A stretch of DNA of 49,864 nucleotides from positions 1 to 49,864 of the forward strand of contig CASEKR010000008.1 of the NCBI GenBank assembly GCA_949288585.1. The letters run 5' to 3'. A program made the position numbers and the translations under genes. This DNA is from an uncultured Bacteroides sp. (GTDB lineage Bacteria > Bacteroidota > Bacteroidia > Bacteroidales > Bacteroidaceae). Numbering within the stretch: position 1 is the stretch's first letter; every line of letters starts with the position of its first letter. The notes under the pieces are model-generated. The model saw only the letters and a list, made by a program, of their open reading frames with translations. It ran no database searches and had not been told where the DNA came from. Below, piece after piece: positions 1 through 49,864 of this stretch.

Positions 1-171
1 GGTGATGGTTCCCTGGGTGGTGCCCTCCACTCGGACGGACACGCCGGGCAGCGGTTCTTGCAGGGCGTCGAGCACCTTGCCCGCTACGGTCCTGTTCTGT
101 GCGCGCAGGGCCTGGAGACCGCAGGCCACGAGCAGCAACAGGGTGATTGCATACGTTCTGAATGTTCTCAT
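1..171 (-). CDS. SusC-type TonB-dependent receptor, N-terminal fragment
   Basis: Only the first 57 codons lie in the window; the gene runs off the left edge. The protein begins MRTFRTYAITLLLL, a clear signal peptide, followed by AQNRTVAGKVLDALQEPLPG and VEGTTQGTIT. That is the start of the carboxypeptidase-D regulatory-like domain found at the N-terminus of SusC/RagA outer-membrane receptors. By family it should import a glycan across the outer membrane with a SusD partner, which would be outside the window. It starts 65 bp after the stop of the phosphoesterase on the same strand and has no clear promoter of its own, so the two are probably co-transcribed. The family call is firm; the substrate is unknown. 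Confidence 0.85.
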   Translation of the reverse strand, partial: MRTFRTYAITLLLLVACGLQALRAQNRTVAGKVLDALQEPLPGVSVRVEGTTQGTIT

Positions 172-236
172 AAAGATAAGTATAAGTGTATAAAATGTGA
201 ATTGATGATTCGTTCTTTGTCAGGAGCCGGGGAGGG

Positions 237-2213
237 TTATTCCTTCGTGAAGGCTTTCGGCCGTTCCATCTGCTCCGTCCATTCGTGGCCGAACTGGTCG
301 CGCACGCGGATGGTCAGGTCGGTGTCCGCGTCGGCGGCCTTCACCCGGAAGAAGTGGGGGAACCGCTCGGTGATGAAGTTGGGCACGGACGAGAGGGTGG
401 GCGAGTTGAACCGCTTGACGGTCATCGCGGCGATGTGCAGCGGGTCGTAGGCCCAGACGGCTTGCGGCTCGAGGCGGCGCCCCTGTTCGTCGGTCACTTC
501 CAGCGTCCACGACGGCTGCCAGTTCCAGATGTTTATCAACACTTCGTTGTCCTGGTTGGCGGGGTAGGCGTCGGCGTATTCCATGAATTTCGCCTTCACC
601 TTGGCGGGCACGCCGGCGGGCATCTGCGGCACGTCGGCCAGCGAGAAGCTGACGTTGTTCAGGTCGTACGAGCGGAACTGGTAGTCTTCGTCGCTGCCCG
701 TGGCCTTGTAGAGCCATTGCAGTTCTGTCCCGTCGACGTCCCACACGGCGTATCCGCCCGGCGTGCCGTCGGGGCAGAGGTGCGTGCCCGGCGTCAGGTG
801 TCCCGACCACCACCACGAGCCGCAGATGGCGCCCGTGTTGTGTTCGCTGATGTCGCGTCCGCCCGTCACGGCGTCCTCGGGGGTGACGTTGAAGTTCAGG
901 TGCGTGTGTCCCGTCACGAAGTGGACGCGGTAGCCGTCCAGCGTGCTGAGCAGTTGCTCCGTGTTGGCCGCGTCGTGGTCCACGCGGAATCCTGCCTCCT
1001 CGTCGGGGTAGAACAGTTGCGCGTGCATGACGACCACCAGGGGCGTCCCCTTGTCCACGTGCTCCAGGTCGCGCGCCAGCCAGTTGAGTTGGGCGGCGGA
1101 GACGCGCTTCAGGTAGTCGCGCGAGGTCGTGCCGTCGTAGTTGTCGCAGTCGATGTCGTCCAGCACCACGTAGTGCACCCGTCCGATGTTGAACGAATAA
1201 TACGCCGGCGCGATGAGTTGCGTGTAGGGCCGTCCGGCGGCCAGGTCGCTCGTCGCCTTATAGTCGTAGTCGTGGTTGCCGAGGGTGTGGAATATCTGCA
1301 AGTCCTTCACCTGGCTGTTGATGGTGCGCAGGTAGTCTTCCAGGCCGTAGTCGTTGGAGTACCAGTAGAGGTCCCACGTCATGTCGCCCAGGGTGATGGC
1401 ATACATCTTCTCGCCCGGGTGGCGTTGGCGGTAGGCATTGAGGTCGTTGGTGAAGTCCGTGAACTGCTGCAAGTCGCCCGTGCGGTTGGCCAGGTGCATG
1501 TCGCCCAGCATGAGCACCTTGTACTCGTCCTGTCCTTCTACTTTATTTAATGTGAAGTCCGCGCGCTCGGCAGTCCCGGCGTCGCCCCTCAGCCGCTTGC
1601 AGAACTGGGGCAGCACACCTTCCGACGGCACTTCGTAGCCCGAGGGCACGGAGAGGAAGACGTAGCCCATCGTCTTGTCCGAAGCCAGTTGGTAGACGCC
1701 TTCGGCATTGGTCGTTGTCACTTCCACGCCGTCCGACACGACCACGCCCTCCACCGGGCCGTCTGCCGCCGACACCACGCCGTACAGGGTGGTCGATTCG
1801 TCGAGGGCGAAGTCCAGTTCCCCGGTGATGCTCAGGTAGGTCTTGCCCACCAGCTTCTTGCGTTCCTCGCGCTTGAGGTAGATGCGGTAGTCGCCGCTCT
1901 CGCAGCCCGCCGGGATGCTCACGGTGACTTTGTTGCCCTCCACGCCGACGATGCCGCAGGTGTAGGACACGCCCGTGCCCGACTCGAAGACGAACGTGTC
2001 CGACAGCAGCGGCGCTTCGCCGCCCGCCAGCCGGAACGCATACTCGCCCCCTTGGGCCACTTCGATGAGCGCCGGGCACTCGATTTGCACGTCAAAACTT
2101 TCCGCTCCGCTCCCTTCGCCGTCTTTGCTGCAAGATACCAGGGGAAGGGCGAACGATAAGAGTAGCCACAACAGGTGGCACTTCATTGAACTTTTCATCT
2201 CGTTGTTTCTCAT
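237..2213 (-). CDS. Calcineurin-like metallophosphoesterase lipoprotein
   Basis: A 658-residue exported lipoprotein: the N-terminus ends in the lipobox LVSC followed by SKDGEGSG. All the metallophosphoesterase metal-binding motifs are present in order: LGDMHL, LGDMTWD, GNHDYD, VVMHAQ and GHTH. A small beta-rich N-terminal domain (about residues 120-215) and a C-terminal beta domain (about 500-655) flank the catalytic core, as in the Bacteroides proteins annotated with MetallophosN and MetallophosC domains. It probably hydrolyses a phosphoester or phosphodiester at the periplasmic or outer-membrane face; the substrate cannot be read from the sequence. It precedes a SusC-type receptor on the same strand, so it may prepare a phosphorylated ligand for that system. 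The start could also be at the second Met (2198), five residues in. Confidence 0.88.
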   Translation of the reverse strand: MRNNEMKSSMKCHLLWLLLSFALPLVSCSKDGEGSGAESFDVQIECPALIEVAQGGEYAFRLAGGEAPLLSDTFVFESGTGVSYTCGIVGVEGNKVTVSIPAGCESGDYRIYLKREERKKLVGKTYLSITGELDFALDESTTLYGVVSAADGPVEGVVVSDGVEVTTTNAEGVYQLASDKTMGYVFLSVPSGYEVPSEGVLPQFCKRLRGDAGTAERADFTLNKVEGQDEYKVLMLGDMHLANRTGDLQQFTDFTNDLNAYRQRHPGEKMYAITLGDMTWDLYWYSNDYGLEDYLRTINSQVKDLQIFHTLGNHDYDYKATSDLAAGRPYTQLIAPAYYSFNIGRVHYVVLDDIDCDNYDGTTSRDYLKRVSAAQLNWLARDLEHVDKGTPLVVVMHAQLFYPDEEAGFRVDHDAANTEQLLSTLDGYRVHFVTGHTHLNFNVTPEDAVTGGRDISEHNTGAICGSWWWSGHLTPGTHLCPDGTPGGYAVWDVDGTELQWLYKATGSDEDYQFRSYDLNNVSFSLADVPQMPAGVPAKVKAKFMEYADAYPANQDNEVLINIWNWQPSWTLEVTDEQGRRLEPQAVWAYDPLHIAAMTVKRFNSPTLSSVPNFITERFPHFFRVKAADADTDLTIRVRDQFGHEWTEQMERPKAFTKE

Positions 2214-2362
2214 TATTTATAACTATTCGGATTGCTTCTTTTCCGGCCGCAAAGTTCCGTCATCCCTGTTTCAGCCCCGTTACGGGCGTGTTACTTTTCC
2301 GTTTCGCCGTTATTTTTCTGTAAAAATCCCCTTCCTGCCGACGCTCGTTTCTGATAAATGCC

Positions 2363-2370
2363 TATCTTTG
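2363..2370 (+). promoter_or_regulatory. Bacteroidota -7 box upstream of glyQS
   Basis: TATCTTTG matches the Bacteroidota sigma-ABfr -7 consensus TAnnTTTG exactly and lies 29 bp before the GlyRS ATG. No good -33 TTG is seen at the usual spacing. It sits in the 186-bp gap between divergent genes. Confidence 0.6.
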
Positions 2371-2399
2371 CGGCGTTTCATAACAAGATTGAAAAGAAA

Positions 2400-3832
2400 A
2401 TGGCACAAGAAGACGTTTTTAAGAAACTCGTCTCGCACTGCAAGGAATACGGCTTCGTCTTCCCCAGCAGCGAGATATACGACGGACTGGCCAGAACGGC
2501 GTGGAACTGAAGAACAACATCAAACAATATTGGTGGCAAAGCATGGTCCTGCTGCACGAGAACATCGTCGGCATCGATTCAGCCATCTTCATGCACCCCA
2601 CCATTTGGAAGGCCAGCGGCCATGTTGACGCCTTCAACGATCCCTTGATAGACAACCGCGACTCGAAGAAGCGCTACCGTGCGGACGTGCTCATCGAAGA
2701 CCAGATAGCCAAGTACGACGAGAAGATTGCGAAGGAAGTGGCCAAGGCTGCCAAAAAGTATGGCGACGCCTTCAACGAGCAGGAGTTCCGCTCGACCAAC
2801 GCCCGCGTGCTGGAGCACCAGCAGAAGCGCGACGCCCTGCACGAGCGCTACACCCGCGCCATGAACGCCGGACCCGACCTGAACGAACTGCGCCAGATTA
2901 TCTTGGACGAGGAAATCGTCTGCCCCATCAGCGGCACGAAGAACTGGACCGAAGTGCGCCAGTTCAACCTCATGTTCAGCACCGAGATGGGCTCGACGGC
3001 CGAAGGCTCGATGAAAGTGTACCTGCGCCCCGAGACTGCCCAGGGCATCTTCGTCAACTACCTGAACGTGCAGAAGACCGGCCGCATGAAGATACCCTTC
3101 GGCATCGCACAGATAGGCAAGGCCTTCCGCAACGAGATTGTCGCCCGCCAGTTCATCTTCCGCATGCGTGAGTTCGAACAGATGGAGATGCAGTTCTTCG
3201 TCAAACCCGGCACCGAGCTGGAGTGGTTCAAGAAATGGAAGGAGACGCGCCTGAAGTGGCACAAGGCCCTGGGCTTCGGCGACGACCACTACCGCTTCCA
3301 CGACCACGAGAAGCTGGCCCACTATGCCAACGCCGCCACCGACATCGAGTTCCTCATGCCCTTCGGCTTCAAGGAAGTGGAAGGCATCCACAGCCGCACG
3401 AACTTCGACCTGTCGCAACACGAGAAATTCTCCGGAAAGAACATCAAATACTTCTACCGCGAAGAGCAGCTGGAGAACGGCGAGACCCGCGTCGTGCTGA
3501 AACTGCCCGCCGCCCTCGCCCCGGTGAAGCTGGCCGTGATGCCCCTCGTCAAGAAGGACGGCCTGCCCGAAAAGGCGCGCGAAATCATCGACGGCCTGAA
3601 GTTCCACTTCAACTGCAAGTATGCCGAGAAGGACAGCATCGGCAAGCGTTACCGCCGCCAGGACGCCATCGGAACACCCTACTGCGTGACCGTCGACCAC
3701 GAGACGCTCAACGACAACTGCGTCACCCTGCGCGACCGCGACACCATGCGCCAGGAGCGCGTGCCCATCGCCGACCTGGACCGCCTCATCGCCGACCGCG
3801 TCAGCATCACGTCGCTGCTGAAAACGCTGTAA
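2400..3832 (+). pseudogene. glyQS: Glycyl-tRNA synthetase, disrupted by two deletions
   Basis: This is the single-chain, eukaryote/Thermus-type class II glycyl-tRNA synthetase that charges tRNA-Gly. ATG 2400 opens MAQEDVFKKLVSHCKEYG, but the frame stops at 2508-2510. The rest continues in another frame from about 2491 (QNGVELKNNIKQYW) to 3832. The family has about seven residues (xxVYDYG) between YDGL and QNGVELK; here two bases remain, which implies a 19-nt frameshifting deletion near 2489. A second lesion is in frame: NIKYF joins directly to YREEQLENGE at about 3454, so about 30 residues are missing, including class II motif 3 (the VPYVIE-x-S-x-GVDR segment). Motif 2 (FRNEI) and the anticodon-binding domain (GTPYCVTVDHETL) are intact. 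As written the gene cannot make an active enzyme. It is either an assembly error or a recent pseudogene with another GlyRS elsewhere. Confidence 0.85.
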
Positions 3833-3867
3833 ATGAAGAATGAAGAACTAAGACTGAAGGATTAAGA
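3833..3867 (+). repeat. Heptanucleotide array (ATGAAGA type)
   Basis: About five degenerate 7-bp units (ATGAAGA, ATGAAGA, ACTAAGA, CTGAAGG, ATTAAGA) begin right after the GlyRS stop. They run into the ATG of the FKBP gene, whose own start (ATGAAGA) is the next unit in phase. Confidence 0.7.
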
Positions 3868-4524
3868 ATGAAGAACCGTTTTTGTTTTCTTTCCCTCTGC
3901 GCCCTCCTCTGCACGGCCTTCTTCGCCGCGTGCGACGAGACCGAGGAGGTGTCGGCCTACGACAACTGGCAGGCGCGCAACGAGGCGTTCATCGACTCCA
4001 TCCGCACCGAGGCGGGCGACAACTACCTGACGTGGCTCAACCCCGACACGCGCGCCACCGTCGACCTCCAGACGCAGCAGATGGAGCCGGGCGAGCTTTA
4101 CGCCCTGCTCGTGCAGGACGGGGGCAACACCGACGGCCGCCAGTACGTCTACTGCAAGAAGCTGGTGAATAACCCCGACGGGGAGCGGGTGCTCTATACG
4201 GACAACGTGAACGTCTATTATTATGGAACCTTGATGAACAACGTTTCTTTCGACGGCAATTTCGATGGTTGGGGCGCGACGGACGTGCTCGAACCGGCGG
4301 ATTTTACGGAGCGTTGGTACACGGAATTTGACGAACCGGCGGAGTTTGCCGTCAGTGGCCTGGTGTCCGGCTTCACCTGGGCGTTGCAATACTGCCGCAC
4401 GGGCGAGCGTTGGATAGTCTACATTCCTTGGCAATCGGGTTACGGGGACTCGGAAAACGGTTCCATTCCCGCCTATTCGACGCTGGTGTTCGACTTCATA
4501 GTCGACGGCATTGTGACTGATTGA
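3868..4524 (+). CDS. FKBP-type peptidyl-prolyl isomerase lipoprotein
   Basis: A 218-residue lipoprotein with signal peptide and lipobox FFAAC (Cys at about residue 22). The C-terminal half carries an FKBP core: GLVSGFTWALQYCRTGERW, VYIPWQSGYGD and IPAYSTLVFDFIVDGI. These correspond to the family pattern GxxxALxxMxxGxxxxxxIPxxLAYG...IPPxxTLxFxVEL. Family members catalyse cis-trans isomerisation of X-Pro bonds and help fold exported proteins; this one would be anchored in the periplasm. The N-terminal half is lineage-specific. It follows glyQS with only a repeat array between them and ends at a strong terminator, so the two form an operon. Several canonical active-site aromatics are diverged, so isomerase activity is not certain. 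Confidence 0.85.
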   Translation: MKNRFCFLSLCALLCTAFFAACDETEEVSAYDNWQARNEAFIDSIRTEAGDNYLTWLNPDTRATVDLQTQQMEPGELYALLVQDGGNTDGRQYVYCKKLVNNPDGERVLYTDNVNVYYYGTLMNNVSFDGNFDGWGATDVLEPADFTERWYTEFDEPAEFAVSGLVSGFTWALQYCRTGERWIVYIPWQSGYGDSENGSIPAYSTLVFDFIVDGIVTD

Positions 4525-4560
4525 GTTTCGAAAAAAAAAGATACCCAAAATGGGAAGGAA

Positions 4561-4590
4561 AGGGCCCGCTGTGAAGCGTGCCCTTTTTTT
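4561..4590 (+). terminator. Rho-independent terminator of glyQS-FKBP
   Basis: Stem AGGGCCCGC (4561-4569), loop TGTGAA, stem GCGTGCCCT (4576-4584) with one mismatch, then six T after the stem. Confidence 0.8.
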
Positions 4591-4599
4591 GTGTAAAAG

Positions 4600-4777
4600 C
4601 CTGTTGCTTAAAAGAATCGCTTTCTCTGTCATTAGCTACGCTCAAAACCACTTTTAACTATTTCATTAAGGTATAGTCTGAACGAAGTGAAGAATCTCCC
4701 GTATGCGTATGGGAGGTGTCTCGACTACGCTTCGCTCCGCGAAGTAAGACAGAGAAAGCGATTTTTAAACAGGTTCT
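4600..4777. repeat. MITE-like element with about 26-bp inverted ends
   Basis: The left end CCTGTTGCTTAAAAGAATCG continues into CTTTCTCTGTC. The right end, read in reverse complement, is CCTGTTTAAAAATCG followed by CTTTCTCTGTC. The ends are therefore inverted repeats of about 26 bp enclosing about 120 bp with no coding potential. The interior contains the palindromic arm CTGAACGAAGTGAAGAATCT seen in the other dispersed palindromes of this window. Confidence 0.65.
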
Positions 4778-4847
4778 GAGTTTTGAAAAAAAAGATACCT
4801 GAAATGGGAAGGAAAGAGGGGGTATCAAAAATGAGCGTTGCTATCAA

Positions 4848-4934
4848 ACTGTCATGCTGAACGCATGTGAAGCATCTCCCGCAAGCAAAAGTCAGCAGGA
4901 GATTCTTCACTTCGTTCAGAATGACAGAGAAAGC
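4848..4934. repeat. Dispersed imperfect palindrome (copy 2)
   Basis: The left arm (GTCATGCTGAACGCATGTGA and on to CATCTCC) pairs with the right arm (GGAGATTCTTCACTTCGTTC and on to AGAATGAC), with a short loop between. It is followed by the shared tail GACAGAGAAAGCGG. It could fold into a long hairpin. It lies just downstream of the toxin gene and may also help end its transcript. Confidence 0.7.
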
Positions 4935-4948
4935 GGTTTGGTACGCCT

Positions 4949-5293
4949 TCACTTATAATACCGGGACAGCCGCACCAATTCCCGGATTTCCTGATCGGAG
5001 AGGTTCTCGCGTTCGGACTTGTCGTAGATAGCCAAGAGGGTGATGCGTCCCTCGTCGATGCTGACCACGGCTTCCGTGTCCGTCAGCACGCGCGCGCCCC
5101 CGCGTTTCCCCTTTCCCTTGCTGGCGATGCCGAGGCGGATTTTGCGGACGTTGTCGCCCAAGTCGGTGCCGAGGTAGGGGTTCTCGCGTAGCTCTTCTTG
5201 CAGTAATTTCAGTTCGCCGGCCAGCGAGCGATATTTCTTGCCGAGCCGTTTGGCCGCTTTGTCGAAATAGGGGATGCTGTGTATCTCTATCAT
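4949..5293 (-). CDS. RelE/HigB-type toxin of a type II toxin-antitoxin pair
   Basis: A 114-residue protein beginning MIEIHSIPYFDKAAKRLGKK and containing NVRKIRLGIASKGKGKRGGA followed by RVLT. That is the RelE-superfamily pattern (K/R-x-R, then GKGKxGGxRV), and it ends in an ITLLAIYDKSERENLSDQEI strand-helix unit. Members are ribosome-dependent mRNA interferases or related RNases that slow translation under stress. It overlaps the antitoxin gene by 4 bp (ATGA), so the two are translationally coupled, antitoxin first. The basic residues expected of a catalytic surface are kept and nothing suggests decay. The target mRNA sites cannot be inferred. Confidence 0.85.
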   Translation of the reverse strand: MIEIHSIPYFDKAAKRLGKKYRSLAGELKLLQEELRENPYLGTDLGDNVRKIRLGIASKGKGKRGGARVLTDTEAVVSIDEGRITLLAIYDKSERENLSDQEIRELVRLSRYYK

Positions 5294-5568
5294 ACGGCAG
5301 GTGCTTTCTCCATTTCGGCCAGTTCTTCAATCAGTTCGTCCAAGGGGCGTGTTTGGAGGTTTCCCGCTTTGATTTCGTCCAGTTCGCGGAACGCCTCGCG
5401 CAGTTCGTCCAGCATCTCCTGCCGCTGGCGGGCGTGGCGTTGCTCGCGCGTCTCGGCATTCTTGCGGATGCGGCGGATGGAGCGGATGGCTTTCTTCACC
5501 AACTCTTCGTTGTCGATGATGGCCTGCATTTCTTCGTCCAACGTGTGTCTCAATTCCATTGTAGTCAT
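5290..5568 (-). CDS. Putative antitoxin partner of the RelE-type toxin
   Basis: A 92-residue, highly charged, almost wholly helical protein (for example ETREQRHARQRQEMLDELRE) with no recognisable DNA-binding fold. It lies directly upstream of and overlaps the RelE-type toxin gene, in the usual antitoxin-first order. The C-terminal LDELIEELAEMEKAPAV is acidic and amphipathic, as expected of a segment that wraps a basic toxin. The function rests on this position and on its size; the sequence alone would not identify it. It has its own promoter about 30 bp upstream. Confidence 0.75.
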   Translation of the reverse strand: MTTMELRHTLDEEMQAIIDNEELVKKAIRSIRRIRKNAETREQRHARQRQEMLDELREAFRELDEIKAGNLQTRPLDELIEELAEMEKAPAV

Positions 5569-5598
5569 GGCTCTTGGTGGTTTAGGGGTTTCTCAGGG

Positions 5599-5629
5599 CA
5601 AAGTTACGGTTATTTCCCTGATTTTCCAA
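5599..5629 (-). promoter_or_regulatory. Promoter of the toxin-antitoxin operon
   Basis: On the minus strand, TTG (5627-5629), a 20-bp spacer and TAACTTTG (5599-5606) form a full -33/-7 Bacteroidota promoter 31 bp before the antitoxin start. Confidence 0.7.
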
Positions 5630-5675
5630 CTACTGGTGCGAGATTCTTCCGCTTCTATGTCCCCCCTTGCGGCCC

Positions 5676-5755
5676 TGCCACGGAGTGCACTCCCCGCTTG
5701 TCCCGGGTGCACTCTCCGCTGGTCCCGGGCGCGGCGCTTGCGGGCGGTGGCTTAT
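5676..5755. repeat. GC-rich dispersed repeat (copy 1)
   Basis: Tandem, degenerate units such as CGCTTGTCCCGGGTGCACTC and CGCTGGTCCCGGGCGC. Related units recur near 15.4, 22.1, 40.3 and 48.3 kb. The 334-bp gap 5569-5902 holds the toxin-antitoxin promoter, this repeat and the next promoter, and no gene that I can support. Confidence 0.6.
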
Positions 5756-5832
5756 CCGTTTCTGTTTCAACGGTTTGTTGTTTTTATTGCGAAAATCATG
5801 CGGAAATATTTCTTCGTATGGGATAAATCGTC

Positions 5833-5840
5833 TATATTTG
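5833..5840 (+). promoter_or_regulatory. -7 box of the zinc-ribbon/DUF4373 genes
   Basis: TATATTTG, an exact TAnnTTTG match, lies 62 bp before the ATG at 5903. A 13-codon reading frame (ATG 5850, MKTKPLLEKRFLL) lies in the leader, with no sign that it is translated. Confidence 0.55.
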
Positions 5841-5902
5841 TAGGCGAAATGAAAACAAAACCATTGCTTGAAAAACGTTTTTTACTTTGAAAGGAAAGAC
5901 CT

Positions 5903-6244
5903 ATGGAAACAGAACTTTTTAACCAGGAAAACATGGCAGACTCTACATCTGCCTATTGTGAATGCAGCTGCTGCCACCGCCTCTTGCCCGTCGGGCAGTT
6001 TTACCTGCACAACCAGGGCGGTCGCCGCGAACGCCGCTGCAAGGATTGCCGCCGCCGCGCCCGCCGCATGCGCCGGATGCTCGTGCCCCGCCCTTCGGCG
6101 GACATCGCCGGGCACACGGACATCTTCCGCGAGGACGACCGCGCTCGCCGCCTCGAACTCATCCTGCGCGCCAAGCAACTGGTGCGCGACAGCATAGAGC
6201 GGCGCGCCCGCCGCCTGCGCGAATGGGACTTCCTGCGTTCATAA
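5903..6244 (+). CDS. Small zinc-ribbon protein, function unknown
   Basis: A 113-residue basic protein. After an acidic N-terminus (METELFNQENMADS) comes a cysteine cluster, YCECSCCHRLLPVGQFYLHN, and then a second pair, RRCKDCRRRARRMRR. The spacing of C-x2-C and C-x2-C about 25 residues apart is that of a zinc ribbon like those at the start of HNH-type and phage-associated proteins, but no nuclease residues follow. The Arg-rich helix after the second knuckle suggests nucleic-acid binding. The start is supported by AAGGAAAGACCT just upstream, one of the few purine-rich leaders here. It is followed by a heptamer array and the DUF4373 gene on the same strand. Confidence 0.7.
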   Translation: METELFNQENMADSTSAYCECSCCHRLLPVGQFYLHNQGGRRERRCKDCRRRARRMRRMLVPRPSADIAGHTDIFREDDRARRLELILRAKQLVRDSIERRARRLREWDFLRS

Positions 6245-6330
6245 CTCCTCATTCCTCATTCTCAATTCTCAATTCTTCATTCTTCATTTTTAATTCTTCA
6301 TTCTTCATTCTTCATTCTTCATTTTTAATT
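6245..6330. repeat. Heptanucleotide array (TTCATTC type)
   Basis: About eleven 7-bp units of TTCATTC/TTCAATTC/TTTTAATTC type fill the gap between the zinc-ribbon gene and DUF4373, ending four bases before the DUF4373 ATG. Confidence 0.75.
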
Positions 6331-6333
6331 CCC

Positions 6334-7278
6334 ATGGCCCGCATCAAGAAACGGGGACTCGACTACTTCCCCATGAACACCGATTTCTGGCAGAACCGCT
6401 CCGTGCGCCGTCTGCTCAAGCGCGAGGGCGACGCCGCGATGGCCGCCCTGCTGGGCGCTATGTCCATCATCTATGCCGACGAGGGCTACTACGTCCTGGC
6501 CGACGACGCCTTCTGCGAAGACCTGGCCGACGACCTCTACAGCCTCGAGGCTGCCGACGTGCGCCGCGTGCTGCGGACCGCCGTCGAGGTGGGGCTGTTC
6601 GACCAGCGGCTGTTCGAGGAGTATGGCATCCTTACGTCGGAGGAAATCCAACGCCAGTTCGTCTTTAGCAAACGCACGCGCAACCGCCCCGTGCTGGACG
6701 AGCGTTTCAACCTGCTTCCGTCCGACGACCAACCCGCCGCCCCGTCTGCCGAGGCTCCGGAAGGGGAGGAGAAAATGCAGGAAAAACGTACCGAAGGTAC
6801 ACAAAACGTGCAAAAATGCCCCGAAAATGCAGAAATAATGTACCAAAGTACACAAAGCACAGCACAGCATAGCACAGCAAAGCAAAGAAAAGAAAACCTC
6901 CTCCCTGACGGTTCCCCCCAAACCGGGGGGACCCCCTCTGCCGCCGCCCCGGAGGCTGCGGAGGAGGATTCTTTGTGGGAAGATAAGAACGCCGCCGGCA
7001 AGCCCCGCGAATGGACACACGGCGACATCGCCCGCCTCACGCCGCCGCCCGACGGCCTGCGCCGCAACCTCGACGGCCTGCGCCTGACGCTCGACCAGTT
7101 CCGCGTTGCGCCCCGCGAGCAGTACGCCATCATCCGCCTGAGCAACTACGGCCTCATTGGCCATCCCGTCTGGCAGGGCTTCGTGCAGTTGCGCGCCAGC
7201 CGGGGCAAAATCCGCGAGCCGGGGCGCTTCCTCCTCAGCCTCTGCCATCCCCGGCGCGCTTCCGCCAGCGGCGGGTGA
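6334..7278 (+). CDS. DUF4373 (Lin1244/Lin1753-like N-terminal domain) protein
   Basis: A 314-residue protein. Residues 1-115 (MARIKKRGLDYFPMNTDFW, then AALLGAMSIIYADEGYYV and VGLFDQRLFEEYGILTSEEI) are a DUF4373 domain, a winged-helix-like fold related to the N-terminus of phage replication-initiation proteins. A low-complexity linker (about 130-215) leads to a conserved C-terminal helix pair (QYAIIRLSNYGLIGHPVWQG, then PGRFLLSLC). The family is common in Bacteroides chromosomes next to HU-like and smalltalk genes; its role is not established. ATG 6334 follows a heptamer array. The linker coding sequence is far more AT-rich than the rest and contains pentamer repeats, so its length may vary. 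Confidence 0.85.
   Translation: MARIKKRGLDYFPMNTDFWQNRSVRRLLKREGDAAMAALLGAMSIIYADEGYYVLADDAFCEDLADDLYSLEAADVRRVLRTAVEVGLFDQRLFEEYGILTSEEIQRQFVFSKRTRNRPVLDERFNLLPSDDQPAAPSAEAPEGEEKMQEKRTEGTQNVQKCPENAEIMYQSTQSTAQHSTAKQRKENLLPDGSPQTGGTPSAAAPEAAEEDSLWEDKNAAGKPREWTHGDIARLTPPPDGLRRNLDGLRLTLDQFRVAPREQYAIIRLSNYGLIGHPVWQGFVQLRASRGKIREPGRFLLSLCHPRRASASGG
6856..6895 (+). repeat. Pentanucleotide repeat inside the DUF4373 coding sequence
   Basis: Eight 5-bp units in a row (AGCAC, AGCAC, AGCAT, AGCAC, AGCAA, AGCAA, AGAAA, AGAAA) encode the Ser/Thr/Gln/Lys-rich linker. Gain or loss of one unit would shift the frame. Confidence 0.75.
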
Positions 7279-7318
7279 GGCGCGTGGTCCTTTGCTGTCC
7301 TCGCGCCCTTTTCTTTTC

Positions 7319-7383
7319 TTGTCATCCTGAGCGGAGCCCGTAGGGCGTAGTCGAAGGATCTCCCTTATGACAGAGAAAGCGGG
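7319..7383. repeat. Dispersed imperfect palindrome (copy 3)
   Basis: TTGTCATCCTGAGCGGAGCC, then GTAGTCGAAGGATCTCCC, then the shared tail ATGACAGAGAAAGCGG. It is shorter and more degenerate than the copies at 4.9 and 48.5 kb. It lies between DUF4373 and the HU-like gene. Confidence 0.6.
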
Positions 7384-7477
7384 GCGGGGAGAAGGGGAAA
7401 CGCACCCCTTCATCAAAAAAAATGCGGTTCGGGGAACACTTTTGCGAAGAAAACGTATTTGTTTTGAAAATTATGCT

Positions 7478-7485
7478 TACCTTTG
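7478..7485 (+). promoter_or_regulatory. -7 box of the HU-like gene
   Basis: TACCTTTG, an exact -7 consensus match, lies 70 bp before the chosen ATG. A TTTG at 7458-7461 is closer than the normal -33 spacing. The box lies downstream of an upstream in-frame ATG at 7367, which supports the later start for the HU-like protein. Confidence 0.55.
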
Positions 7486-7555
7486 CACTGTCGATAAGGC
7501 CGAAACGACACAGAGAATAAACAAACTTAGTATTTACTCAAAAACATTATTGCTT

Positions 7556-8041
7556 ATGCCAGTAGTTTATCAAAGTTATCAGTCGCAAATTGCAAACAAA
7601 TCCGGGAAAAGATTGTTTTATCCCCGCGTCATCCTGACGGGTCGCGTCGGTACCAACCAGATTGCCCGCGAAATCGCCGAACTCTCCTCGCTCACCACGG
7701 GCGACGTGAAGAACGTCATCGACAACCTCGTCACCGTCGTCTCCCGCCACCTGCAAGCCTCGGAGAGCGTCAGCCTGGACGGTTTCGGCTCGTTCCGCCT
7801 CACGCTGAACACGCTGAACGGCGGCGTGGAGAACGAGGCCGACGTCTCCGCCTCGCAGTCGCAGCTGATGGTGCGCTTCCAGTCTGCCAGCACGCGCAAG
7901 TCCGACGGCACCCTGGCCACCCGCACCCTCGTCGACGGCGCCAAGTGCGTGCGCTTCGAGGCCGTCCCCGTCGACCCCGTCGACCCCGAACCCGGCACGG
8001 GCGAGGACGATGACGACAGCGGACAAGGGACGTTCGGATGA
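7556..8041 (+). CDS. HU family DNA-binding protein (HU-like, DUF4373-associated)
   Basis: A 161-residue protein starting MPVVYQSYQSQIANKSGK. The core has the HU/IHF order: TNQIAREIAELSSLTTGDVK helices, SVSLDGFGSFRLTLN (equivalent to the VxLxGFGxF strand of HU) and a C-terminal strand region. An acidic Pro/Asp tail (VDPVDPEPGTGEDDDDSG) ends the protein. This is the diverged HU-like family that accompanies DUF4373 and smalltalk genes in Bacteroides, not the nucleoid HU. The frame extends upstream to 7367, but MPVVYQ is the family's usual N-terminus and the promoter lies between the two starts. DNA binding is inferred from the family. Confidence 0.85.
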   Translation: MPVVYQSYQSQIANKSGKRLFYPRVILTGRVGTNQIAREIAELSSLTTGDVKNVIDNLVTVVSRHLQASESVSLDGFGSFRLTLNTLNGGVENEADVSASQSQLMVRFQSASTRKSDGTLATRTLVDGAKCVRFEAVPVDPVDPEPGTGEDDDDSGQGTFG

Positions 8042-8303
8042 AATTAATGAAGAATGATGAATGAAGAATGAAGAATGAAGAATTTTCGCGCCGGGCGGGG
8101 GATTCGGTTCTTCTTCGGGAGCGGGATTCTTCGCTCTTCATTTGCCTAATTCTTCATTCTTCGTTCTTCATTCTTCATTAAAATGTTTTTCATTCTTCAT
8201 TCTTAATTCTTCATTCTTAATTCTTCATTCTTAATTCTTCATTAAAATGTTTTTCATTCTTCATTCTTAATTCTTCATTCTTAATTCTTCATTCTTCATT
8301 TAA
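8042..8303. repeat. Opposed heptanucleotide arrays with a 64-bp direct repeat
   Basis: A GAATGAA-type array (about 8044-8081) is followed by a unique GC-rich spacer (about 8082-8135) and then an inverted TTCATTC/TTAATTC array (about 8136-8303). Inside the second array the segment beginning ATTAAAATGTTTTTCATTC occurs at 8177 and again at 8241. The arrays end six bases before the smalltalk ATG. The two halves can pair as a long hairpin. Confidence 0.75.
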
Positions 8304-8309
8304 AACACT

Positions 8310-8411
8310 ATGAGTACGCAAAAGAAAACCCTTTGGAACACCATCCTGAAAGTAGCCATCGCCGTCCTCTCGGCCATTGCCGGGGCGTTGGGCGTCAGCG
8401 CGATGAATTAG
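8310..8411 (+). CDS. Smalltalk protein
   Basis: A 33-residue peptide, MSTQKKTLWNTILKVAIAVL, then SAIAGALGVSAMN. I recognise it as the smalltalk family: a short lysine-containing head and one hydrophobic helix (about residues 10-30) that should span the inner membrane. It is normally found next to HU-like and DUF4373 genes and before an N-acetylmuramoyl-L-alanine amidase gene. The neighbours on the left fit; the amidase is absent here and repeats take its place. Function is unknown; the size and hydrophobicity resemble holin-like or toxin-like peptides, but nothing in the sequence proves that. Confidence 0.85.
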   Translation: MSTQKKTLWNTILKVAIAVLSAIAGALGVSAMN

Positions 8412-8412
8412 T

Positions 8413-8757
8413 TTAGCTACGAGTTACGAGCTACAAGCTACAAGCTACGAGCTATGAGCTACAAGCTACGAGCTATGAGCTACAAGCTACGAGCTATGAG
8501 CTACGAGCTATGAGCTACGAGCTACAAGCTACGAGCTACGAGTTACGGGCTACGAGCTACAAGCTACGAGTTACGGGCTACGGGTTACAAGCTACGAGTT
8601 ACGGGTTACAAGCTACGAGTAATAAGGGTATTCAGGAGATGTTTCACTCCGTTCAACATGACAGAGAAAGCGATTTTTAAATAGGCCCTAAGTTTCGAGC
8701 AGAAAAACTGATTTGCTTTTCCTGACTCGTAGCTTGTAGCTCGTAGCTTGTATCTGT
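8413..8757. repeat. Opposed RAGCTAY heptamer arrays around a palindrome
   Basis: Positions 8413-8620 hold about 29 tandem 7-bp units (GAGCTAC, AAGCTAC, GAGCTAT, GAGTTAC, GGGCTAC). After a spacer with dispersed palindrome copy 4 (about 8634-8685, ending ATGACAGAGAAAGCG), positions 8728-8757 carry the inverse array (CTCGTAGCTTGTAGCTCGTA). This 354-bp gap separates convergent genes and holds no gene. Where the amidase of the smalltalk cassette would be expected there is only repeat DNA. Confidence 0.8.
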
Positions 8758-8765
8758 TAAGAGCC

Positions 8766-9641
8766 TCATCGCGGCCCGAAGCCGTGGAATCCCGGGACGT
8801 CCGGCATGATGGTCGGTCCCCCGCCTCCGCCGCTTCCGCCGCGATGCTTCTGTATGGCGCCGCGTATCAGTTCGAACAGGATGGGGCCGACGTCCAGTTG
8901 CAGCTTGAACTTGTCGAACTTGTAGTAGGGCGCGACGATGGGCAGCGTTTCCCAGCGTCCCGTCAGGCTGTTGTAGAATGTCTGCGCGCCCACCTCCACG
9001 CCGAAGCGATCGGTGAAGCCCATGCCCACCGCGCCGCCGAAGCCGTAGGACGCCGGGGCGGTGAAGTCGCCGAAGCCCACGCCGCCGAACGTGCGGAAGT
9101 AGAGCCTGTCTTGCGCCTGGTAAATCATCTGCGCCGACAGGCCGAACGACTGGCCGGTGAACCGCGCCGTGTTCGCCTTCAGCGCGTCGGCCGTCACTTG
9201 CAGCGTCAGCCGCTCCCTAAACTCCCTTTGCCAGCCGAGGGTGGCCGCGTTGAACCGCCCGATGCCCGCCACGCTCCGTTGCTCGCCCGCGCCGACGATG
9301 TAGCCGCCGCCCACGGGCAGCAGCACGCCCGAGGTGGAGTAGTCGCCCTTGAACAGGGGCGAGGGGTTGATGTGATAAGGCGGGATGGGGCTGCGGGGCA
9401 GGCTGCGCGCCGACGAGGGGCGGTCGACGGGCAGGCGGCGCAGGGCGGGCAGTTCGTCGTTGACGGGCGCGAGGCTGTCGGGCGACACTTGCGGCAGGAA
9501 ACGCGGCCCCTCCGCAGGGATCGAGTCGCGCCGCACGCGCAGGCTGTCTTCCGCGTGCTGGGCGCGGAGGTGCGAGGCTCCGCAGAGTAGCAACAGCAAG
9601 CAGAGCAAGAGCGGCAGGCGGAAAGAACGGGGCTGTCTCAT
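8766..9641 (-). CDS. Outer-membrane beta-barrel-like protein, function unknown
   Basis: A 291-residue exported protein: a signal peptide rich in Leu (LPLLLCLLLLLCGASHLRAQ) is cleaved near AQ-HAED. After a proline-rich stretch (residues about 30-90) come alternating hydrophobic strands with glycine and aromatic residues (FKGDYSTSGVLLPVGGGYIV, RTFGGVGFGDFTAPASYGFG), as in small outer-membrane barrels. The end is unusual: LIRGAIQKHRGGSGGGGGPT, then a PDVPGFHGFGPR tail. The start is set by a promoter whose -7 box overlaps an upstream TTG codon, which leaves ATG 9641 as the first usable start. It is a separate unit from the EnvC operon, 80 bp away. I do not recognise a specific family. Confidence 0.65.
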   Translation of the reverse strand: MRQPRSFRLPLLLCLLLLLCGASHLRAQHAEDSLRVRRDSIPAEGPRFLPQVSPDSLAPVNDELPALRRLPVDRPSSARSLPRSPIPPYHINPSPLFKGDYSTSGVLLPVGGGYIVGAGEQRSVAGIGRFNAATLGWQREFRERLTLQVTADALKANTARFTGQSFGLSAQMIYQAQDRLYFRTFGGVGFGDFTAPASYGFGGAVGMGFTDRFGVEVGAQTFYNSLTGRWETLPIVAPYYKFDKFKLQLDVGPILFELIRGAIQKHRGGSGGGGGPTIMPDVPGFHGFGPR

Positions 9642-9659
9642 AAGCGGAATCGTTTCCCG

Positions 9660-9690
9660 CAAAGTTAGGGAAAAGGCGGCGTCCCGTCAA
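9660..9690 (-). promoter_or_regulatory. Promoter of the outer-membrane protein gene
   Basis: TTG (9688-9690 complement), 20 bp, TAACTTTG (9660-9667 complement). The expected transcript start is about 12 bases before ATG 9641, giving a very short leader. Confidence 0.7.
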
Positions 9691-9721
9691 GGGGCGGTAA
9701 GACTATTTAAGATAAGAAATG

Positions 9722-11032
9722 TCACAGTGCCAGCCACTGCTCGGGGTTGAGCTTCTGCTTCTCGCGCCGCAGTTGGAAGTGGAGGACGGTGCGCCCGCCG
9801 TCGCTGCCGTCGCTGAACACGTCGCCCAGGGGCTGGCGCGCCTTCACCGCGTCGCCGGGCTTGACGAGGGCGGCGGAGAGGTTGCAGTAGACGGAGATGT
9901 AGTCGCCGTGGCGCACGAGGATGTTCCACAGGCCGTTGAGTTGGAACACGGCTGCCACGCGCCCGTCGAACACCGAGCGGGCCTGGGCGCCGGGGCGGCC
10001 TTGCAGGTCGATGCCCTTGTTGTCCAGCACGACGCCGCGCATCACCGTGTAGCGTCCGTAGTGGCTGGTGACGAGGTAAGGCCCGGTGATGGGCACGGGC
10101 AGGCGGCCCCGGTTGGAGGCAAAGGTGCCGGTCAGCCGGTGGTCGGAGCGGTCTATGGCGTATTGTTTTTCTTTCGTCTCCTGGCGTCCGGCGTCCTTCG
10201 GCGTGCCGGCGGCGGATGGCTGTTGCTGCTGCTTGCGGCGGCGTTCGGCCTCCTGCTTCCTCTTGCGTTCTTCGGCGGCGGCTCGCTGGCGCGCCTTTTC
10301 TATCTCTTCGGCGATGAGGCGGTCGATGCGCGCGTTCAGTTGCTCGGCTTCTTGGCGTTGGCGGGCCAGTTCGCGTTTCAGGTCACGCTGCTTGCGTTGC
10401 AGGGTCTTGACGAGGGCGGCCTTCTCCTGTTCTTTCTCTTGCAGGGCGCGCATCTCCGCCTCGCGGTCGCGCAGCAGGGCGCCTTTCGCCTCGCGCAGGC
10501 GCAGCATGTCGGCCCGGCGTCGGTCAATCTGCTCGCGCTGGCGGCCGATTTCTTCGCCCCGGCGGCGTTGGCTGTCGGCATATTCGCGGACGTAGCGCAG
10601 GCGGCGGTACATCTGTCGCAGGCCGTCGGCGGAGAAGATGAAGAGCAACTTCTCCTGGATGGTCGGGCGGTGGCGTTGCAGGTATCGCACGGCTTCGGCG
10701 TAGCGGTCTTGCTTCTCGCGCAACTCCGCTTTCAGGCGGTCGATGCGTTGCTCCAGGCGGCGCAGGCCTTGGTCGAGGCTGTCCAGTTCGAGGCCGAGCG
10801 CGCTGAGGTAGCGGCGGCGTTCGTCCATCTGGGCGTTCAGCGTGGCCAGGGCGTCCAGTTGGCTGCGCGTGTCGTCGCTGGCGGCTTTCAGCAGGGCTTC
10901 CGACTGGGCGATGCGCTGTTGCAGGTCGCCCCGGCGTTGGCGCAGTTGGCCGATGTCGGGGTTGCCGTTCTGCGCGCGGAGGATGGCCAGGGGCGCGAGG
11001 GCGATGAGCAGGAGGAGCAGGAGGCGCGTCAT
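9722..11032 (-). CDS. envC: EnvC-like murein hydrolase activator (degenerate LytM domain)
   Basis: A 436-residue exported protein: signal peptide (MTRLLLLLLIALAPLAILRA), a long coiled coil (about residues 25-265, rich in Glu/Arg/Gln), a Lys/Arg/Gln linker, and a C-terminal peptidase M23/LytM domain (about 300-435). The two zinc motifs of active LytM enzymes are broken. The H-x3-D motif reads NKGID, so its His is Asn, and the H-x-H motif reads TVLHFQ, with only one His. That is the EnvC/NlpD state: the protein does not cut peptidoglycan but activates amidases at the division septum. The start at 11032 overlaps the DUF4292 stop by 4 bp (ATGA). It is the last gene of dut-TPR-DUF4292-EnvC. Confidence 0.88.
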   Translation of the reverse strand: MTRLLLLLLIALAPLAILRAQNGNPDIGQLRQRRGDLQQRIAQSEALLKAASDDTRSQLDALATLNAQMDERRRYLSALGLELDSLDQGLRRLEQRIDRLKAELREKQDRYAEAVRYLQRHRPTIQEKLLFIFSADGLRQMYRRLRYVREYADSQRRRGEEIGRQREQIDRRRADMLRLREAKGALLRDREAEMRALQEKEQEKAALVKTLQRKQRDLKRELARQRQEAEQLNARIDRLIAEEIEKARQRAAAEERKRKQEAERRRKQQQQPSAAGTPKDAGRQETKEKQYAIDRSDHRLTGTFASNRGRLPVPITGPYLVTSHYGRYTVMRGVVLDNKGIDLQGRPGAQARSVFDGRVAAVFQLNGLWNILVRHGDYISVYCNLSAALVKPGDAVKARQPLGDVFSDGSDGGRTVLHFQLRREKQKLNPEQWLAL

Positions 11033-11649
11033 AGGCTCATGAGCAGGTGCAGGAGTTCGTGCCACGGCACTTCTTCGTAGCGGCCGGAGAGGCGCGTGGG
11101 TTCGAGGGCGAGTTCGCGGGTGCTGAAGTCGCTCAGTTCGAGCCTGCCTTCTTCGACGCCCGCCAGGCCCAGTTCTTCGGCGGTGACGACGGTTTTGCCG
11201 CCGGGCTTCGCAGCGTCGAACAGCAGCTTCTCCAGGTGGGCGAAGTCGGCGCGGCGGGGCAGGATGCCTTTCAGTTCCTTGCGCGTGGCGCGGACGTAGC
11301 GGCGGCCCATGCGGTCGACGAGCAGGATGTCGTCGGGCGTCACTTCTATGCGGGCCACTTCTGTGCGCAGGATGGGCATGAGGAACGAGAGTTGGGCGCG
11401 CTCGCCCCGGCGCAGCTTCAGCGTGCCGTTGACGGTGAGCACCGATTGCTTGCTGGGCACGGTCAGCCTGACCTTGGCGGACAGGCAGGCGCTCTCTTTC
11501 GAAAATTCCTTGGCGGCGCGGCGCGAGGTGTGGCAGCCCGCCAGGCAGAGCGCCAGGACGGCGGCCAGGCAGAGGACGACGCGCGCGGCGGCTTTAGGGT
11601 TGCGGCGGCTGCGGGGCAGTGGCTTTTTCTCCATCTTCGTGGTCTTCAT
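11029..11649 (-). CDS. DUF4292 lipoprotein
   Basis: A 206-residue lipoprotein: a basic N-terminus (MEKKPLPRSRRNPKAAAR), a hydrophobic helix and the lipobox LCLAGC followed by HTSRR. The mature part (LTVNGTLKLRRGERAQLSFL, ARIEVTPDDILLVDRMGRRY) is a DUF4292 domain, thought to share the open beta-fold of LolA/LolB-type lipoprotein carriers. It lies between the TPR and EnvC genes, an order I know from other Bacteroides, which suggests an envelope role. It overlaps the end of the TPR gene by up to 56 bp and EnvC by 4 bp. The true start may be 11634 (Met-6), which would cut the first overlap to 41 bp. Confidence 0.82.
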   Translation of the reverse strand: MKTTKMEKKPLPRSRRNPKAAARVVLCLAAVLALCLAGCHTSRRAAKEFSKESACLSAKVRLTVPSKQSVLTVNGTLKLRRGERAQLSFLMPILRTEVARIEVTPDDILLVDRMGRRYVRATRKELKGILPRRADFAHLEKLLFDAAKPGGKTVVTAEELGLAGVEEGRLELSDFSTRELALEPTRLSGRYEEVPWHELLHLLMSL

Positions 11650-13381
11650 AAGGGATGTATTTCTTTTCGTTGATTTTGCGGTCCAGCGTATCGTTGCGGA
11701 TGCCCATCGTGCGTGCCTGTTGCCAGAACTCGAGGGCGCGTGCGGTGTCGCCGGTCATGAAGTAGATGTCTCCCGCGTGCTCCACGACGCCCGCGCTGAT
11801 GGCGTCTTTCTGTTCGCTCAGGAGGGCGTTGTCGATGTAGATGCGCGCCTCGTCGTAGCGTCCTTTCTCGAAGAGAATCCAGGCGTAGGTGTCGAGGTAG
11901 GTGGGGTTTTCGGGCTCGGCCTTGATGGTCTTGTAGCTCATCTCCTCGGCGCGGTCCAGGTCGCGGCGTTCCAGCGAGAGGTAGTAGGCGTAGTTGTTCA
12001 GGGCGGGGATGTTGTCGGGGTAGTAGACGAGGGCGGAGTCGTAGGCGGCGTAGGCTTCCTCGGCTTGCTTCAGGGCGTAGTGGGCGTCGCCCTGGATGGT
12101 GAGGAAGTCAGAGAGGACTTCTTTCTTCGTCTTCGGGTCTACTTGCTGGAGGGCGCGGCGGCAGAGGTCGATGACGTCGGCGTAGCGTTGCTCTTGGTTG
12201 TAGGTGATGGCCAGGTAGAGGTAGAACTCGGGCCGCTCGGGGTTGGCCACGATGCCTCCCTCGCAGAGTTGGCGCGTCGCCAGGGTGTCTTCGCGGTTGA
12301 CGGCTTCGCCCAGCAGGGTCATGCGGGCGGCGGTGTTCGTGGGGTCGGCGTCGAGGACTCTTTGCAGCACGGGCAGGGCCTGGGCGTCCATCTTCTTCGA
12401 GTAGAGGTATTGCACGTAGAGCAGGGGCAGTTGCGTGTCGTCCGGCTCCTGCTGGAGGATGCGCTCGAAGAGGCCGATGACGCGGGTGCTGTCGGCTCCG
12501 GCCTGTTCATTCTCGACGATGACCTGGCGCATCACCAGCAGCTTGGTGCCGGAGGGGACGTGGCGGTTCATCAGCAGCGTGTCTATCTGCTGGCGGTAGA
12601 GGGCGTCCTGTCCGGTCTCCTGGTAGTAGTTGGCCATCGAGTAGAGGGCCATGGCGTTGTCCGGTTCCTGCTCCAGCACGCGGCGGTAGAGTTCGTAGGC
12701 TTCCTTCTTGCGCTTGTTTTGCAGGTAGGCGTCGCCCAGGATGACCTGGTAGCGCGTGTCCATGGGATATTCCTTCACCAAGCTCTCTATCTCGCGGAAG
12801 GCGCGCTTGTGGTCGCCTTTCTGGAGGTAGATGCGGAACTTCTCCATGGTCAGTTCCTCGCTCTTGCCCGTGCGCTGCTCCAGCAGGTCGAGGGTGGCGA
12901 GCATCCGGTCGTACTCCTGCGCGCGGTTGTAGAGGTCCATGAGGTTGTAGAGCGGGTCGAGCTTGCCGGTGAAGCGCGCGGCCATATCCTCGAGCAGGGC
13001 GGTGGCTTTCTCCGTGTCGCCCCGCTTCTGGTAGAGGTTGGCCAGTCCCTGGGCATACCAGTAGTTGCCGGGGTCGCCGGCCCGGGCTTGCTCCATGGCG
13101 CGGACGGCCAGGCTGTCCTGCTTCAGGTAGACGTAGTACTGCGCCAGTTCGTAGAGGGCCGAGGGGGCGCCGGGGCGGATTTCGAGGCTGTGGCGCAGCA
13201 GGTCGAAGGCCGCGTCGAGCTTGCCCTGCTCTTTCAGGCGTATGGATTCGAGGAAGTAGTAGTCGTAGGGCAGTTGCCCGCCGGCGGCCAGGCTGTCGCG
13301 TGCCTGGGCGGCTGCCGGAGTGGGGGCGGCTGCCAGGCAGGGCAGGAGGAGGGCGGCGAGGAGGAGAATCTTTCTTATCAT
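11594..13381 (-). CDS. Exported tetratricopeptide-repeat protein
   Basis: A 595-residue protein with a cleavable signal peptide (MIRKILLLAALLLPCLAAAP, then TPAAAQA) and about twelve TPR units through residues 40-570. Examples are YDYYFLESIRLKEQGKLDAA, PSALYELAQYYVYLKQDSLA, AMALYSMANYYQETGQDALY and IPALNNYAYYLSLERRDLDR. Such arrays are protein-binding scaffolds; this one is periplasmic or attached to the outer membrane. It is the second gene of the dut operon, 30 bp after dut, and its 3' end overlaps DUF4292. It probably works with DUF4292 and EnvC in cell-envelope assembly or division, an inference from the fixed gene order. No enzyme domain is visible. Confidence 0.85.
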   Translation of the reverse strand: MIRKILLLAALLLPCLAAAPTPAAAQARDSLAAGGQLPYDYYFLESIRLKEQGKLDAAFDLLRHSLEIRPGAPSALYELAQYYVYLKQDSLAVRAMEQARAGDPGNYWYAQGLANLYQKRGDTEKATALLEDMAARFTGKLDPLYNLMDLYNRAQEYDRMLATLDLLEQRTGKSEELTMEKFRIYLQKGDHKRAFREIESLVKEYPMDTRYQVILGDAYLQNKRKKEAYELYRRVLEQEPDNAMALYSMANYYQETGQDALYRQQIDTLLMNRHVPSGTKLLVMRQVIVENEQAGADSTRVIGLFERILQQEPDDTQLPLLYVQYLYSKKMDAQALPVLQRVLDADPTNTAARMTLLGEAVNREDTLATRQLCEGGIVANPERPEFYLYLAITYNQEQRYADVIDLCRRALQQVDPKTKKEVLSDFLTIQGDAHYALKQAEEAYAAYDSALVYYPDNIPALNNYAYYLSLERRDLDRAEEMSYKTIKAEPENPTYLDTYAWILFEKGRYDEARIYIDNALLSEQKDAISAGVVEHAGDIYFMTGDTARALEFWQQARTMGIRNDTLDRKINEKKYIPYEDHEDGEKATAPQPPQP

Positions 13382-13411
13382 ATATATAATGTAGGTGTGG
13401 TTACAGGGGGG

Positions 13412-13846
<435 letters not shown>

Positions 13847-13871
13847 AGTCTGTTGTTATTAGTTGTTTCTT

Positions 13872-13978
13872 TTTAGTTACGAGCTACGAGCTACGAGTGT
13901 GCCGTAAACTCTTTTTTCGCTACGGCTCGTCACTCGTCGCTTGTAGCTCGTAGCTTGTAGCTCGTAGCTCGTAACTGC
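13872..13978. repeat. Opposed RAGCTAY heptamer arrays between dut and dgt
   Basis: A short array TACGAGCTACGAGCTACGAG (about 13877-13898) is followed by a spacer and an inverse array (about 13930-13977, CTTGTAGCTCGTAGCTTGTA). Here the arrays lie in a divergent promoter region, unlike the copy at 8.4 kb between convergent genes. Confidence 0.75.
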
Positions 13979-14021
13979 TAAAATATCCGGCGAAAATACT
14001 GCTTTTAAGACAGAATAGTGA

Positions 14022-14029
14022 TACATTTG
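14022..14029 (+). promoter_or_regulatory. -7 box of dgt
   Basis: TACATTTG, an exact -7 consensus match, 38 bp before the dGTPase ATG. Only a weak TTTT stands at the -33 position. Confidence 0.55.
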
Positions 14030-14067
14030 CAGTTAAATAATAAGAAACGTACAGAATCTTCACGCTT

Positions 14068-15417
14068 ATGATGGATTGGCATACTTTGCTTTCAGCCAAG
14101 CGGCTGGGCCTGGAGGAGTATCACCGCGACCACCCGGAGAACCGCTCGGAGTTCCAGCGCGACTACGACCGCCTGGTCTTCTCCGCCCCCTTCCGCCGCT
14201 TGCAGAACAAGACGCAGGTCTTCCCCCTGCCGGGCAGCATCTTCGTGCATAACCGACTGACGCACAGTCTGGAGGTGTCCTGTGTGGGACGCTCGCTGGG
14301 CAACGACGTGGCGCGCCTCTTGGTGGAACGGCACCCGGAACTGGCGCGGACGTTCGTGCCCGAAATCGGTTCCGTCGTCTCCGCCGCCTGCCTGGCGCAC
14401 GACCTCGGCAACCCGCCGTTCGGCCATTCGGGCGAGCGGGCTATATCGACCTTTTTCTCGGAAGGACGGGGGCAGTCGCTGCGCGAGGCGCAGGCCGACG
14501 GCTCGCGGCTGACGGACGCGCAATGGGAGGACCTGACGCACTTCGAGGGCAACGCCAACGCCTTCCGCCTGCTGACCCACCGGTTCGAGGGACGGCGCCG
14601 GGGCGGATTCGTGCTGACCTACACGACGCTGGCCGCCATCGTGAAGTATCCCTACGCTTCCAGCCTGGCGGGCGCGAAGTCGAAGTTCGGCTTCTTCACC
14701 ACCGAGGAGGACACCTTCCGCCGCATCGCCGAGGAACTGGGCATGAGGAAGCTGCAAGACCATCCCCTGCGCTACGCCCGCCATCCGCTGGTCTACCTGG
14801 TGGAGGCGGCGGACGACATCTGCTACCAAATCATGGACATCGAGGACGCCTACAAGCTGAAGCTGCTGACGCCGGACGAGACGAAGGAGTTGCTGCTCTC
14901 GTTCTTCGACGACGAGCGGCGCGCCCGCCGGCTGCAGACGCTGCGCATCGTGGACGACCGCAACGAGCAGGTGGCCTACCTGCGCTCCAGCGTCATCGGC
15001 CTGCTCATCCGCGAGTGCGTCCAGGCTTTTGCGGATAATGAAGACGCTCTCCTGGCGGGCACGTTCGAGGGGCCGCTCATCCGCCGCATCTCGCCCCGCC
15101 CGGCCGAGGCCTACGCCCGCTGCGCGGAGGTGGCCCGCGAGCGCATCTACCGCTCGAAAGACGTGCTGGACATCGAACTGGCCGGTTTCCGCATCATCAG
15201 CACCCTGCTCGAACTGATGCTGGATGCCGTGCGCGCTCCAGGGAAGGCCTACTCGCGCCTGCTCATCGACCGCGTCTCCAGCCAGTACGCCATCCGCGCC
15301 GAGGGGCTGTTCGAGCGCGTGCAGGCCGTGCTGGATTACGTCTCCGGCATGACCGACGTCTTTGCCCTCGACCTCTACCGGAAAATCAACGGGAACAGCC
15401 TGCCGGAAATCTCCTGA
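14068..15417 (+). CDS. dgt: Deoxyguanosinetriphosphate triphosphohydrolase (dGTPase)
   Basis: A 449-residue HD-domain enzyme that splits dGTP to deoxyguanosine and triphosphate. It starts MMDWHTLLSAKRLGLEEYHR and has the family's FSAPFRRLQNKTQVFPL segment. The metal-binding HD residues are in NRLTHSLEVS, CLAHDLGNPPFGHSG and the later DDICYQIMDIED. The length agrees with the long dGTPase subfamily. Starting at the second Met (14071) is equally possible. The gene has its own promoter and stands alone before the HTCS gene. With dut across the divergent gap it suggests coordinated trimming of the dNTP pool. Confidence 0.93.
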   Translation: MMDWHTLLSAKRLGLEEYHRDHPENRSEFQRDYDRLVFSAPFRRLQNKTQVFPLPGSIFVHNRLTHSLEVSCVGRSLGNDVARLLVERHPELARTFVPEIGSVVSAACLAHDLGNPPFGHSGERAISTFFSEGRGQSLREAQADGSRLTDAQWEDLTHFEGNANAFRLLTHRFEGRRRGGFVLTYTTLAAIVKYPYASSLAGAKSKFGFFTTEEDTFRRIAEELGMRKLQDHPLRYARHPLVYLVEAADDICYQIMDIEDAYKLKLLTPDETKELLLSFFDDERRARRLQTLRIVDDRNEQVAYLRSSVIGLLIRECVQAFADNEDALLAGTFEGPLIRRISPRPAEAYARCAEVARERIYRSKDVLDIELAGFRIISTLLELMLDAVRAPGKAYSRLLIDRVSSQYAIRAEGLFERVQAVLDYVSGMTDVFALDLYRKINGNSLPEIS

Positions 15418-15420
15418 GGA

Positions 15421-15505
15421 CGGGGTGCGTCCGGCGTTTGCGCCGAGTGCGCTCCGTGTTTGTCCCGGGTGCGGCGGAAGCAAACGCCGGGTGCGCCGGG
15501 GGTAC
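15421..15505. repeat. GC-rich dispersed repeat (copy 2)
   Basis: Units such as GGCGTTTGCGCCGAGTGCGC, GTGTTTGTCCCGGGTGCGGC and the inverted AAGCAAACGCCGGGTGCGCC lie directly after dgt. They belong to the family at 5.7, 22.1, 40.3 and 48.3 kb. Confidence 0.6.
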
Positions 15506-15517
15506 TTTTGTCGAAAA

Positions 15518-15578
15518 AAACTTGCCCGGACGTGCCGATTACCGGAGAAATCCCGTAATTTTGCGTCCGGGCAAGTTT
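15518..15578 (+). promoter_or_regulatory. HTCS promoter framed by a 15-bp perfect inverted repeat
   Basis: AAACTTGCCCGGACG (15518-15532) and CGTCCGGGCAAGTTT (15564-15578) are perfect inverted repeats separated by 31 bp. The -7 box TAATTTTG (15556-15563) abuts the right arm, so the expected transcript start falls in that arm. It could be an operator for autoregulation, or a hairpin at the 5' end of the mRNA. No good -33 element is seen, which fits an activated promoter. Confidence 0.6.
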
Positions 15579-15608
15579 CTCTTCGCCCTTACGATAAATG
15601 CCAAACGA

Positions 15609-18600
15609 ATGACACACCCAAGCAACGATAAAGCCCGAAAACTATGCCGCCGGCTTCTGGCCTGCCTGCTCGTGCTGGCCTTGGCCTGCACCGGCCTCCA
15701 TGCCAACGAAGTGCGCCAACTGACCATCCGCGACGGCCTGTCCAACAGCGCCATCAATTGCATCTACCAGGATTCGTGCGGCCTGCTGTGGTTTGGCACG
15801 TGGGACGGGCTGAACCAGTACAACAGCCGCGACATCCGCGTCTTCAAGCCCGACGTCGACTTCTCGCGCCGCAACATCAGCAACAACATCATCCGCCACA
15901 TCGTGGAAGAGCGGAAAGGCATCCTGTGGATTTCGACCGACTACGGCATCAACCGCTACGACGCCTCGGCCGACGAGTTCCGCTCGTTCTTCTGCACCAA
16001 CGTCGGCAAGGGCGTCTTCAAGGAACACTCTTTCTTCATAGACAAAGACAGCCGGGGACACATCTTCGCCCTGGTCAGCGAATACGGCCTGTACGTCTAC
16101 GACGAACGGCAGTCGGACTTCGTGCGCATGGAACTGAACATCGACTTCACGGTCAAGCAGATGTTCCTCGGCGCCGGCGATACCCTGTGGCTCTGTGCCG
16201 ACGACGGGACGCTGCACGCCGTGGCGCTGGACTATGCGGACCCTGCCGGCCCCCGGGCGGCGGGCATGAAGCAAGTGGCGGCCTGGCTCCGCGTAGACAA
16301 AGTATTTTACAACCCGGTGCGCGACGAGGTGTGGCTGCAGACGGCGGGAAGGGAAGTCTACCGTTCGCCGGCCTCGCGCGACGGCTTCCGCAAGGCGGCG
16401 ATGCAGGTGGCGGAGAAAATCACGGCGATGGCTTTCAAGGACTCATGCTGCTACGTGGGCACGCTGCAACGCCTCTACCGCTGGGAGGCCAACCGGCCGG
16501 AGGTGTTGCTGGACAACCTGCCCATCAACTCCTTGCACCTGGGCGAGCAGGACCTGCTGTGGGTGGGCACCGACTCGCGCGGCGTGTTCGTCTGGCCCGA
16601 GCGGCGCAACAACTTCCGCCGTTCTTCGGACCTGGCGCAGTTGGACTTTGGCAACGCGCCCGTCAGGACATTCTATGAGACGGACGACGGCAGCCTGCTT
16701 ATCGGCACCAAAGGCAGCGGCCTCTTCATCCGCCAGGGGAACCGCGTGCGCAACCTGACCTACCGCGACGGCCTGCCCACCAACTCGGTCTACGCCTTGT
16801 CCGGGGACGGGAGCAACACCGTGTGGGTCTGCGCCGAAGGCCGGGGGCTGACCTATTACTCCGTGGGCGAACGACGCCTGTGGCAAGTGCAGCGCGTGCC
16901 CCGCGAACTGCAGGATGTCTTCTCCATCTGCCAGCAGGACGACTCGACGCTTTGGGTGGGCACCAACGGCCAGGGCATCTTCAAGCTGCTGGTCGACAAG
17001 GCCGCACGCCCCTTCTCGGTGAAAGCCTGGCGGCAGTACGCCTACCAGTTCGACAGCGACAACTGCCTGAACAACAATTCCGTCTACGCCCTCCTGCCCG
17101 ACGGCGGCCGGGGCTTGTGGATAGGCACGCGGGGCGGGGGGCTGAACTACCTGGACTTTGCCACCGGCGCTTTCTCGTATTACCGCGCGTCCGACCGCCC
17201 CGGCGCGCTCAGCAACGACGACATCCTCTGCCTCTACCAAGACGACGACAGCACCCTGTGGATAGGCACCAGCAACGGCCTGAACCACCTGACGGACCGT
17301 GAAGCCGCCACCTTCCGTTGGTACAACGAGAAAGACGGCATCCCCAACAACACCATCCACGGCATCCTGCGCGGCAGCGGGAACACGCTGTGGGTCAGCA
17401 CCAACCGGGGGCTGGCCCGACTGGACAAAGGAAGCGGCAAGATCATCTCCTACTTCTCGACGGACGGCTTGCAGGACGACGAGTTCTCGGACGGCGCCTT
17501 CTACGCCTCGCCCCATTCCCCGCTGCTTTACTTCGGCGGGATGAGCGGCTACACCGTCTTCAACCCCTCGGCCATCAAGGAAGACAGCCACATGCCCCCG
17601 CTCTTCCTGCGCAGCTTCTCCGTCAACAACGTCCGCCAGCCCCTTGCGGCGCGCCTGGACGGGGACGGACGCCTGCGCCTGGCCTACGACGAAAACCTGG
17701 TCATCTTCCGCTTCGTCCCCATCGACTACGTGCAGGGGGCGAAGTGCGAGATAGCCTACCGCCTGAAGGGATACGGCGACGACTGGATTGAACTGGGCAC
17801 GTCGGGCACCGTCGTGCTGAACAACCTGCCGACGGGGCGCTACACCCTCTCCGTCAGGTGCCGCAACGCCAACAAAGAGTGGAGCCCCGCCGAGTCGGAG
17901 CTTGCCATCCAAGTCCTGCCCCCGTGGTGGCTCAGCGGGTGGGCCTACCTGGCCTACGCCGTCTTCTTCGCCGCCTGCGCTTTTTCCCTCTACCACAACT
18001 CCATGCACCGCCTCCGCATGAAGCAGAAGCTGCGGATGGAGAAGATGGAAAACCAGAAAGCCGAAGAAATCCACCAAGCCAAACTCCGCTTCTTCACCAA
18101 CATCGCCCACGAGTTCTGCAACTCGCTGACCCTGATTTACGGCCCTTCGGAACGCCTCTCCAAACTGTGCGAAGACAATCCCGTCCTGAAACGCTACCTG
18201 CAAGTCATCAAGTCGAACGCCGAGCGCATGCAGGAACTTATCCAGCAACTGATGGAGTTCCGCAAGGTGGAGACCGGCTACCTGGAACTGTTCATCGAGC
18301 AGGTGGACGTCGGGGAACTGGTGGAACACACCGCCGGCTACTTCGTGGAGATGGCCGAAGAGAAGTCCATCGACTTCAGCCAAAGCCTGGAGCCCGGGGC
18401 GAAGGCGTGGAACACCGACCGGGGAGCCGTCGAGAAGATACTGTTCAACCTGCTTTCCAACGCCTTCAAGTACACGCCCGACAGGGGCAGCGTCGCCGTC
18501 CGCGCCGAGTGTGCCGACGGCTGCCTGCAACTGACCGTGCGCAACACCGGGCGTGGCATCCGCCAGGAAGACCAGTCGCTCGTCTTCAACCGCTTCAAGG

Positions 18601-19652
18601 TGCTGGACCGCCTGGAAGACCATCTGCTGACCGGCGGCAGCGAGATGCGCAACGGCATCGGCCTGGCCCTGTGCAAGTCGCTGGTCGACCTGCTGAAAGG
18701 CGACATCCGCATCGACAGCCGCGAGGACGAATACACCGACTTCATCGTCCGCCTGCCGCAACTGCCCCTGTCGCCCGCCCAGCCTGAACATGCCCCCGAG
18801 GACAGGCCCGGCCGCCGCTTCCGCCTGTCCATGCCCGTCCGGGCCGAGCAAAGGAAAGAAGCCTCTTCGGCGGTTCTTAGCGACGAACTCCGCACGATAC
18901 TGGTCGTGGACGACGACGCGGAAGTCCGCGAACTGCTGGCCGACATCCTGCGGGGAAAGTACAACGTCCTGGCCGTCCCCGACGCGCGCGAAGCCCTCGA
19001 ACTGCTCAAGCTCCGCATTCCCGACTTGGTCGTCTGCGACATCATCATGCCCGGCATGTCCGGCTTCGAACTGCTGAACCGCCTCAAGCAGGACGAACTT
19101 ACGGCCCACATCCCCGTCATGCTGCTCTCGTCGGACACGTCGGTCGACAGCAAGATAGAGGGCACGAACATCGGCGCCGACGCCTACCTCTCCAAGCCTT
19201 TCCACGAAGCATACCTGCTGGCCGTCGTCGACCACCTGCTCAGCAACCGGCAGAAGCTGAAAGACTACTTCAACTCACCCCTGTCGTCGATGGAGCGGGT
19301 CAAGGGGAAACTCCTGCACAAGGAGGACAAGGAGTTCATCCACCAACTGACCAAGATTGTCGCCGCCAACCTCGACAACGAACAGTTCTCGCAAGATTTC
19401 CTGGCGCAGGAGATGGGCATCAGCAAGATGCAACTCTACCGCAAGCTGAAGGACATCCAGGGCGAGACGCCCACCGACTTCATCCGGGGCATCCGCCTGA
19501 AGCAGGCCGAGAATCTGCTGAAGACGACCAACAAGACCGTGCAGGAAATCATGTACGACTGCGGATTCAACAACAAGGCCTATTTCTACCGCGCCTTCGC
19601 CAAGGAGTTCGGCTCCACGCCCAAGGAATACCGCGACCGCCACAAGGCCTGA
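15609..19652 (+). CDS. Hybrid two-component system sensor-regulator (HTCS)
   Basis: A 1347-residue one-protein two-component system, the usual regulator of Bacteroides polysaccharide loci. In order: signal peptide (1-30); periplasmic two-bladed propeller region with many Reg_prop repeats (LLWFGTWDGLNQY, ILWISTDYGINRY, TLWVGTNGQGIF, LWIGTRGGGLNYL, TLWIGTSNGLNHL); Y_Y_Y domain (YRLKGYGDDWIELG); membrane helix near 775-797; HisKA with phospho-acceptor His834 (NIAHEFCNSLTLI); HATPase (NLLSNAFKYTP, GIGLALCKSL); receiver domain with phospho-acceptor Asp1144 (VCDIIMPGMSG, SKPF); AraC-type HTH (about 1240-1345). The periplasmic part should bind an oligosaccharide and the AraC part activates the operon. 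ATG 15609 is chosen because the signal peptide follows directly. A paired direct repeat 60 bp beyond its stop is the likely binding site. Confidence 0.95.
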   Translation: MTHPSNDKARKLCRRLLACLLVLALACTGLHANEVRQLTIRDGLSNSAINCIYQDSCGLLWFGTWDGLNQYNSRDIRVFKPDVDFSRRNISNNIIRHIVEERKGILWISTDYGINRYDASADEFRSFFCTNVGKGVFKEHSFFIDKDSRGHIFALVSEYGLYVYDERQSDFVRMELNIDFTVKQMFLGAGDTLWLCADDGTLHAVALDYADPAGPRAAGMKQVAAWLRVDKVFYNPVRDEVWLQTAGREVYRSPASRDGFRKAAMQVAEKITAMAFKDSCCYVGTLQRLYRWEANRPEVLLDNLPINSLHLGEQDLLWVGTDSRGVFVWPERRNNFRRSSDLAQLDFGNAPVRTFYETDDGSLLIGTKGSGLFIRQGNRVRNLTYRDGLPTNSVYALSGDGSNTVWVCAEGRGLTYYSVGERRLWQVQRVPRELQDVFSICQQDDSTLWVGTNGQGIFKLLVDKAARPFSVKAWRQYAYQFDSDNCLNNNSVYALLPDGGRGLWIGTRGGGLNYLDFATGAFSYYRASDRPGALSNDDILCLYQDDDSTLWIGTSNGLNHLTDREAATFRWYNEKDGIPNNTIHGILRGSGNTLWVSTNRGLARLDKGSGKIISYFSTDGLQDDEFSDGAFYASPHSPLLYFGGMSGYTVFNPSAIKEDSHMPPLFLRSFSVNNVRQPLAARLDGDGRLRLAYDENLVIFRFVPIDYVQGAKCEIAYRLKGYGDDWIELGTSGTVVLNNLPTGRYTLSVRCRNANKEWSPAESELAIQVLPPWWLSGWAYLAYAVFFAACAFSLYHNSMHRLRMKQKLRMEKMENQKAEEIHQAKLRFFTNIAHEFCNSLTLIYGPSERLSKLCEDNPVLKRYLQVIKSNAERMQELIQQLMEFRKVETGYLELFIEQVDVGELVEHTAGYFVEMAEEKSIDFSQSLEPGAKAWNTDRGAVEKILFNLLSNAFKYTPDRGSVAVRAECADGCLQLTVRNTGRGIRQEDQSLVFNRFKVLDRLEDHLLTGGSEMRNGIGLALCKSLVDLLKGDIRIDSREDEYTDFIVRLPQLPLSPAQPEHAPEDRPGRRFRLSMPVRAEQRKEASSAVLSDELRTILVVDDDAEVRELLADILRGKYNVLAVPDAREALELLKLRIPDLVVCDIIMPGMSGFELLNRLKQDELTAHIPVMLLSSDTSVDSKIEGTNIGADAYLSKPFHEAYLLAVVDHLLSNRQKLKDYFNSPLSSMERVKGKLLHKEDKEFIHQLTKIVAANLDNEQFSQDFLAQEMGISKMQLYRKLKDIQGETPTDFIRGIRLKQAENLLKTTNKTVQEIMYDCGFNNKAYFYRAFAKEFGSTPKEYRDRHKA

Positions 19653-19712
19653 CGCCCGGCCGCGCGTAACCTCGGTTGTCAAAAGGGTACACTCAGCTTT
19701 CACGGGCCGGGG

Positions 19713-19780
19713 TTGCAAGCGCAGGATACCCCTTTGCAAGCGTAGGATACCCGTTTCCCCGCTTTTCGCTGCTTACTTTG
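19713..19780 (+). promoter_or_regulatory. Probable HTCS operator (two direct repeats) and operon promoter
   Basis: TTGCAAGCGCAGGATACCC (19713-19731) and TTGCAAGCGTAGGATACCC (19734-19752) are 19-bp direct repeats with one difference. Their starts are 21 bp apart, two helical turns, the arrangement expected for a dimeric AraC-type activator. A -7-like box TTACTTTG (19773-19780) follows after 20 bp with no -33 element, so the repeats occupy the position where an activator would replace it. ATG of the first operon gene is at 19804. Confidence 0.7.
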
Positions 19781-19803
19781 TGCAAACCAAAGACACAAGA
19801 ACC

Positions 19804-20847
19804 ATGGATATTGCACAACGATTTCAAGAGAATCCCCTGCTGAAACCGGCAGATTTGAAGCCCTGCATCGAGGGCATGGAGATAGCTTGCCTGCTGAACC
19901 CCGGCGTGTTCCGGTGGAAGGGAAAGATAGGCCTGCTGCTCCGCGTGGCCGAACGCCCCCGGCAGCAGGACGGGAAAATCAGCTTCCCCGTTTTCGACGA
20001 GCGGGGCGAGATTAAGGTACTGACGTTTGACAAGGATGACCCCGAACTGGACGCCTCCGACCCGCGCGTCATCCTATACCGGGGACAGAACTACCTGACC
20101 ACCATGTCCTACCTGCGCCCCGTGTTCAGCGCCGACGGCATCCATTTCGCGGAAGACGAAGCCGTCCGTCCCCTCTACGGCAAGGGGGAACTGGAGAGCT
20201 TCGGCATCGAGGACTGCCGCGTGGCCACCATCGGCGATACTTACTACCTGACCTATTCCGCAGTGTCGCCCGTGGCTGTGGGCGTGGGGCTGATAACCAC
20301 GCGCGACTGGCAGACGTTCGACCGCCGGGGGATGATTTTCCCGCCCCATAACAAGGATTGCGCACTGTTCGAAGAAACCATCGGCGGCATGTATTACGCT
20401 TTCCACCGCCCCAGCAGCCCCGAACTGGGCGGAAACTACATCTGGCTGGCCCAGTCGCCCGACGGCGTGCATTGGGGGCAGCACCGTTGCGTGGCCACCA
20501 CTCGCCCCGGCTGTTGGGACGAGGCGCGGGTGGGAGCCGGAGGACCGCCCATCAGGACGCCCGAGGGATGGCTGGAGATTTACCACGGCGCGACGAAGGA
20601 GCACCGCTATTGCCTGGGCGCCCTGCTGCTGGACCTGCAAGACCCTTCGAAGGTGCTGGCGCGCAGCGCGGAACCCATCATGGAGCCGCTGATGCCCTAC
20701 GAGCAGGCCGGGTTCTTCGGCAACGTGGTCTTCAGCAACGGGCACTACGTGGACGGGGACACCATCTACCTGTACTATGGCGCCAGCGACGAGGTCATCT
20801 GCGGCGCGCGCCTCTCCATCGAACAGATTCTGCAAACCCTCCGATAA
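19804..20847 (+). CDS. GH130 family beta-mannoside phosphorylase or hydrolase
   Basis: A 347-residue protein of the five-bladed propeller GH130 family: LKPCIEGMEIACLLNPGVFR at the N-terminus, the acid-carrying ELESFGIEDCRVATIGDTYY (family GIEDPR), HNKDCALFEETIGGMYYAFH-RPSSPELGG, and VGAGGPPIRTPEGWLEIYHG. It ends with LYYGASDEVICGARLSIEQI. Known GH130 enzymes either phosphorolyse beta-1,4-mannosides or hydrolyse beta-1,2-mannosides; the HRP segment is what phosphorylases use near phosphate, but I cannot settle the activity. There is no signal peptide, so it works in the cytoplasm on imported di- or oligosaccharides. It is the first gene after the HTCS operator. ATG 19804 is preferred to 19780, which would coincide with the -7 box. 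Confidence 0.88.
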   Translation: MDIAQRFQENPLLKPADLKPCIEGMEIACLLNPGVFRWKGKIGLLLRVAERPRQQDGKISFPVFDERGEIKVLTFDKDDPELDASDPRVILYRGQNYLTTMSYLRPVFSADGIHFAEDEAVRPLYGKGELESFGIEDCRVATIGDTYYLTYSAVSPVAVGVGLITTRDWQTFDRRGMIFPPHNKDCALFEETIGGMYYAFHRPSSPELGGNYIWLAQSPDGVHWGQHRCVATTRPGCWDEARVGAGGPPIRTPEGWLEIYHGATKEHRYCLGALLLDLQDPSKVLARSAEPIMEPLMPYEQAGFFGNVVFSNGHYVDGDTIYLYYGASDEVICGARLSIEQILQTLR

Positions 20848-20859
20848 TCCCCCCGCGCC

Positions 20860-22098
20860 ATGTTTACCCGACTGAACAAAGAAATCGCGTTCTTCCGCCA
20901 GAAGCCGCACAACATGCAGGTCTTGCTGCTGACCAACCTGCTCTATGCCTGCGTGCTGCCGGTGGTGGAAATCTTCGTGGGCGCCTACATCATGCGCAAC
21001 ACCCAAAGCCCCTCCTTTGTGGCCATGTACCAGCTGGCTATGTACATCGGCATCGTGTTGGCCTCCGTCGTGAACGGCGAACTGTTGAAGTTTTTCCGCG
21101 TCAAGCACCTGTACAGCTTCGGCATCCTGGTCAGCGGCCTTTCCATGGTCGTGATGATGGGCTTGAACACCGTGGCCTTGGGCCAACTGTTCGTGGCCGG
21201 CGTCTTCATGGGCGTGGCCTCCGGCTTCTTCTGGACCAACCGCTACCTCTTGGCGCTGAACTCCACGGCCGACGACGACCGCAACTACTTCTTCGGCCTC
21301 GAGTCGTTTTTCTTCTCCGTCTGTTCCATCGGTGTCCCCATCGTGGTGGGCGCGTTCCTGGCGTGGGCGTCGGGCCTGCGCTGGCGGGGGGAGGAGATTG
21401 GCGTCAATGCGGCCTACCAATGGGTGACCGTCGGCGTGTTCCTCGTCACCATTGCCGCCTGCGTCGTCCTCTCGCGGGGCACGTTCCAGAACCCGGCGCA
21501 GAAGAAGTGCTGGTACCTGCGCTACGACCCGTTGTGGCTCAAGATGCTGCTGCTGGCCGCGCTGAAGGGGCTGGTGCAGGGCTTCCTGGTGACGGCTCCG
21601 GCCATCCTGGTGATGTATTTCCTGGGCAGCGAGGGCAAGCTGGGGCTTATCCAGGGCTTGGGCGGGCTGGTGACGGCGTTGCTGGTCTACGTGCTGGGCC
21701 GGGTGTCGCAGCCCCGCCACCGCATCTACATCCTGGCGGGCGGCATCGTCGTCTTCCTGGCGGGCACGGTGGTCAACGGCCTCCTGTTCTCCGCCGCCGG
21801 GGTCATTGTCTTCGTCCTATGCAAGGTGCTGTTCCAGCCGCTGCACGACCTGGCCTATTTCCCCATCATGATGCGCTGCATAGATGTGGTGTCCGCCCGC
21901 GAGCGCCGCAATGAATATACCTACATCATGACGCACGAAATCGGCCTCTTCGCCGGGCGCGCCGTCGGGCTGCTGCTGTTCATCGCCCTGGCCTGGCTGG
22001 TGTCGGAAGTCTTTGCTTTGAAGTACGCCCTCGTCATTGTCGGCCTGGTGCAGTTGTCGGCCATCCCGCTGGCGGCCCACATCGTGCGGAAATGTTGA
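20860..22098 (+). CDS. MFS transporter, probable glycoside importer
   Basis: A 412-residue inner-membrane protein with about twelve hydrophobic helices (for example VLLLTNLLYACVLPVVEIFV, LKGLVQGFLVTAPAILVMYF, VGLLLFIALAWLVSEVFALK) and the charged loop SARERRNEYTYIMTHEIGLF typical of a Bacteroides MFS group found next to GH130 genes. It starts 12 bp after the GH130 stop. By position it should bring the di- or oligosaccharide made in the periplasm to the cytoplasmic GH130. The substrate is inferred from this pairing only. Confidence 0.82.
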   Translation: MFTRLNKEIAFFRQKPHNMQVLLLTNLLYACVLPVVEIFVGAYIMRNTQSPSFVAMYQLAMYIGIVLASVVNGELLKFFRVKHLYSFGILVSGLSMVVMMGLNTVALGQLFVAGVFMGVASGFFWTNRYLLALNSTADDDRNYFFGLESFFFSVCSIGVPIVVGAFLAWASGLRWRGEEIGVNAAYQWVTVGVFLVTIAACVVLSRGTFQNPAQKKCWYLRYDPLWLKMLLLAALKGLVQGFLVTAPAILVMYFLGSEGKLGLIQGLGGLVTALLVYVLGRVSQPRHRIYILAGGIVVFLAGTVVNGLLFSAAGVIVFVLCKVLFQPLHDLAYFPIMMRCIDVVSARERRNEYTYIMTHEIGLFAGRAVGLLLFIALAWLVSEVFALKYALVIVGLVQLSAIPLAAHIVRKC

Positions 22099-22205
22099 CA
22101 ACGGGGACGCCCGTCCGCCCCCGTGCGTGCCGCGCTTGCCCCGTCCGCACTCCGTCCATGCTTCGGGCGCATTCGGGAGATGCCCCGCACGCACTCGGGA
22201 CGGGC
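22099..22205. repeat. GC-rich dispersed repeat (copy 3)
   Basis: GTGCGTGCCGCGCTTGCCCC, CATGCTTCGGGCGCATTCGG and similar units lie in the 167-bp gap inside the operon, the only large gap in it. They are more diverged than the other copies. The sequence could form structured RNA. Confidence 0.5.
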
Positions 22206-22265
22206 GAAGCGAAGGACTTTGAGAACCAATTGATTACGAAAGAACTGAAAAACTGATTGCTGACC

Positions 22266-23939
22266 ATGAAAATTCTTGACTTTATCCCTCTGTTGCTGGT
22301 GGCCGGGCTGACGGCCTGCCAACCTTCGGCCGAGCCGGTGGCGCAAGCGCGCATTGCGAGGATAGACTCCATGCCCGACTTCCCCCGGCCCTACAAGATG
22401 CTGGACTGGAAGCAGAAGGCCCGCGACTTCGACGCCTTCGCCTTCGACCACCATTCGGAACTGCCCTGTGGCCCGGTCATCTGGCTGGACGACACGCAGC
22501 GCAACTTGCCGCAGACCACCTTCGGCATCTACACCGCCATCCACGATGTGCGCCAGGGTCCGGACCACAACGGCGGCGAGTTCCACGAGAGCCTCAACTC
22601 GATGGCGGCCGTCCTGGGCGCCACGCTGGTGGGCATCGACAAGAGCCGCCAGGACGGGTTCAACTACGTGAAGATGCTTCAGAATTACTTCAACTCGGAC
22701 ACGGGCTGGAACATCATGATGAACAACACCTGCCCCGACGTGGCGCAGCTGGGCGGCGGATACGGGCGCGACTGGTGGTACGACGTGCTGCCCAACGCCC
22801 TGTTCTACGCCATCTGCGACCTCTATCCCGGCATCGACGGAGCCGAAGCCCTGCAACGCACCATCGCCGAACAGTTCTACAAGGCCGACTCCGTCCTGGC
22901 CGGCAACTACGACTATTCCTACTTCGACTACGGCCGCATGAAGCCCATGCGCAATGCCATCCCCTACCAGCAGGATGCTGCCGGCGGCCACGGCTACGTG
23001 CTCTACGCCGCCTGGCAGAAGTTCCGCGACCCGCGCTACCTGCGGGGAGCCATCTCGGCCATCGACGCCCTGCACGCCCAGCGCGAGAGCCGCTTCTACG
23101 AAATCCTCCTCCCCCTGGGCATCTACACCGCCGCTCGCCTGAACGCTGAGCATGGCACGCGGTACGACCTGGGCAAGATGCTCGGTTGGGCCTTCGACGG
23201 CTGCACCAGTCCCACCGGGCGGACCGGCTGGGGCATCATCGTCGGTCGTTGGGGCGGCTACGACGTCAGCGGCCTGCAAGGCAGCACCACCACCGGCTAT
23301 GCTTTCCTGATGAACAGCGTGAAGATGGCCTGGCCCTTGGTGCCGATGGTGAAGTACCAGCCGCAGTATGCCGTGGCCATCGGCAAGTGGATGCTGAACA
23401 ACGCCAACGCCTGCCGCCTCTTCTACCCCAATGAACTGGACGACCGCCACCAGTGGTTGCCGCAGATGAAGGACATCACCCGGGGCATCGTGGCCTACGA
23501 GGGCCTCATCCGCGAGGACAACTACGGCCGCCCCGACCTGGAAGGCATCAGCCCCATGGGCATCGGCGACGGCCCGCGCTGGAACCCGAAGAATCCGCCT
23601 GAGTCGATGTTCAGCCTGTACAGCACGTCGCCCGTCGGCATCCTGGGCGCCATTGTCGACACCACCGACGTGGAGGGCATCCTGCGCCTGGACTGCAATT
23701 GCACCGACTTCTATGCCGATCGCAGCCGTCCCGTCTACCTGCTCTACAATCCCTATGACGAAGACAAAACCGTTACCTACCGGCCCGCTTCCGCCGCCGC
23801 CTTCGACCTCTACGACCGCCTCGCCGGCACCTGCCTGGCTCGCGACGCCCGGCCGTCGGACGTCCTCACGGTCAGCGTGCCCGCCAAAGGGGCTTGCCTG
23901 CTTGTCGAGCAGGCGGCCGGAAGCCCGCCCGGGAAATGA
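22266..23939 (+). CDS. Exported lipoprotein of an unrecognised family, paralogue A
   Basis: A 557-residue lipoprotein with lipobox LTAC (Cys18). I do not recognise the family. It is a clear paralogue of the protein at 29866. Shared blocks include MPxxPxPYxMxDWKQ, ESxNxMxxxxGATLxGxDK, DWWYxxxPNxLFYxxxDLYP, GWGxxVGRWxGxDVSG, AIGKxxLNxANAxRLFY and SxAPVGxLGxIxxxTDVExIL (SxSPVG here). The predicted pattern is a long helical, Trp/Tyr/Asp-rich region (about 40-450) followed by a small beta domain (about 470-550), as in (alpha/alpha)-barrel glycoside hydrolases or lyases. In the middle of a glycan operon it is best seen as a candidate glycan-cleaving enzyme at the periplasm or cell surface. ATG 22266 gives the signal peptide directly. 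Confidence 0.7.
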   Translation: MKILDFIPLLLVAGLTACQPSAEPVAQARIARIDSMPDFPRPYKMLDWKQKARDFDAFAFDHHSELPCGPVIWLDDTQRNLPQTTFGIYTAIHDVRQGPDHNGGEFHESLNSMAAVLGATLVGIDKSRQDGFNYVKMLQNYFNSDTGWNIMMNNTCPDVAQLGGGYGRDWWYDVLPNALFYAICDLYPGIDGAEALQRTIAEQFYKADSVLAGNYDYSYFDYGRMKPMRNAIPYQQDAAGGHGYVLYAAWQKFRDPRYLRGAISAIDALHAQRESRFYEILLPLGIYTAARLNAEHGTRYDLGKMLGWAFDGCTSPTGRTGWGIIVGRWGGYDVSGLQGSTTTGYAFLMNSVKMAWPLVPMVKYQPQYAVAIGKWMLNNANACRLFYPNELDDRHQWLPQMKDITRGIVAYEGLIREDNYGRPDLEGISPMGIGDGPRWNPKNPPESMFSLYSTSPVGILGAIVDTTDVEGILRLDCNCTDFYADRSRPVYLLYNPYDEDKTVTYRPASAAAFDLYDRLAGTCLARDARPSDVLTVSVPAKGACLLVEQAAGSPPGK

Positions 23940-23981
23940 CCTTTATAACCAACCTAATTATCAACTTCAAATCATTGTAAC

Positions 23982-26900
23982 ATGAAAAGGACATTACTGA
24001 TTGCTTTGAGCCTGCTGTGCTACACCTCTGTAGCCTGGGCTCAGGAGAAGAATGTGAGTGGCGTGGTGAAAGACGCCAAGACCGGCGAACCTCTCTCCGG
24101 CGCCACTGTTGCCATCCAAGGCACCGCCACGGGGACCATCACCGACCTCGACGGCGCCTACTCGCTGGCGGTCGACCCGCAGGGCACGCTGGCCGTATCC
24201 TACGTCGGCTACGAAAGCCGCACGGTGGCCGTCAACGGCCGCACTGTGGTCAACATCTCTTTGCAGGAAGACTTGAGCCTGCTGGACGAAATCGTCGTCG
24301 TCGGCTACGGCACGCAGAAGAAGAGCGACCTGACCGGCTCCATCTCGTCCGTCTCGGCAGAAGAAGTCAAGAACTACGCCGTGTCCGACGTCTCGCAACT
24401 GCTGACGGGCAAGGCCGCCGGCGTCTACGTCGCCTCCAGTTCCGGCCAGCCCGGCGCTAACGCCGTCGTCCGCATCCGTGGCTTGGGCTCGGTGAACGAC
24501 AACAACCCGCTGTACATCGTCGACGGGCAGCCGCTGGACAACCTGAACAACCTGAACCCCTCGGACATCGACCGCATAGAGGTGCTGAAGGACGCGTCGG
24601 CCTGCGCCATCTACGGTTCGCGCGGCTCGAACGGCGTCATCCTCGTCACCACCAAGAAGGGCGAGGCCGGCAAGACCTCCATCTCGCTGGATGCCTACGT
24701 CGGATTCAAGAGCAGCTACAAGGCGCTGGAGATGTGCAACAGCGAGGAGTTCTACCACTTCATCCACGAAGCCTACCGGAACGCCGGCCAGGAACTGAAC
24801 CCCAACTTCGACAAACTGTACGAGCGCGGCTACGACACGAACTGGTGGGACGAGGCCACGCAGACCGGCTTCAACCAAAACTACAACCTGAGCATCCGCA
24901 AGGGAACTGACCGTATGCGCACTTCGCTGAGCATTGGCTACCTGAGCGACGAAGGCGCCATCATCACCACCGAGTTCGACCGCCTCTCGCTGCGCCTGAA
25001 CCAGGAGTACGACCTCATCAAGGACCGTGTGACCGTCGGCGCCAACATCGGCGTGGCCAAGACGAAATCGCGCGACACCTCGTCGCTGCCCCGCTTCGAC
25101 TTCATCATCCAGGCAGACCCGTTCACGCCCGTCATCAACCCGCTGGTAGACCCTTCGTCGCCCAACTACGAGTACGACAAGTACGCGCCCACCGAGTATG
25201 CCTTCAATCCCAACCCCGTGGCCTACCTGAACCTGTATGACCGCAAGACCGAATACTTCAACGTCTACGGCAACGTATTCGCCAACGTCAAGCTGTTCAA
25301 AGGCTTCAGCTACCGCTTCCAGTACAGCTTCGAGCGCAACCACAGCCTCTACACCAACTTCCTGCCCGAGTATGAGTCGGTCTTCTCCGAATACAACATG
25401 GCCAACCGCGAGAGCAAGTACAACACCACGACGCAACTGAGCAAGAACAACGGCATCGTCTTCAATTCCGTGGTCGAGAACCAGTTCAACTACGACATCT
25501 CCTTCGGCAAGCACGCCCTGAACGCCATGGTGGCCACCAGCTACGAGCGTTACACCAGCGAGACGGCCAATGCCTTCAAGTCCGGCGGACCGGGCAACGA
25601 CGAAGCTTTCCAGGTGCTCAACTCGCAGACCACGGGCGACCAGGCCACCGGCACGAAGGCCGAAAGCGTCATCCTCTCCTACCTGGGGCGCATCAACTAC
25701 AACTACAACGACACCTACCTGGCCACGGTCAGCTTCCGTGCCGACGGCTCTTCGCGCTTCGCCAAGGGCAACCGCTGGGGCTACTTCCCCTCCTTCTCCC
25801 TGGGATGGAGAATCAGCAACGAGCCTTTCTTCCGGAGCCTGCACTGGGACAAGGTGGTGGACAACATCAAGCTGCGCGTGGGCTGGGGGCAGAACGGCAA
25901 CCAGCGCATCAACAACAACGCGGCGCTGACGCTGATTGGCAGCGGCGTGGACGACAAGTGGTGGTATGGCGACTCGTTCGTGTCGGGCTACCTGCCCACG
26001 AACATGGGTAACGCCGACATCCGCTGGGAGACGAGCCAGCAGACCAACTTCGGCGTCGACCTGGCCTTCTTCAACAGCCACCTGGACCTGACGCTGGACT
26101 ACTACATCAAGAAGACGAAGGACATGCTGCTGCAAGTGCCCATGCCCGAGTTCTCGGCCTATCCGAACAACCCGTGGAGCAACGCCGGCGACGTGCGCAA
26201 CAACGGTTTCGAGATGAACCTGAACTACCGCAACTCCTTCAACGACTTCCATTACAGCATCGGCCTGAACCTGTCTACCTACAAGACGGAAGTGACGCGC
26301 CTGACCACCGACAACGACTACTACCTGACCGGCTCCGTCAGCCGCACCTACGTCGGAGGGCCGATGGGACGCTTCTACGGCTACCAGCAGGTCGGCATCT
26401 TCCAGAACTGGGACCAAATCAACAACTACGTGAAGGACGGGCAGAAAATCCAGCCCGATGCCCAGCCCGGCGACTTCATCTTTGCCGACCTGAATGACAA
26501 CGGCTCCATCGACGACGGCGACCGCACCTTCATCGGCGACCCGAACCCGGACCTGATTTACGGCTTCAACATCGGCCTGAGCTGGAAGAACTTCGACCTC
26601 TCGCTGGCCTTCCAGGGGATGCTGGGCAACGACATCTACAACTATACGAAGTCCTTCGGCCTGCCCGGCGCGCAGAACGGCCTGCGCGAAGCCTACACCA
26701 ACGCCTGGCGGCAGGAGGGAGACGACGCCGACTGGCCCCGCATCAGCACCGTGGACAACAACAAGAACTACGGCAACGCCTCCAGTTGGTACGTGGAGAA
26801 CGGCTCGTTCCTCCGCCTGCAAAACGCGCAACTGGGCTACAACCTGCCCCGCCGGTGGTGTGAAAAGACGAAAGTCCTCTCTTCTTTGCGCGTCTACGTC

Positions 26901-27044
26901 AGCGGGCAGAACCTGCTGACCTTCACCAAGTACAGCGGCATCGACCCCGAAATCGGGCAGAACAACCCGCTGGACATGGGCTACGACAACACGCGCTACC
27001 CGACGTCGCGCGTCATCACCTTCGGCATCAATGCCAGTTTCTAA
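23982..27044 (+). CDS. SusC-type TonB-dependent glycan receptor
   Basis: A 1020-residue outer-membrane importer. In order: signal peptide ending SVAWAQ; carboxypeptidase-D-like domain (SGVVKDAKTGEPLSGATVAI, residues 25-100); TonB box region DEIVVVGYGTQKKSDLTGSI; plug domain (VRIRGLGSVNDNNPLYIVDG, IEVLKDASACAIYGSRGSNG); then the beta-barrel, closing with RYPTSRVITFGINASF and a terminal Phe. With the SusD protein 32 bp downstream it forms the lidded transporter that pulls oligosaccharides across the outer membrane using TonB energy. The length is normal and no frameshift is seen. No separate promoter or second copy of the HTCS repeat is visible before it, so it probably depends on the promoter at 19.77 kb. 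Confidence 0.97.
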   Translation: MKRTLLIALSLLCYTSVAWAQEKNVSGVVKDAKTGEPLSGATVAIQGTATGTITDLDGAYSLAVDPQGTLAVSYVGYESRTVAVNGRTVVNISLQEDLSLLDEIVVVGYGTQKKSDLTGSISSVSAEEVKNYAVSDVSQLLTGKAAGVYVASSSGQPGANAVVRIRGLGSVNDNNPLYIVDGQPLDNLNNLNPSDIDRIEVLKDASACAIYGSRGSNGVILVTTKKGEAGKTSISLDAYVGFKSSYKALEMCNSEEFYHFIHEAYRNAGQELNPNFDKLYERGYDTNWWDEATQTGFNQNYNLSIRKGTDRMRTSLSIGYLSDEGAIITTEFDRLSLRLNQEYDLIKDRVTVGANIGVAKTKSRDTSSLPRFDFIIQADPFTPVINPLVDPSSPNYEYDKYAPTEYAFNPNPVAYLNLYDRKTEYFNVYGNVFANVKLFKGFSYRFQYSFERNHSLYTNFLPEYESVFSEYNMANRESKYNTTTQLSKNNGIVFNSVVENQFNYDISFGKHALNAMVATSYERYTSETANAFKSGGPGNDEAFQVLNSQTTGDQATGTKAESVILSYLGRINYNYNDTYLATVSFRADGSSRFAKGNRWGYFPSFSLGWRISNEPFFRSLHWDKVVDNIKLRVGWGQNGNQRINNNAALTLIGSGVDDKWWYGDSFVSGYLPTNMGNADIRWETSQQTNFGVDLAFFNSHLDLTLDYYIKKTKDMLLQVPMPEFSAYPNNPWSNAGDVRNNGFEMNLNYRNSFNDFHYSIGLNLSTYKTEVTRLTTDNDYYLTGSVSRTYVGGPMGRFYGYQQVGIFQNWDQINNYVKDGQKIQPDAQPGDFIFADLNDNGSIDDGDRTFIGDPNPDLIYGFNIGLSWKNFDLSLAFQGMLGNDIYNYTKSFGLPGAQNGLREAYTNAWRQEGDDADWPRISTVDNNKNYGNASSWYVENGSFLRLQNAQLGYNLPRRWCEKTKVLSSLRVYVSGQNLLTFTKYSGIDPEIGQNNPLDMGYDNTRYPTSRVITFGINASF

Positions 27045-27076
27045 TCATTCTCTCACCTCTTATAAACATCGACATT

Positions 27077-28639
27077 ATGAAAAGACTATTCACATATTCC
27101 CTGATATTCGCACTGGGATTGGCCGGCTCGGGCTGTGCCGACTTGCTGGACACGACCACTTACGGCCAGCAGACCAGCGAGACTTTTTATAAGACTGACG
27201 CGCAGATTGGCGAGGCTCTGACGGGCGCTTACCTGAAACTGCGTGTGAAGTGGAACGAATACATCCTGGACCATTGCCTCATCGGCGACGTGACGACGGA
27301 CGACGCGCTGAAGGGCGGCGGCAGCGAGGGCGACATGGCGGAGATGTATGACATGGAGCAGTTCCTCACCCAGCCCACCAACGCCGAAGTGGCCCGCCGC
27401 TGGCGCCTGCTCTACGGTCTGGTGAACCGCTGTAACGACGTCATCTACTACGGCCCCTCGGCCCAGGGAGACAAGGAACTGATAGCGCGCTACATCAACG
27501 AGGCCAAGGCGTTGCGCGGCTTCGGCTACTACTTCCTTGTGACGTCTTTCGGCGATGTGCCCCTGCTGACCGAGCCTCTCACGCCCGACGAGGTGATTGC
27601 CACCCCGCGCGCGCCGCAGGAACAGGTCTACCAGCTGATTATCCAAGACCTGACGGACGCCGCCGAGGGCCTGCCCGAGAAGGGCGGTTACCCGGAGTCG
27701 GACCAATACCGCGTCACCCGGGGCATGGCGCTAATGATGCTGGGCAAGACCTACATGTTCCGCTACGACTACCCGAATGCCGAGAAGGCGTTCTACGAGA
27801 TTGTCAGTTCGCAGAAGTACAACCTCCTGCCGCAGTATGGCTGGAACTGGTTCAAGGAGTACGAAAACAGCATAGAATCGGTCTTCGAGATACCGAACCA
27901 GATGTATGACAAGAACGTGGGCACCGGCACCAACGTGCCCCACTTCTTCACCACCCGCGACGCCATCACCGGCTACGGCGGCTACGGCTTCCACTGCCCG
28001 ACGCAAGACCTGTGGGACGCTTACGACCCCGACGACCCCCGCCTGACATACGTCTTCACGCAGAAAGGCGACCGCTACGCAGGCGACACGCAGACGCAGG
28101 AAAATGCCCTGTCGCCCTCGGGCTACCACGACTACAAGTACACGGTGCCTGCCGTCGACAAGGTGGGCTGGGACGTCTGGCTCATCCCCTACAACGTCCG
28201 CTTCCTGCGCTACGCCGACGTCCTCCTGCTCTATGCCGAGGCGTTGAACGAGAACGGCAAGTCCGGCGAAGCGCTGACCTACCTCAACCTGGTGCGCAAA
28301 CGCGCCCGCGAGACCGACCCCGTCGACCCGCGCCGCGACATCCAAGTCTACATCCCGCCCACGACGGACGCTACATTGCCCGACATCACCACGACCAACA
28401 AGGACGAGTTGCGCCAGATTATCTGGGACGAACGCCGCCGCGAACTGGCCATGGAGGGCTGGCGGCGCGAAGACCTCATCCGGCAGAAACGCTACGGCGA
28501 GGTGATGAAGGCCTATGCCACGAAGTACAATACGACCAAGGGCGCCCGCTTCGAGGAGGACCGCGACTACCTGCTGCCCATCCCGCAGGCGGAAATAGAC
28601 CGGACGAACAACATCGTGACCCAGAATCCGAATTACTAA
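27077..28639 (+). CDS. SusD/RagB-type surface glycan-binding lipoprotein
   Basis: A 520-residue lipoprotein (lipobox GSGC, Cys20) of the RagB/SusD family. The N-terminal TPR-like half includes RYINEAKALRGFGYYFLVTS and FGDVPLLTEPL; the C-terminal half has VRFLRYADVLLLYAEALNEN, IIWDERRRELAMEGWRREDL-IRQKRYG and LLPIPQAEIDRTNNIVTQNP, all diagnostic. It caps the SusC barrel at the cell surface and binds the glycan. It lies directly after SusC and 21 bp before the GH130-like gene, within the same operon. Ligand specificity cannot be read from the sequence. Confidence 0.97.
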   Translation: MKRLFTYSLIFALGLAGSGCADLLDTTTYGQQTSETFYKTDAQIGEALTGAYLKLRVKWNEYILDHCLIGDVTTDDALKGGGSEGDMAEMYDMEQFLTQPTNAEVARRWRLLYGLVNRCNDVIYYGPSAQGDKELIARYINEAKALRGFGYYFLVTSFGDVPLLTEPLTPDEVIATPRAPQEQVYQLIIQDLTDAAEGLPEKGGYPESDQYRVTRGMALMMLGKTYMFRYDYPNAEKAFYEIVSSQKYNLLPQYGWNWFKEYENSIESVFEIPNQMYDKNVGTGTNVPHFFTTRDAITGYGGYGFHCPTQDLWDAYDPDDPRLTYVFTQKGDRYAGDTQTQENALSPSGYHDYKYTVPAVDKVGWDVWLIPYNVRFLRYADVLLLYAEALNENGKSGEALTYLNLVRKRARETDPVDPRRDIQVYIPPTTDATLPDITTTNKDELRQIIWDERRRELAMEGWRREDLIRQKRYGEVMKAYATKYNTTKGARFEEDRDYLLPIPQAEIDRTNNIVTQNPNY

Positions 28640-28660
28640 CACCATAAACACTTTTACCCC

Positions 28661-29854
28661 ATGAAACAGACTCTTATCTTACTGGCCTGCGCTTCGGCCC
28701 TTTGCGCCTGCGGCGGAAACAGCGAGAAAATCACCGACTACGACAACCAGGAAGGTGTGTTCGAATGGCAGTTCCCCAACAAGGACAACGAGAAAGCCTG
28801 GCACTACTACTCGTACAGCACCGAACGCTGGTGGGGCGACTTCCCCAAGGACATCAAGGTGCCGCAAGACATGTACAAGACCTATCCCTGGGCCATCGGT
28901 CCCTGCACCAAGTATGAACACAATCCCGTGCTCCGGCCCACGCCCGGAGCCTGGGACAAGGGACGCTTCGGCGGCGGCGTGCACAACGGCAGCGTCGTGG
29001 TGAAGGACGGTGTCTTCTACTACGTCTATCGCGGCGAGCAGCCCATCGACGTCAAGCAGGACACGCCCATCGACTACATCTGCGACATCGGCGTGGCCAC
29101 CAGCACCGACGGCATACACTTCGTGAAAGATACGCTCAACAGCCCCTTCTTCCGCAAAGGCGAAGACCGCAAGTATAGTTACGAAGACGTCAACCTCGTG
29201 AAGAAGGGCGACACCTACTACCTCTTCTGCAACCAATGGTACTGGCCGGACCAGCAAGACTACACGCAGAACGGCACCTTCTTAGCCACCTCGAAAGACT
29301 TGCGCCACTGGGAGAAGGTGGGCATCGTCTTCCCCGAAGCCAAGCGCACGCACCGCAACGGCGTCGTCCTACAGAATCCGCGCAATGAGGCCGTGCAGGT
29401 CAACGGCAAGTACATCATGTACCTCAACGACGGCCTGATTGCCTATTCCGACGACCTCATCCATTGGGAGTCGAAGGAGAACCCCCACCGCTGGCCCGGC
29501 GGCGAAGGATGTTTCGCCCTGTGCGACCACACTTCGGCTGACCCCGACCGGATAGTCCTCTTCACCGGCGGCAACCACACGGGCCACTTCTATGCCATCG
29601 GCGAGGTGCTGCTGTCGAAGAAAGACCCCGAAAAGGCGTTGGACTACCTGCCCGCGCCTGTCCTGGCCGCCAACCCGCACTATCCTTATGAGAACGGCTA
29701 CACGGCCGACGCGCCTTTCCGCCCCATCTCCGCCTTCAGCGACTGCATCTTCTTCAACGGCTTGACGCTGCACGACGGGCGGTGGTGGTTCTACTACGGC
29801 GGCAGCGAATACTACACGTGCCTGGCACATTCACCTTATCAGAACAACAAGTAA
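28661..29854 (+). CDS. GH130-like (five-bladed propeller) lipoprotein
   Basis: A 397-residue lipoprotein with lipobox LCAC (Cys17). The mature protein has the GH130-type landmarks: KYEHNPVLRPTPGAWDKGRF, HNGSVVVKDGVFYYVYRGEQ, KYSYEDVNLVKKGDTYYLFC (family EDP region), HRNGVVLQNPRNEAVQVNGK and the closing WWFYYGGSEYYTCLAHSP. GH43/GH32-like propellers look alike at this level, so the family call is probable, not certain. Because it is exported it would act on the glycan or its oligosaccharides outside the cytoplasm, complementing the cytoplasmic GH130 at 19.8 kb. It follows SusD by 21 bp and precedes paralogue B by 11 bp. Confidence 0.78.
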   Translation: MKQTLILLACASALCACGGNSEKITDYDNQEGVFEWQFPNKDNEKAWHYYSYSTERWWGDFPKDIKVPQDMYKTYPWAIGPCTKYEHNPVLRPTPGAWDKGRFGGGVHNGSVVVKDGVFYYVYRGEQPIDVKQDTPIDYICDIGVATSTDGIHFVKDTLNSPFFRKGEDRKYSYEDVNLVKKGDTYYLFCNQWYWPDQQDYTQNGTFLATSKDLRHWEKVGIVFPEAKRTHRNGVVLQNPRNEAVQVNGKYIMYLNDGLIAYSDDLIHWESKENPHRWPGGEGCFALCDHTSADPDRIVLFTGGNHTGHFYAIGEVLLSKKDPEKALDYLPAPVLAANPHYPYENGYTADAPFRPISAFSDCIFFNGLTLHDGRWWFYYGGSEYYTCLAHSPYQNNK

Positions 29855-29865
29855 TCCGGTAGTTT

Positions 29866-31560
29866 ATGAAGACTTACATGAAATCATACATACTCGCCCT
29901 GCTGGCCGCCGGACTGGCCGCCGCCGCCCCGGCGCAGCAACTCAGCATCGGCCGCATCGAGCAGATGCCGAACAAGCCGGAGCCGTACATCATGCGCGAC
30001 TGGAAACAAGTGGCCTTGGGCTACGACTCGCTGGTCTACGACATCCACCGCAAGGGGCAGTACCTCCCCCTGACCCGCATCACTTCGCAGACCGAGAACT
30101 TCCCCGGCCGGAAGTCTTACCTGCAATACACTTTCGTGGGTTCGGTCGACACGTTGAAGACGGAGTCCATCAACACTTTCATGTCCATCATTGGAGCTAC
30201 CCTCTGCGGCGTGGACAAGACCCGTTCCTTCGGTCAGAACTGGGTGCTGATGTCCGAAGAGTTCTTCAACCGCAAGAACGGGCTGAACCTCTATGGCAAC
30301 CGGACGAACTCCGTCACCGGCAACGACTGGTGGTACGAACTGATTCCCAACGTCCTTTTCTACCAACTCTATGACCTCTATCCCGACGTGGGCGACTTCC
30401 GCCGTCAGTTCACCGTCGTGGCCGACCGTTGGCTGGAGTGCGTGAAAGCCTTGGGCGGCGACCCTGAAAAGGGAACCTTGCCCGAGACCAACTACCGCGC
30501 CTTCAACTTCGCCACGATGAAGCCCTTGCTGGGCAGCGTGCCCGAACCCGAGTCGGCCGGGGCCATGGGCTGGCTGTTCTACATGGCTTATTCACAGACC
30601 GGACACAAGAAATACCTCGACGCCGCCAAACTCTGCATGGAGCGGTTCTCCAGCTTCACTACCAGCCCCACCTACGAGTTGCAGTATCTTTACGGCACGC
30701 TGTGCGCCGCGCGCATGAATGCCGAGTTGGGTACGGACTACGACCTGCACAAGATGCTGAACTGGTGTTTCGACGTAGGGCCGCTGCGTCAGTGGGAGCA
30801 TACCTTGGGCTGGGGTTGCGTCGTAGGACGTTGGAACGGCATGGACGTGTCGGGCATGATGGCCGCCGTCAGCCGCGAGGGCGAGACTACGTGGGGCGAC
30901 TATGCCTTCGTCATGAACGCCTTCCAGCAGATGGGCACCCTGGCGCCGCTGGTGCGCTACAACGACCGCTACGCGCGGGCCATCGGCAAGTACCTGCTGA
31001 ATGCCGCCAATGCCAACCGCCTGTTCTACTCGAAGTACCTGCCCGTCGAGAACCAGGACTGCGCGGAGTGGTCGCGCAAGTATGACCCGCATTCCTACAT
31101 CGCCTACGAGGCCGTGCGGCAGTATAAAGACGGCAAAAGCCCCTTCGCCACCGGCGACGCCATGTCCCAAGGCTGGGCGCGGACCAACTTGTCGCTTTAC
31201 AGTTCGGCTCCTGTCGGCTACCTGGGCGGCATCCTGGAGAAGACCGACGTCGAGGCCATTCTGAAGTTCGACTTGACTAAGACCGACTTCTTCCACCGTG
31301 CGGCTTATCCTACTTCTTTGTTCTATAACCCGTACGAAACCAGCCAGCAGGTCAGCTTCGACCTGGGTCAGGAAACCTGCGACGTGTACGATGCCGTGTC
31401 TAACACCTTCCTGGCCAAAGGCGTGAAAGGCATCTGGCGTTTCGACATCCCGGCCGACGCAGCTGTCGTGCTGGTGAAGTGTCCCGCAGGCGGCACGCTC
31501 AGCCGGGAGGGGGCGAAGCTGCTGGTGGACGGAGTTGTCATTGATTACAACCACCCCTAA
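29866..31560 (+). CDS. Exported protein of an unrecognised family, paralogue B
   Basis: A 564-residue protein with a type I signal peptide ending AAAPAQQ and no lipobox, so it is likely a soluble periplasmic protein, whereas paralogue A is lipidated. It shares the blocks listed for the protein at 22266, including DWWYELIPNVLFYQLYDLYP, GWGCVVGRWNGMDVSG and AIGKYLLNAANANRLFYSKY, and the same C-terminal beta domain. The duplicated pair within one operon suggests two related cleavage steps, perhaps surface and periplasm or two linkages. Acidic candidates for catalysis are conserved in both, but I cannot assign them. It ends 12 bp before the first methyltransferase gene, which ties the glycan part of the operon to the corrinoid part. 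Confidence 0.7.
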   Translation: MKTYMKSYILALLAAGLAAAAPAQQLSIGRIEQMPNKPEPYIMRDWKQVALGYDSLVYDIHRKGQYLPLTRITSQTENFPGRKSYLQYTFVGSVDTLKTESINTFMSIIGATLCGVDKTRSFGQNWVLMSEEFFNRKNGLNLYGNRTNSVTGNDWWYELIPNVLFYQLYDLYPDVGDFRRQFTVVADRWLECVKALGGDPEKGTLPETNYRAFNFATMKPLLGSVPEPESAGAMGWLFYMAYSQTGHKKYLDAAKLCMERFSSFTTSPTYELQYLYGTLCAARMNAELGTDYDLHKMLNWCFDVGPLRQWEHTLGWGCVVGRWNGMDVSGMMAAVSREGETTWGDYAFVMNAFQQMGTLAPLVRYNDRYARAIGKYLLNAANANRLFYSKYLPVENQDCAEWSRKYDPHSYIAYEAVRQYKDGKSPFATGDAMSQGWARTNLSLYSSAPVGYLGGILEKTDVEAILKFDLTKTDFFHRAAYPTSLFYNPYETSQQVSFDLGQETCDVYDAVSNTFLAKGVKGIWRFDIPADAAVVLVKCPAGGTLSREGAKLLVDGVVIDYNHP

Positions 31561-31572
31561 ATCATCTTGCGT

Positions 31573-32643
31573 ATGGACAACGAATTTCAACCGGATTACC
31601 GGAACATACTGAAGGTGCTCTACAACCAGCGACCCGACTACCTGCCGCTATACGAGCACCACATCGACCCGCCTTTCATCGCCAAGTGCATCGGGCGCGA
31701 GCTTTCGATAGACGACTGCGTGACCGACGCCGACCTGGACGACTACTTCCGCACGTACATCGGCTTTTGGCGAGACAATACCTACGATGCCTTCGACTAC
31801 GAGGCGGCCGTCTGCGAAATCTATCCCGGCCACGGGGCCATCTTCGGCGGAATGCCTGGCCCCATCCAGACGCGCGACGACTTCGAAAGGTACCCCTTCG
31901 ACGAGTTGCCCGCGCTGTTCTGGCGGAAGTACGCCCCGCGCTTAGAGTCCATCCGCCGCGTCATGCCCCCCGGCATGAAGGCTTACGGAGGCTGCGGCTA
32001 CGGCATCTTCGAATCGGCGCAGGACTTGGTTGGCTACGAAAACTTGTGCGTCATGCAGTATCTCGACCCCGAACTGTTCACCGACTTGTTCAACAAGATA
32101 GGCGAGTTGTACCAGGCGTTGTGGACGGAGATGGTGCGCCGTTACAGCGACATCTTCGTGTTCTTCCGCATGGGCGATGACCTGGGACACCGCACGGCCA
32201 CGATGCTCGAACCGGATGCCATCCGCCGGTTCATCCTGCCGCAACACAAGAAGGTGGTAGACATCGTGCATGCCGCCGGAAAGAAGTTCCTGCTGCACAG
32301 TTGCGGCAACATCTTCGAGGTAATGCCCGACATCCTGGCCACGGGCATCGACGCGAAGCATTCCAACGAAGACCAGATTGCTCCCTTCGACCGCTGGGTG
32401 GATGATTATTCGGAGCGAATCGGGCTCTTCGGAGGCTTCGACATGAACTACCTGATTTTGCATCCCTACGACGAAGTCTACCGGAAGGTGCTGGAAGAAG
32501 GCACGCGCTTCCGGACCAAGGCACGGGGGTATGGATTGGGGTCGGGTAATTCGATTCCCGACTACATGCAGGTCGAGGGCTACCGGGCCATGATAGACGC
32601 CGTGAAAGAAATCCGGCGGAGAGAACGTAACATTAATAAATAG
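31573..32643 (+). CDS. UroD-family corrinoid methyltransferase (candidate MT-I)
   Basis: A 356-residue cytoplasmic protein of the uroporphyrinogen-decarboxylase/MtaA superfamily. The barrel landmarks are present: GMPGPIQTRDDFERYPFDEL, FVFFRMGDDLGHRTATMLEP, KKFLLHSCGNIFEVMPDILA (the H-x-C half of a zinc site) and HPYDEVYRKVLEEG. Where MtaA-like enzymes have a third ligand Cys (TGC), this protein reads GLGSGNSIPDYM. It is not true HemE, whose N-terminal arginine motif is missing. In corrinoid systems such proteins move a methyl group between a substrate and a B12 protein. Standing first, beside glycan enzymes and the corrinoid protein, it is the best candidate for demethylating the substrate. 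ATG 31573 is preferred to the TTG at 31567. Confidence 0.8.
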   Translation: MDNEFQPDYRNILKVLYNQRPDYLPLYEHHIDPPFIAKCIGRELSIDDCVTDADLDDYFRTYIGFWRDNTYDAFDYEAAVCEIYPGHGAIFGGMPGPIQTRDDFERYPFDELPALFWRKYAPRLESIRRVMPPGMKAYGGCGYGIFESAQDLVGYENLCVMQYLDPELFTDLFNKIGELYQALWTEMVRRYSDIFVFFRMGDDLGHRTATMLEPDAIRRFILPQHKKVVDIVHAAGKKFLLHSCGNIFEVMPDILATGIDAKHSNEDQIAPFDRWVDDYSERIGLFGGFDMNYLILHPYDEVYRKVLEEGTRFRTKARGYGLGSGNSIPDYMQVEGYRAMIDAVKEIRRRERNINK

Positions 32644-32657
32644 GAGAAAGCAGATTT

Positions 32658-33347
32658 ATGAGCGACAATAACGTATTGGAACAGATAGCCACTTGCGTGG
32701 AATACGGGAAACTGAACGCCAAGATGGCCTACCCGCCCTTCCTGAAGGGGCAGGATGGTGTGGAAGAACTGGTGCCGCAAGCCCTGGCCGGAGGCGCCGC
32801 CCCTAACGACATCCTGACCCACGGGCTGATAGTAGGCATGAGCCGCATCGGCGTGAAGTTCAAGGAGAACAAAGTCTTCGTCCCCCAGGTACTGATGAGC
32901 GCCAAGGCCATGAACATCGGCATGGATTTCCTGAAACCTTACTTTGCCGACGGCTCCGTGCAGCGCAAAGGGAAGTTCATCATCGGAACCGTCGAAGGCG
33001 ACCTGCATGACATCGGCAAGAACCTGGTTTCCATGATGGTGGAAGGCAACGGATATGAGGTCATCGACCTGGGCGTGAACGTTCCGGCCGAGAGGTTCGC
33101 GGCGGCTGCACGCGAGCATCCGGGGGCTTTCATCGGCATGTCGGCCCTGCTGACTACTACGATGGTCAACATGGAGGGGATAAACCGCGCCATCAAGCAG
33201 GAAGACGCCTCGGCCGTGACCTTCGCCGGAGGGGCGCCCGTCAGCGAGGAGTTCGCGAAGAGCATCGGCATCGACTATTACACGGAAGAGCCGCAAGAAC
33301 TGGTGGAGATTCTGAACAAGCTGACCGGCTATGAACGATGTGCGTGA
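32658..33347 (+). CDS. Corrinoid (B12-binding) methyl-carrier protein
   Basis: A 229-residue protein with the two domains of MtaC/MtbC-type methyl carriers. A helical cap (about residues 1-95, including NDILTHGLIVGMSRIGVKFK and VPQVLMSAKAMNIGMDFLKP) precedes a Rossmann B12 domain (about 100-225). The D-x-H-x2-G motif is complete in VEGDLHDIGKNLVSMMVEGN; His117 would ligate cobalt from below. GMSALLTTTM and FAGGAPVS are the S-x-L and GG motifs that hold the nucleotide tail. It should carry a methyl group on cobalt between the two UroD-family methyltransferases. It overlaps the next gene by 17 bp. No signal peptide; cytoplasmic. Confidence 0.92.
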   Translation: MSDNNVLEQIATCVEYGKLNAKMAYPPFLKGQDGVEELVPQALAGGAAPNDILTHGLIVGMSRIGVKFKENKVFVPQVLMSAKAMNIGMDFLKPYFADGSVQRKGKFIIGTVEGDLHDIGKNLVSMMVEGNGYEVIDLGVNVPAERFAAAAREHPGAFIGMSALLTTTMVNMEGINRAIKQEDASAVTFAGGAPVSEEFAKSIGIDYYTEEPQELVEILNKLTGYERCA

Positions 33348-34023
33348 ACAAGCCGTGACCGTTGCCGACTGGCTGCCCGATGTGAAGGAGGTGCTGGCTG
33401 AGATGGGCTATCCCGGCGGCCGGGAAGCAGACCCCTTCCTCGGGCAGCAGGTCGGGGAACTGATGGGCAGTCTGGTCGGAAAGGTCGAACCTCTCTTTGC
33501 CTACCGCATCGTTCCCGCCCGGGTGGACGAGAACGGCGGGACGGTGTGGGCGGCAGACACCTGCCTGAAGACGGGGCATGTCATCACTCCGCTGATGCGG
33601 GGCGTCTCGGCATTCGCCATCTTCGCGGCCACGGCGGGGGAGTACCTGACCCGGCGGATGAGGCTGGCGGCACAGGAGCATGACGTGTTGGAAGAATACC
33701 TGCTGAGCGCCATCGGTTCGTGCGTGGCCGAGAAGGCCGGCGACTGCATGGAGCATACTTTGCAGGCCGATATCGGCGAGTGGAAGCACACCCGCCGTTT
33801 CAGCCCCGGCTATTGCGGCTGGCCGCTGTCCGACCAACGGGAGGTGTTCCGCCTGCTGGGGGGAGAGCCTTGCGGGATTACCTTGTCCGACTATTGCCTG
33901 ATGTCCCCCATCAAGTCCATCAGCGGCTTGGTGGGCATCGGGCGCGAGGTGAACCAGCACCAGTACGGCTGCGCGCTGTGCGATTTGGAATCTTGTTATA
34001 AACGGAAAAAGAAAAAACTATGA
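33331..34023 (+). CDS. Stand-alone MetH activation-domain protein (corrinoid reactivation)
   Basis: A 230-residue protein resembling the C-terminal activation domain of B12-dependent methionine synthase. The key block is EWKHTRRFSPGYCGWPLSDQ, then CGITLSDYCLMSPIKSISGL, matching the S-adenosylmethionine-binding RxxPGY...P region of MetH. It probably reductively remethylates the carrier when Co(I) is accidentally oxidised to Co(II). The C-terminus has a small cysteine cluster, YGCALCDLESCYKRKKKK (C-x2-C-x4-C), which could bind a metal or Fe-S centre and is absent from MetH itself. It overlaps both neighbours (17 bp and 4 bp), so it is made with them. No RamA/RACE-type Fe-S activator is present in the operon. 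Confidence 0.85.
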   Translation: MNDVREQAVTVADWLPDVKEVLAEMGYPGGREADPFLGQQVGELMGSLVGKVEPLFAYRIVPARVDENGGTVWAADTCLKTGHVITPLMRGVSAFAIFAATAGEYLTRRMRLAAQEHDVLEEYLLSAIGSCVAEKAGDCMEHTLQADIGEWKHTRRFSPGYCGWPLSDQREVFRLLGGEPCGITLSDYCLMSPIKSISGLVGIGREVNQHQYGCALCDLESCYKRKKKKL

Positions 34024-35039
34024 GCAGAAACATGACACAGTGGGCCTCGGCCCTGATGGCGAAGCGCGAGCGTTCCGCTATCCCCATCCTGACGCATCCG
34101 GGCATAGAGATGTGCGGCCGCAACGTGCAAGAGGCCGTGACCGATGGGCGGGTGCATTACCAGGCCATCCGTAAACTGTGCGACGCGTATCCGTCGGCAG
34201 CGGCTACGGCCATCATGGACCTGACCGTGGAGGCGGAAGCCTTCGGCGCGGAAGTGGCTTTTGCCCCGGATGAGGTGCCCAATGTGACAGGCGTCTTGGT
34301 GAAAAGCATGGACGATGTGGAAGAACTGGAAGTGCCGGACGTCAGCCGGGGCAGGATTCCTCAATACCTGATGGCCGACCGCTTGGCGGCCGAAAACATC
34401 CTCGACCGTCCGACGCTGGCGGGCTGCATCGGCCCGTATTCGCTGGCCGGCCGTCTGATGGGCATGACGGAAATCATGACAGGGATCTATACAGACCCCG
34501 AACTGGTGACACTTTTGTTGGAGAAATGCACGGAGTTCCTGTTGCGCTATTGCCAAGCCATCAAAGCGACCGGCGTAGGCGGGGTTATCATGGCAGAGCC
34601 GGCTGCCGGACTTCTCTCGTTGGAAGACTGTTCGGCCTATTCGTCCGTGTATGTCAAGCGCATCGTCGGGCAGGTACAGGATGACTCGTTCTGGGTCGTG
34701 CTACACAACTGCGGGAATACCGGCCATTGTACGCCGGCCATGGTAGAGACCGGGGCGAAAGGCCTGCACTTCGGCAACCGGGCGGACATGGCGGAGGCGT
34801 TGGAGGCTTGTCCTGCCGATTGCCTCGTCATGGGGAACCTCGACCCGGTGGGCTGCCTGAAGACTGCCACGGCCGGAGAGGTCTACCGGGCCACTTCGCA
34901 ATTGCTGGAACAGACGTCCGGCTTCGCCAACTTTGTGTTGTCTACCGGTTGCGACGTCCCGCCGCAGGTGCCTGGAGAGAACATCGCCGCGTTCTACCGC
35001 GCGCTCCGAGAGTATAACGAATCCCGTTCAGTCGGATAA
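34020..35039 (+). CDS. MtaA/CmuA-like UroD-family methyltransferase (candidate MT-II)
   Basis: A 339-residue protein closer to MtaA/MtbA than the upstream one. It begins with the MtaA-type segment IPILTHPGIEMCGRNVQEAV and has CIGPYSLAGRLMGMTEIMTG, GGVIMAEPAAGLLSLEDCSA, VVLHNCGNTGHCTPAMVETG (H-x-C zinc ligands) and VLSTGCDVPPQVPGENIAAF (third ligand Cys). A complete thiolate-activating zinc site suggests that the methyl acceptor is a thiol, as coenzyme M is for MtaA. Bacteroidota are not known to make coenzyme M, so homocysteine or another thiol is a guess. It overlaps the activation-domain gene by 4 bp (ATGA) and precedes an MFS gene by 19 bp. Confidence 0.85.
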   Translation: MSRNMTQWASALMAKRERSAIPILTHPGIEMCGRNVQEAVTDGRVHYQAIRKLCDAYPSAAATAIMDLTVEAEAFGAEVAFAPDEVPNVTGVLVKSMDDVEELEVPDVSRGRIPQYLMADRLAAENILDRPTLAGCIGPYSLAGRLMGMTEIMTGIYTDPELVTLLLEKCTEFLLRYCQAIKATGVGGVIMAEPAAGLLSLEDCSAYSSVYVKRIVGQVQDDSFWVVLHNCGNTGHCTPAMVETGAKGLHFGNRADMAEALEACPADCLVMGNLDPVGCLKTATAGEVYRATSQLLEQTSGFANFVLSTGCDVPPQVPGENIAAFYRALREYNESRSVG

Positions 35040-35058
35040 CCCAAAACATTTCTTTGCC

Positions 35059-36204
35059 ATGAATCTGAAAAAGCATGCTGCCCCGCTCGTCCCCCTGATT
35101 CTCTCGTTCTTCATCATGGGCTTTGTGGACGTGATAGGGGTGACGACCAATTTTGTGAAAGAAGACTTTGGCCTGTCCGATTCCTTGGCCAATGTCTTTC
35201 CCTCCTCCGTGTTCCTGTGGTTCTTGCTGTTGTCCGTCCCCATCGGTCTGTGGATGAACCGCGTGGGTTGCCGCAAGACGTTGGCCTTGGGCGTGGTAGT
35301 GACGGGTGCGGCTCTGTTGTTGCCCTATGTAGCCGGCGGGTTGGGCGGCATCCTGGCCTCGTTCTGCCTGTTGGGGATAGGGAATACGCTGATTCAGGTC
35401 TCCATCAATCCGTTGGCGGCGTGCGTGGTTAGTGGAAAGAAACTGGCTGGCGCCTTGACTTTCGGGCAGTTCATGAAGGCAATGGCCTCTTTCTTAGGGC
35501 CGGTGTTGGCTGCCTGGGCGGTGGGCGCCACGGGGCATTGGCAGCCGTTGTTTCTGGGGATGTCTGCCGTGGCTTTCCTGGTGGCGGCCGGGTTGATGCT
35601 TGTGCCCGTCCGCGAAGGGCAGACGCTTCGTCCTTCGTCGTTCGGGCAGTGCGCCTCGTTGTTGAAAGACAAGTTCATCCTTCTGCTTTTCATCGGCATC
35701 CTTTGCCATGTCGGCATGGATGTGGGCATTAACGTGACGTTGCCGAAGATTTTCGTCGAGCGTCTGCATTGCACTTCTGCCGAGGCCGGCTATGCTTCGA
35801 GCGCCTATTTCTTGTTCCGCACGGTAGGCTGCCTGGGTGGAGCGTTCCTGTTGGCGCGTTGTTCGGCACGGCGGTTCTTCCAGGGCAGCCTGCTTGCCTT
35901 GGGCGCGGGCATTGCGGGACTGTTCTTCTTCGACCGCGAGCCGTTGCTTTATGTTTCCATCGTGCTGCTGGGACTGGGCAATTCCAATGTCTTTTCCCTC
36001 ATCATCTCCCAAGGACTGCTGCATCGGCCCGATGCGCGCAACGAAGTGTCGGGGCTGATGGTGATGGGCTTGGTGGGCGGTGCCGTTTTCCCCTTGCTCA
36101 TGGGCTTTTTGTCCGATGCCGTGGGGGCGCAGTGGGGAGCGGTGCTGGTGCTGTGCCTGGGTCTGGCCTACCTGGCTGTCGTGGGGCTGCGCGTACGCGA
36201 CTAA
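35059..36204 (+). CDS. FucP-like sugar MFS permease
   Basis: A 381-residue, twelve-helix major-facilitator protein: PLILSFFIMGFVDVIGVTTN in helix 1, then FPSSVFLWFLLLSVPIGLWM, LASFCLLGIGNTLIQVSINP and LLGLGNSNVFSLIISQGLLH. The GNTxxQVSxNPL pattern and the helix-1 sequence place it near the L-fucose/glucose:H+ symporters. It closes the operon. Since the operon already has an MFS gene at its start, this one may carry a different product, for example the free (O-methyl) monosaccharide released in the periplasm. ATG 35059 gives a normal N-terminus. Its codons include more TTG and TGT than its upstream neighbours, a mild hint of a different origin. Confidence 0.85.
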   Translation: MNLKKHAAPLVPLILSFFIMGFVDVIGVTTNFVKEDFGLSDSLANVFPSSVFLWFLLLSVPIGLWMNRVGCRKTLALGVVVTGAALLLPYVAGGLGGILASFCLLGIGNTLIQVSINPLAACVVSGKKLAGALTFGQFMKAMASFLGPVLAAWAVGATGHWQPLFLGMSAVAFLVAAGLMLVPVREGQTLRPSSFGQCASLLKDKFILLLFIGILCHVGMDVGINVTLPKIFVERLHCTSAEAGYASSAYFLFRTVGCLGGAFLLARCSARRFFQGSLLALGAGIAGLFFFDREPLLYVSIVLLGLGNSNVFSLIISQGLLHRPDARNEVSGLMVMGLVGGAVFPLLMGFLSDAVGAQWGAVLVLCLGLAYLAVVGLRVRD

Positions 36205-36224
36205 CGCCGCGCACGTCTTCTCTC

Positions 36225-36650
36225 TCACTTCCCCTCCTTCGCCTTGAAAGCCAGTGCGTACATCCGCATCTGCTTCACCATGGCCAGCAGGCCGTTGCTG
36301 CGGGTGGGCGAGAGGTGCTCGCGCAGGCCGATGCGGTCGATGAAGTAGAGGTCGGCCGAGAGGATTTCGTCGGGGGTGTGGCCGGAGAGCACGCGGATGA
36401 GCAGGGCGATGATGCCTTTCACGATGAGGGCGTCGCTTTCGGCGCGGAAGACGAGGCGGCCCCCTTCGTCGTCGGCCTGGAGCCAGACGCGGCTCTGGCA
36501 GCCTTCGATGAGGTTCTGGTCAGTCTTATACTGAGGGTCGAGCGGCTCTTGCTCGTTGCCCAGGTCTATCAGCAACTGGTAGCGGTCCATCCAGTCGTCG
36601 AAGTCGCTGAACTCGGCGATGATTTGGTCTTGGGTTTCGTTGATAGTCAT
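36225..36650 (-). CDS. sufE: SufE family sulfur-acceptor protein
   Basis: A 141-residue SufE protein, which takes persulfide sulfur from the cysteine desulfurase SufS and passes it on for Fe-S cluster assembly. The acceptor Cys is in LIEGCQSRVWLQAD, the family signature. DWMDRYQLLIDLGNEQEPLD at the N-terminus and LSPTRSNGLLAMVKQMRMYA at the C-terminus are typical, and the length is normal. It lies alone beyond a repeat array from the M28 gene on the same strand; the other suf genes are not in the window. Confidence 0.95.
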   Translation of the reverse strand: MTINETQDQIIAEFSDFDDWMDRYQLLIDLGNEQEPLDPQYKTDQNLIEGCQSRVWLQADDEGGRLVFRAESDALIVKGIIALLIRVLSGHTPDEILSADLYFIDRIGLREHLSPTRSNGLLAMVKQMRMYALAFKAKEGK

Positions 36651-36822
36651 ATTTAAATGAAGAATTAAGAATGAAGAATTAAGAATTAGTTTAATGAAGA
36701 ATTAAGAACGAAGAATGAAGAATTGAGAATAAAGAATGGTCCCTGCGGGACGGAATGAAGAATTTGTCCGCAGGCTGGATGCCTTGGGAGGGAAATTCTT
36801 CATTCTTAATTCTTCATTTAAT
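36651..36822. repeat. Opposed heptanucleotide arrays between SufE and the M28 gene
   Basis: A long AAGAATG/AAGAATT array (about 36656-36737) is followed by a unique spacer with a small hairpin (GTCCCTGCGGGAC) and then the inverse array (about 36793-36820, AATTCTTCATTCTTAATTC). The architecture is the same as at 8.05-8.30 kb. Confidence 0.75.
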
Positions 36823-37845
36823 TCATTTTTCGTTGTAGATGACGGCGGCGACGGTCTGCCCCACGGCGTTGAGGGTGGCGGGGTCGATGACGTCCATGTT
36901 GTCGGCGTGCGTGTGCCAGAAGTCGCCGAAGCCGCTGTCGGCCTGCGGGTCGTAGTTGATGATGTCGACGCAGGGGATGCGCGTCAGGTTGTAGACGTAG
37001 ATGTGGTCGTCGGTCACTTCCATGCCGTCTTCCTGGGGGAAGAAGCTGCCGAAGCCCAGGCTGTGGGCCGTGTCCCAGATTTTCTTCACCTGCGCGGGGG
37101 CGGTGCGTTGCGAGAAGGGTTCGCGGTAGAACGTCGCGCCGCGTCCGCCCACCATGTCGAGCAGGATGCCGTAGCGGGCGTTGTAGCCCTGCACGTGGGG
37201 CACGCGGCCCCAGTATTGCGAGCCCAGGCACCAGGTGTCGGCCTTGTACGCGCCCCGGTGGAAGGTGGGGATGCCGTAGTCTTCGGCGTCGAAGAAGATG
37301 ATATCCACGCCGATGGCGGGCGCCTGCTGCTGGATGAGGCGGGCCAGTTCGAGGAGGACGCCCACGCCGCTGGCTCCGTCGTTGGCTCCGAGGATGGGCT
37401 GGCGTTGCTTCTGTTTGTCGCGCTCGGAGTCGGCGTAGGGACGGCTGTCCCAGTGGGCGCAGAGCAGGACGCGGCGGCGGTTGCCGGGCTGGAAGGAGCC
37501 GATGATGTTGCGCGCCTTGAGGATGGTATTGTCGTAGGCCACGAGGTCGGCTTCCTGCACGTGGACGGTGGCGCCGAACTGTTTCAATTTGCCGATGAGG
37601 TAGTCGCCGCAGGCGCGGTGGGCGGCGGTGTTGGGCACGCGGGGGCCGAAGTCCACCTGCTCCTTGACGTAGCGGTAGGCGCTGTCGGCACAGAAGGGGG
37701 GCGCCTGGACGGCGGCCGTGGTCTCGGCGGGGGTGGCGGGCGACGGGGTGTCGGCCGCCGTCTTGCGGTTGCTGCCGCAGGCCGCGATGGCTATCGCCGT
37801 CAGCAGGGCGGCGGCGATGAGGGGATAGTGTCGTTTCGTTGTCAT
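36823..37845 (-). CDS. M28 family metallopeptidase / glutaminyl cyclase-like protein
   Basis: A 340-residue exported protein with lipobox IAAC followed by GSN. The M28 zinc residues are visible: His and Asp in LLCAHWDSRPY, Asp in ILGANDGASGVGVLLELARL, Glu-Asp in IFFDAEDYG, Asp in GILLDMVGG and the last His in FWHTHADNMDVID. The single-zinc glutaminyl-peptide cyclotransferase branch of M28 shares FGPRVPNTAAHRACGDYL and the WDSRPYAD segment, so it may form N-terminal pyroglutamate rather than act as an aminopeptidase. It sits 30 bp after the S66 gene on the same strand, probably co-transcribed. Confidence 0.87.
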   Translation of the reverse strand: MTTKRHYPLIAAALLTAIAIAACGSNRKTAADTPSPATPAETTAAVQAPPFCADSAYRYVKEQVDFGPRVPNTAAHRACGDYLIGKLKQFGATVHVQEADLVAYDNTILKARNIIGSFQPGNRRRVLLCAHWDSRPYADSERDKQKQRQPILGANDGASGVGVLLELARLIQQQAPAIGVDIIFFDAEDYGIPTFHRGAYKADTWCLGSQYWGRVPHVQGYNARYGILLDMVGGRGATFYREPFSQRTAPAQVKKIWDTAHSLGFGSFFPQEDGMEVTDDHIYVYNLTRIPCVDIINYDPQADSGFGDFWHTHADNMDVIDPATLNAVGQTVAAVIYNEK

Positions 37846-37875
37846 CTTTGTTTCAGTGTCTTGTTCTTGTTTATT

Positions 37876-38814
37876 TTATCCAAATATCAGCCTTGTTTCT
37901 TTCCGTCCCACTTCCAGGCGGGCTTGCGCGCCGCAGACGAGGGGGAAGTTGTCGGTGACGTGCCCCACGGGGAAGTCGAAGCAGACGGGGCACGTGCATC
38001 CGTCCATGACGTCGGCCAGGGCGTCGAGCAGGGGCTTGCCCAGCGAGAGCGTCTCCTTGTACTCGGTGAACTGCCCGACGATGATGCCGCTGACGCGCCT
38101 GAGCACGCCTCCTAAGCGGAGGTTGTAGAGCATCCGCTCGACGGCATGGGGCCGTTCGCCCACGTCTTCGAGGAAGAGCAGCGTGCCCTCCGGCGGGAAG
38201 TCCCAGGGCGTGCCGCGCAGGCCGTAGAAGACGGAGAGGTTGCCGCCGCGCAGCGTGCCCGTGGCCTTTCCCCGGCGGTTCAGGCGGTGGGCGGGGCAGG
38301 CGTAGGCCGTGCCCGTCCGCGTGTCGCCGTGGGGCGTGCCGAAGAGGATGTCGTGCAGGGCGCGGAGGGCGGGGTCGTTGTCAGGCTCCACGGTCAGGTG
38401 GCGCGCCATGGGGGCGTGGAGCGAGGCGAATCCGGCGCGCTGGCAGGCGGCGTGCAGGGCGGTGATGTCGCTGAACCCGACGAGCCACTTGGGACTCTGC
38501 GCGAAGCGCGTGAAGTCGAGCCGCTCCAGCAGGTGCACGGCTCCGTATCCGCCCCGGCTGCAGAGGATGGCGCGTACCGTGGGGTCGTCCATGGCCTGTT
38601 GCAGGTCGGCCAGGCGTTCGTCGATGGTGCCGGCGTAGGTGCCGCAGGCTCCTTCGGCGTGGGGCGCGAGGATGGGCTCGAGTCCCCACGAGCGCAGCCG
38701 CCCGGTGGCCCCGCGCAGGAAGTAGGGGTCTATCTTGCTCGAAGGGGAGAGGATGACGACGCGGTCGCCGGGGCGGAGGCGGGGGGGGTATGTGAAATCT
38801 GTCTGACCTTCCAT
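37876..38814 (-). CDS. S66 family LD-carboxypeptidase (LdcA-like)
   Basis: A 312-residue cytoplasmic serine peptidase of family S66, which trims the terminal D-Ala from L,D-linked muropeptides during cell-wall recycling. The nucleophile is in LCSRGGYGAVHLLERLDF, followed by LVGFSDITALHAACQRAGFA. The Glu is in LLFLEDVGERPHAVERMLYN and the His in FPVGHVTDNFPLVCGAQARL. The frame extends upstream through the terminator and into the tRNA region, so the start is ATG 38814 (MEGQTDFTYPPRLRPGD), which also lies just inside a -7 promoter box. It is followed by the M28 gene. Confidence 0.93.
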   Translation of the reverse strand: MEGQTDFTYPPRLRPGDRVVILSPSSKIDPYFLRGATGRLRSWGLEPILAPHAEGACGTYAGTIDERLADLQQAMDDPTVRAILCSRGGYGAVHLLERLDFTRFAQSPKWLVGFSDITALHAACQRAGFASLHAPMARHLTVEPDNDPALRALHDILFGTPHGDTRTGTAYACPAHRLNRRGKATGTLRGGNLSVFYGLRGTPWDFPPEGTLLFLEDVGERPHAVERMLYNLRLGGVLRRVSGIIVGQFTEYKETLSLGKPLLDALADVMDGCTCPVCFDFPVGHVTDNFPLVCGAQARLEVGRKETRLIFG

Positions 38815-38838
38815 GGCTCTTTTTCTTGTATTTCGGTG

Positions 38839-38846
38839 CAAAAATA
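38839..38846 (-). promoter_or_regulatory. -7 box of the S66-M28 genes
   Basis: TATTTTTG on the minus strand, an exact -7 match, 24 bp before the S66 ATG. Confidence 0.55.
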
Positions 38847-38895
38847 CATCTTTTGCCGGAGAATCCCGCATTTGGCGGTTGCCATTTTGCGGGCG

Positions 38896-38930
38896 CAAAA
38901 AAAGAGAGCCACATTGCTGTGGCTCTCTCT
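38896..38930 (-). terminator. Terminator of tRNA-Phe
   Basis: An 11-bp perfect stem AGAGAGCCACA / TGTGGCTCTCT with a 4-base loop (38903-38928), followed on the minus strand by seven T. Confidence 0.85.
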
Positions 38931-38937
38931 TCGCGGG

Positions 38938-39010
38938 TGGTGTCACCAGGAATCGAACCGGGGACACAAGGATTTTCAGTCCTTTGCTCTACCAACTGAG
39001 CTATGACACC
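38938..39010 (-). tRNA. tRNA-Phe (GAA)
   Basis: A 73-nt cloverleaf. Acceptor GGTGTCA/TGACACC with discriminator A; D arm GCTC-AGTTGGTA-GAGC; anticodon arm AAGGA-CTGAAAA-TCCTT with anticodon GAA; T arm with loop TTCGATT. One T-stem position pairs C with U. The 3' CCA is not encoded and must be added after transcription. It has its own promoter and terminator. Confidence 0.97.
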
Positions 39011-39032
39011 ATTTCCTTTTCGTTTGCGGGTG

Positions 39033-39063
39033 CAAAGGTAGGTTGTTTTTTTGATTCCTGCAA
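39033..39063 (-). promoter_or_regulatory. Promoter of tRNA-Phe
   Basis: On the minus strand, TTG (39061-39063), 20 bp, TACCTTTG (39033-39040): a full Bacteroidota promoter 23 bp before the mature tRNA. Confidence 0.75.
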
Positions 39064-39082
39064 GCTTTTGCGGAAAAAAAGC

Positions 39083-39120
39083 AAAAAAAATGCCGTTTCC
39101 CTTGCGGAAGCGGCATTTTT
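39083..39120 (-). terminator. Terminator of mdh
   Basis: Stem ATGCCGCTTCC / GGAAACGGCAT (minus strand, one G-T pair), 5-base loop, followed by eight T. A T-run on the other side means that it could also work from the plus strand. Confidence 0.8.
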
Positions 39121-39147
39121 ACGGTTCTTTCCCGGTGCGGCAGGGGC

Positions 39148-40149
39148 TTAGTCAATGTTCGGGTTGATGCTGTGCCAGTCTTTGATGGCGGGCAGCACGC
39201 CCATTTCGATGACTTCGTCGCGCAGCGAGCAGAGGTGCTTGTAGCTTTCCTGCAGCTTGGCTTCTTCCTCGGGCGTGCCGTTCAGTTCTTTGTAGTGCAC
39301 GCCGTCCTTCGTGATTTCAGTTTCCATGGCCATCATGATGTGGTCGAAGCCGTGGCTGTGCACGTACGTGCCTGCCGGCCAGCGGAAGGCTGCGCCGCCC
39401 ATGGCTGCCGCAATCATTTCGATGGAGACGTATGCGGGGCTTTGGAAGGAGGAGCGGCCGCGCAGGGCGATGATGTTGGCGCCGCCTTTCGTCACCTTCG
39501 TCTGGATTTCGGCCCACTGTTCCTTGGTCAGTTCGGGCGTGCCGATGATGTCCAGCAGGGGCTTGCCGTCGACGCTGGCCGTCGATGCGTAAACGGCCAT
39601 CTGTTCGCCGTGGCCGCCGTAGGTGCGGCAGTTCTTGATTTTGTCGGGGCACATGTGGAAGTGCTTGGCCAGTTCGCTGCGCAGGCGCGTGGAGTCGAGG
39701 GCGGCCAGCGTGGTCACCTGCGAGGGTTTCAGGCCGGAGTAGAGCAGCGTGATGAGGCCGGTGATGTCAGCCGGGTTGAAGATGACAACCACGTGCTTCA
39801 CGTCCGGGCAGTATGCCTTCAGGTTCTTGCCGAATTCTTCGGCGATGGCGGCGTTGCCTTTCAGCAAGTCTTCGCGCGTCATGCCGGCCTTGCGGGCTGC
39901 GCCGCCCGAAGAGACAACGTACTTCGCATCCGTCAGGGCTTCCTTGATGTCGGAAGTGAAGGTGATGTTCATGCCTTCGAAGCCGCAGTGGAAGAGTTCC
40001 TCGGCCACGCCTTCCAGGCCCGGTGCGTAGGGGTCGTACAGGCAGAGGTTCGGGGTCAGGTGCATCATGATGGCGGTCTGGGCCATGTTGGAGCCGATCA
40101 TGCCGGCTGCACCTACGATAGTCAGTTTCTCGTTAGTAAGGAATTCCAT
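39148..40149 (-). CDS. mdh: Malate dehydrogenase
   Basis: A 333-residue NAD-dependent malate/lactate dehydrogenase family enzyme (malate to oxaloacetate). The NAD motif is VGAAGMIGSNMAQTAIMMHL, followed by FNPADITGLITLLYSGLKPS. The catalytic pair is in LDSTRLRSELAKHFHM (Asp/Arg) and TYGGHGEQMAVYAST (His). This is the Bacteroides type with a somewhat longer C-terminus. In anaerobic Bacteroidales it runs mainly toward malate on the fumarate-succinate-propionate route. ATG 40149 (MEFLTNEKLTIVG) is chosen over an upstream in-frame ATG at 40206, which overlaps the -7 box. It is monocistronic, with its own promoter and terminator. Confidence 0.95.
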   Translation of the reverse strand: MEFLTNEKLTIVGAAGMIGSNMAQTAIMMHLTPNLCLYDPYAPGLEGVAEELFHCGFEGMNITFTSDIKEALTDAKYVVSSGGAARKAGMTREDLLKGNAAIAEEFGKNLKAYCPDVKHVVVIFNPADITGLITLLYSGLKPSQVTTLAALDSTRLRSELAKHFHMCPDKIKNCRTYGGHGEQMAVYASTASVDGKPLLDIIGTPELTKEQWAEIQTKVTKGGANIIALRGRSSFQSPAYVSIEMIAAAMGGAAFRWPAGTYVHSHGFDHIMMAMETEITKDGVHYKELNGTPEEEAKLQESYKHLCSLRDEVIEMGVLPAIKDWHSINPNID

Positions 40150-40203
40150 AACTTTATAATTTAAAAAAGTGGTTAATGATATGTCTCGTTCGTTACGATG
40201 CCG

Positions 40204-40211
40204 CAAAGATA
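40204..40211 (-). promoter_or_regulatory. -7 box of mdh
   Basis: TATCTTTG on the minus strand, an exact consensus match 55 bp before the mdh start; no clear -33 TTG. Confidence 0.6.
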
Positions 40212-40289
40212 AGTTTTTCTTGCGAAAAATGTTGCGCCCGAAGGGTTATATTTTATTGCAGAAAGTTATCTTACATGTACGATTTGGCG

Positions 40290-40297
40290 TATCTTTG
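40290..40297 (+). promoter_or_regulatory. -7 box upstream of the CvfB-like gene
   Basis: TATCTTTG, 162 bp before the CvfB-like ATG. If used, the mRNA leader would contain GC-rich repeat copy 4. The 310-bp gap 40150-40459 holds the mdh promoter, this box and that repeat, and no gene. Confidence 0.5.
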
Positions 40298-40305
40298 TCC
40301 CCGGT

Positions 40306-40370
40306 ACGGTTGGCGTTTGTCCCGGGTGCACTCGGCGTTTGCTTCGGGCGCACCCGGGGCGGGCGTTTCC
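40306..40370. repeat. GC-rich dispersed repeat (copy 4)
   Basis: GGCGTTTGTCCCGGGTGCAC followed by TCGGCGTTTGCTTCGGGCGC and ACCCGGGGCGGGCG, two adjacent units of the family in the leader of the CvfB-like gene. Confidence 0.6.
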
Positions 40371-40459
40371 TGCAAAGTTTGCAAGGCGTTGGCCCACAGC
40401 GCGGTAGGGAGGCGTCCGCCCCGGCCGTTCCGTGACAGTGATTTTTAGGAGAAAACGAT

Positions 40460-41290
40460 ATGGAATTAGGAAAATTCAATACAATGCGTGTGGTGAAGGC
40501 GGTGGATTTCGGCCTTTACCTGGACGGGGGCGACGAGGGCGAGATTCTGCTGCCCGCGCGTTACGTGCCCCAGGGGTGCCGCCCGGGCGACGAGTTGCGG
40601 GTGTTCATCTATTTGGATAACGAGGAGCGGCTGGTGGCCACCACCGAGACGCCCCTGGCCCAGGTGGGCGACTTCGCCTGCCTGGAAGTGGCGTGGACCA
40701 ACCGCTACGGGGCTTTCCTGCGCTGGGGGCCGATGAAGGACTTGTTTGTGCCCTTCCGCGAGCAGAAGGCGCGGATGGAGGTGGGGCGCCGCTACGTGGT
40801 GCATGTGCATGTGGACGAGGAGAGCTTCCGCATCATGGCATCGGCCAAGGTGGAACGCTACCTGGACCGGGAGGCGCCGGACTACGGGCCGGGACAGGCT
40901 GTGGACCTGCTGGTGTGGCAGAAGACGGACCTGGGCTACAAGGTCATCGTGGACAACCGCCACGCCGGCCTGCTGTACGAGCAGGAGGTCTTCCGCCCCC
41001 TCGGGGTGGGCGAGCGCGTGCGGGGCTTCGTCCGCCAGGTGCGCCCCGACGGCAAGATTGACCTCACCCTGCGGCGCGACGGCCAGGAGGGCGTGGCTGA
41101 TTTCGCGGAGACGTTGCTGGAGCGCGTGCGCGGCAACGGAGGCCGCCTGCCCCTGCACGACAAGAGCCCTGCCGACGAGGTCTACGCCCTGCTGGGTGTC
41201 AGCAAGAAGGTGTTCAAGAAGGCCGTGGGCGAGCTTTACAAGAAGCGGCTCGTCGTGCTGGAGCCGGACGGCATCCGCCTGGCGGACTGA
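40460..41290 (+). CDS. CvfB-like S1-domain RNA-binding protein
   Basis: A 276-residue cytoplasmic protein of the CvfB/YitL family: tandem S1-like OB folds (MELGKFNTMRVVKAVDFGLY, LEVAWTNRYGAFLRWGPMKD-LFVPF, VIVDNRHAGLLYEQEVFRPL) and a C-terminal winged helix (ADEVYALLGVSKKVFKKAVG-ELYKKR). Relatives bind RNA and modulate gene expression; in Staphylococcus CvfB affects virulence genes. The start is well supported and the length is normal. It converges on the TolC gene with only 9 bp between the stops, with no visible terminator between them, so antisense overlap of the transcripts is likely. Confidence 0.88.
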   Translation: MELGKFNTMRVVKAVDFGLYLDGGDEGEILLPARYVPQGCRPGDELRVFIYLDNEERLVATTETPLAQVGDFACLEVAWTNRYGAFLRWGPMKDLFVPFREQKARMEVGRRYVVHVHVDEESFRIMASAKVERYLDREAPDYGPGQAVDLLVWQKTDLGYKVIVDNRHAGLLYEQEVFRPLGVGERVRGFVRQVRPDGKIDLTLRRDGQEGVADFAETLLERVRGNGGRLPLHDKSPADEVYALLGVSKKVFKKAVGELYKKRLVVLEPDGIRLAD

Positions 41291-41299
41291 CCTGCCGGC

Positions 41300-42658
41300 T
41301 CACTCGATGGGCACGCCCCGGTAGAAGTCCAGTATCTTCACGCGGAACAGGTATTCGTACTTCGCCTGCAGTTCGTCGCTCTGCGCCTTCAGCAGGTTCT
41401 GCTTGGCCTCGTTGTATTCCACGGCGTTGGCCGTGCCCCCTTCGTACTTCTTGCGCGTCAGGCGGAACGAGGCGTCGCTGGCCTGCATGGCGGCGTGGCT
41501 GCTGCGGTATTTGCTGACGGCAGCCGCCGCGTTGTACCACGCCTGCTGTATCTCCTTGTACAGCGTCTTCTTGGCGTCGTCCAGTTGCAGGGCGTAGTTC
41601 TCGCGCTGCAGGCGGGCGGTGCGGACGCGGTTGCGCGTGGCCAGGCGGTTGAACAGGGGGACGCTCAGGCTGAAGCCCACGTACTTGCTGAAGTTGTCGC
41701 GCATCTGCTGGTTGAACGTCCGGTTGATGGTCGAATAGTAGTTCGTGCCGATGCTGCCGTTCACGCTCAGTTGCGGGTAGTAGGCGCTCTGGGCGATGCG
41801 GATGCTGTGCAGGCTGCCTTGCAGGCGGTACTTGGCCGCCTGGATGGAGGGCTTCTCGGCCAGGGCAATCTGGTAGATTTCGTCGGGGGCGGGCAGGGGG
41901 GCTATCTCGCCCAGCGCCTGCGGCGCTTCCACCCGGAAGCTGTCGGGCGACTGCACTTCGATGAGTTGGCACAGGTCGAGCACGGCCAGGCGGTAGTCGT
42001 TGTCCGTCTGCGTGACGGTCGTCTCGTCCTGCGCCACGCGGGCGTAGGCTTCGGCCACTTCGGCTGCGGATGCCTTGCCCGTGCGGGCCAGGCCCTGGAT
42101 GCGCTCGTGCTGCTGGCGGCTCAATTCTGCCTGGCTGAGGGCCACTTCGTGCAGTTCGTAGTTGAAGAGCGCTTGCAGGTAGAGCGAGGCGATGTTGATG
42201 GCGATGTCCTCCTTGGCTTTCTCGAGGTCGGCCATGGCGGCTTTCAGGTTCAGCTTGGCCAGGGCGTACTGGTTGGGCAGTTGCAGGCCGGTGAAGAGGG
42301 GCATCCCGGCGCTGAGGCCGAAGTTGGTGCCGTGCGTCTTGGTGTTGACGTACATGGTGTTGTATTCTCCCGTCTCTTCGTCGGCCACGGCGGTCTGCGA
42401 GCGTCCCCAGCTCCAGTTCTGGCCCGCGCTGCCGTTCAGGTTGGGCAGGCGCGCCCACTTGGCGGTGTTCGCCTCTACTTTGCTCTGCTCGGCGGCGTTG
42501 GCCGCCTGCCGGATGCTGATGTTGTGTTCGATGGCATGGTCTATGCAGCGGCGCAGCGACCAAGCCTCCTGCGCGCGGGCCGTGCCTGCCAGGCAGAGCG
42601 CGAGGATGCAGGCGGCAGATGCTTTATATATATAATGAGATGTGTTCATCGGTTTCAT
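41300..42658 (-). CDS. TolC family outer-membrane efflux protein
   Basis: A 452-residue protein with signal peptide ending GTARAQE and the duplicated helical repeat of TolC (ISIRQAANAAEQSKVEANTA, NQYALAKLNLKAAMADLEKA, VGFSLSVPLFNRLATRNRVR, FRLTRKKYEGGTANAVEYNE). It forms the outer-membrane exit duct of a tripartite pump. It is the last gene of the five-gene efflux operon, 15 bp after the adaptor. The start may be 42649 (Met-4). Confidence 0.92.
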   Translation of the reverse strand: MKPMNTSHYIYKASAACILALCLAGTARAQEAWSLRRCIDHAIEHNISIRQAANAAEQSKVEANTAKWARLPNLNGSAGQNWSWGRSQTAVADEETGEYNTMYVNTKTHGTNFGLSAGMPLFTGLQLPNQYALAKLNLKAAMADLEKAKEDIAINIASLYLQALFNYELHEVALSQAELSRQQHERIQGLARTGKASAAEVAEAYARVAQDETTVTQTDNDYRLAVLDLCQLIEVQSPDSFRVEAPQALGEIAPLPAPDEIYQIALAEKPSIQAAKYRLQGSLHSIRIAQSAYYPQLSVNGSIGTNYYSTINRTFNQQMRDNFSKYVGFSLSVPLFNRLATRNRVRTARLQRENYALQLDDAKKTLYKEIQQAWYNAAAAVSKYRSSHAAMQASDASFRLTRKKYEGGTANAVEYNEAKQNLLKAQSDELQAKYEYLFRVKILDFYRGVPIE

Positions 42659-42673
42659 GCGTCAGTCTGTTTC

Positions 42674-43777
42674 TTAGGGTTCCTTTACTCCGTTGCGCAC
42701 GCGGTCGGCCTCGGTCAGGCCGCTCTTGACGGCGATGCGTATGCCGTCGCTCATGCCCACCTGGACGGGGCGGCGTTCGAACTGCTGCGTGGGCACGCTG
42801 TCCGTCAGGACGTAGACGAAGGTGGAGTCGCCCTGGAACTCCACAGCGCCCTCGGGGATGGCGAGCGTGCCGTGCGCGTGTTCCAGCACAATTTCCGCGT
42901 TGGCCGAGTAGCCCGAGCGGATGGTGACGGAGTCGGGGACGGTCAGTGCGGCCTTGATTTCAAACTGGTTGGCGCCGTTCTCCTCGGTGGCTTTGGGCGA
43001 GATGTATTCCAGGGAGGCGTCGAACGTCAGGTTCTGCAAGGCTCCGATGGTGATTTTGACGGGCATCCCTTCGTGCACGCGCCCCACCTCGGTCTCGTCG
43101 ATGTTGCCCCGGAAGATGAGGTCGCTCATGTCGGCCACGCTGGCGATGGTCGTTCCGTCGTTCATCGTGTTGGCCATGATGACCGAGTTGCCCACCTTCA
43201 CCGGCACGTCGAGTATCAGGCCGTCGATGGTGCTGCGGATGAGGGTGCTCGAGATGTCGGCGCTGCTCTGCGTGATGCCGTCGCGCACGATGTCGCGGTT
43301 GTCCTTGGCGGCCTGCAGTTCCTCGCGGGCCTGCTCGACGGCCACGCGGCCTTTCTCATACTCCTCGCTGCTGATGAGGCTGTCCTGGTAGAGCGCTTCC
43401 AGGCGGGCGAAGTCGGTCTCGGCCTGCTCCCCGTTGATTTCGGCCAGGCGGACGCGGCTTTCGGCCGAGGCCAGGGTGCCCAATTCGGGGATGACCTTGA
43501 CGCGGGCGATGACTTCGTTCTTCTTCACCTGCTGCCCGGCCTCCTTGTACAGTTCGTCGATGATGCCCGATATCTGGGGTTTGATGAGGACTTCGTCGCG
43601 CGGCTCCACTTTGCCGGTGGCCACGGTCGTCTTTTTCAGGTCGGCCGTTTGGGGGGAGACGACGTTGTAGACGGTGACTTCCGGACGTGACTTCTGCCAC
43701 AGGAAGACGAACGTCCACACGAAGATGGCGGCCACGAGGACCAGCAATCCGATTTTCACGTACTTCTTTGTTTTCAT
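42674..43777 (-). CDS. Periplasmic adaptor (HlyD/MacA-like) of an ABC efflux pump
   Basis: A 367-residue membrane-fusion protein: an N-terminal membrane anchor (VKIGLLVLVAAIFVWTFVFL), lipoyl-like halves (VEPRDEVLIKPQISGIIDEL and DISSTLIRSTIDGLILDVPV), a helical hairpin between them (LAEINGEQAETDFARLEALY to EQAREELQAAKDNR) and beta-barrel and membrane-proximal domains (TIGALQNLTFDASLEYISPK). It links the inner-membrane permeases to TolC, like MacA. It starts 63 bp after the second permease gene. Confidence 0.92.
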   Translation of the reverse strand: MKTKKYVKIGLLVLVAAIFVWTFVFLWQKSRPEVTVYNVVSPQTADLKKTTVATGKVEPRDEVLIKPQISGIIDELYKEAGQQVKKNEVIARVKVIPELGTLASAESRVRLAEINGEQAETDFARLEALYQDSLISSEEYEKGRVAVEQAREELQAAKDNRDIVRDGITQSSADISSTLIRSTIDGLILDVPVKVGNSVIMANTMNDGTTIASVADMSDLIFRGNIDETEVGRVHEGMPVKITIGALQNLTFDASLEYISPKATEENGANQFEIKAALTVPDSVTIRSGYSANAEIVLEHAHGTLAIPEGAVEFQGDSTFVYVLTDSVPTQQFERRPVQVGMSDGIRIAVKSGLTEADRVRNGVKEP

Positions 43778-43840
43778 AACGTTCTATAAATGTTTGTTGT
43801 TAAATGATTGTCTTTTCTCTTTGTCCTTCAATGGCGTCTG

Positions 43841-45082
43841 CTATTCGTCGCGGATGGCTTCGATGGGTTTCACGGCCATGGCGCGGTAGGCGGGCGCGAG
43901 TCCGGCCAGCAGCCCCAGGGCGATGACCAGCAGGCAGGCGCCCACGGCCAGCCAGAAGCCCACCTGGTAGTGCGTCTCCACCACGCCGGGCGGGTTGGCC
44001 GCCACCTCCACCACGTTGAGCACGAAGACGGCGAACGAGATGCCTGCCATGCCTGCCACGGTGGTCAGCACGATGCTCTCGCTCAGTATCTGTTGCAGGA
44101 TGTCGCGCGGCCGGGCGCCGATGGCGCGGCGGATGCCTATCTCGGTGGTGCGCTCCTTGACGGTGACCATCATGATGTTGCTCACGCCGATGGCTCCGGC
44201 AAAGAGGGTGCCCAGCCCGACCATCCACGTCAGGAAGCGCACGCCCCGCATCAGGTTGTCCATCATGCTGAACATCGCCTCGAGGTCCAGCATCATCACC
44301 GCCTGCTTGTCCGTGGGGCTGATGTAGTGCGCCTGCTTGATGCGCTGCTCCACTTCGGGCTTCACGTCCTTCACCTTCACGCCCGGCTTCATGGTGAAGT
44401 TGACCACCTGCACCTGGTTGCCCAGGTTGTACATCTGCTGCATGGTGGTGTAGGGCAGGGTGACCGATTCCGACGCCTGGCCCTGTATGCTGACGTTGCC
44501 CTCGCTGCTGCACATGCCGATGACGCGGTAGTAGACGCCGTCCACCTGCACGTAGCTCCCGCAGGGGTCGCCCCCGCCCTTGAAGATGCTTTCGTAGACG
44601 CGCTTGCCGATGACGCACACCTTGCGCCGTTCGCTGATGTCGACGTCGTTGATGAACCGCCCGTATTCCATCTCCTGGTATTCCAGTTGCTCGTACTCCG
44701 GATACAGGCCCCGGACGTTGCACGTGTATTTGTTGCCTTCGTAGGCCACTGTCTTGCCCCACAGGGCGGCGCTCGGGGTGGCCATCGCCACGCCGGGCAC
44801 GCTGGCCACGCGGTCCACGTCGGCCAGTTCCAGCGTCCACCACCGTCCCTTGCGGAAGCCCTTGTAGGCTTCGCTCGTCTTGCCGCCGAACAGGAAGCCC
44901 GAGTTCGTGGCGAAGCCTTCGAACTGGTGTTGCAGGCTCTCCTCCAGGCCCCGTCCCCCGCCGCTCAGGGCGACGAGCATGAAGATGCCCCAGAACACGC
45001 CGAAGGCCGTGAGCAGGCTGCGCGTCTTGTTGCGGGTGATGGTGACGAGTATTTCCTCGAATGTGTCTTTATCTACTTTCAT
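43841..45082 (-). CDS. MacB-like ABC transporter permease (second of two)
   Basis: A 413-residue permease: an N-terminal helix (TFEEILVTITRNKTRSLLTA, then FGVFWGIFMLVALSGGGRG), a large periplasmic MacB_PCD domain (about 45-270) and three C-terminal helices of the FtsX domain (GTLFAGAIGVSNIMMVTVKE-RTTEIGIRRAIGARPRDI, VAGMAGISFAVFVLNVVEVA, VGACLLVIALGLLAGLAPAY). It is a paralogue of the permease upstream; the two probably form a heterodimer around the shared ATPase. The ATPase domain of true MacB is absent and supplied by the first gene. Confidence 0.92.
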   Translation of the reverse strand: MKVDKDTFEEILVTITRNKTRSLLTAFGVFWGIFMLVALSGGGRGLEESLQHQFEGFATNSGFLFGGKTSEAYKGFRKGRWWTLELADVDRVASVPGVAMATPSAALWGKTVAYEGNKYTCNVRGLYPEYEQLEYQEMEYGRFINDVDISERRKVCVIGKRVYESIFKGGGDPCGSYVQVDGVYYRVIGMCSSEGNVSIQGQASESVTLPYTTMQQMYNLGNQVQVVNFTMKPGVKVKDVKPEVEQRIKQAHYISPTDKQAVMMLDLEAMFSMMDNLMRGVRFLTWMVGLGTLFAGAIGVSNIMMVTVKERTTEIGIRRAIGARPRDILQQILSESIVLTTVAGMAGISFAVFVLNVVEVAANPPGVVETHYQVGFWLAVGACLLVIALGLLAGLAPAYRAMAVKPIEAIRDE

Positions 45083-45119
45083 GATTCCTCAGTCTTCATT
45101 CTTCATTCCTCATTCTTCG
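45083..45119. repeat. Heptanucleotide array between the two permease genes
   Basis: On the coding (minus) strand, units CGAAGAATGAGGAATGAAGA and ATGAAGACTGAGGAAT fill the entire gap between the stop of the first permease and the ATG of the second. Confidence 0.7.
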
Positions 45120-46379
45120 TTAGTCTGCCCGCAGCGCCTCGATGGGGCGGATGCGCACCGCTTTCCGCGCGGGGAACAGGCCGGCCAGCGTGCCGGCCAC
45201 GATGAGCGTCACGGTAGCCTGGATGGCGATGCCGATGTCCACCGTCGGGTTGCTGAACATCTTCGCCTCGAACATCCCCGCGTCCACCGTCTGGCTGCCG
45301 AAGGCGGCGTTCATCCACTCCGTCGCCCCGATGCCCGCCACCATGCCGACGTAGCCGAAGGCCGTGGTGATGACCACGCTTTCCACGATGATGAGCCACA
45401 GGATGCTGCGCGGTTTCGCGCCCAGCGCCTTGCGGATGCCGAACTCGTGCGTGCGCTCCCTGACGGTGATGAGCATGATGTTGCTGACGCCCACGATGCC
45501 GCTCAGCAGGGTGAAGATGCCCACCACCCAGATGGCCGTGCGCAGGATGCCCATGGCGCCCATGGCCTGCATGTAGCTGGTGAAGCGGTTCCACAGCCAG
45601 ATGGCCCCGTCGTCCGTCGGGTCGAAGCGGTGGTTTGCGCTGAGGACGGCGCGGTAGTCGTCCTCGAAGCGTTCGTTGGCCTCCACCGTCTCCAGTCCTT
45701 TGGTGGTGAAGATGATGCTGTTCAGGTAGTTGCCTTTGTTGTAAATGGTCTGCAGGGTGGTGAAGGGGATGATTACCGAGCTGGGCTGCGCGTTGCCCTC
45801 GTCGGTGTAGATGCCTATGACCTGGTAGGCCACGCCGCCCGCGTTGACGAACTTCCCGATGGGGTCGTCGCCCGACTTGCTGAACAGGACTTCGGCCGTA
45901 TTCTCGTGCACGACCATCACCTTGCGCCGTTCGCGGATGTCGGTCTGGTTGATGAAGCGGCCGGTCTTCAGCCTCACGGGCTCCACTTCCGTGTAGTTGG
46001 GGTAAACGCCGTCGAGCGAGAGGTTGACGTACTCCGAGCCGTAGCTGATGTCGGTGGAGCCTTGGTTCTGGGTGGCGCCGGCCTCGTCCACGCGGTCGTT
46101 GAAGTAGGCCGTGGTGGCTTCCAGGTCGCGGTTGTCCAGGCGGATGTAGCGTCCTTCCTTCAGGCCGTCGTAGGGCAGGGTGGTCCATCCGCCGAACACG
46201 CGGATGGAGTTCAGGGCGCGTTGCGACGAGCTTTCCTCGAAGGCGTGTATCAGGCCGTTGCCGGCTCCCAGCAGGACGATGAGCATGAAGATGCCCCAGG
46301 CCACGGCGAACCCGGTGAGGAAGGTGCGCAGCTTGTTGCGCTTGATGCTTCCGTAGATTTCTTGCCAGAGGTCGGTCAT
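45120..46379 (-). CDS. MacB-like ABC transporter permease (first of two)
   Basis: A 419-residue permease with the same layout as its neighbour: EIYGSIKRNKLRTFLTGFAV then AWGIFMLIVLLGAGNGLIHA, a MacB_PCD periplasmic domain, and the FtsX part (IFTLLSGIVGVSNIMLITVR-ERTHEFGIRKALGAKPRSIL, and a final LIVAGTLAGLFPARKAVRIR). The ERTHEFGIRKALGA loop contacts the ATPase. It overlaps the ATPase gene by 4 bp (ATGA). By family it moves macrolides, peptides or lipoproteins outward; the cargo here is unknown. Confidence 0.92.
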   Translation of the reverse strand: MTDLWQEIYGSIKRNKLRTFLTGFAVAWGIFMLIVLLGAGNGLIHAFEESSSQRALNSIRVFGGWTTLPYDGLKEGRYIRLDNRDLEATTAYFNDRVDEAGATQNQGSTDISYGSEYVNLSLDGVYPNYTEVEPVRLKTGRFINQTDIRERRKVMVVHENTAEVLFSKSGDDPIGKFVNAGGVAYQVIGIYTDEGNAQPSSVIIPFTTLQTIYNKGNYLNSIIFTTKGLETVEANERFEDDYRAVLSANHRFDPTDDGAIWLWNRFTSYMQAMGAMGILRTAIWVVGIFTLLSGIVGVSNIMLITVRERTHEFGIRKALGAKPRSILWLIIVESVVITTAFGYVGMVAGIGATEWMNAAFGSQTVDAGMFEAKMFSNPTVDIGIAIQATVTLIVAGTLAGLFPARKAVRIRPIEALRAD

Positions 46380-47092
46380 TTCATCAGTCCTCCCTGCCCG
46401 AAAGGCGAGGCGTCGTGGTGCAGGTTCTCTTCGATGCTGCCGATGACGCCGTCCTTGATGTGTATGATTTTGTCTGTCTGGTTGGCCACGCCGCTCTCGT
46501 GGGTGACGACGACGATGGTCATGCCCGTCCGGTGCAGTTTCTTGAGGATTTGCATCACTTCGACCGAGGTCTTGCTGTCCAGCGCGCCCGTCGGCTCGTC
46601 GGCCAGGATGATTTGCGGTTGCGTGATGAGCGCCCGGGCGATGGCGACGCGCTGTTTCTGCCCGCCGCTCATTTCGTTGGGCATGTGGTGCGCCCAGTCT
46701 TTCAGTCCCAGGCGGTCGAGGTACTCCAGGGCCAGGGCGTTGCGTTTCTTCCGTCCCACGCCTTGGTAGAAGAGGGGGAGGGCGACGTTCTCCACCGCGT
46801 TCTTGAACGAGATGAGGTTGAACGACTGGAAGATGAAGCCGATCATGCGGTTGCGGTATTCGGCGGCCTTGTTCTCGCTCAGGTCTTTGATGAGGTTGCC
46901 GTTCAGGTAGTAGTTGCCCGTGTCGTAGTTGTCCAGGATGCCCAGGATGTTGAGCAGGGTGGATTTGCCCGAGCCCGAGGCGCCCATGATGGAGACGAAC
47001 TCGCCCCGCCCGATGTGCAGGTTGATGCCTTTCAGCACGTGCAGGGGGGCGCCGTTGTGGTAGGTCTTGTTAATGTCTTCTAAATGTATCAC
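46376..47092 (-). CDS. MacB/LolD-type ABC transporter ATPase
   Basis: A 238-residue ATPase with Walker A GASGSGKST, Q-loop FIFQSFNLI, signature MSGGQKQRVAIARAL, Walker B IILADEPTGALD and switch His in VVVTHESG. It powers the two permeases that follow and is the first gene of the efflux operon (ATPase, permease, permease, adaptor, TolC). A possible -7 box, TAACATTG (47142-47149, minus strand), lies in the gap to the divergent glucokinase gene. Confidence 0.95.
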   Translation of the reverse strand: MIHLEDINKTYHNGAPLHVLKGINLHIGRGEFVSIMGASGSGKSTLLNILGILDNYDTGNYYLNGNLIKDLSENKAAEYRNRMIGFIFQSFNLISFKNAVENVALPLFYQGVGRKKRNALALEYLDRLGLKDWAHHMPNEMSGGQKQRVAIARALITQPQIILADEPTGALDSKTSVEVMQILKKLHRTGMTIVVVTHESGVANQTDKIIHIKDGVIGSIEENLHHDASPFGQGGLMK

Positions 47093-47262
47093 GTCAGTAG
47101 TTTCCTGTTTATGTTCGGTCGATTTGTCTTATTAGACGCTGCAATGTTACGAAAAGTTGCAATGGAAACGAAATTTTTGTGCGAAAGATTTTGCCGTTTC
47201 GTTCTTCTTTGCGACTTTTGTAACCAATAATTCATTTAATCCTTTTAAAACAAACTCATATC

Positions 47263-48243
47263 ATGAACTCTAACATGGAAAAGCCCTACGTAGTGGGCAT
47301 CGACATTGGTGGCACAAACACCGTATTTGGAATAGTAGACGCACGCGGGACAATCATTGCAAGCGGTTCGATCAAGACCGGCGCGTATGCCGACGTGGAC
47401 GACTATGTGGACGCCGTCTGCAAGAACCTCCTGCCTCTCATCGTCGCCAACGGCGGCTCGGACAAGATTAAGGGCATCGGCATCGGCGCGCCCAACGGGA
47501 ACTATTATAGCGGCACCATCGAATTTGCACCCAACCTGCCGTGGAAGGGCATCATTTCGCTGGCTGCCATGTTCGAGGAACGGCTGGGCATCCCGACGGC
47601 CCTGACCAACGACGCCAACGCGGCCGCCATCGGCGAAATGACCTATGGCGCGGCGCGCGGCATGAAGGACTTCATCATGATTACCCTGGGCACGGGCGTG
47701 GGCAGCGGTATCGTCATCAACGGCCAGATGGTCTACGGCCACGACGGCTTTGCGGGCGAGCTGGGCCACACCATTATCCGCCGCGAGAACGGCCGTCTCT
47801 GCGGCTGCGGGCGCAAGGGATGCCTGGAAACCTACTGTTCGGCCACGGGCGTGACCCGCACCGCGCGCGAGTTCCTGGCCGCACGCACCGAGCCCAGCCT
47901 GCTGCGCTCCATCCCGGCCGAGAGCATCACGTCGAAGGACGTGTACGACGCTGCCGTGAAGGGCGACAAGCTGGCGAAGGACATCTTCGACTTCACGGGC
48001 GAAATCCTGGGCGAGGCCATTGCCGACTTCATCGCTTTCTCCAGCCCCGAAGCCATCATCCTGTTCGGCGGCCTGGCCAAGTCGGGCGACTACATCTTCC
48101 AGCCCATCCAGAAGGCCATCGATGAAAACATCCTGCCCATCTACAAGGGCAAGACGAAGCTGCTGATGTCCGAACTGAAGGATTCCGACGCGGCCGTGCT
48201 GGGCGCCAGCGCGCTGGGTTGGGAACTGAAAGACCTGAAATAA
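47263..48243 (+). CDS. glk: ROK family glucokinase
   Basis: A 326-residue sugar kinase. The N-terminal phosphate loop is YVVGIDIGGTNTVFGIVDAR, the catalytic Asp region ALTNDANAAAIGEMTYGAAR, and the second ATP motif MITLGTGVGSGIVINGQMVY. The ROK signature with its structural zinc site reads GELGHTIIRRENGRLCGCGR followed by KGCLE (CGCGRKGC). It phosphorylates glucose, possibly also mannose, with ATP. Translation may start at 47263 or 47275 (second Met). It is monocistronic and ends at a strong terminator. Confidence 0.92.
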   Translation: MNSNMEKPYVVGIDIGGTNTVFGIVDARGTIIASGSIKTGAYADVDDYVDAVCKNLLPLIVANGGSDKIKGIGIGAPNGNYYSGTIEFAPNLPWKGIISLAAMFEERLGIPTALTNDANAAAIGEMTYGAARGMKDFIMITLGTGVGSGIVINGQMVYGHDGFAGELGHTIIRRENGRLCGCGRKGCLETYCSATGVTRTAREFLAARTEPSLLRSIPAESITSKDVYDAAVKGDKLAKDIFDFTGEILGEAIADFIAFSSPEAIILFGGLAKSGDYIFQPIQKAIDENILPIYKGKTKLLMSELKDSDAAVLGASALGWELKDLK

Positions 48244-48274
48244 GTCTTCATGTTTTTTGGATAAATTGGTGACT

Positions 48275-48310
48275 CCCCTCTTGCATACCTTTGCAGGAGG
48301 GGATTTTCTT
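48275..48310 (+). terminator. Terminator of the glucokinase gene
   Basis: CCCCTCTTGC (48275-48284), 8-base loop, GCAGGAGGGG (48293-48302) with one G-T pair, then ATTTTCTTT. Confidence 0.8.
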
Positions 48311-48311
48311 T

Positions 48312-48425
48312 GCCCTGCGGGGGCGGCCTGCCTCCGCCGCACCCTGCGTTTGCGAACGCCGCACCCGGCGCTTGCAAGCTCCGCACCCGGCGCAAACACG
48401 GAGTGTACTCGGTGCGCGCGCCTTC
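48312..48425. repeat. GC-rich dispersed repeat (copy 5, inverted)
   Basis: GCACCCTGCGTTTGCGAACG, CCGCACCCGGCGCTTGCAAG and CGCACCCGGCGCAAACACGG: the family in the opposite orientation. The 465-bp gap 48244-48708 holds two terminators, this repeat and a palindrome; I see no gene in it. Confidence 0.6.
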
Positions 48426-48462
48426 CGGAAGAGGGGTGTGCCGAGATACAGGGAAACTATCA

Positions 48463-48543
48463 TTCTGTCATTCTGAGCGCAAGCGAAGAATCTCCTGAAT
48501 GTGTGAATAAGCGGGAGATCCTTCACTTGCGTTCAGGATGACA
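48463..48543. repeat. Dispersed imperfect palindrome (copy 5)
   Basis: The left arm TGTCATTCTGAGCGCAAGCG and on to AAGAATCTCC pairs with the right arm GGGAGATCCTTCACTTGCGT and on to TCAGGATGACA around a loop of about 20 bases. It is the most symmetrical copy in the window. Confidence 0.7.
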
Positions 48544-48595
48544 AAATGATAGGTCAACTTTAGTTCCCGGACAGACTCCCTCCGTGGAAGGCGGG

Positions 48596-48633
48596 AAAAA
48601 AGAAGGGGGACGGAAGCCGTGCCTCCATCCCCC
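48596..48633 (-). terminator. Terminator of the GH26 gene
   Basis: On the minus strand, GGGGGATGGA, 9-base loop, TCCGTCCCCC (one G-T pair), then TTCTTTTTT. It is about 75 bp beyond the GH26 stop. Confidence 0.75.
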
Positions 48634-48708
48634 CGGGACTCTTTCTAAGCAGTCGCTTTTCCTTGTCTTATCCGACTTGTCCTATCATTAATCTAAACAA
48701 ATGTTTCT

Positions 48709-49864
48709 TCATTTCAGGCTGGGCACCTCATCTCTTGTGATGACGCGCTCGTCTTCCACTACTGCCTGCCACCAGGCGGCGTCGGCGTGGATATGGCCGT
48801 CTTCGGCGAAGGCGGGCGCGGAGATGTCGTTCGTGCGGTCGTAGTCATACCAGGGGATGAACCACAGCCACTGCGCGCCGGCTTCCCACTGTTCGCTGAG
48901 GGTGGGCACGCCGCCGCATTCGGTCAGCGCCACGAGCTTGTCGGGCCAGTTCTCCTTCAGGAATCCGTAGTAGTCCGCGCAGGTGGCCAGCGGGTCTGCC
49001 AGGTCGTTGCCGTAGATGTCGTATCCCACCACGTCCACGTATTCATCGCCGGGATACCACTGGAGGCTTTCGGAGAGTTCCTGGTTCCAGGCCACGGCGG
49101 CCGTCCAAACCCAGATGAGGTTGTTGAGGCCCTTCTCCTGGAAGCGGTCGTACATCGCGCGCCACAGCGTCTTGCAGGCCTCTGCGTCCAGCCCCCACCA
49201 GAACCAGCCGCCGCCGGCTTCGTGCAACGGTCGCCAGATGACGGGGATGTTCTGGTTCTTCAGCAGCAGCAGGTAGTCGGCCACCTTGTCGATGTCGGCC
49301 ATCATCTGCGCGTATTCCTCCGATTCCGGGTCGTTGATTTTCTTTATGTCGAAGCTGGTCTGTCCCGGCTCGCTGCCCGGCGTGCAGGTGTAGCTCGTGC
49401 CGTCATTGGCCAGCTTGTTCCAGTGCCACATGGCCGACACGATGCCGCCCTCGTTCCACCAGTTCGCCAAGTAGTCCGTCTGGCTGTAATCAATCCACGA
49501 GCCGGGCGCCGATTCGTTGAAGTGGATGTAGTCCACGCAGTTGATGGCGGGATATTTGCCCGTCTTGGTGTAGACCCAATAAGCTTCGTTCGTGTTCCAC
49601 GACACGTTGGCCATCGCGCCGGACAGGATTTGCTTGCCGTTTATTTCCTCCAAGTAAGCCATCAGGTTGGCGGCCTCCGGCGTGAGTTCGGTGGCCGGCA
49701 CTTCTGTGCGGCAGCTGAAGGTGGCCACGTAGTCCTCGGTCGATACGTATCCGCCCACCGACTGTATGGCTCCGGCAGCCAGGCGCACTTCGTAGTCGTT
49801 GCCCGTAGAGGCGTCCACGTTCAGCAAGACTTCGTCGCCGATGGCGGCCACGGCGTTGGTAGCC
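48709..49864 (-). CDS. GH26 family beta-mannanase, 5' end outside the window
   Basis: 385 codons are visible and the frame is open to the right edge. A beta-sandwich-like N-terminal part (VAAIGDEVLLNVDAST, then VSTEDYVATFSCRTEVP) precedes the catalytic barrel from about TPEAANLMAYLEEINGKQIL. GH26 marks are complete: IVSAMWHWNKL, the acid-base Glu in VIWRPLHEAGGGWFWWGL, the nucleophile Glu in KLVALTECGGVPTL and the conserved NNLIWVWTAAVAWNQE. GH26 enzymes cut beta-1,4-mannan chains; in Bacteroides they act at the cell surface or in the periplasm. Any signal peptide lies outside. The gene may belong to a second mannan locus to the right. Confidence 0.92.
   Translation of the reverse strand, partial: ATNAVAAIGDEVLLNVDASTGNDYEVRLAAGAIQSVGGYVSTEDYVATFSCRTEVPATELTPEAANLMAYLEEINGKQILSGAMANVSWNTNEAYWVYTKTGKYPAINCVDYIHFNESAPGSWIDYSQTDYLANWWNEGGIVSAMWHWNKLANDGTSYTCTPGSEPGQTSFDIKKINDPESEEYAQMMADIDKVADYLLLLKNQNIPVIWRPLHEAGGGWFWWGLDAEACKTLWRAMYDRFQEKGLNNLIWVWTAAVAWNQELSESLQWYPGDEYVDVVGYDIYGNDLADPLATCADYYGFLKENWPDKLVALTECGGVPTLSEQWEAGAQWLWFIPWYDYDRTNDISAPAFAEDGHIHADAAWWQAVVEDERVITRDEVPSLK

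Follow-up and report, generated by a model that had tools for sequence, protein, structure and literature searches.

Methyl ethers cap sugars in snails and in other organisms too. For snail glycans this is documented in the accessible part of PMC8699351, and the accessible parts of PMC10033563 and PMC12316285 describe marine aerobes in which a P450 demethylates 6-O-methyl-D-galactose oxidatively. For anaerobic gut bacteria, the 2025 paper states, in the part available, that demethylation has yet to be elucidated and that a mechanism awaits discovery (PMC12316285). Among the open-licence PMC matches listed, we found no description of an anaerobic mechanism for sugar O-demethylation and no report of a polysaccharide utilisation locus that includes corrinoid demethylation. 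In the aromatic O-demethylases (Mtv, Odm and Mto), the second methyltransferase is of the folate type. OdmB and VdmB are URO-D-superfamily enzymes, according to the accessible part of PMC10418091. Here we describe a gene cassette from Bacteroides that, judging from its sequence, probably demethylates methylated mannose or a similar glycan sugar without oxygen.

Layout of the locus

We analysed 49,864 nt of contig CASEKR010000008.1 (uncultured Bacteroides sp., GCA_949288585.1), hereafter the window. The original prediction placed at 15609..36204 an HTCS gene followed by twelve genes on the same strand, and ORF and domain searches confirmed both the genes and their order. The HTCS hybrid two-component regulator (15609..19652, + strand, first ATG at 15609) carries Reg_prop, Y_Y_Y, HisKA, HATPase_c, response regulator and AraC HTH domains. 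Downstream of it, at 19780-36204 and all on the + strand, lie GH130a, MFS1, EXP1, SusC, SusD, GH130b, EXP2, MT1, CP, ACT, MT2 and MFS2. The SusC-like TonB-dependent transporter (23982..27044; PF07715, PF13715, PF00593) and the SusD-like lipoprotein (27077..28639; PF07980, PF14322) are adjacent and accompanied by a regulator and glycosidases, indicating a Sus-type polysaccharide utilisation locus.

Both recognised glycosidases of the window are GH130 proteins. GH130a (19780..20847; PF04041), with GTG as the listed start, an ATG at 19804 and no signal peptide seen, is predicted to be a beta-1,2-mannoside phosphorylase, likely cytoplasmic: it scored 571 bits against Uhgb_MS (PDB 9eqq) and 334 bits against Lin0857 (5b0p), and 413.8 and 212 bits against NF050092 and NF052550, whose cut-offs are 550 and 450. 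The earlier guess of beta-mannosidic links fits the match to Uhgb_MS. GH130b (28661..29854) is a divergent GH130-like lipoprotein (PF04041 25.5 bits, cut-off 26), possibly a beta-1,2-mannosidase, which scored 61.8 bits against the solved beta-1,2-oligomannan phosphorylase 9fj8, and 86.5 and 66.8 bits against beta-1,2-mannobiose phosphorylase and beta-1,2-mannosidase models, far under their cut-offs. MFS1 (20860..22098; PF07690) is a predicted inner-membrane permease, and EXP1 (22266..23939), whose lipobox was read by eye, is a putative exported lipoprotein and candidate glycan-cleaving enzyme. The two exported genes had been described as a pair of paralogues; EXP2 (29866..31560) is indeed a paralogue of EXP1 (39% identity), but the two are not neighbours, and GH130b occupies the place between SusD and EXP2. 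Searches of Pfam (even at E<=1), NCBIfam and the PDB sequences assigned neither EXP1 nor EXP2 to a family. They gave weak matches of C5-epimerase and LanC-like type, which we regard as accidental or as hinting at a helical barrel, and two longer EXP2 homologues bear Laminin_G_3 and Por_Secre_tail.

The complete, tightly packed corrinoid set that had been predicted, co-directional with the glycan locus, was found as MT1, CP, ACT and MT2, a carrier with an activator and two proteins of methyltransferase type next to it. The 12-bp junction between the glycan and corrinoid genes was confirmed (EXP2 stop at 31560, first ATG of MT1 at 31573; an alternative TTG at 31567 would leave 6 bp). Overlaps among the corrinoid genes hold for CP/ACT (17 bp) and ACT/MT2 (4 bp), whereas MT1 and CP lie 14 bp apart. 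CP (32658..33347; PF02310 (B12-binding), PF02607) is a predicted corrinoid-binding methyl carrier with the expected D-x-H-x2-G motif (GDLHDIG, residues 114-120), followed by S162-A-L and GG at 191, which correspond to DxHxxG, SxL and GG; it scored 179.5 bits against TIGR02370 (cut-off 215.3). ACT (33331..34023) is a stand-alone MetH-activation-domain protein (PF02965 (Met_synt_B12) 37.4 bits, cut-off 25), proposed to be the reductive activator. A C-terminal C-x2-C-x4-C occurs in the window protein, in five relatives and in 20/20 further homologues, and the family profile matches PDB 1j6r.

MT2 (34020..35039; PF01208 180.7 bits, its only Pfam match) is an MtaA-like URO-D methyltransferase, and the cluster holds no folate-type (MtrH-like) methylase. 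In alignment with its best solved relative, PDB 4ay7, it shows the His-x-Cys/later-Cys signature of MtaA/CmuA (H229-x-C231 and C311, in 6/6 sequences), residues that we take to be zinc ligands of that type, with scores under the subfamily cut-offs (TIGR01463 133.6/235.4 bits; NF004889 140/244 bits). MT1 (31573..32643; PF01208 68.2 bits) belongs to the URO-D superfamily and is proposed to be the substrate-specific O-demethylating methyltransferase. It has no close solved relative in the PDB, is 24% identical to MT2 and scored 32.5 bits against the MtaA/CmuA model; its H244-x-C246 is invariant, and Asn328 (30/30 aligned sequences) stands where MT2 has Cys311, so that the third Cys of the MtaA-type zinc signature is missing. 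MFS2 (35059..36204; PF07690) is a permease, of sugar type by weak matches.

Transcription of the locus as one unit is plausible. A separate promoter for the corrinoid genes, which would have spoken against the original prediction, was not recognised in the locus by our scans, which are weak: the Bacteroides-type promoter pattern had no match inside the locus, which says little because its single match in the whole window is at 7571-7600, and the terminator scan, which gave no + strand site at 21802-36603, yields fewer sites than shuffled sequence.

Separate glycan and corrinoid modules

The glycan half and the corrinoid half are separate modules. In stretches taken from 12 of the 27 other genomes having EXP homologues, a GH130a homologue was grouped with MFS1-EXP1-SusC-SusD in 10/12, with MFS1 adjoining the GH130a homologue in 10/12 and EXP1 between MFS1 and SusC in 10/12, and corrinoid genes were absent from all 12. 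MT1 was found in 1/201 family genomes, the source genome itself; with the glycan half standing alone in relatives, the junction seen in the window is rare. PLSDB plasmids gave no MT1 match at 1e-20. Absence from the 200 other family genomes searched makes a recent arrival of MT1 look likely, and this would also suit a general methylotrophic or methyl-sulfur/selenium set, type 1 mlp-like, that is transcribed behind a glycan locus by accident. MT2 does resemble MtaA-like proteins, and for mlp clusters the authors who describe them consider joint transfer of the genes the simplest account (PMC10418091, accessible part). However, MT1 relatives stand beside glycan genes in many loci, MT1 itself is only remotely MtaA-like, and Pfam searches recognised no Ram/RACE protein among the twelve genes; we therefore regard an accidental neighbour as quite unlikely.

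Elsewhere, MT1 relatives were found in 51 loci, mostly of Bacteroidales, and neighbours were counted in 49 of them (L092 and L094 were omitted, as an overlapping opposite-strand frame had been picked and no MT1 annotated). Conserved linkage of SusCD with the corrinoid genes was rejected, an outcome that had been named beforehand as counting against the original prediction: SusC plus SusD occurred near MT1 in 4/49 loci and in 1/40 control stretches (the start of contig 10 in 40 of the 46 genomes, many <20 kb), and either one in 7/49 versus 3/40. The recurring linkage of MT1 is instead to glycoside hydrolases (27/49 loci versus 4/40 controls). Mannosidase-type matches (GH130/GH38/GH92) lay near MT1 in 23/49 loci versus 0/40 controls, a comparison that favours the MT1 set, since the probes were taken from MT1 loci and the control stretches number only 40; with stretches >=10 kb in both sets, the counts were 17/34 and 0/21. 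The CAZyme probes had no match in 22/49 MT1 loci. Directly upstream of MT1 stood a GH38-type gene in 12/45 loci and a GH92 gene in 3/45 (at a contig end, L100 lacks an MT1 frame of 90 aa, and three loci lack an upstream gene), but these 15 mannosidase genes do not represent 15 independent events, because all 7 GH38b cases fall in one supported clade of 8 rows in the MT1 tree. A further Sus locus, L066, has the order SusC-SusD-x-GH38-GH38-MT1-MFS2 and a GH92 gene farther along, and an MFS2 homologue lies directly 3' of MT1 in L052, L066 and L099 and directly 3' of MT2 in L064.

The same neighbourhoods bear on the sugar. Corrinoid O-demethylation could be directed at another O-methyl hexose or deoxyhexose that accompanies mannose in glycans of algae, invertebrates or plants: GH29 or GH95 (7/49), sulfatase (5/49), GH2 (5/49) and GH36-type genes occur in MT1 loci, and other cassettes lie with GH29, GH141 or rhamnosidase. 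We consider such a substrate unlikely, though less so than an accidental neighbour, given that GH29/GH95 are not enriched (4/40 controls) whereas GH38, GH92 and GH130 are, and that in the window every recognised glycosidase is a GH130 protein.

Linkage and co-occurrence of the corrinoid genes

MT1 is linked with CP, ACT and MT2 in 5/51 other loci (L063, L064, L074, L078 and L081) and again in a further genome of the Barnesiella family (L262), and L064 has the corrinoid genes and MFS2 in the window's order. CP adjoins MT1 in the window and L064 and is one gene apart from it in L063, L074, L078 and L081; the MT1 tree forces at least two changes for the four-gene linkage. The whole CP-ACT-MT2 trio is missing near MT1 in 44/49 loci, with matches to CP in 7/49, ACT in 5/49 and MT2 in 8/49.

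At the genome level, stand-alone ACT (E<=1e-30) was present in 34/46 MT1 genomes, which hold 49 of the 51 loci, and in 34/289 genomes of the order that lack full-length MT1 (Fisher 6e-18). Six surveyed genomes whose matches are full-length and at least 65% identical count as MT1-positive (four with ACT) and are absent from the 289; G022, with a 46-aa MT1 fragment, was scored MT1-negative, and some assemblies are in both sets (for example G270/G296, G007/G334 and G109/G321). MT1 genomes without stand-alone ACT number 11/46 (12 with G333, whose match is partial), many of them incomplete drafts. Kinship confounds this co-occurrence, as in G007's family, which is uninformative (ACT in 21/28 genomes, MT1 in 3/28). 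In the nine genomes of G109's family, MT1 and ACT either occur together (4/9) or are both absent (5/9). Around other ACT loci, a glycosidase, sulfatase or SusCD match lay nearby in 8/20 examined, for example GH38 (L135), GH29 (L143), GH31 with GH141 (L132, L144) and SusCD (L131).

The joint pattern in G109's family, together with the placement of MT1 beside CP or one gene off, makes it very improbable that MT1 is a URO-D-fold sugar-catabolism enzyme with another reaction and that CP-ACT-MT2 serve methionine synthesis only. The altered zinc signature of MT1 and its lack of a close solved relative would be compatible with that reading, as would the MetH-like protein of the same genome (952 aa), which, read by eye, appears to stop short of the activation domain.

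Proposed pathway and comparison with known systems

We favour, with reasonable though not strong confidence, a locus that breaks down an O-methylated glycan of the beta-1,2-mannoside type and uses the corrinoid system to remove its methyl ether. The original interpretation is supported in part: for the full corrinoid set and the fit of beta-mannosidic links, and not for SusCD linkage as a conserved feature. HTCS would sense a breakdown product of the glycan, EXP1, EXP2, GH130b and SusCD would cut and take up oligosaccharides, and MFS1 would carry these into the cytoplasm, where GH130a may phosphorolyse beta-1,2-mannobiose to mannose-1-phosphate and mannose. MFS2 would import the methylated sugar, and MT1 would transfer the ether methyl of this sugar to the Co(I) of CP and leave unmethylated mannose. 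MT2 would then take the methyl off methyl-Co(III), and its most likely acceptor is a thiol (homocysteine or sulfide), because MT2 keeps the MtaA-type His-x-Cys...Cys signature and the cluster is without a folate-type methylase; the genome encodes MTHFR, so a folate link may still exist. ACT would rescue oxidised cobalt with AdoMet. To our knowledge, no natural beta-1,2-mannan bears methyl ethers, which counts against the favoured glycan.

More broadly, we put at about even chances that anaerobic Bacteroidota possess a widespread, modular and oxygen-independent removal of sugar methyl ethers. In this scheme swappable URO-D enzymes, each matched to the surrounding glycosidases (mannosidase, fucosidase, GH141/rhamnosidase), would supply a corrinoid carrier used in common, an activator driven by AdoMet and probably bearing Fe-S, and an MtaA-like outlet. 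That outlet would place the glycan methyl groups on a thiol and so connect, in guts and sediments, the use of glycans with the formation of methionine or methyl-sulfur compounds. If so, vitamin B12 would be tied to glycan feeding, and methyl-sulfur output might be linked to it as well. The locus and its relatives are a concrete candidate for the question left open in the accessible part of PMC12316285, and Barnesiella sp. An55 (L078), whose genome has no MAG label, is a named genome in which the candidate pathway is testable.

Like MtvABC, OdmABCD/VdmB and MtoABCD, which act on methoxy-aromatics, the cassette comprises a substrate methyltransferase, a corrinoid carrier, a second methyltransferase and an activator, as predicted here. 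Unlike theirs, its second methyltransferase is MtaA-like and not folate-type (MtrH-like), its activator is a MetH-activation-domain protein with no RACE-type ATPase in the cluster, and its setting is glycan rather than aromatic. As far as the accessible part of PMC10418091 extends, the type 1 mlp clusters of Kountz and Balskus share an MtaA-like protein, a corrinoid protein, the lack of a folate methylase in the cluster, an anaerobic host and a thiol as proposed acceptor, whereas the present locus lacks Ram/RACE, has only one MtaA-like protein, where Mlp2 and Mlp3 are both of that type, and has glycosidase and SusCD neighbours. The P450 system for 6-O-methyl-D-galactose, as the accessible parts of its papers present it, likewise demethylates a methyl-ether sugar during glycan use, but it needs oxygen and yields formaldehyde, and its enzymes are unrelated to those encoded here. 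Finally, GH130a is close in sequence to the beta-1,2-mannoside enzymes Uhgb_MS and Lin0857, and its locus type, which stands without corrinoid genes in the 12 stretches from other genomes, is joined to them in the window.

A glycan module joined to a corrinoid module

The window covers positions 1-49864 on a contig 58,980 bases long, one of 120 that make up a 3.25-Mb draft genome. Our gene and domain reading bore out the original prediction of an HTCS regulator and twelve plus-strand genes between 15609 and 36204, including their order. The glycan half runs GH130a, MFS1, EXP1, SusC, SusD, GH130b and EXP2, followed by the corrinoid half: MT1 (URO-D), CP (corrinoid carrier), ACT (methionine-synthase activation domain), MT2 (MtaA-like URO-D) and the permease MFS2. 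Only 12 bp separate the end of EXP2 from the MT1 ATG, the pairs CP/ACT and ACT/MT2 overlap, and simple, weak pattern scans revealed neither a promoter nor a terminator inside the locus; what follows the HTCS gene could plausibly be read as one transcript. Just past the window end, a further SusC/SusD-like pair on the minus strand (L260:3591-8162, same genome) was picked out by eye, on sequence alone.

The glycan genes form a module in their own right. Homologues of the exported EXP proteins occur in 28 of the 295 genomes of the order and in 6/201 genomes of the family. When 12 stretches (L191-L202) were taken from the other 27 EXP-bearing genomes, ten carried the row of GH130a-MFS1-EXP1-SusC-SusD homologues, and none of the 12 had MT1, CP, ACT or MT2 matches; three genomes of the same genus (L191, L209 and L211) have the glycan core without corrinoid genes. 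GH130a scored 571 bits against Uhgb_MS and 334 bits against the beta-1,2-mannobiose phosphorylase Lin0857, although its scores to the NCBIfam models fell short of their cut-offs, and the Uhgb_MS products tabulated in a review include beta-1,2-mannobiose (PMC8950772). Because EXP1 (22266-23939) and EXP2 (29866-31560) matched no family in Pfam, NCBIfam or PDB sequences, and two of their homologues, both longer, bear Laminin_G_3 and a secretion tail, we regard them as candidate new enzymes for glycan cleavage and as a candidate for a new glycoside hydrolase family.

The corrinoid half is likewise a separate module. Within the family, MT1 was detected (E<=1e-60) in 1/201 genomes, the one under study. 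Scanning a single genome per species yielded 51 MT1-related loci, mostly in drafts labelled Bacteroidales or Bacteroidota, with three from Verrucomicrobiota or Limisphaerales; record names place the sources in guts, lakes and sediments. Linkage of all four genes (MT1, CP, ACT and MT2) is seen in L063, L064, L074, L078 (Barnesiella sp. An55), L081 and L262, and the order MT1-CP-ACT-MT2-MFS2 recurs in L064. In an MT1 tree built from 47 rows plus 2 for the outgroup, this linkage needed 3 changes, at least 2 of them on well-supported branches. L063 and the Barnesiella loci (L074, L078, L081 and L262) share an 894-903-aa protein between MT1 and CP, with a weak GH5 match in L063; in these loci MT1 is also immediately preceded by another, distantly related URO-D gene.

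Neighbours of MT1 and ACT

MT1 goes with mannosidases. With probes derived from the MT1 loci themselves and related loci each counted singly, GH130, GH38 or GH92 matches were found in 23/49 MT1 loci versus 0/40 control stretches from MT1 genomes, and any CAZyme match in 27/49 versus 4/40. Immediately upstream of MT1, in the same orientation, lay a GH38-type gene in 12 of 45 cases, a GH92 gene in three and a second URO-D gene in nine; the seven GH38b-type cases all fall within one supported MT1 clade of 8 rows. SusC and SusD lay close to MT1 in only 4/49 loci versus 1/40 controls, and one locus (L066) reads SusC-SusD-x-GH38-GH38-MT1-MFS2, with GH92 farther along. A ROK kinase accompanies MT1 and an MFS2 homologue at L099:7584-11171, and an MFS2 homologue, a ROK-like kinase and a partial MT1-like match form a row at L045:16761-19903, which suggests a kinase step after demethylation.

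MT1 also keeps company with the other corrinoid genes. ACT as a stand-alone protein (E<=1e-30) was present in 34/46 MT1 genomes versus 34/289 genomes in the order that lack full-length MT1 (Fisher 6e-18), a co-occurrence that is confounded by kinship, since the family of genome G007 has ACT in 21/28 genomes and MT1 in 3/28, all three with ACT. At 1e-6, ACT matches rose to 36/46 MT1 genomes, one solely in a MetH-sized frame; in the family of G109, MT1 and ACT occupy the identical 4/9 genomes.

The association reaches beyond MT1. Among the 38 ACT loci (E<=1e-30) in the order's other genomes we sampled 20 (L131-L150). Eight of these (L131, L132, L135, L137, L139, L140, L143 and L144) had a glycosidase, sulfatase or SusCD match close to ACT, several of them weak, and the remaining 12 had no such neighbour match with these probes. 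Clear cases were L135 (GH38 with MFS2-like, URO-D, CP, MT2 and ACT), L143 (GH29 with URO-D, CP, MT2 and ACT), and L132 and L144 (CP and ACT beside GH31 with GH141; MT2 in L144 only). In L135, ACT is fused to a CobW GTPase domain; L132 and L144 also encode GH2 or rhamnosidase enzymes, a transporter of the SSS type and a 354-aa protein outside any Pfam family. These two loci perhaps demethylate another methylated sugar. GH141 and rhamnosidases are reminiscent of rhamnogalacturonan II, which contains methylated xylose and fucose; given this variety of glycosidases, the first enzyme may differ between loci according to the sugar.

Proposed pathway and comparison with known systems

Judging from protein families and gene neighbours, on which all the chemistry is inferred, EXP1, EXP2, GH130b and SusCD would cleave a beta-1,2-mannoside glycan and take it up, MFS1 and GH130a would handle plain oligosaccharides, and MFS2 would import O-methyl-mannose. 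MT1 and CP would then take the methyl group, MT2 would pass it to a thiol and ACT would repair the cobalt. Many snail N-glycans are described as ending in 3-O-methyl-mannose (PMC8699351), which makes them one realistic source.

MT2 keeps the His-x-Cys and later Cys of MtaA in 6/6 sequences; MT1 keeps H244-x-C246, and Asn328 replaces the later Cys in 30/30. Among solved structures, the ACT profile matches 1j6r, an activation domain that stands alone. Near the C terminus of ACT (33331-34023), C-x2-C-x4-C, found in 20/20 further homologues (R-x-S-P-G-Y-C in 13/20), suggests an Fe-S site. The genome encodes MTHFR, and its 952-aa MetH-like protein (L259:3926-6784, contig 40) seems by eye to stop short of the activation domain. 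The genes of the cluster include no folate methylase, and in this they resemble the mlp clusters (PMC10418091). A 2025 paper on the use of porphyran in the gut states that demethylation by anaerobes has yet to be elucidated (PMC12316285), and the matches listed from the open-licence literature included no report of corrinoid demethylation within a polysaccharide utilisation locus. The type of chemistry is known; its substrate class and setting are apparently new.
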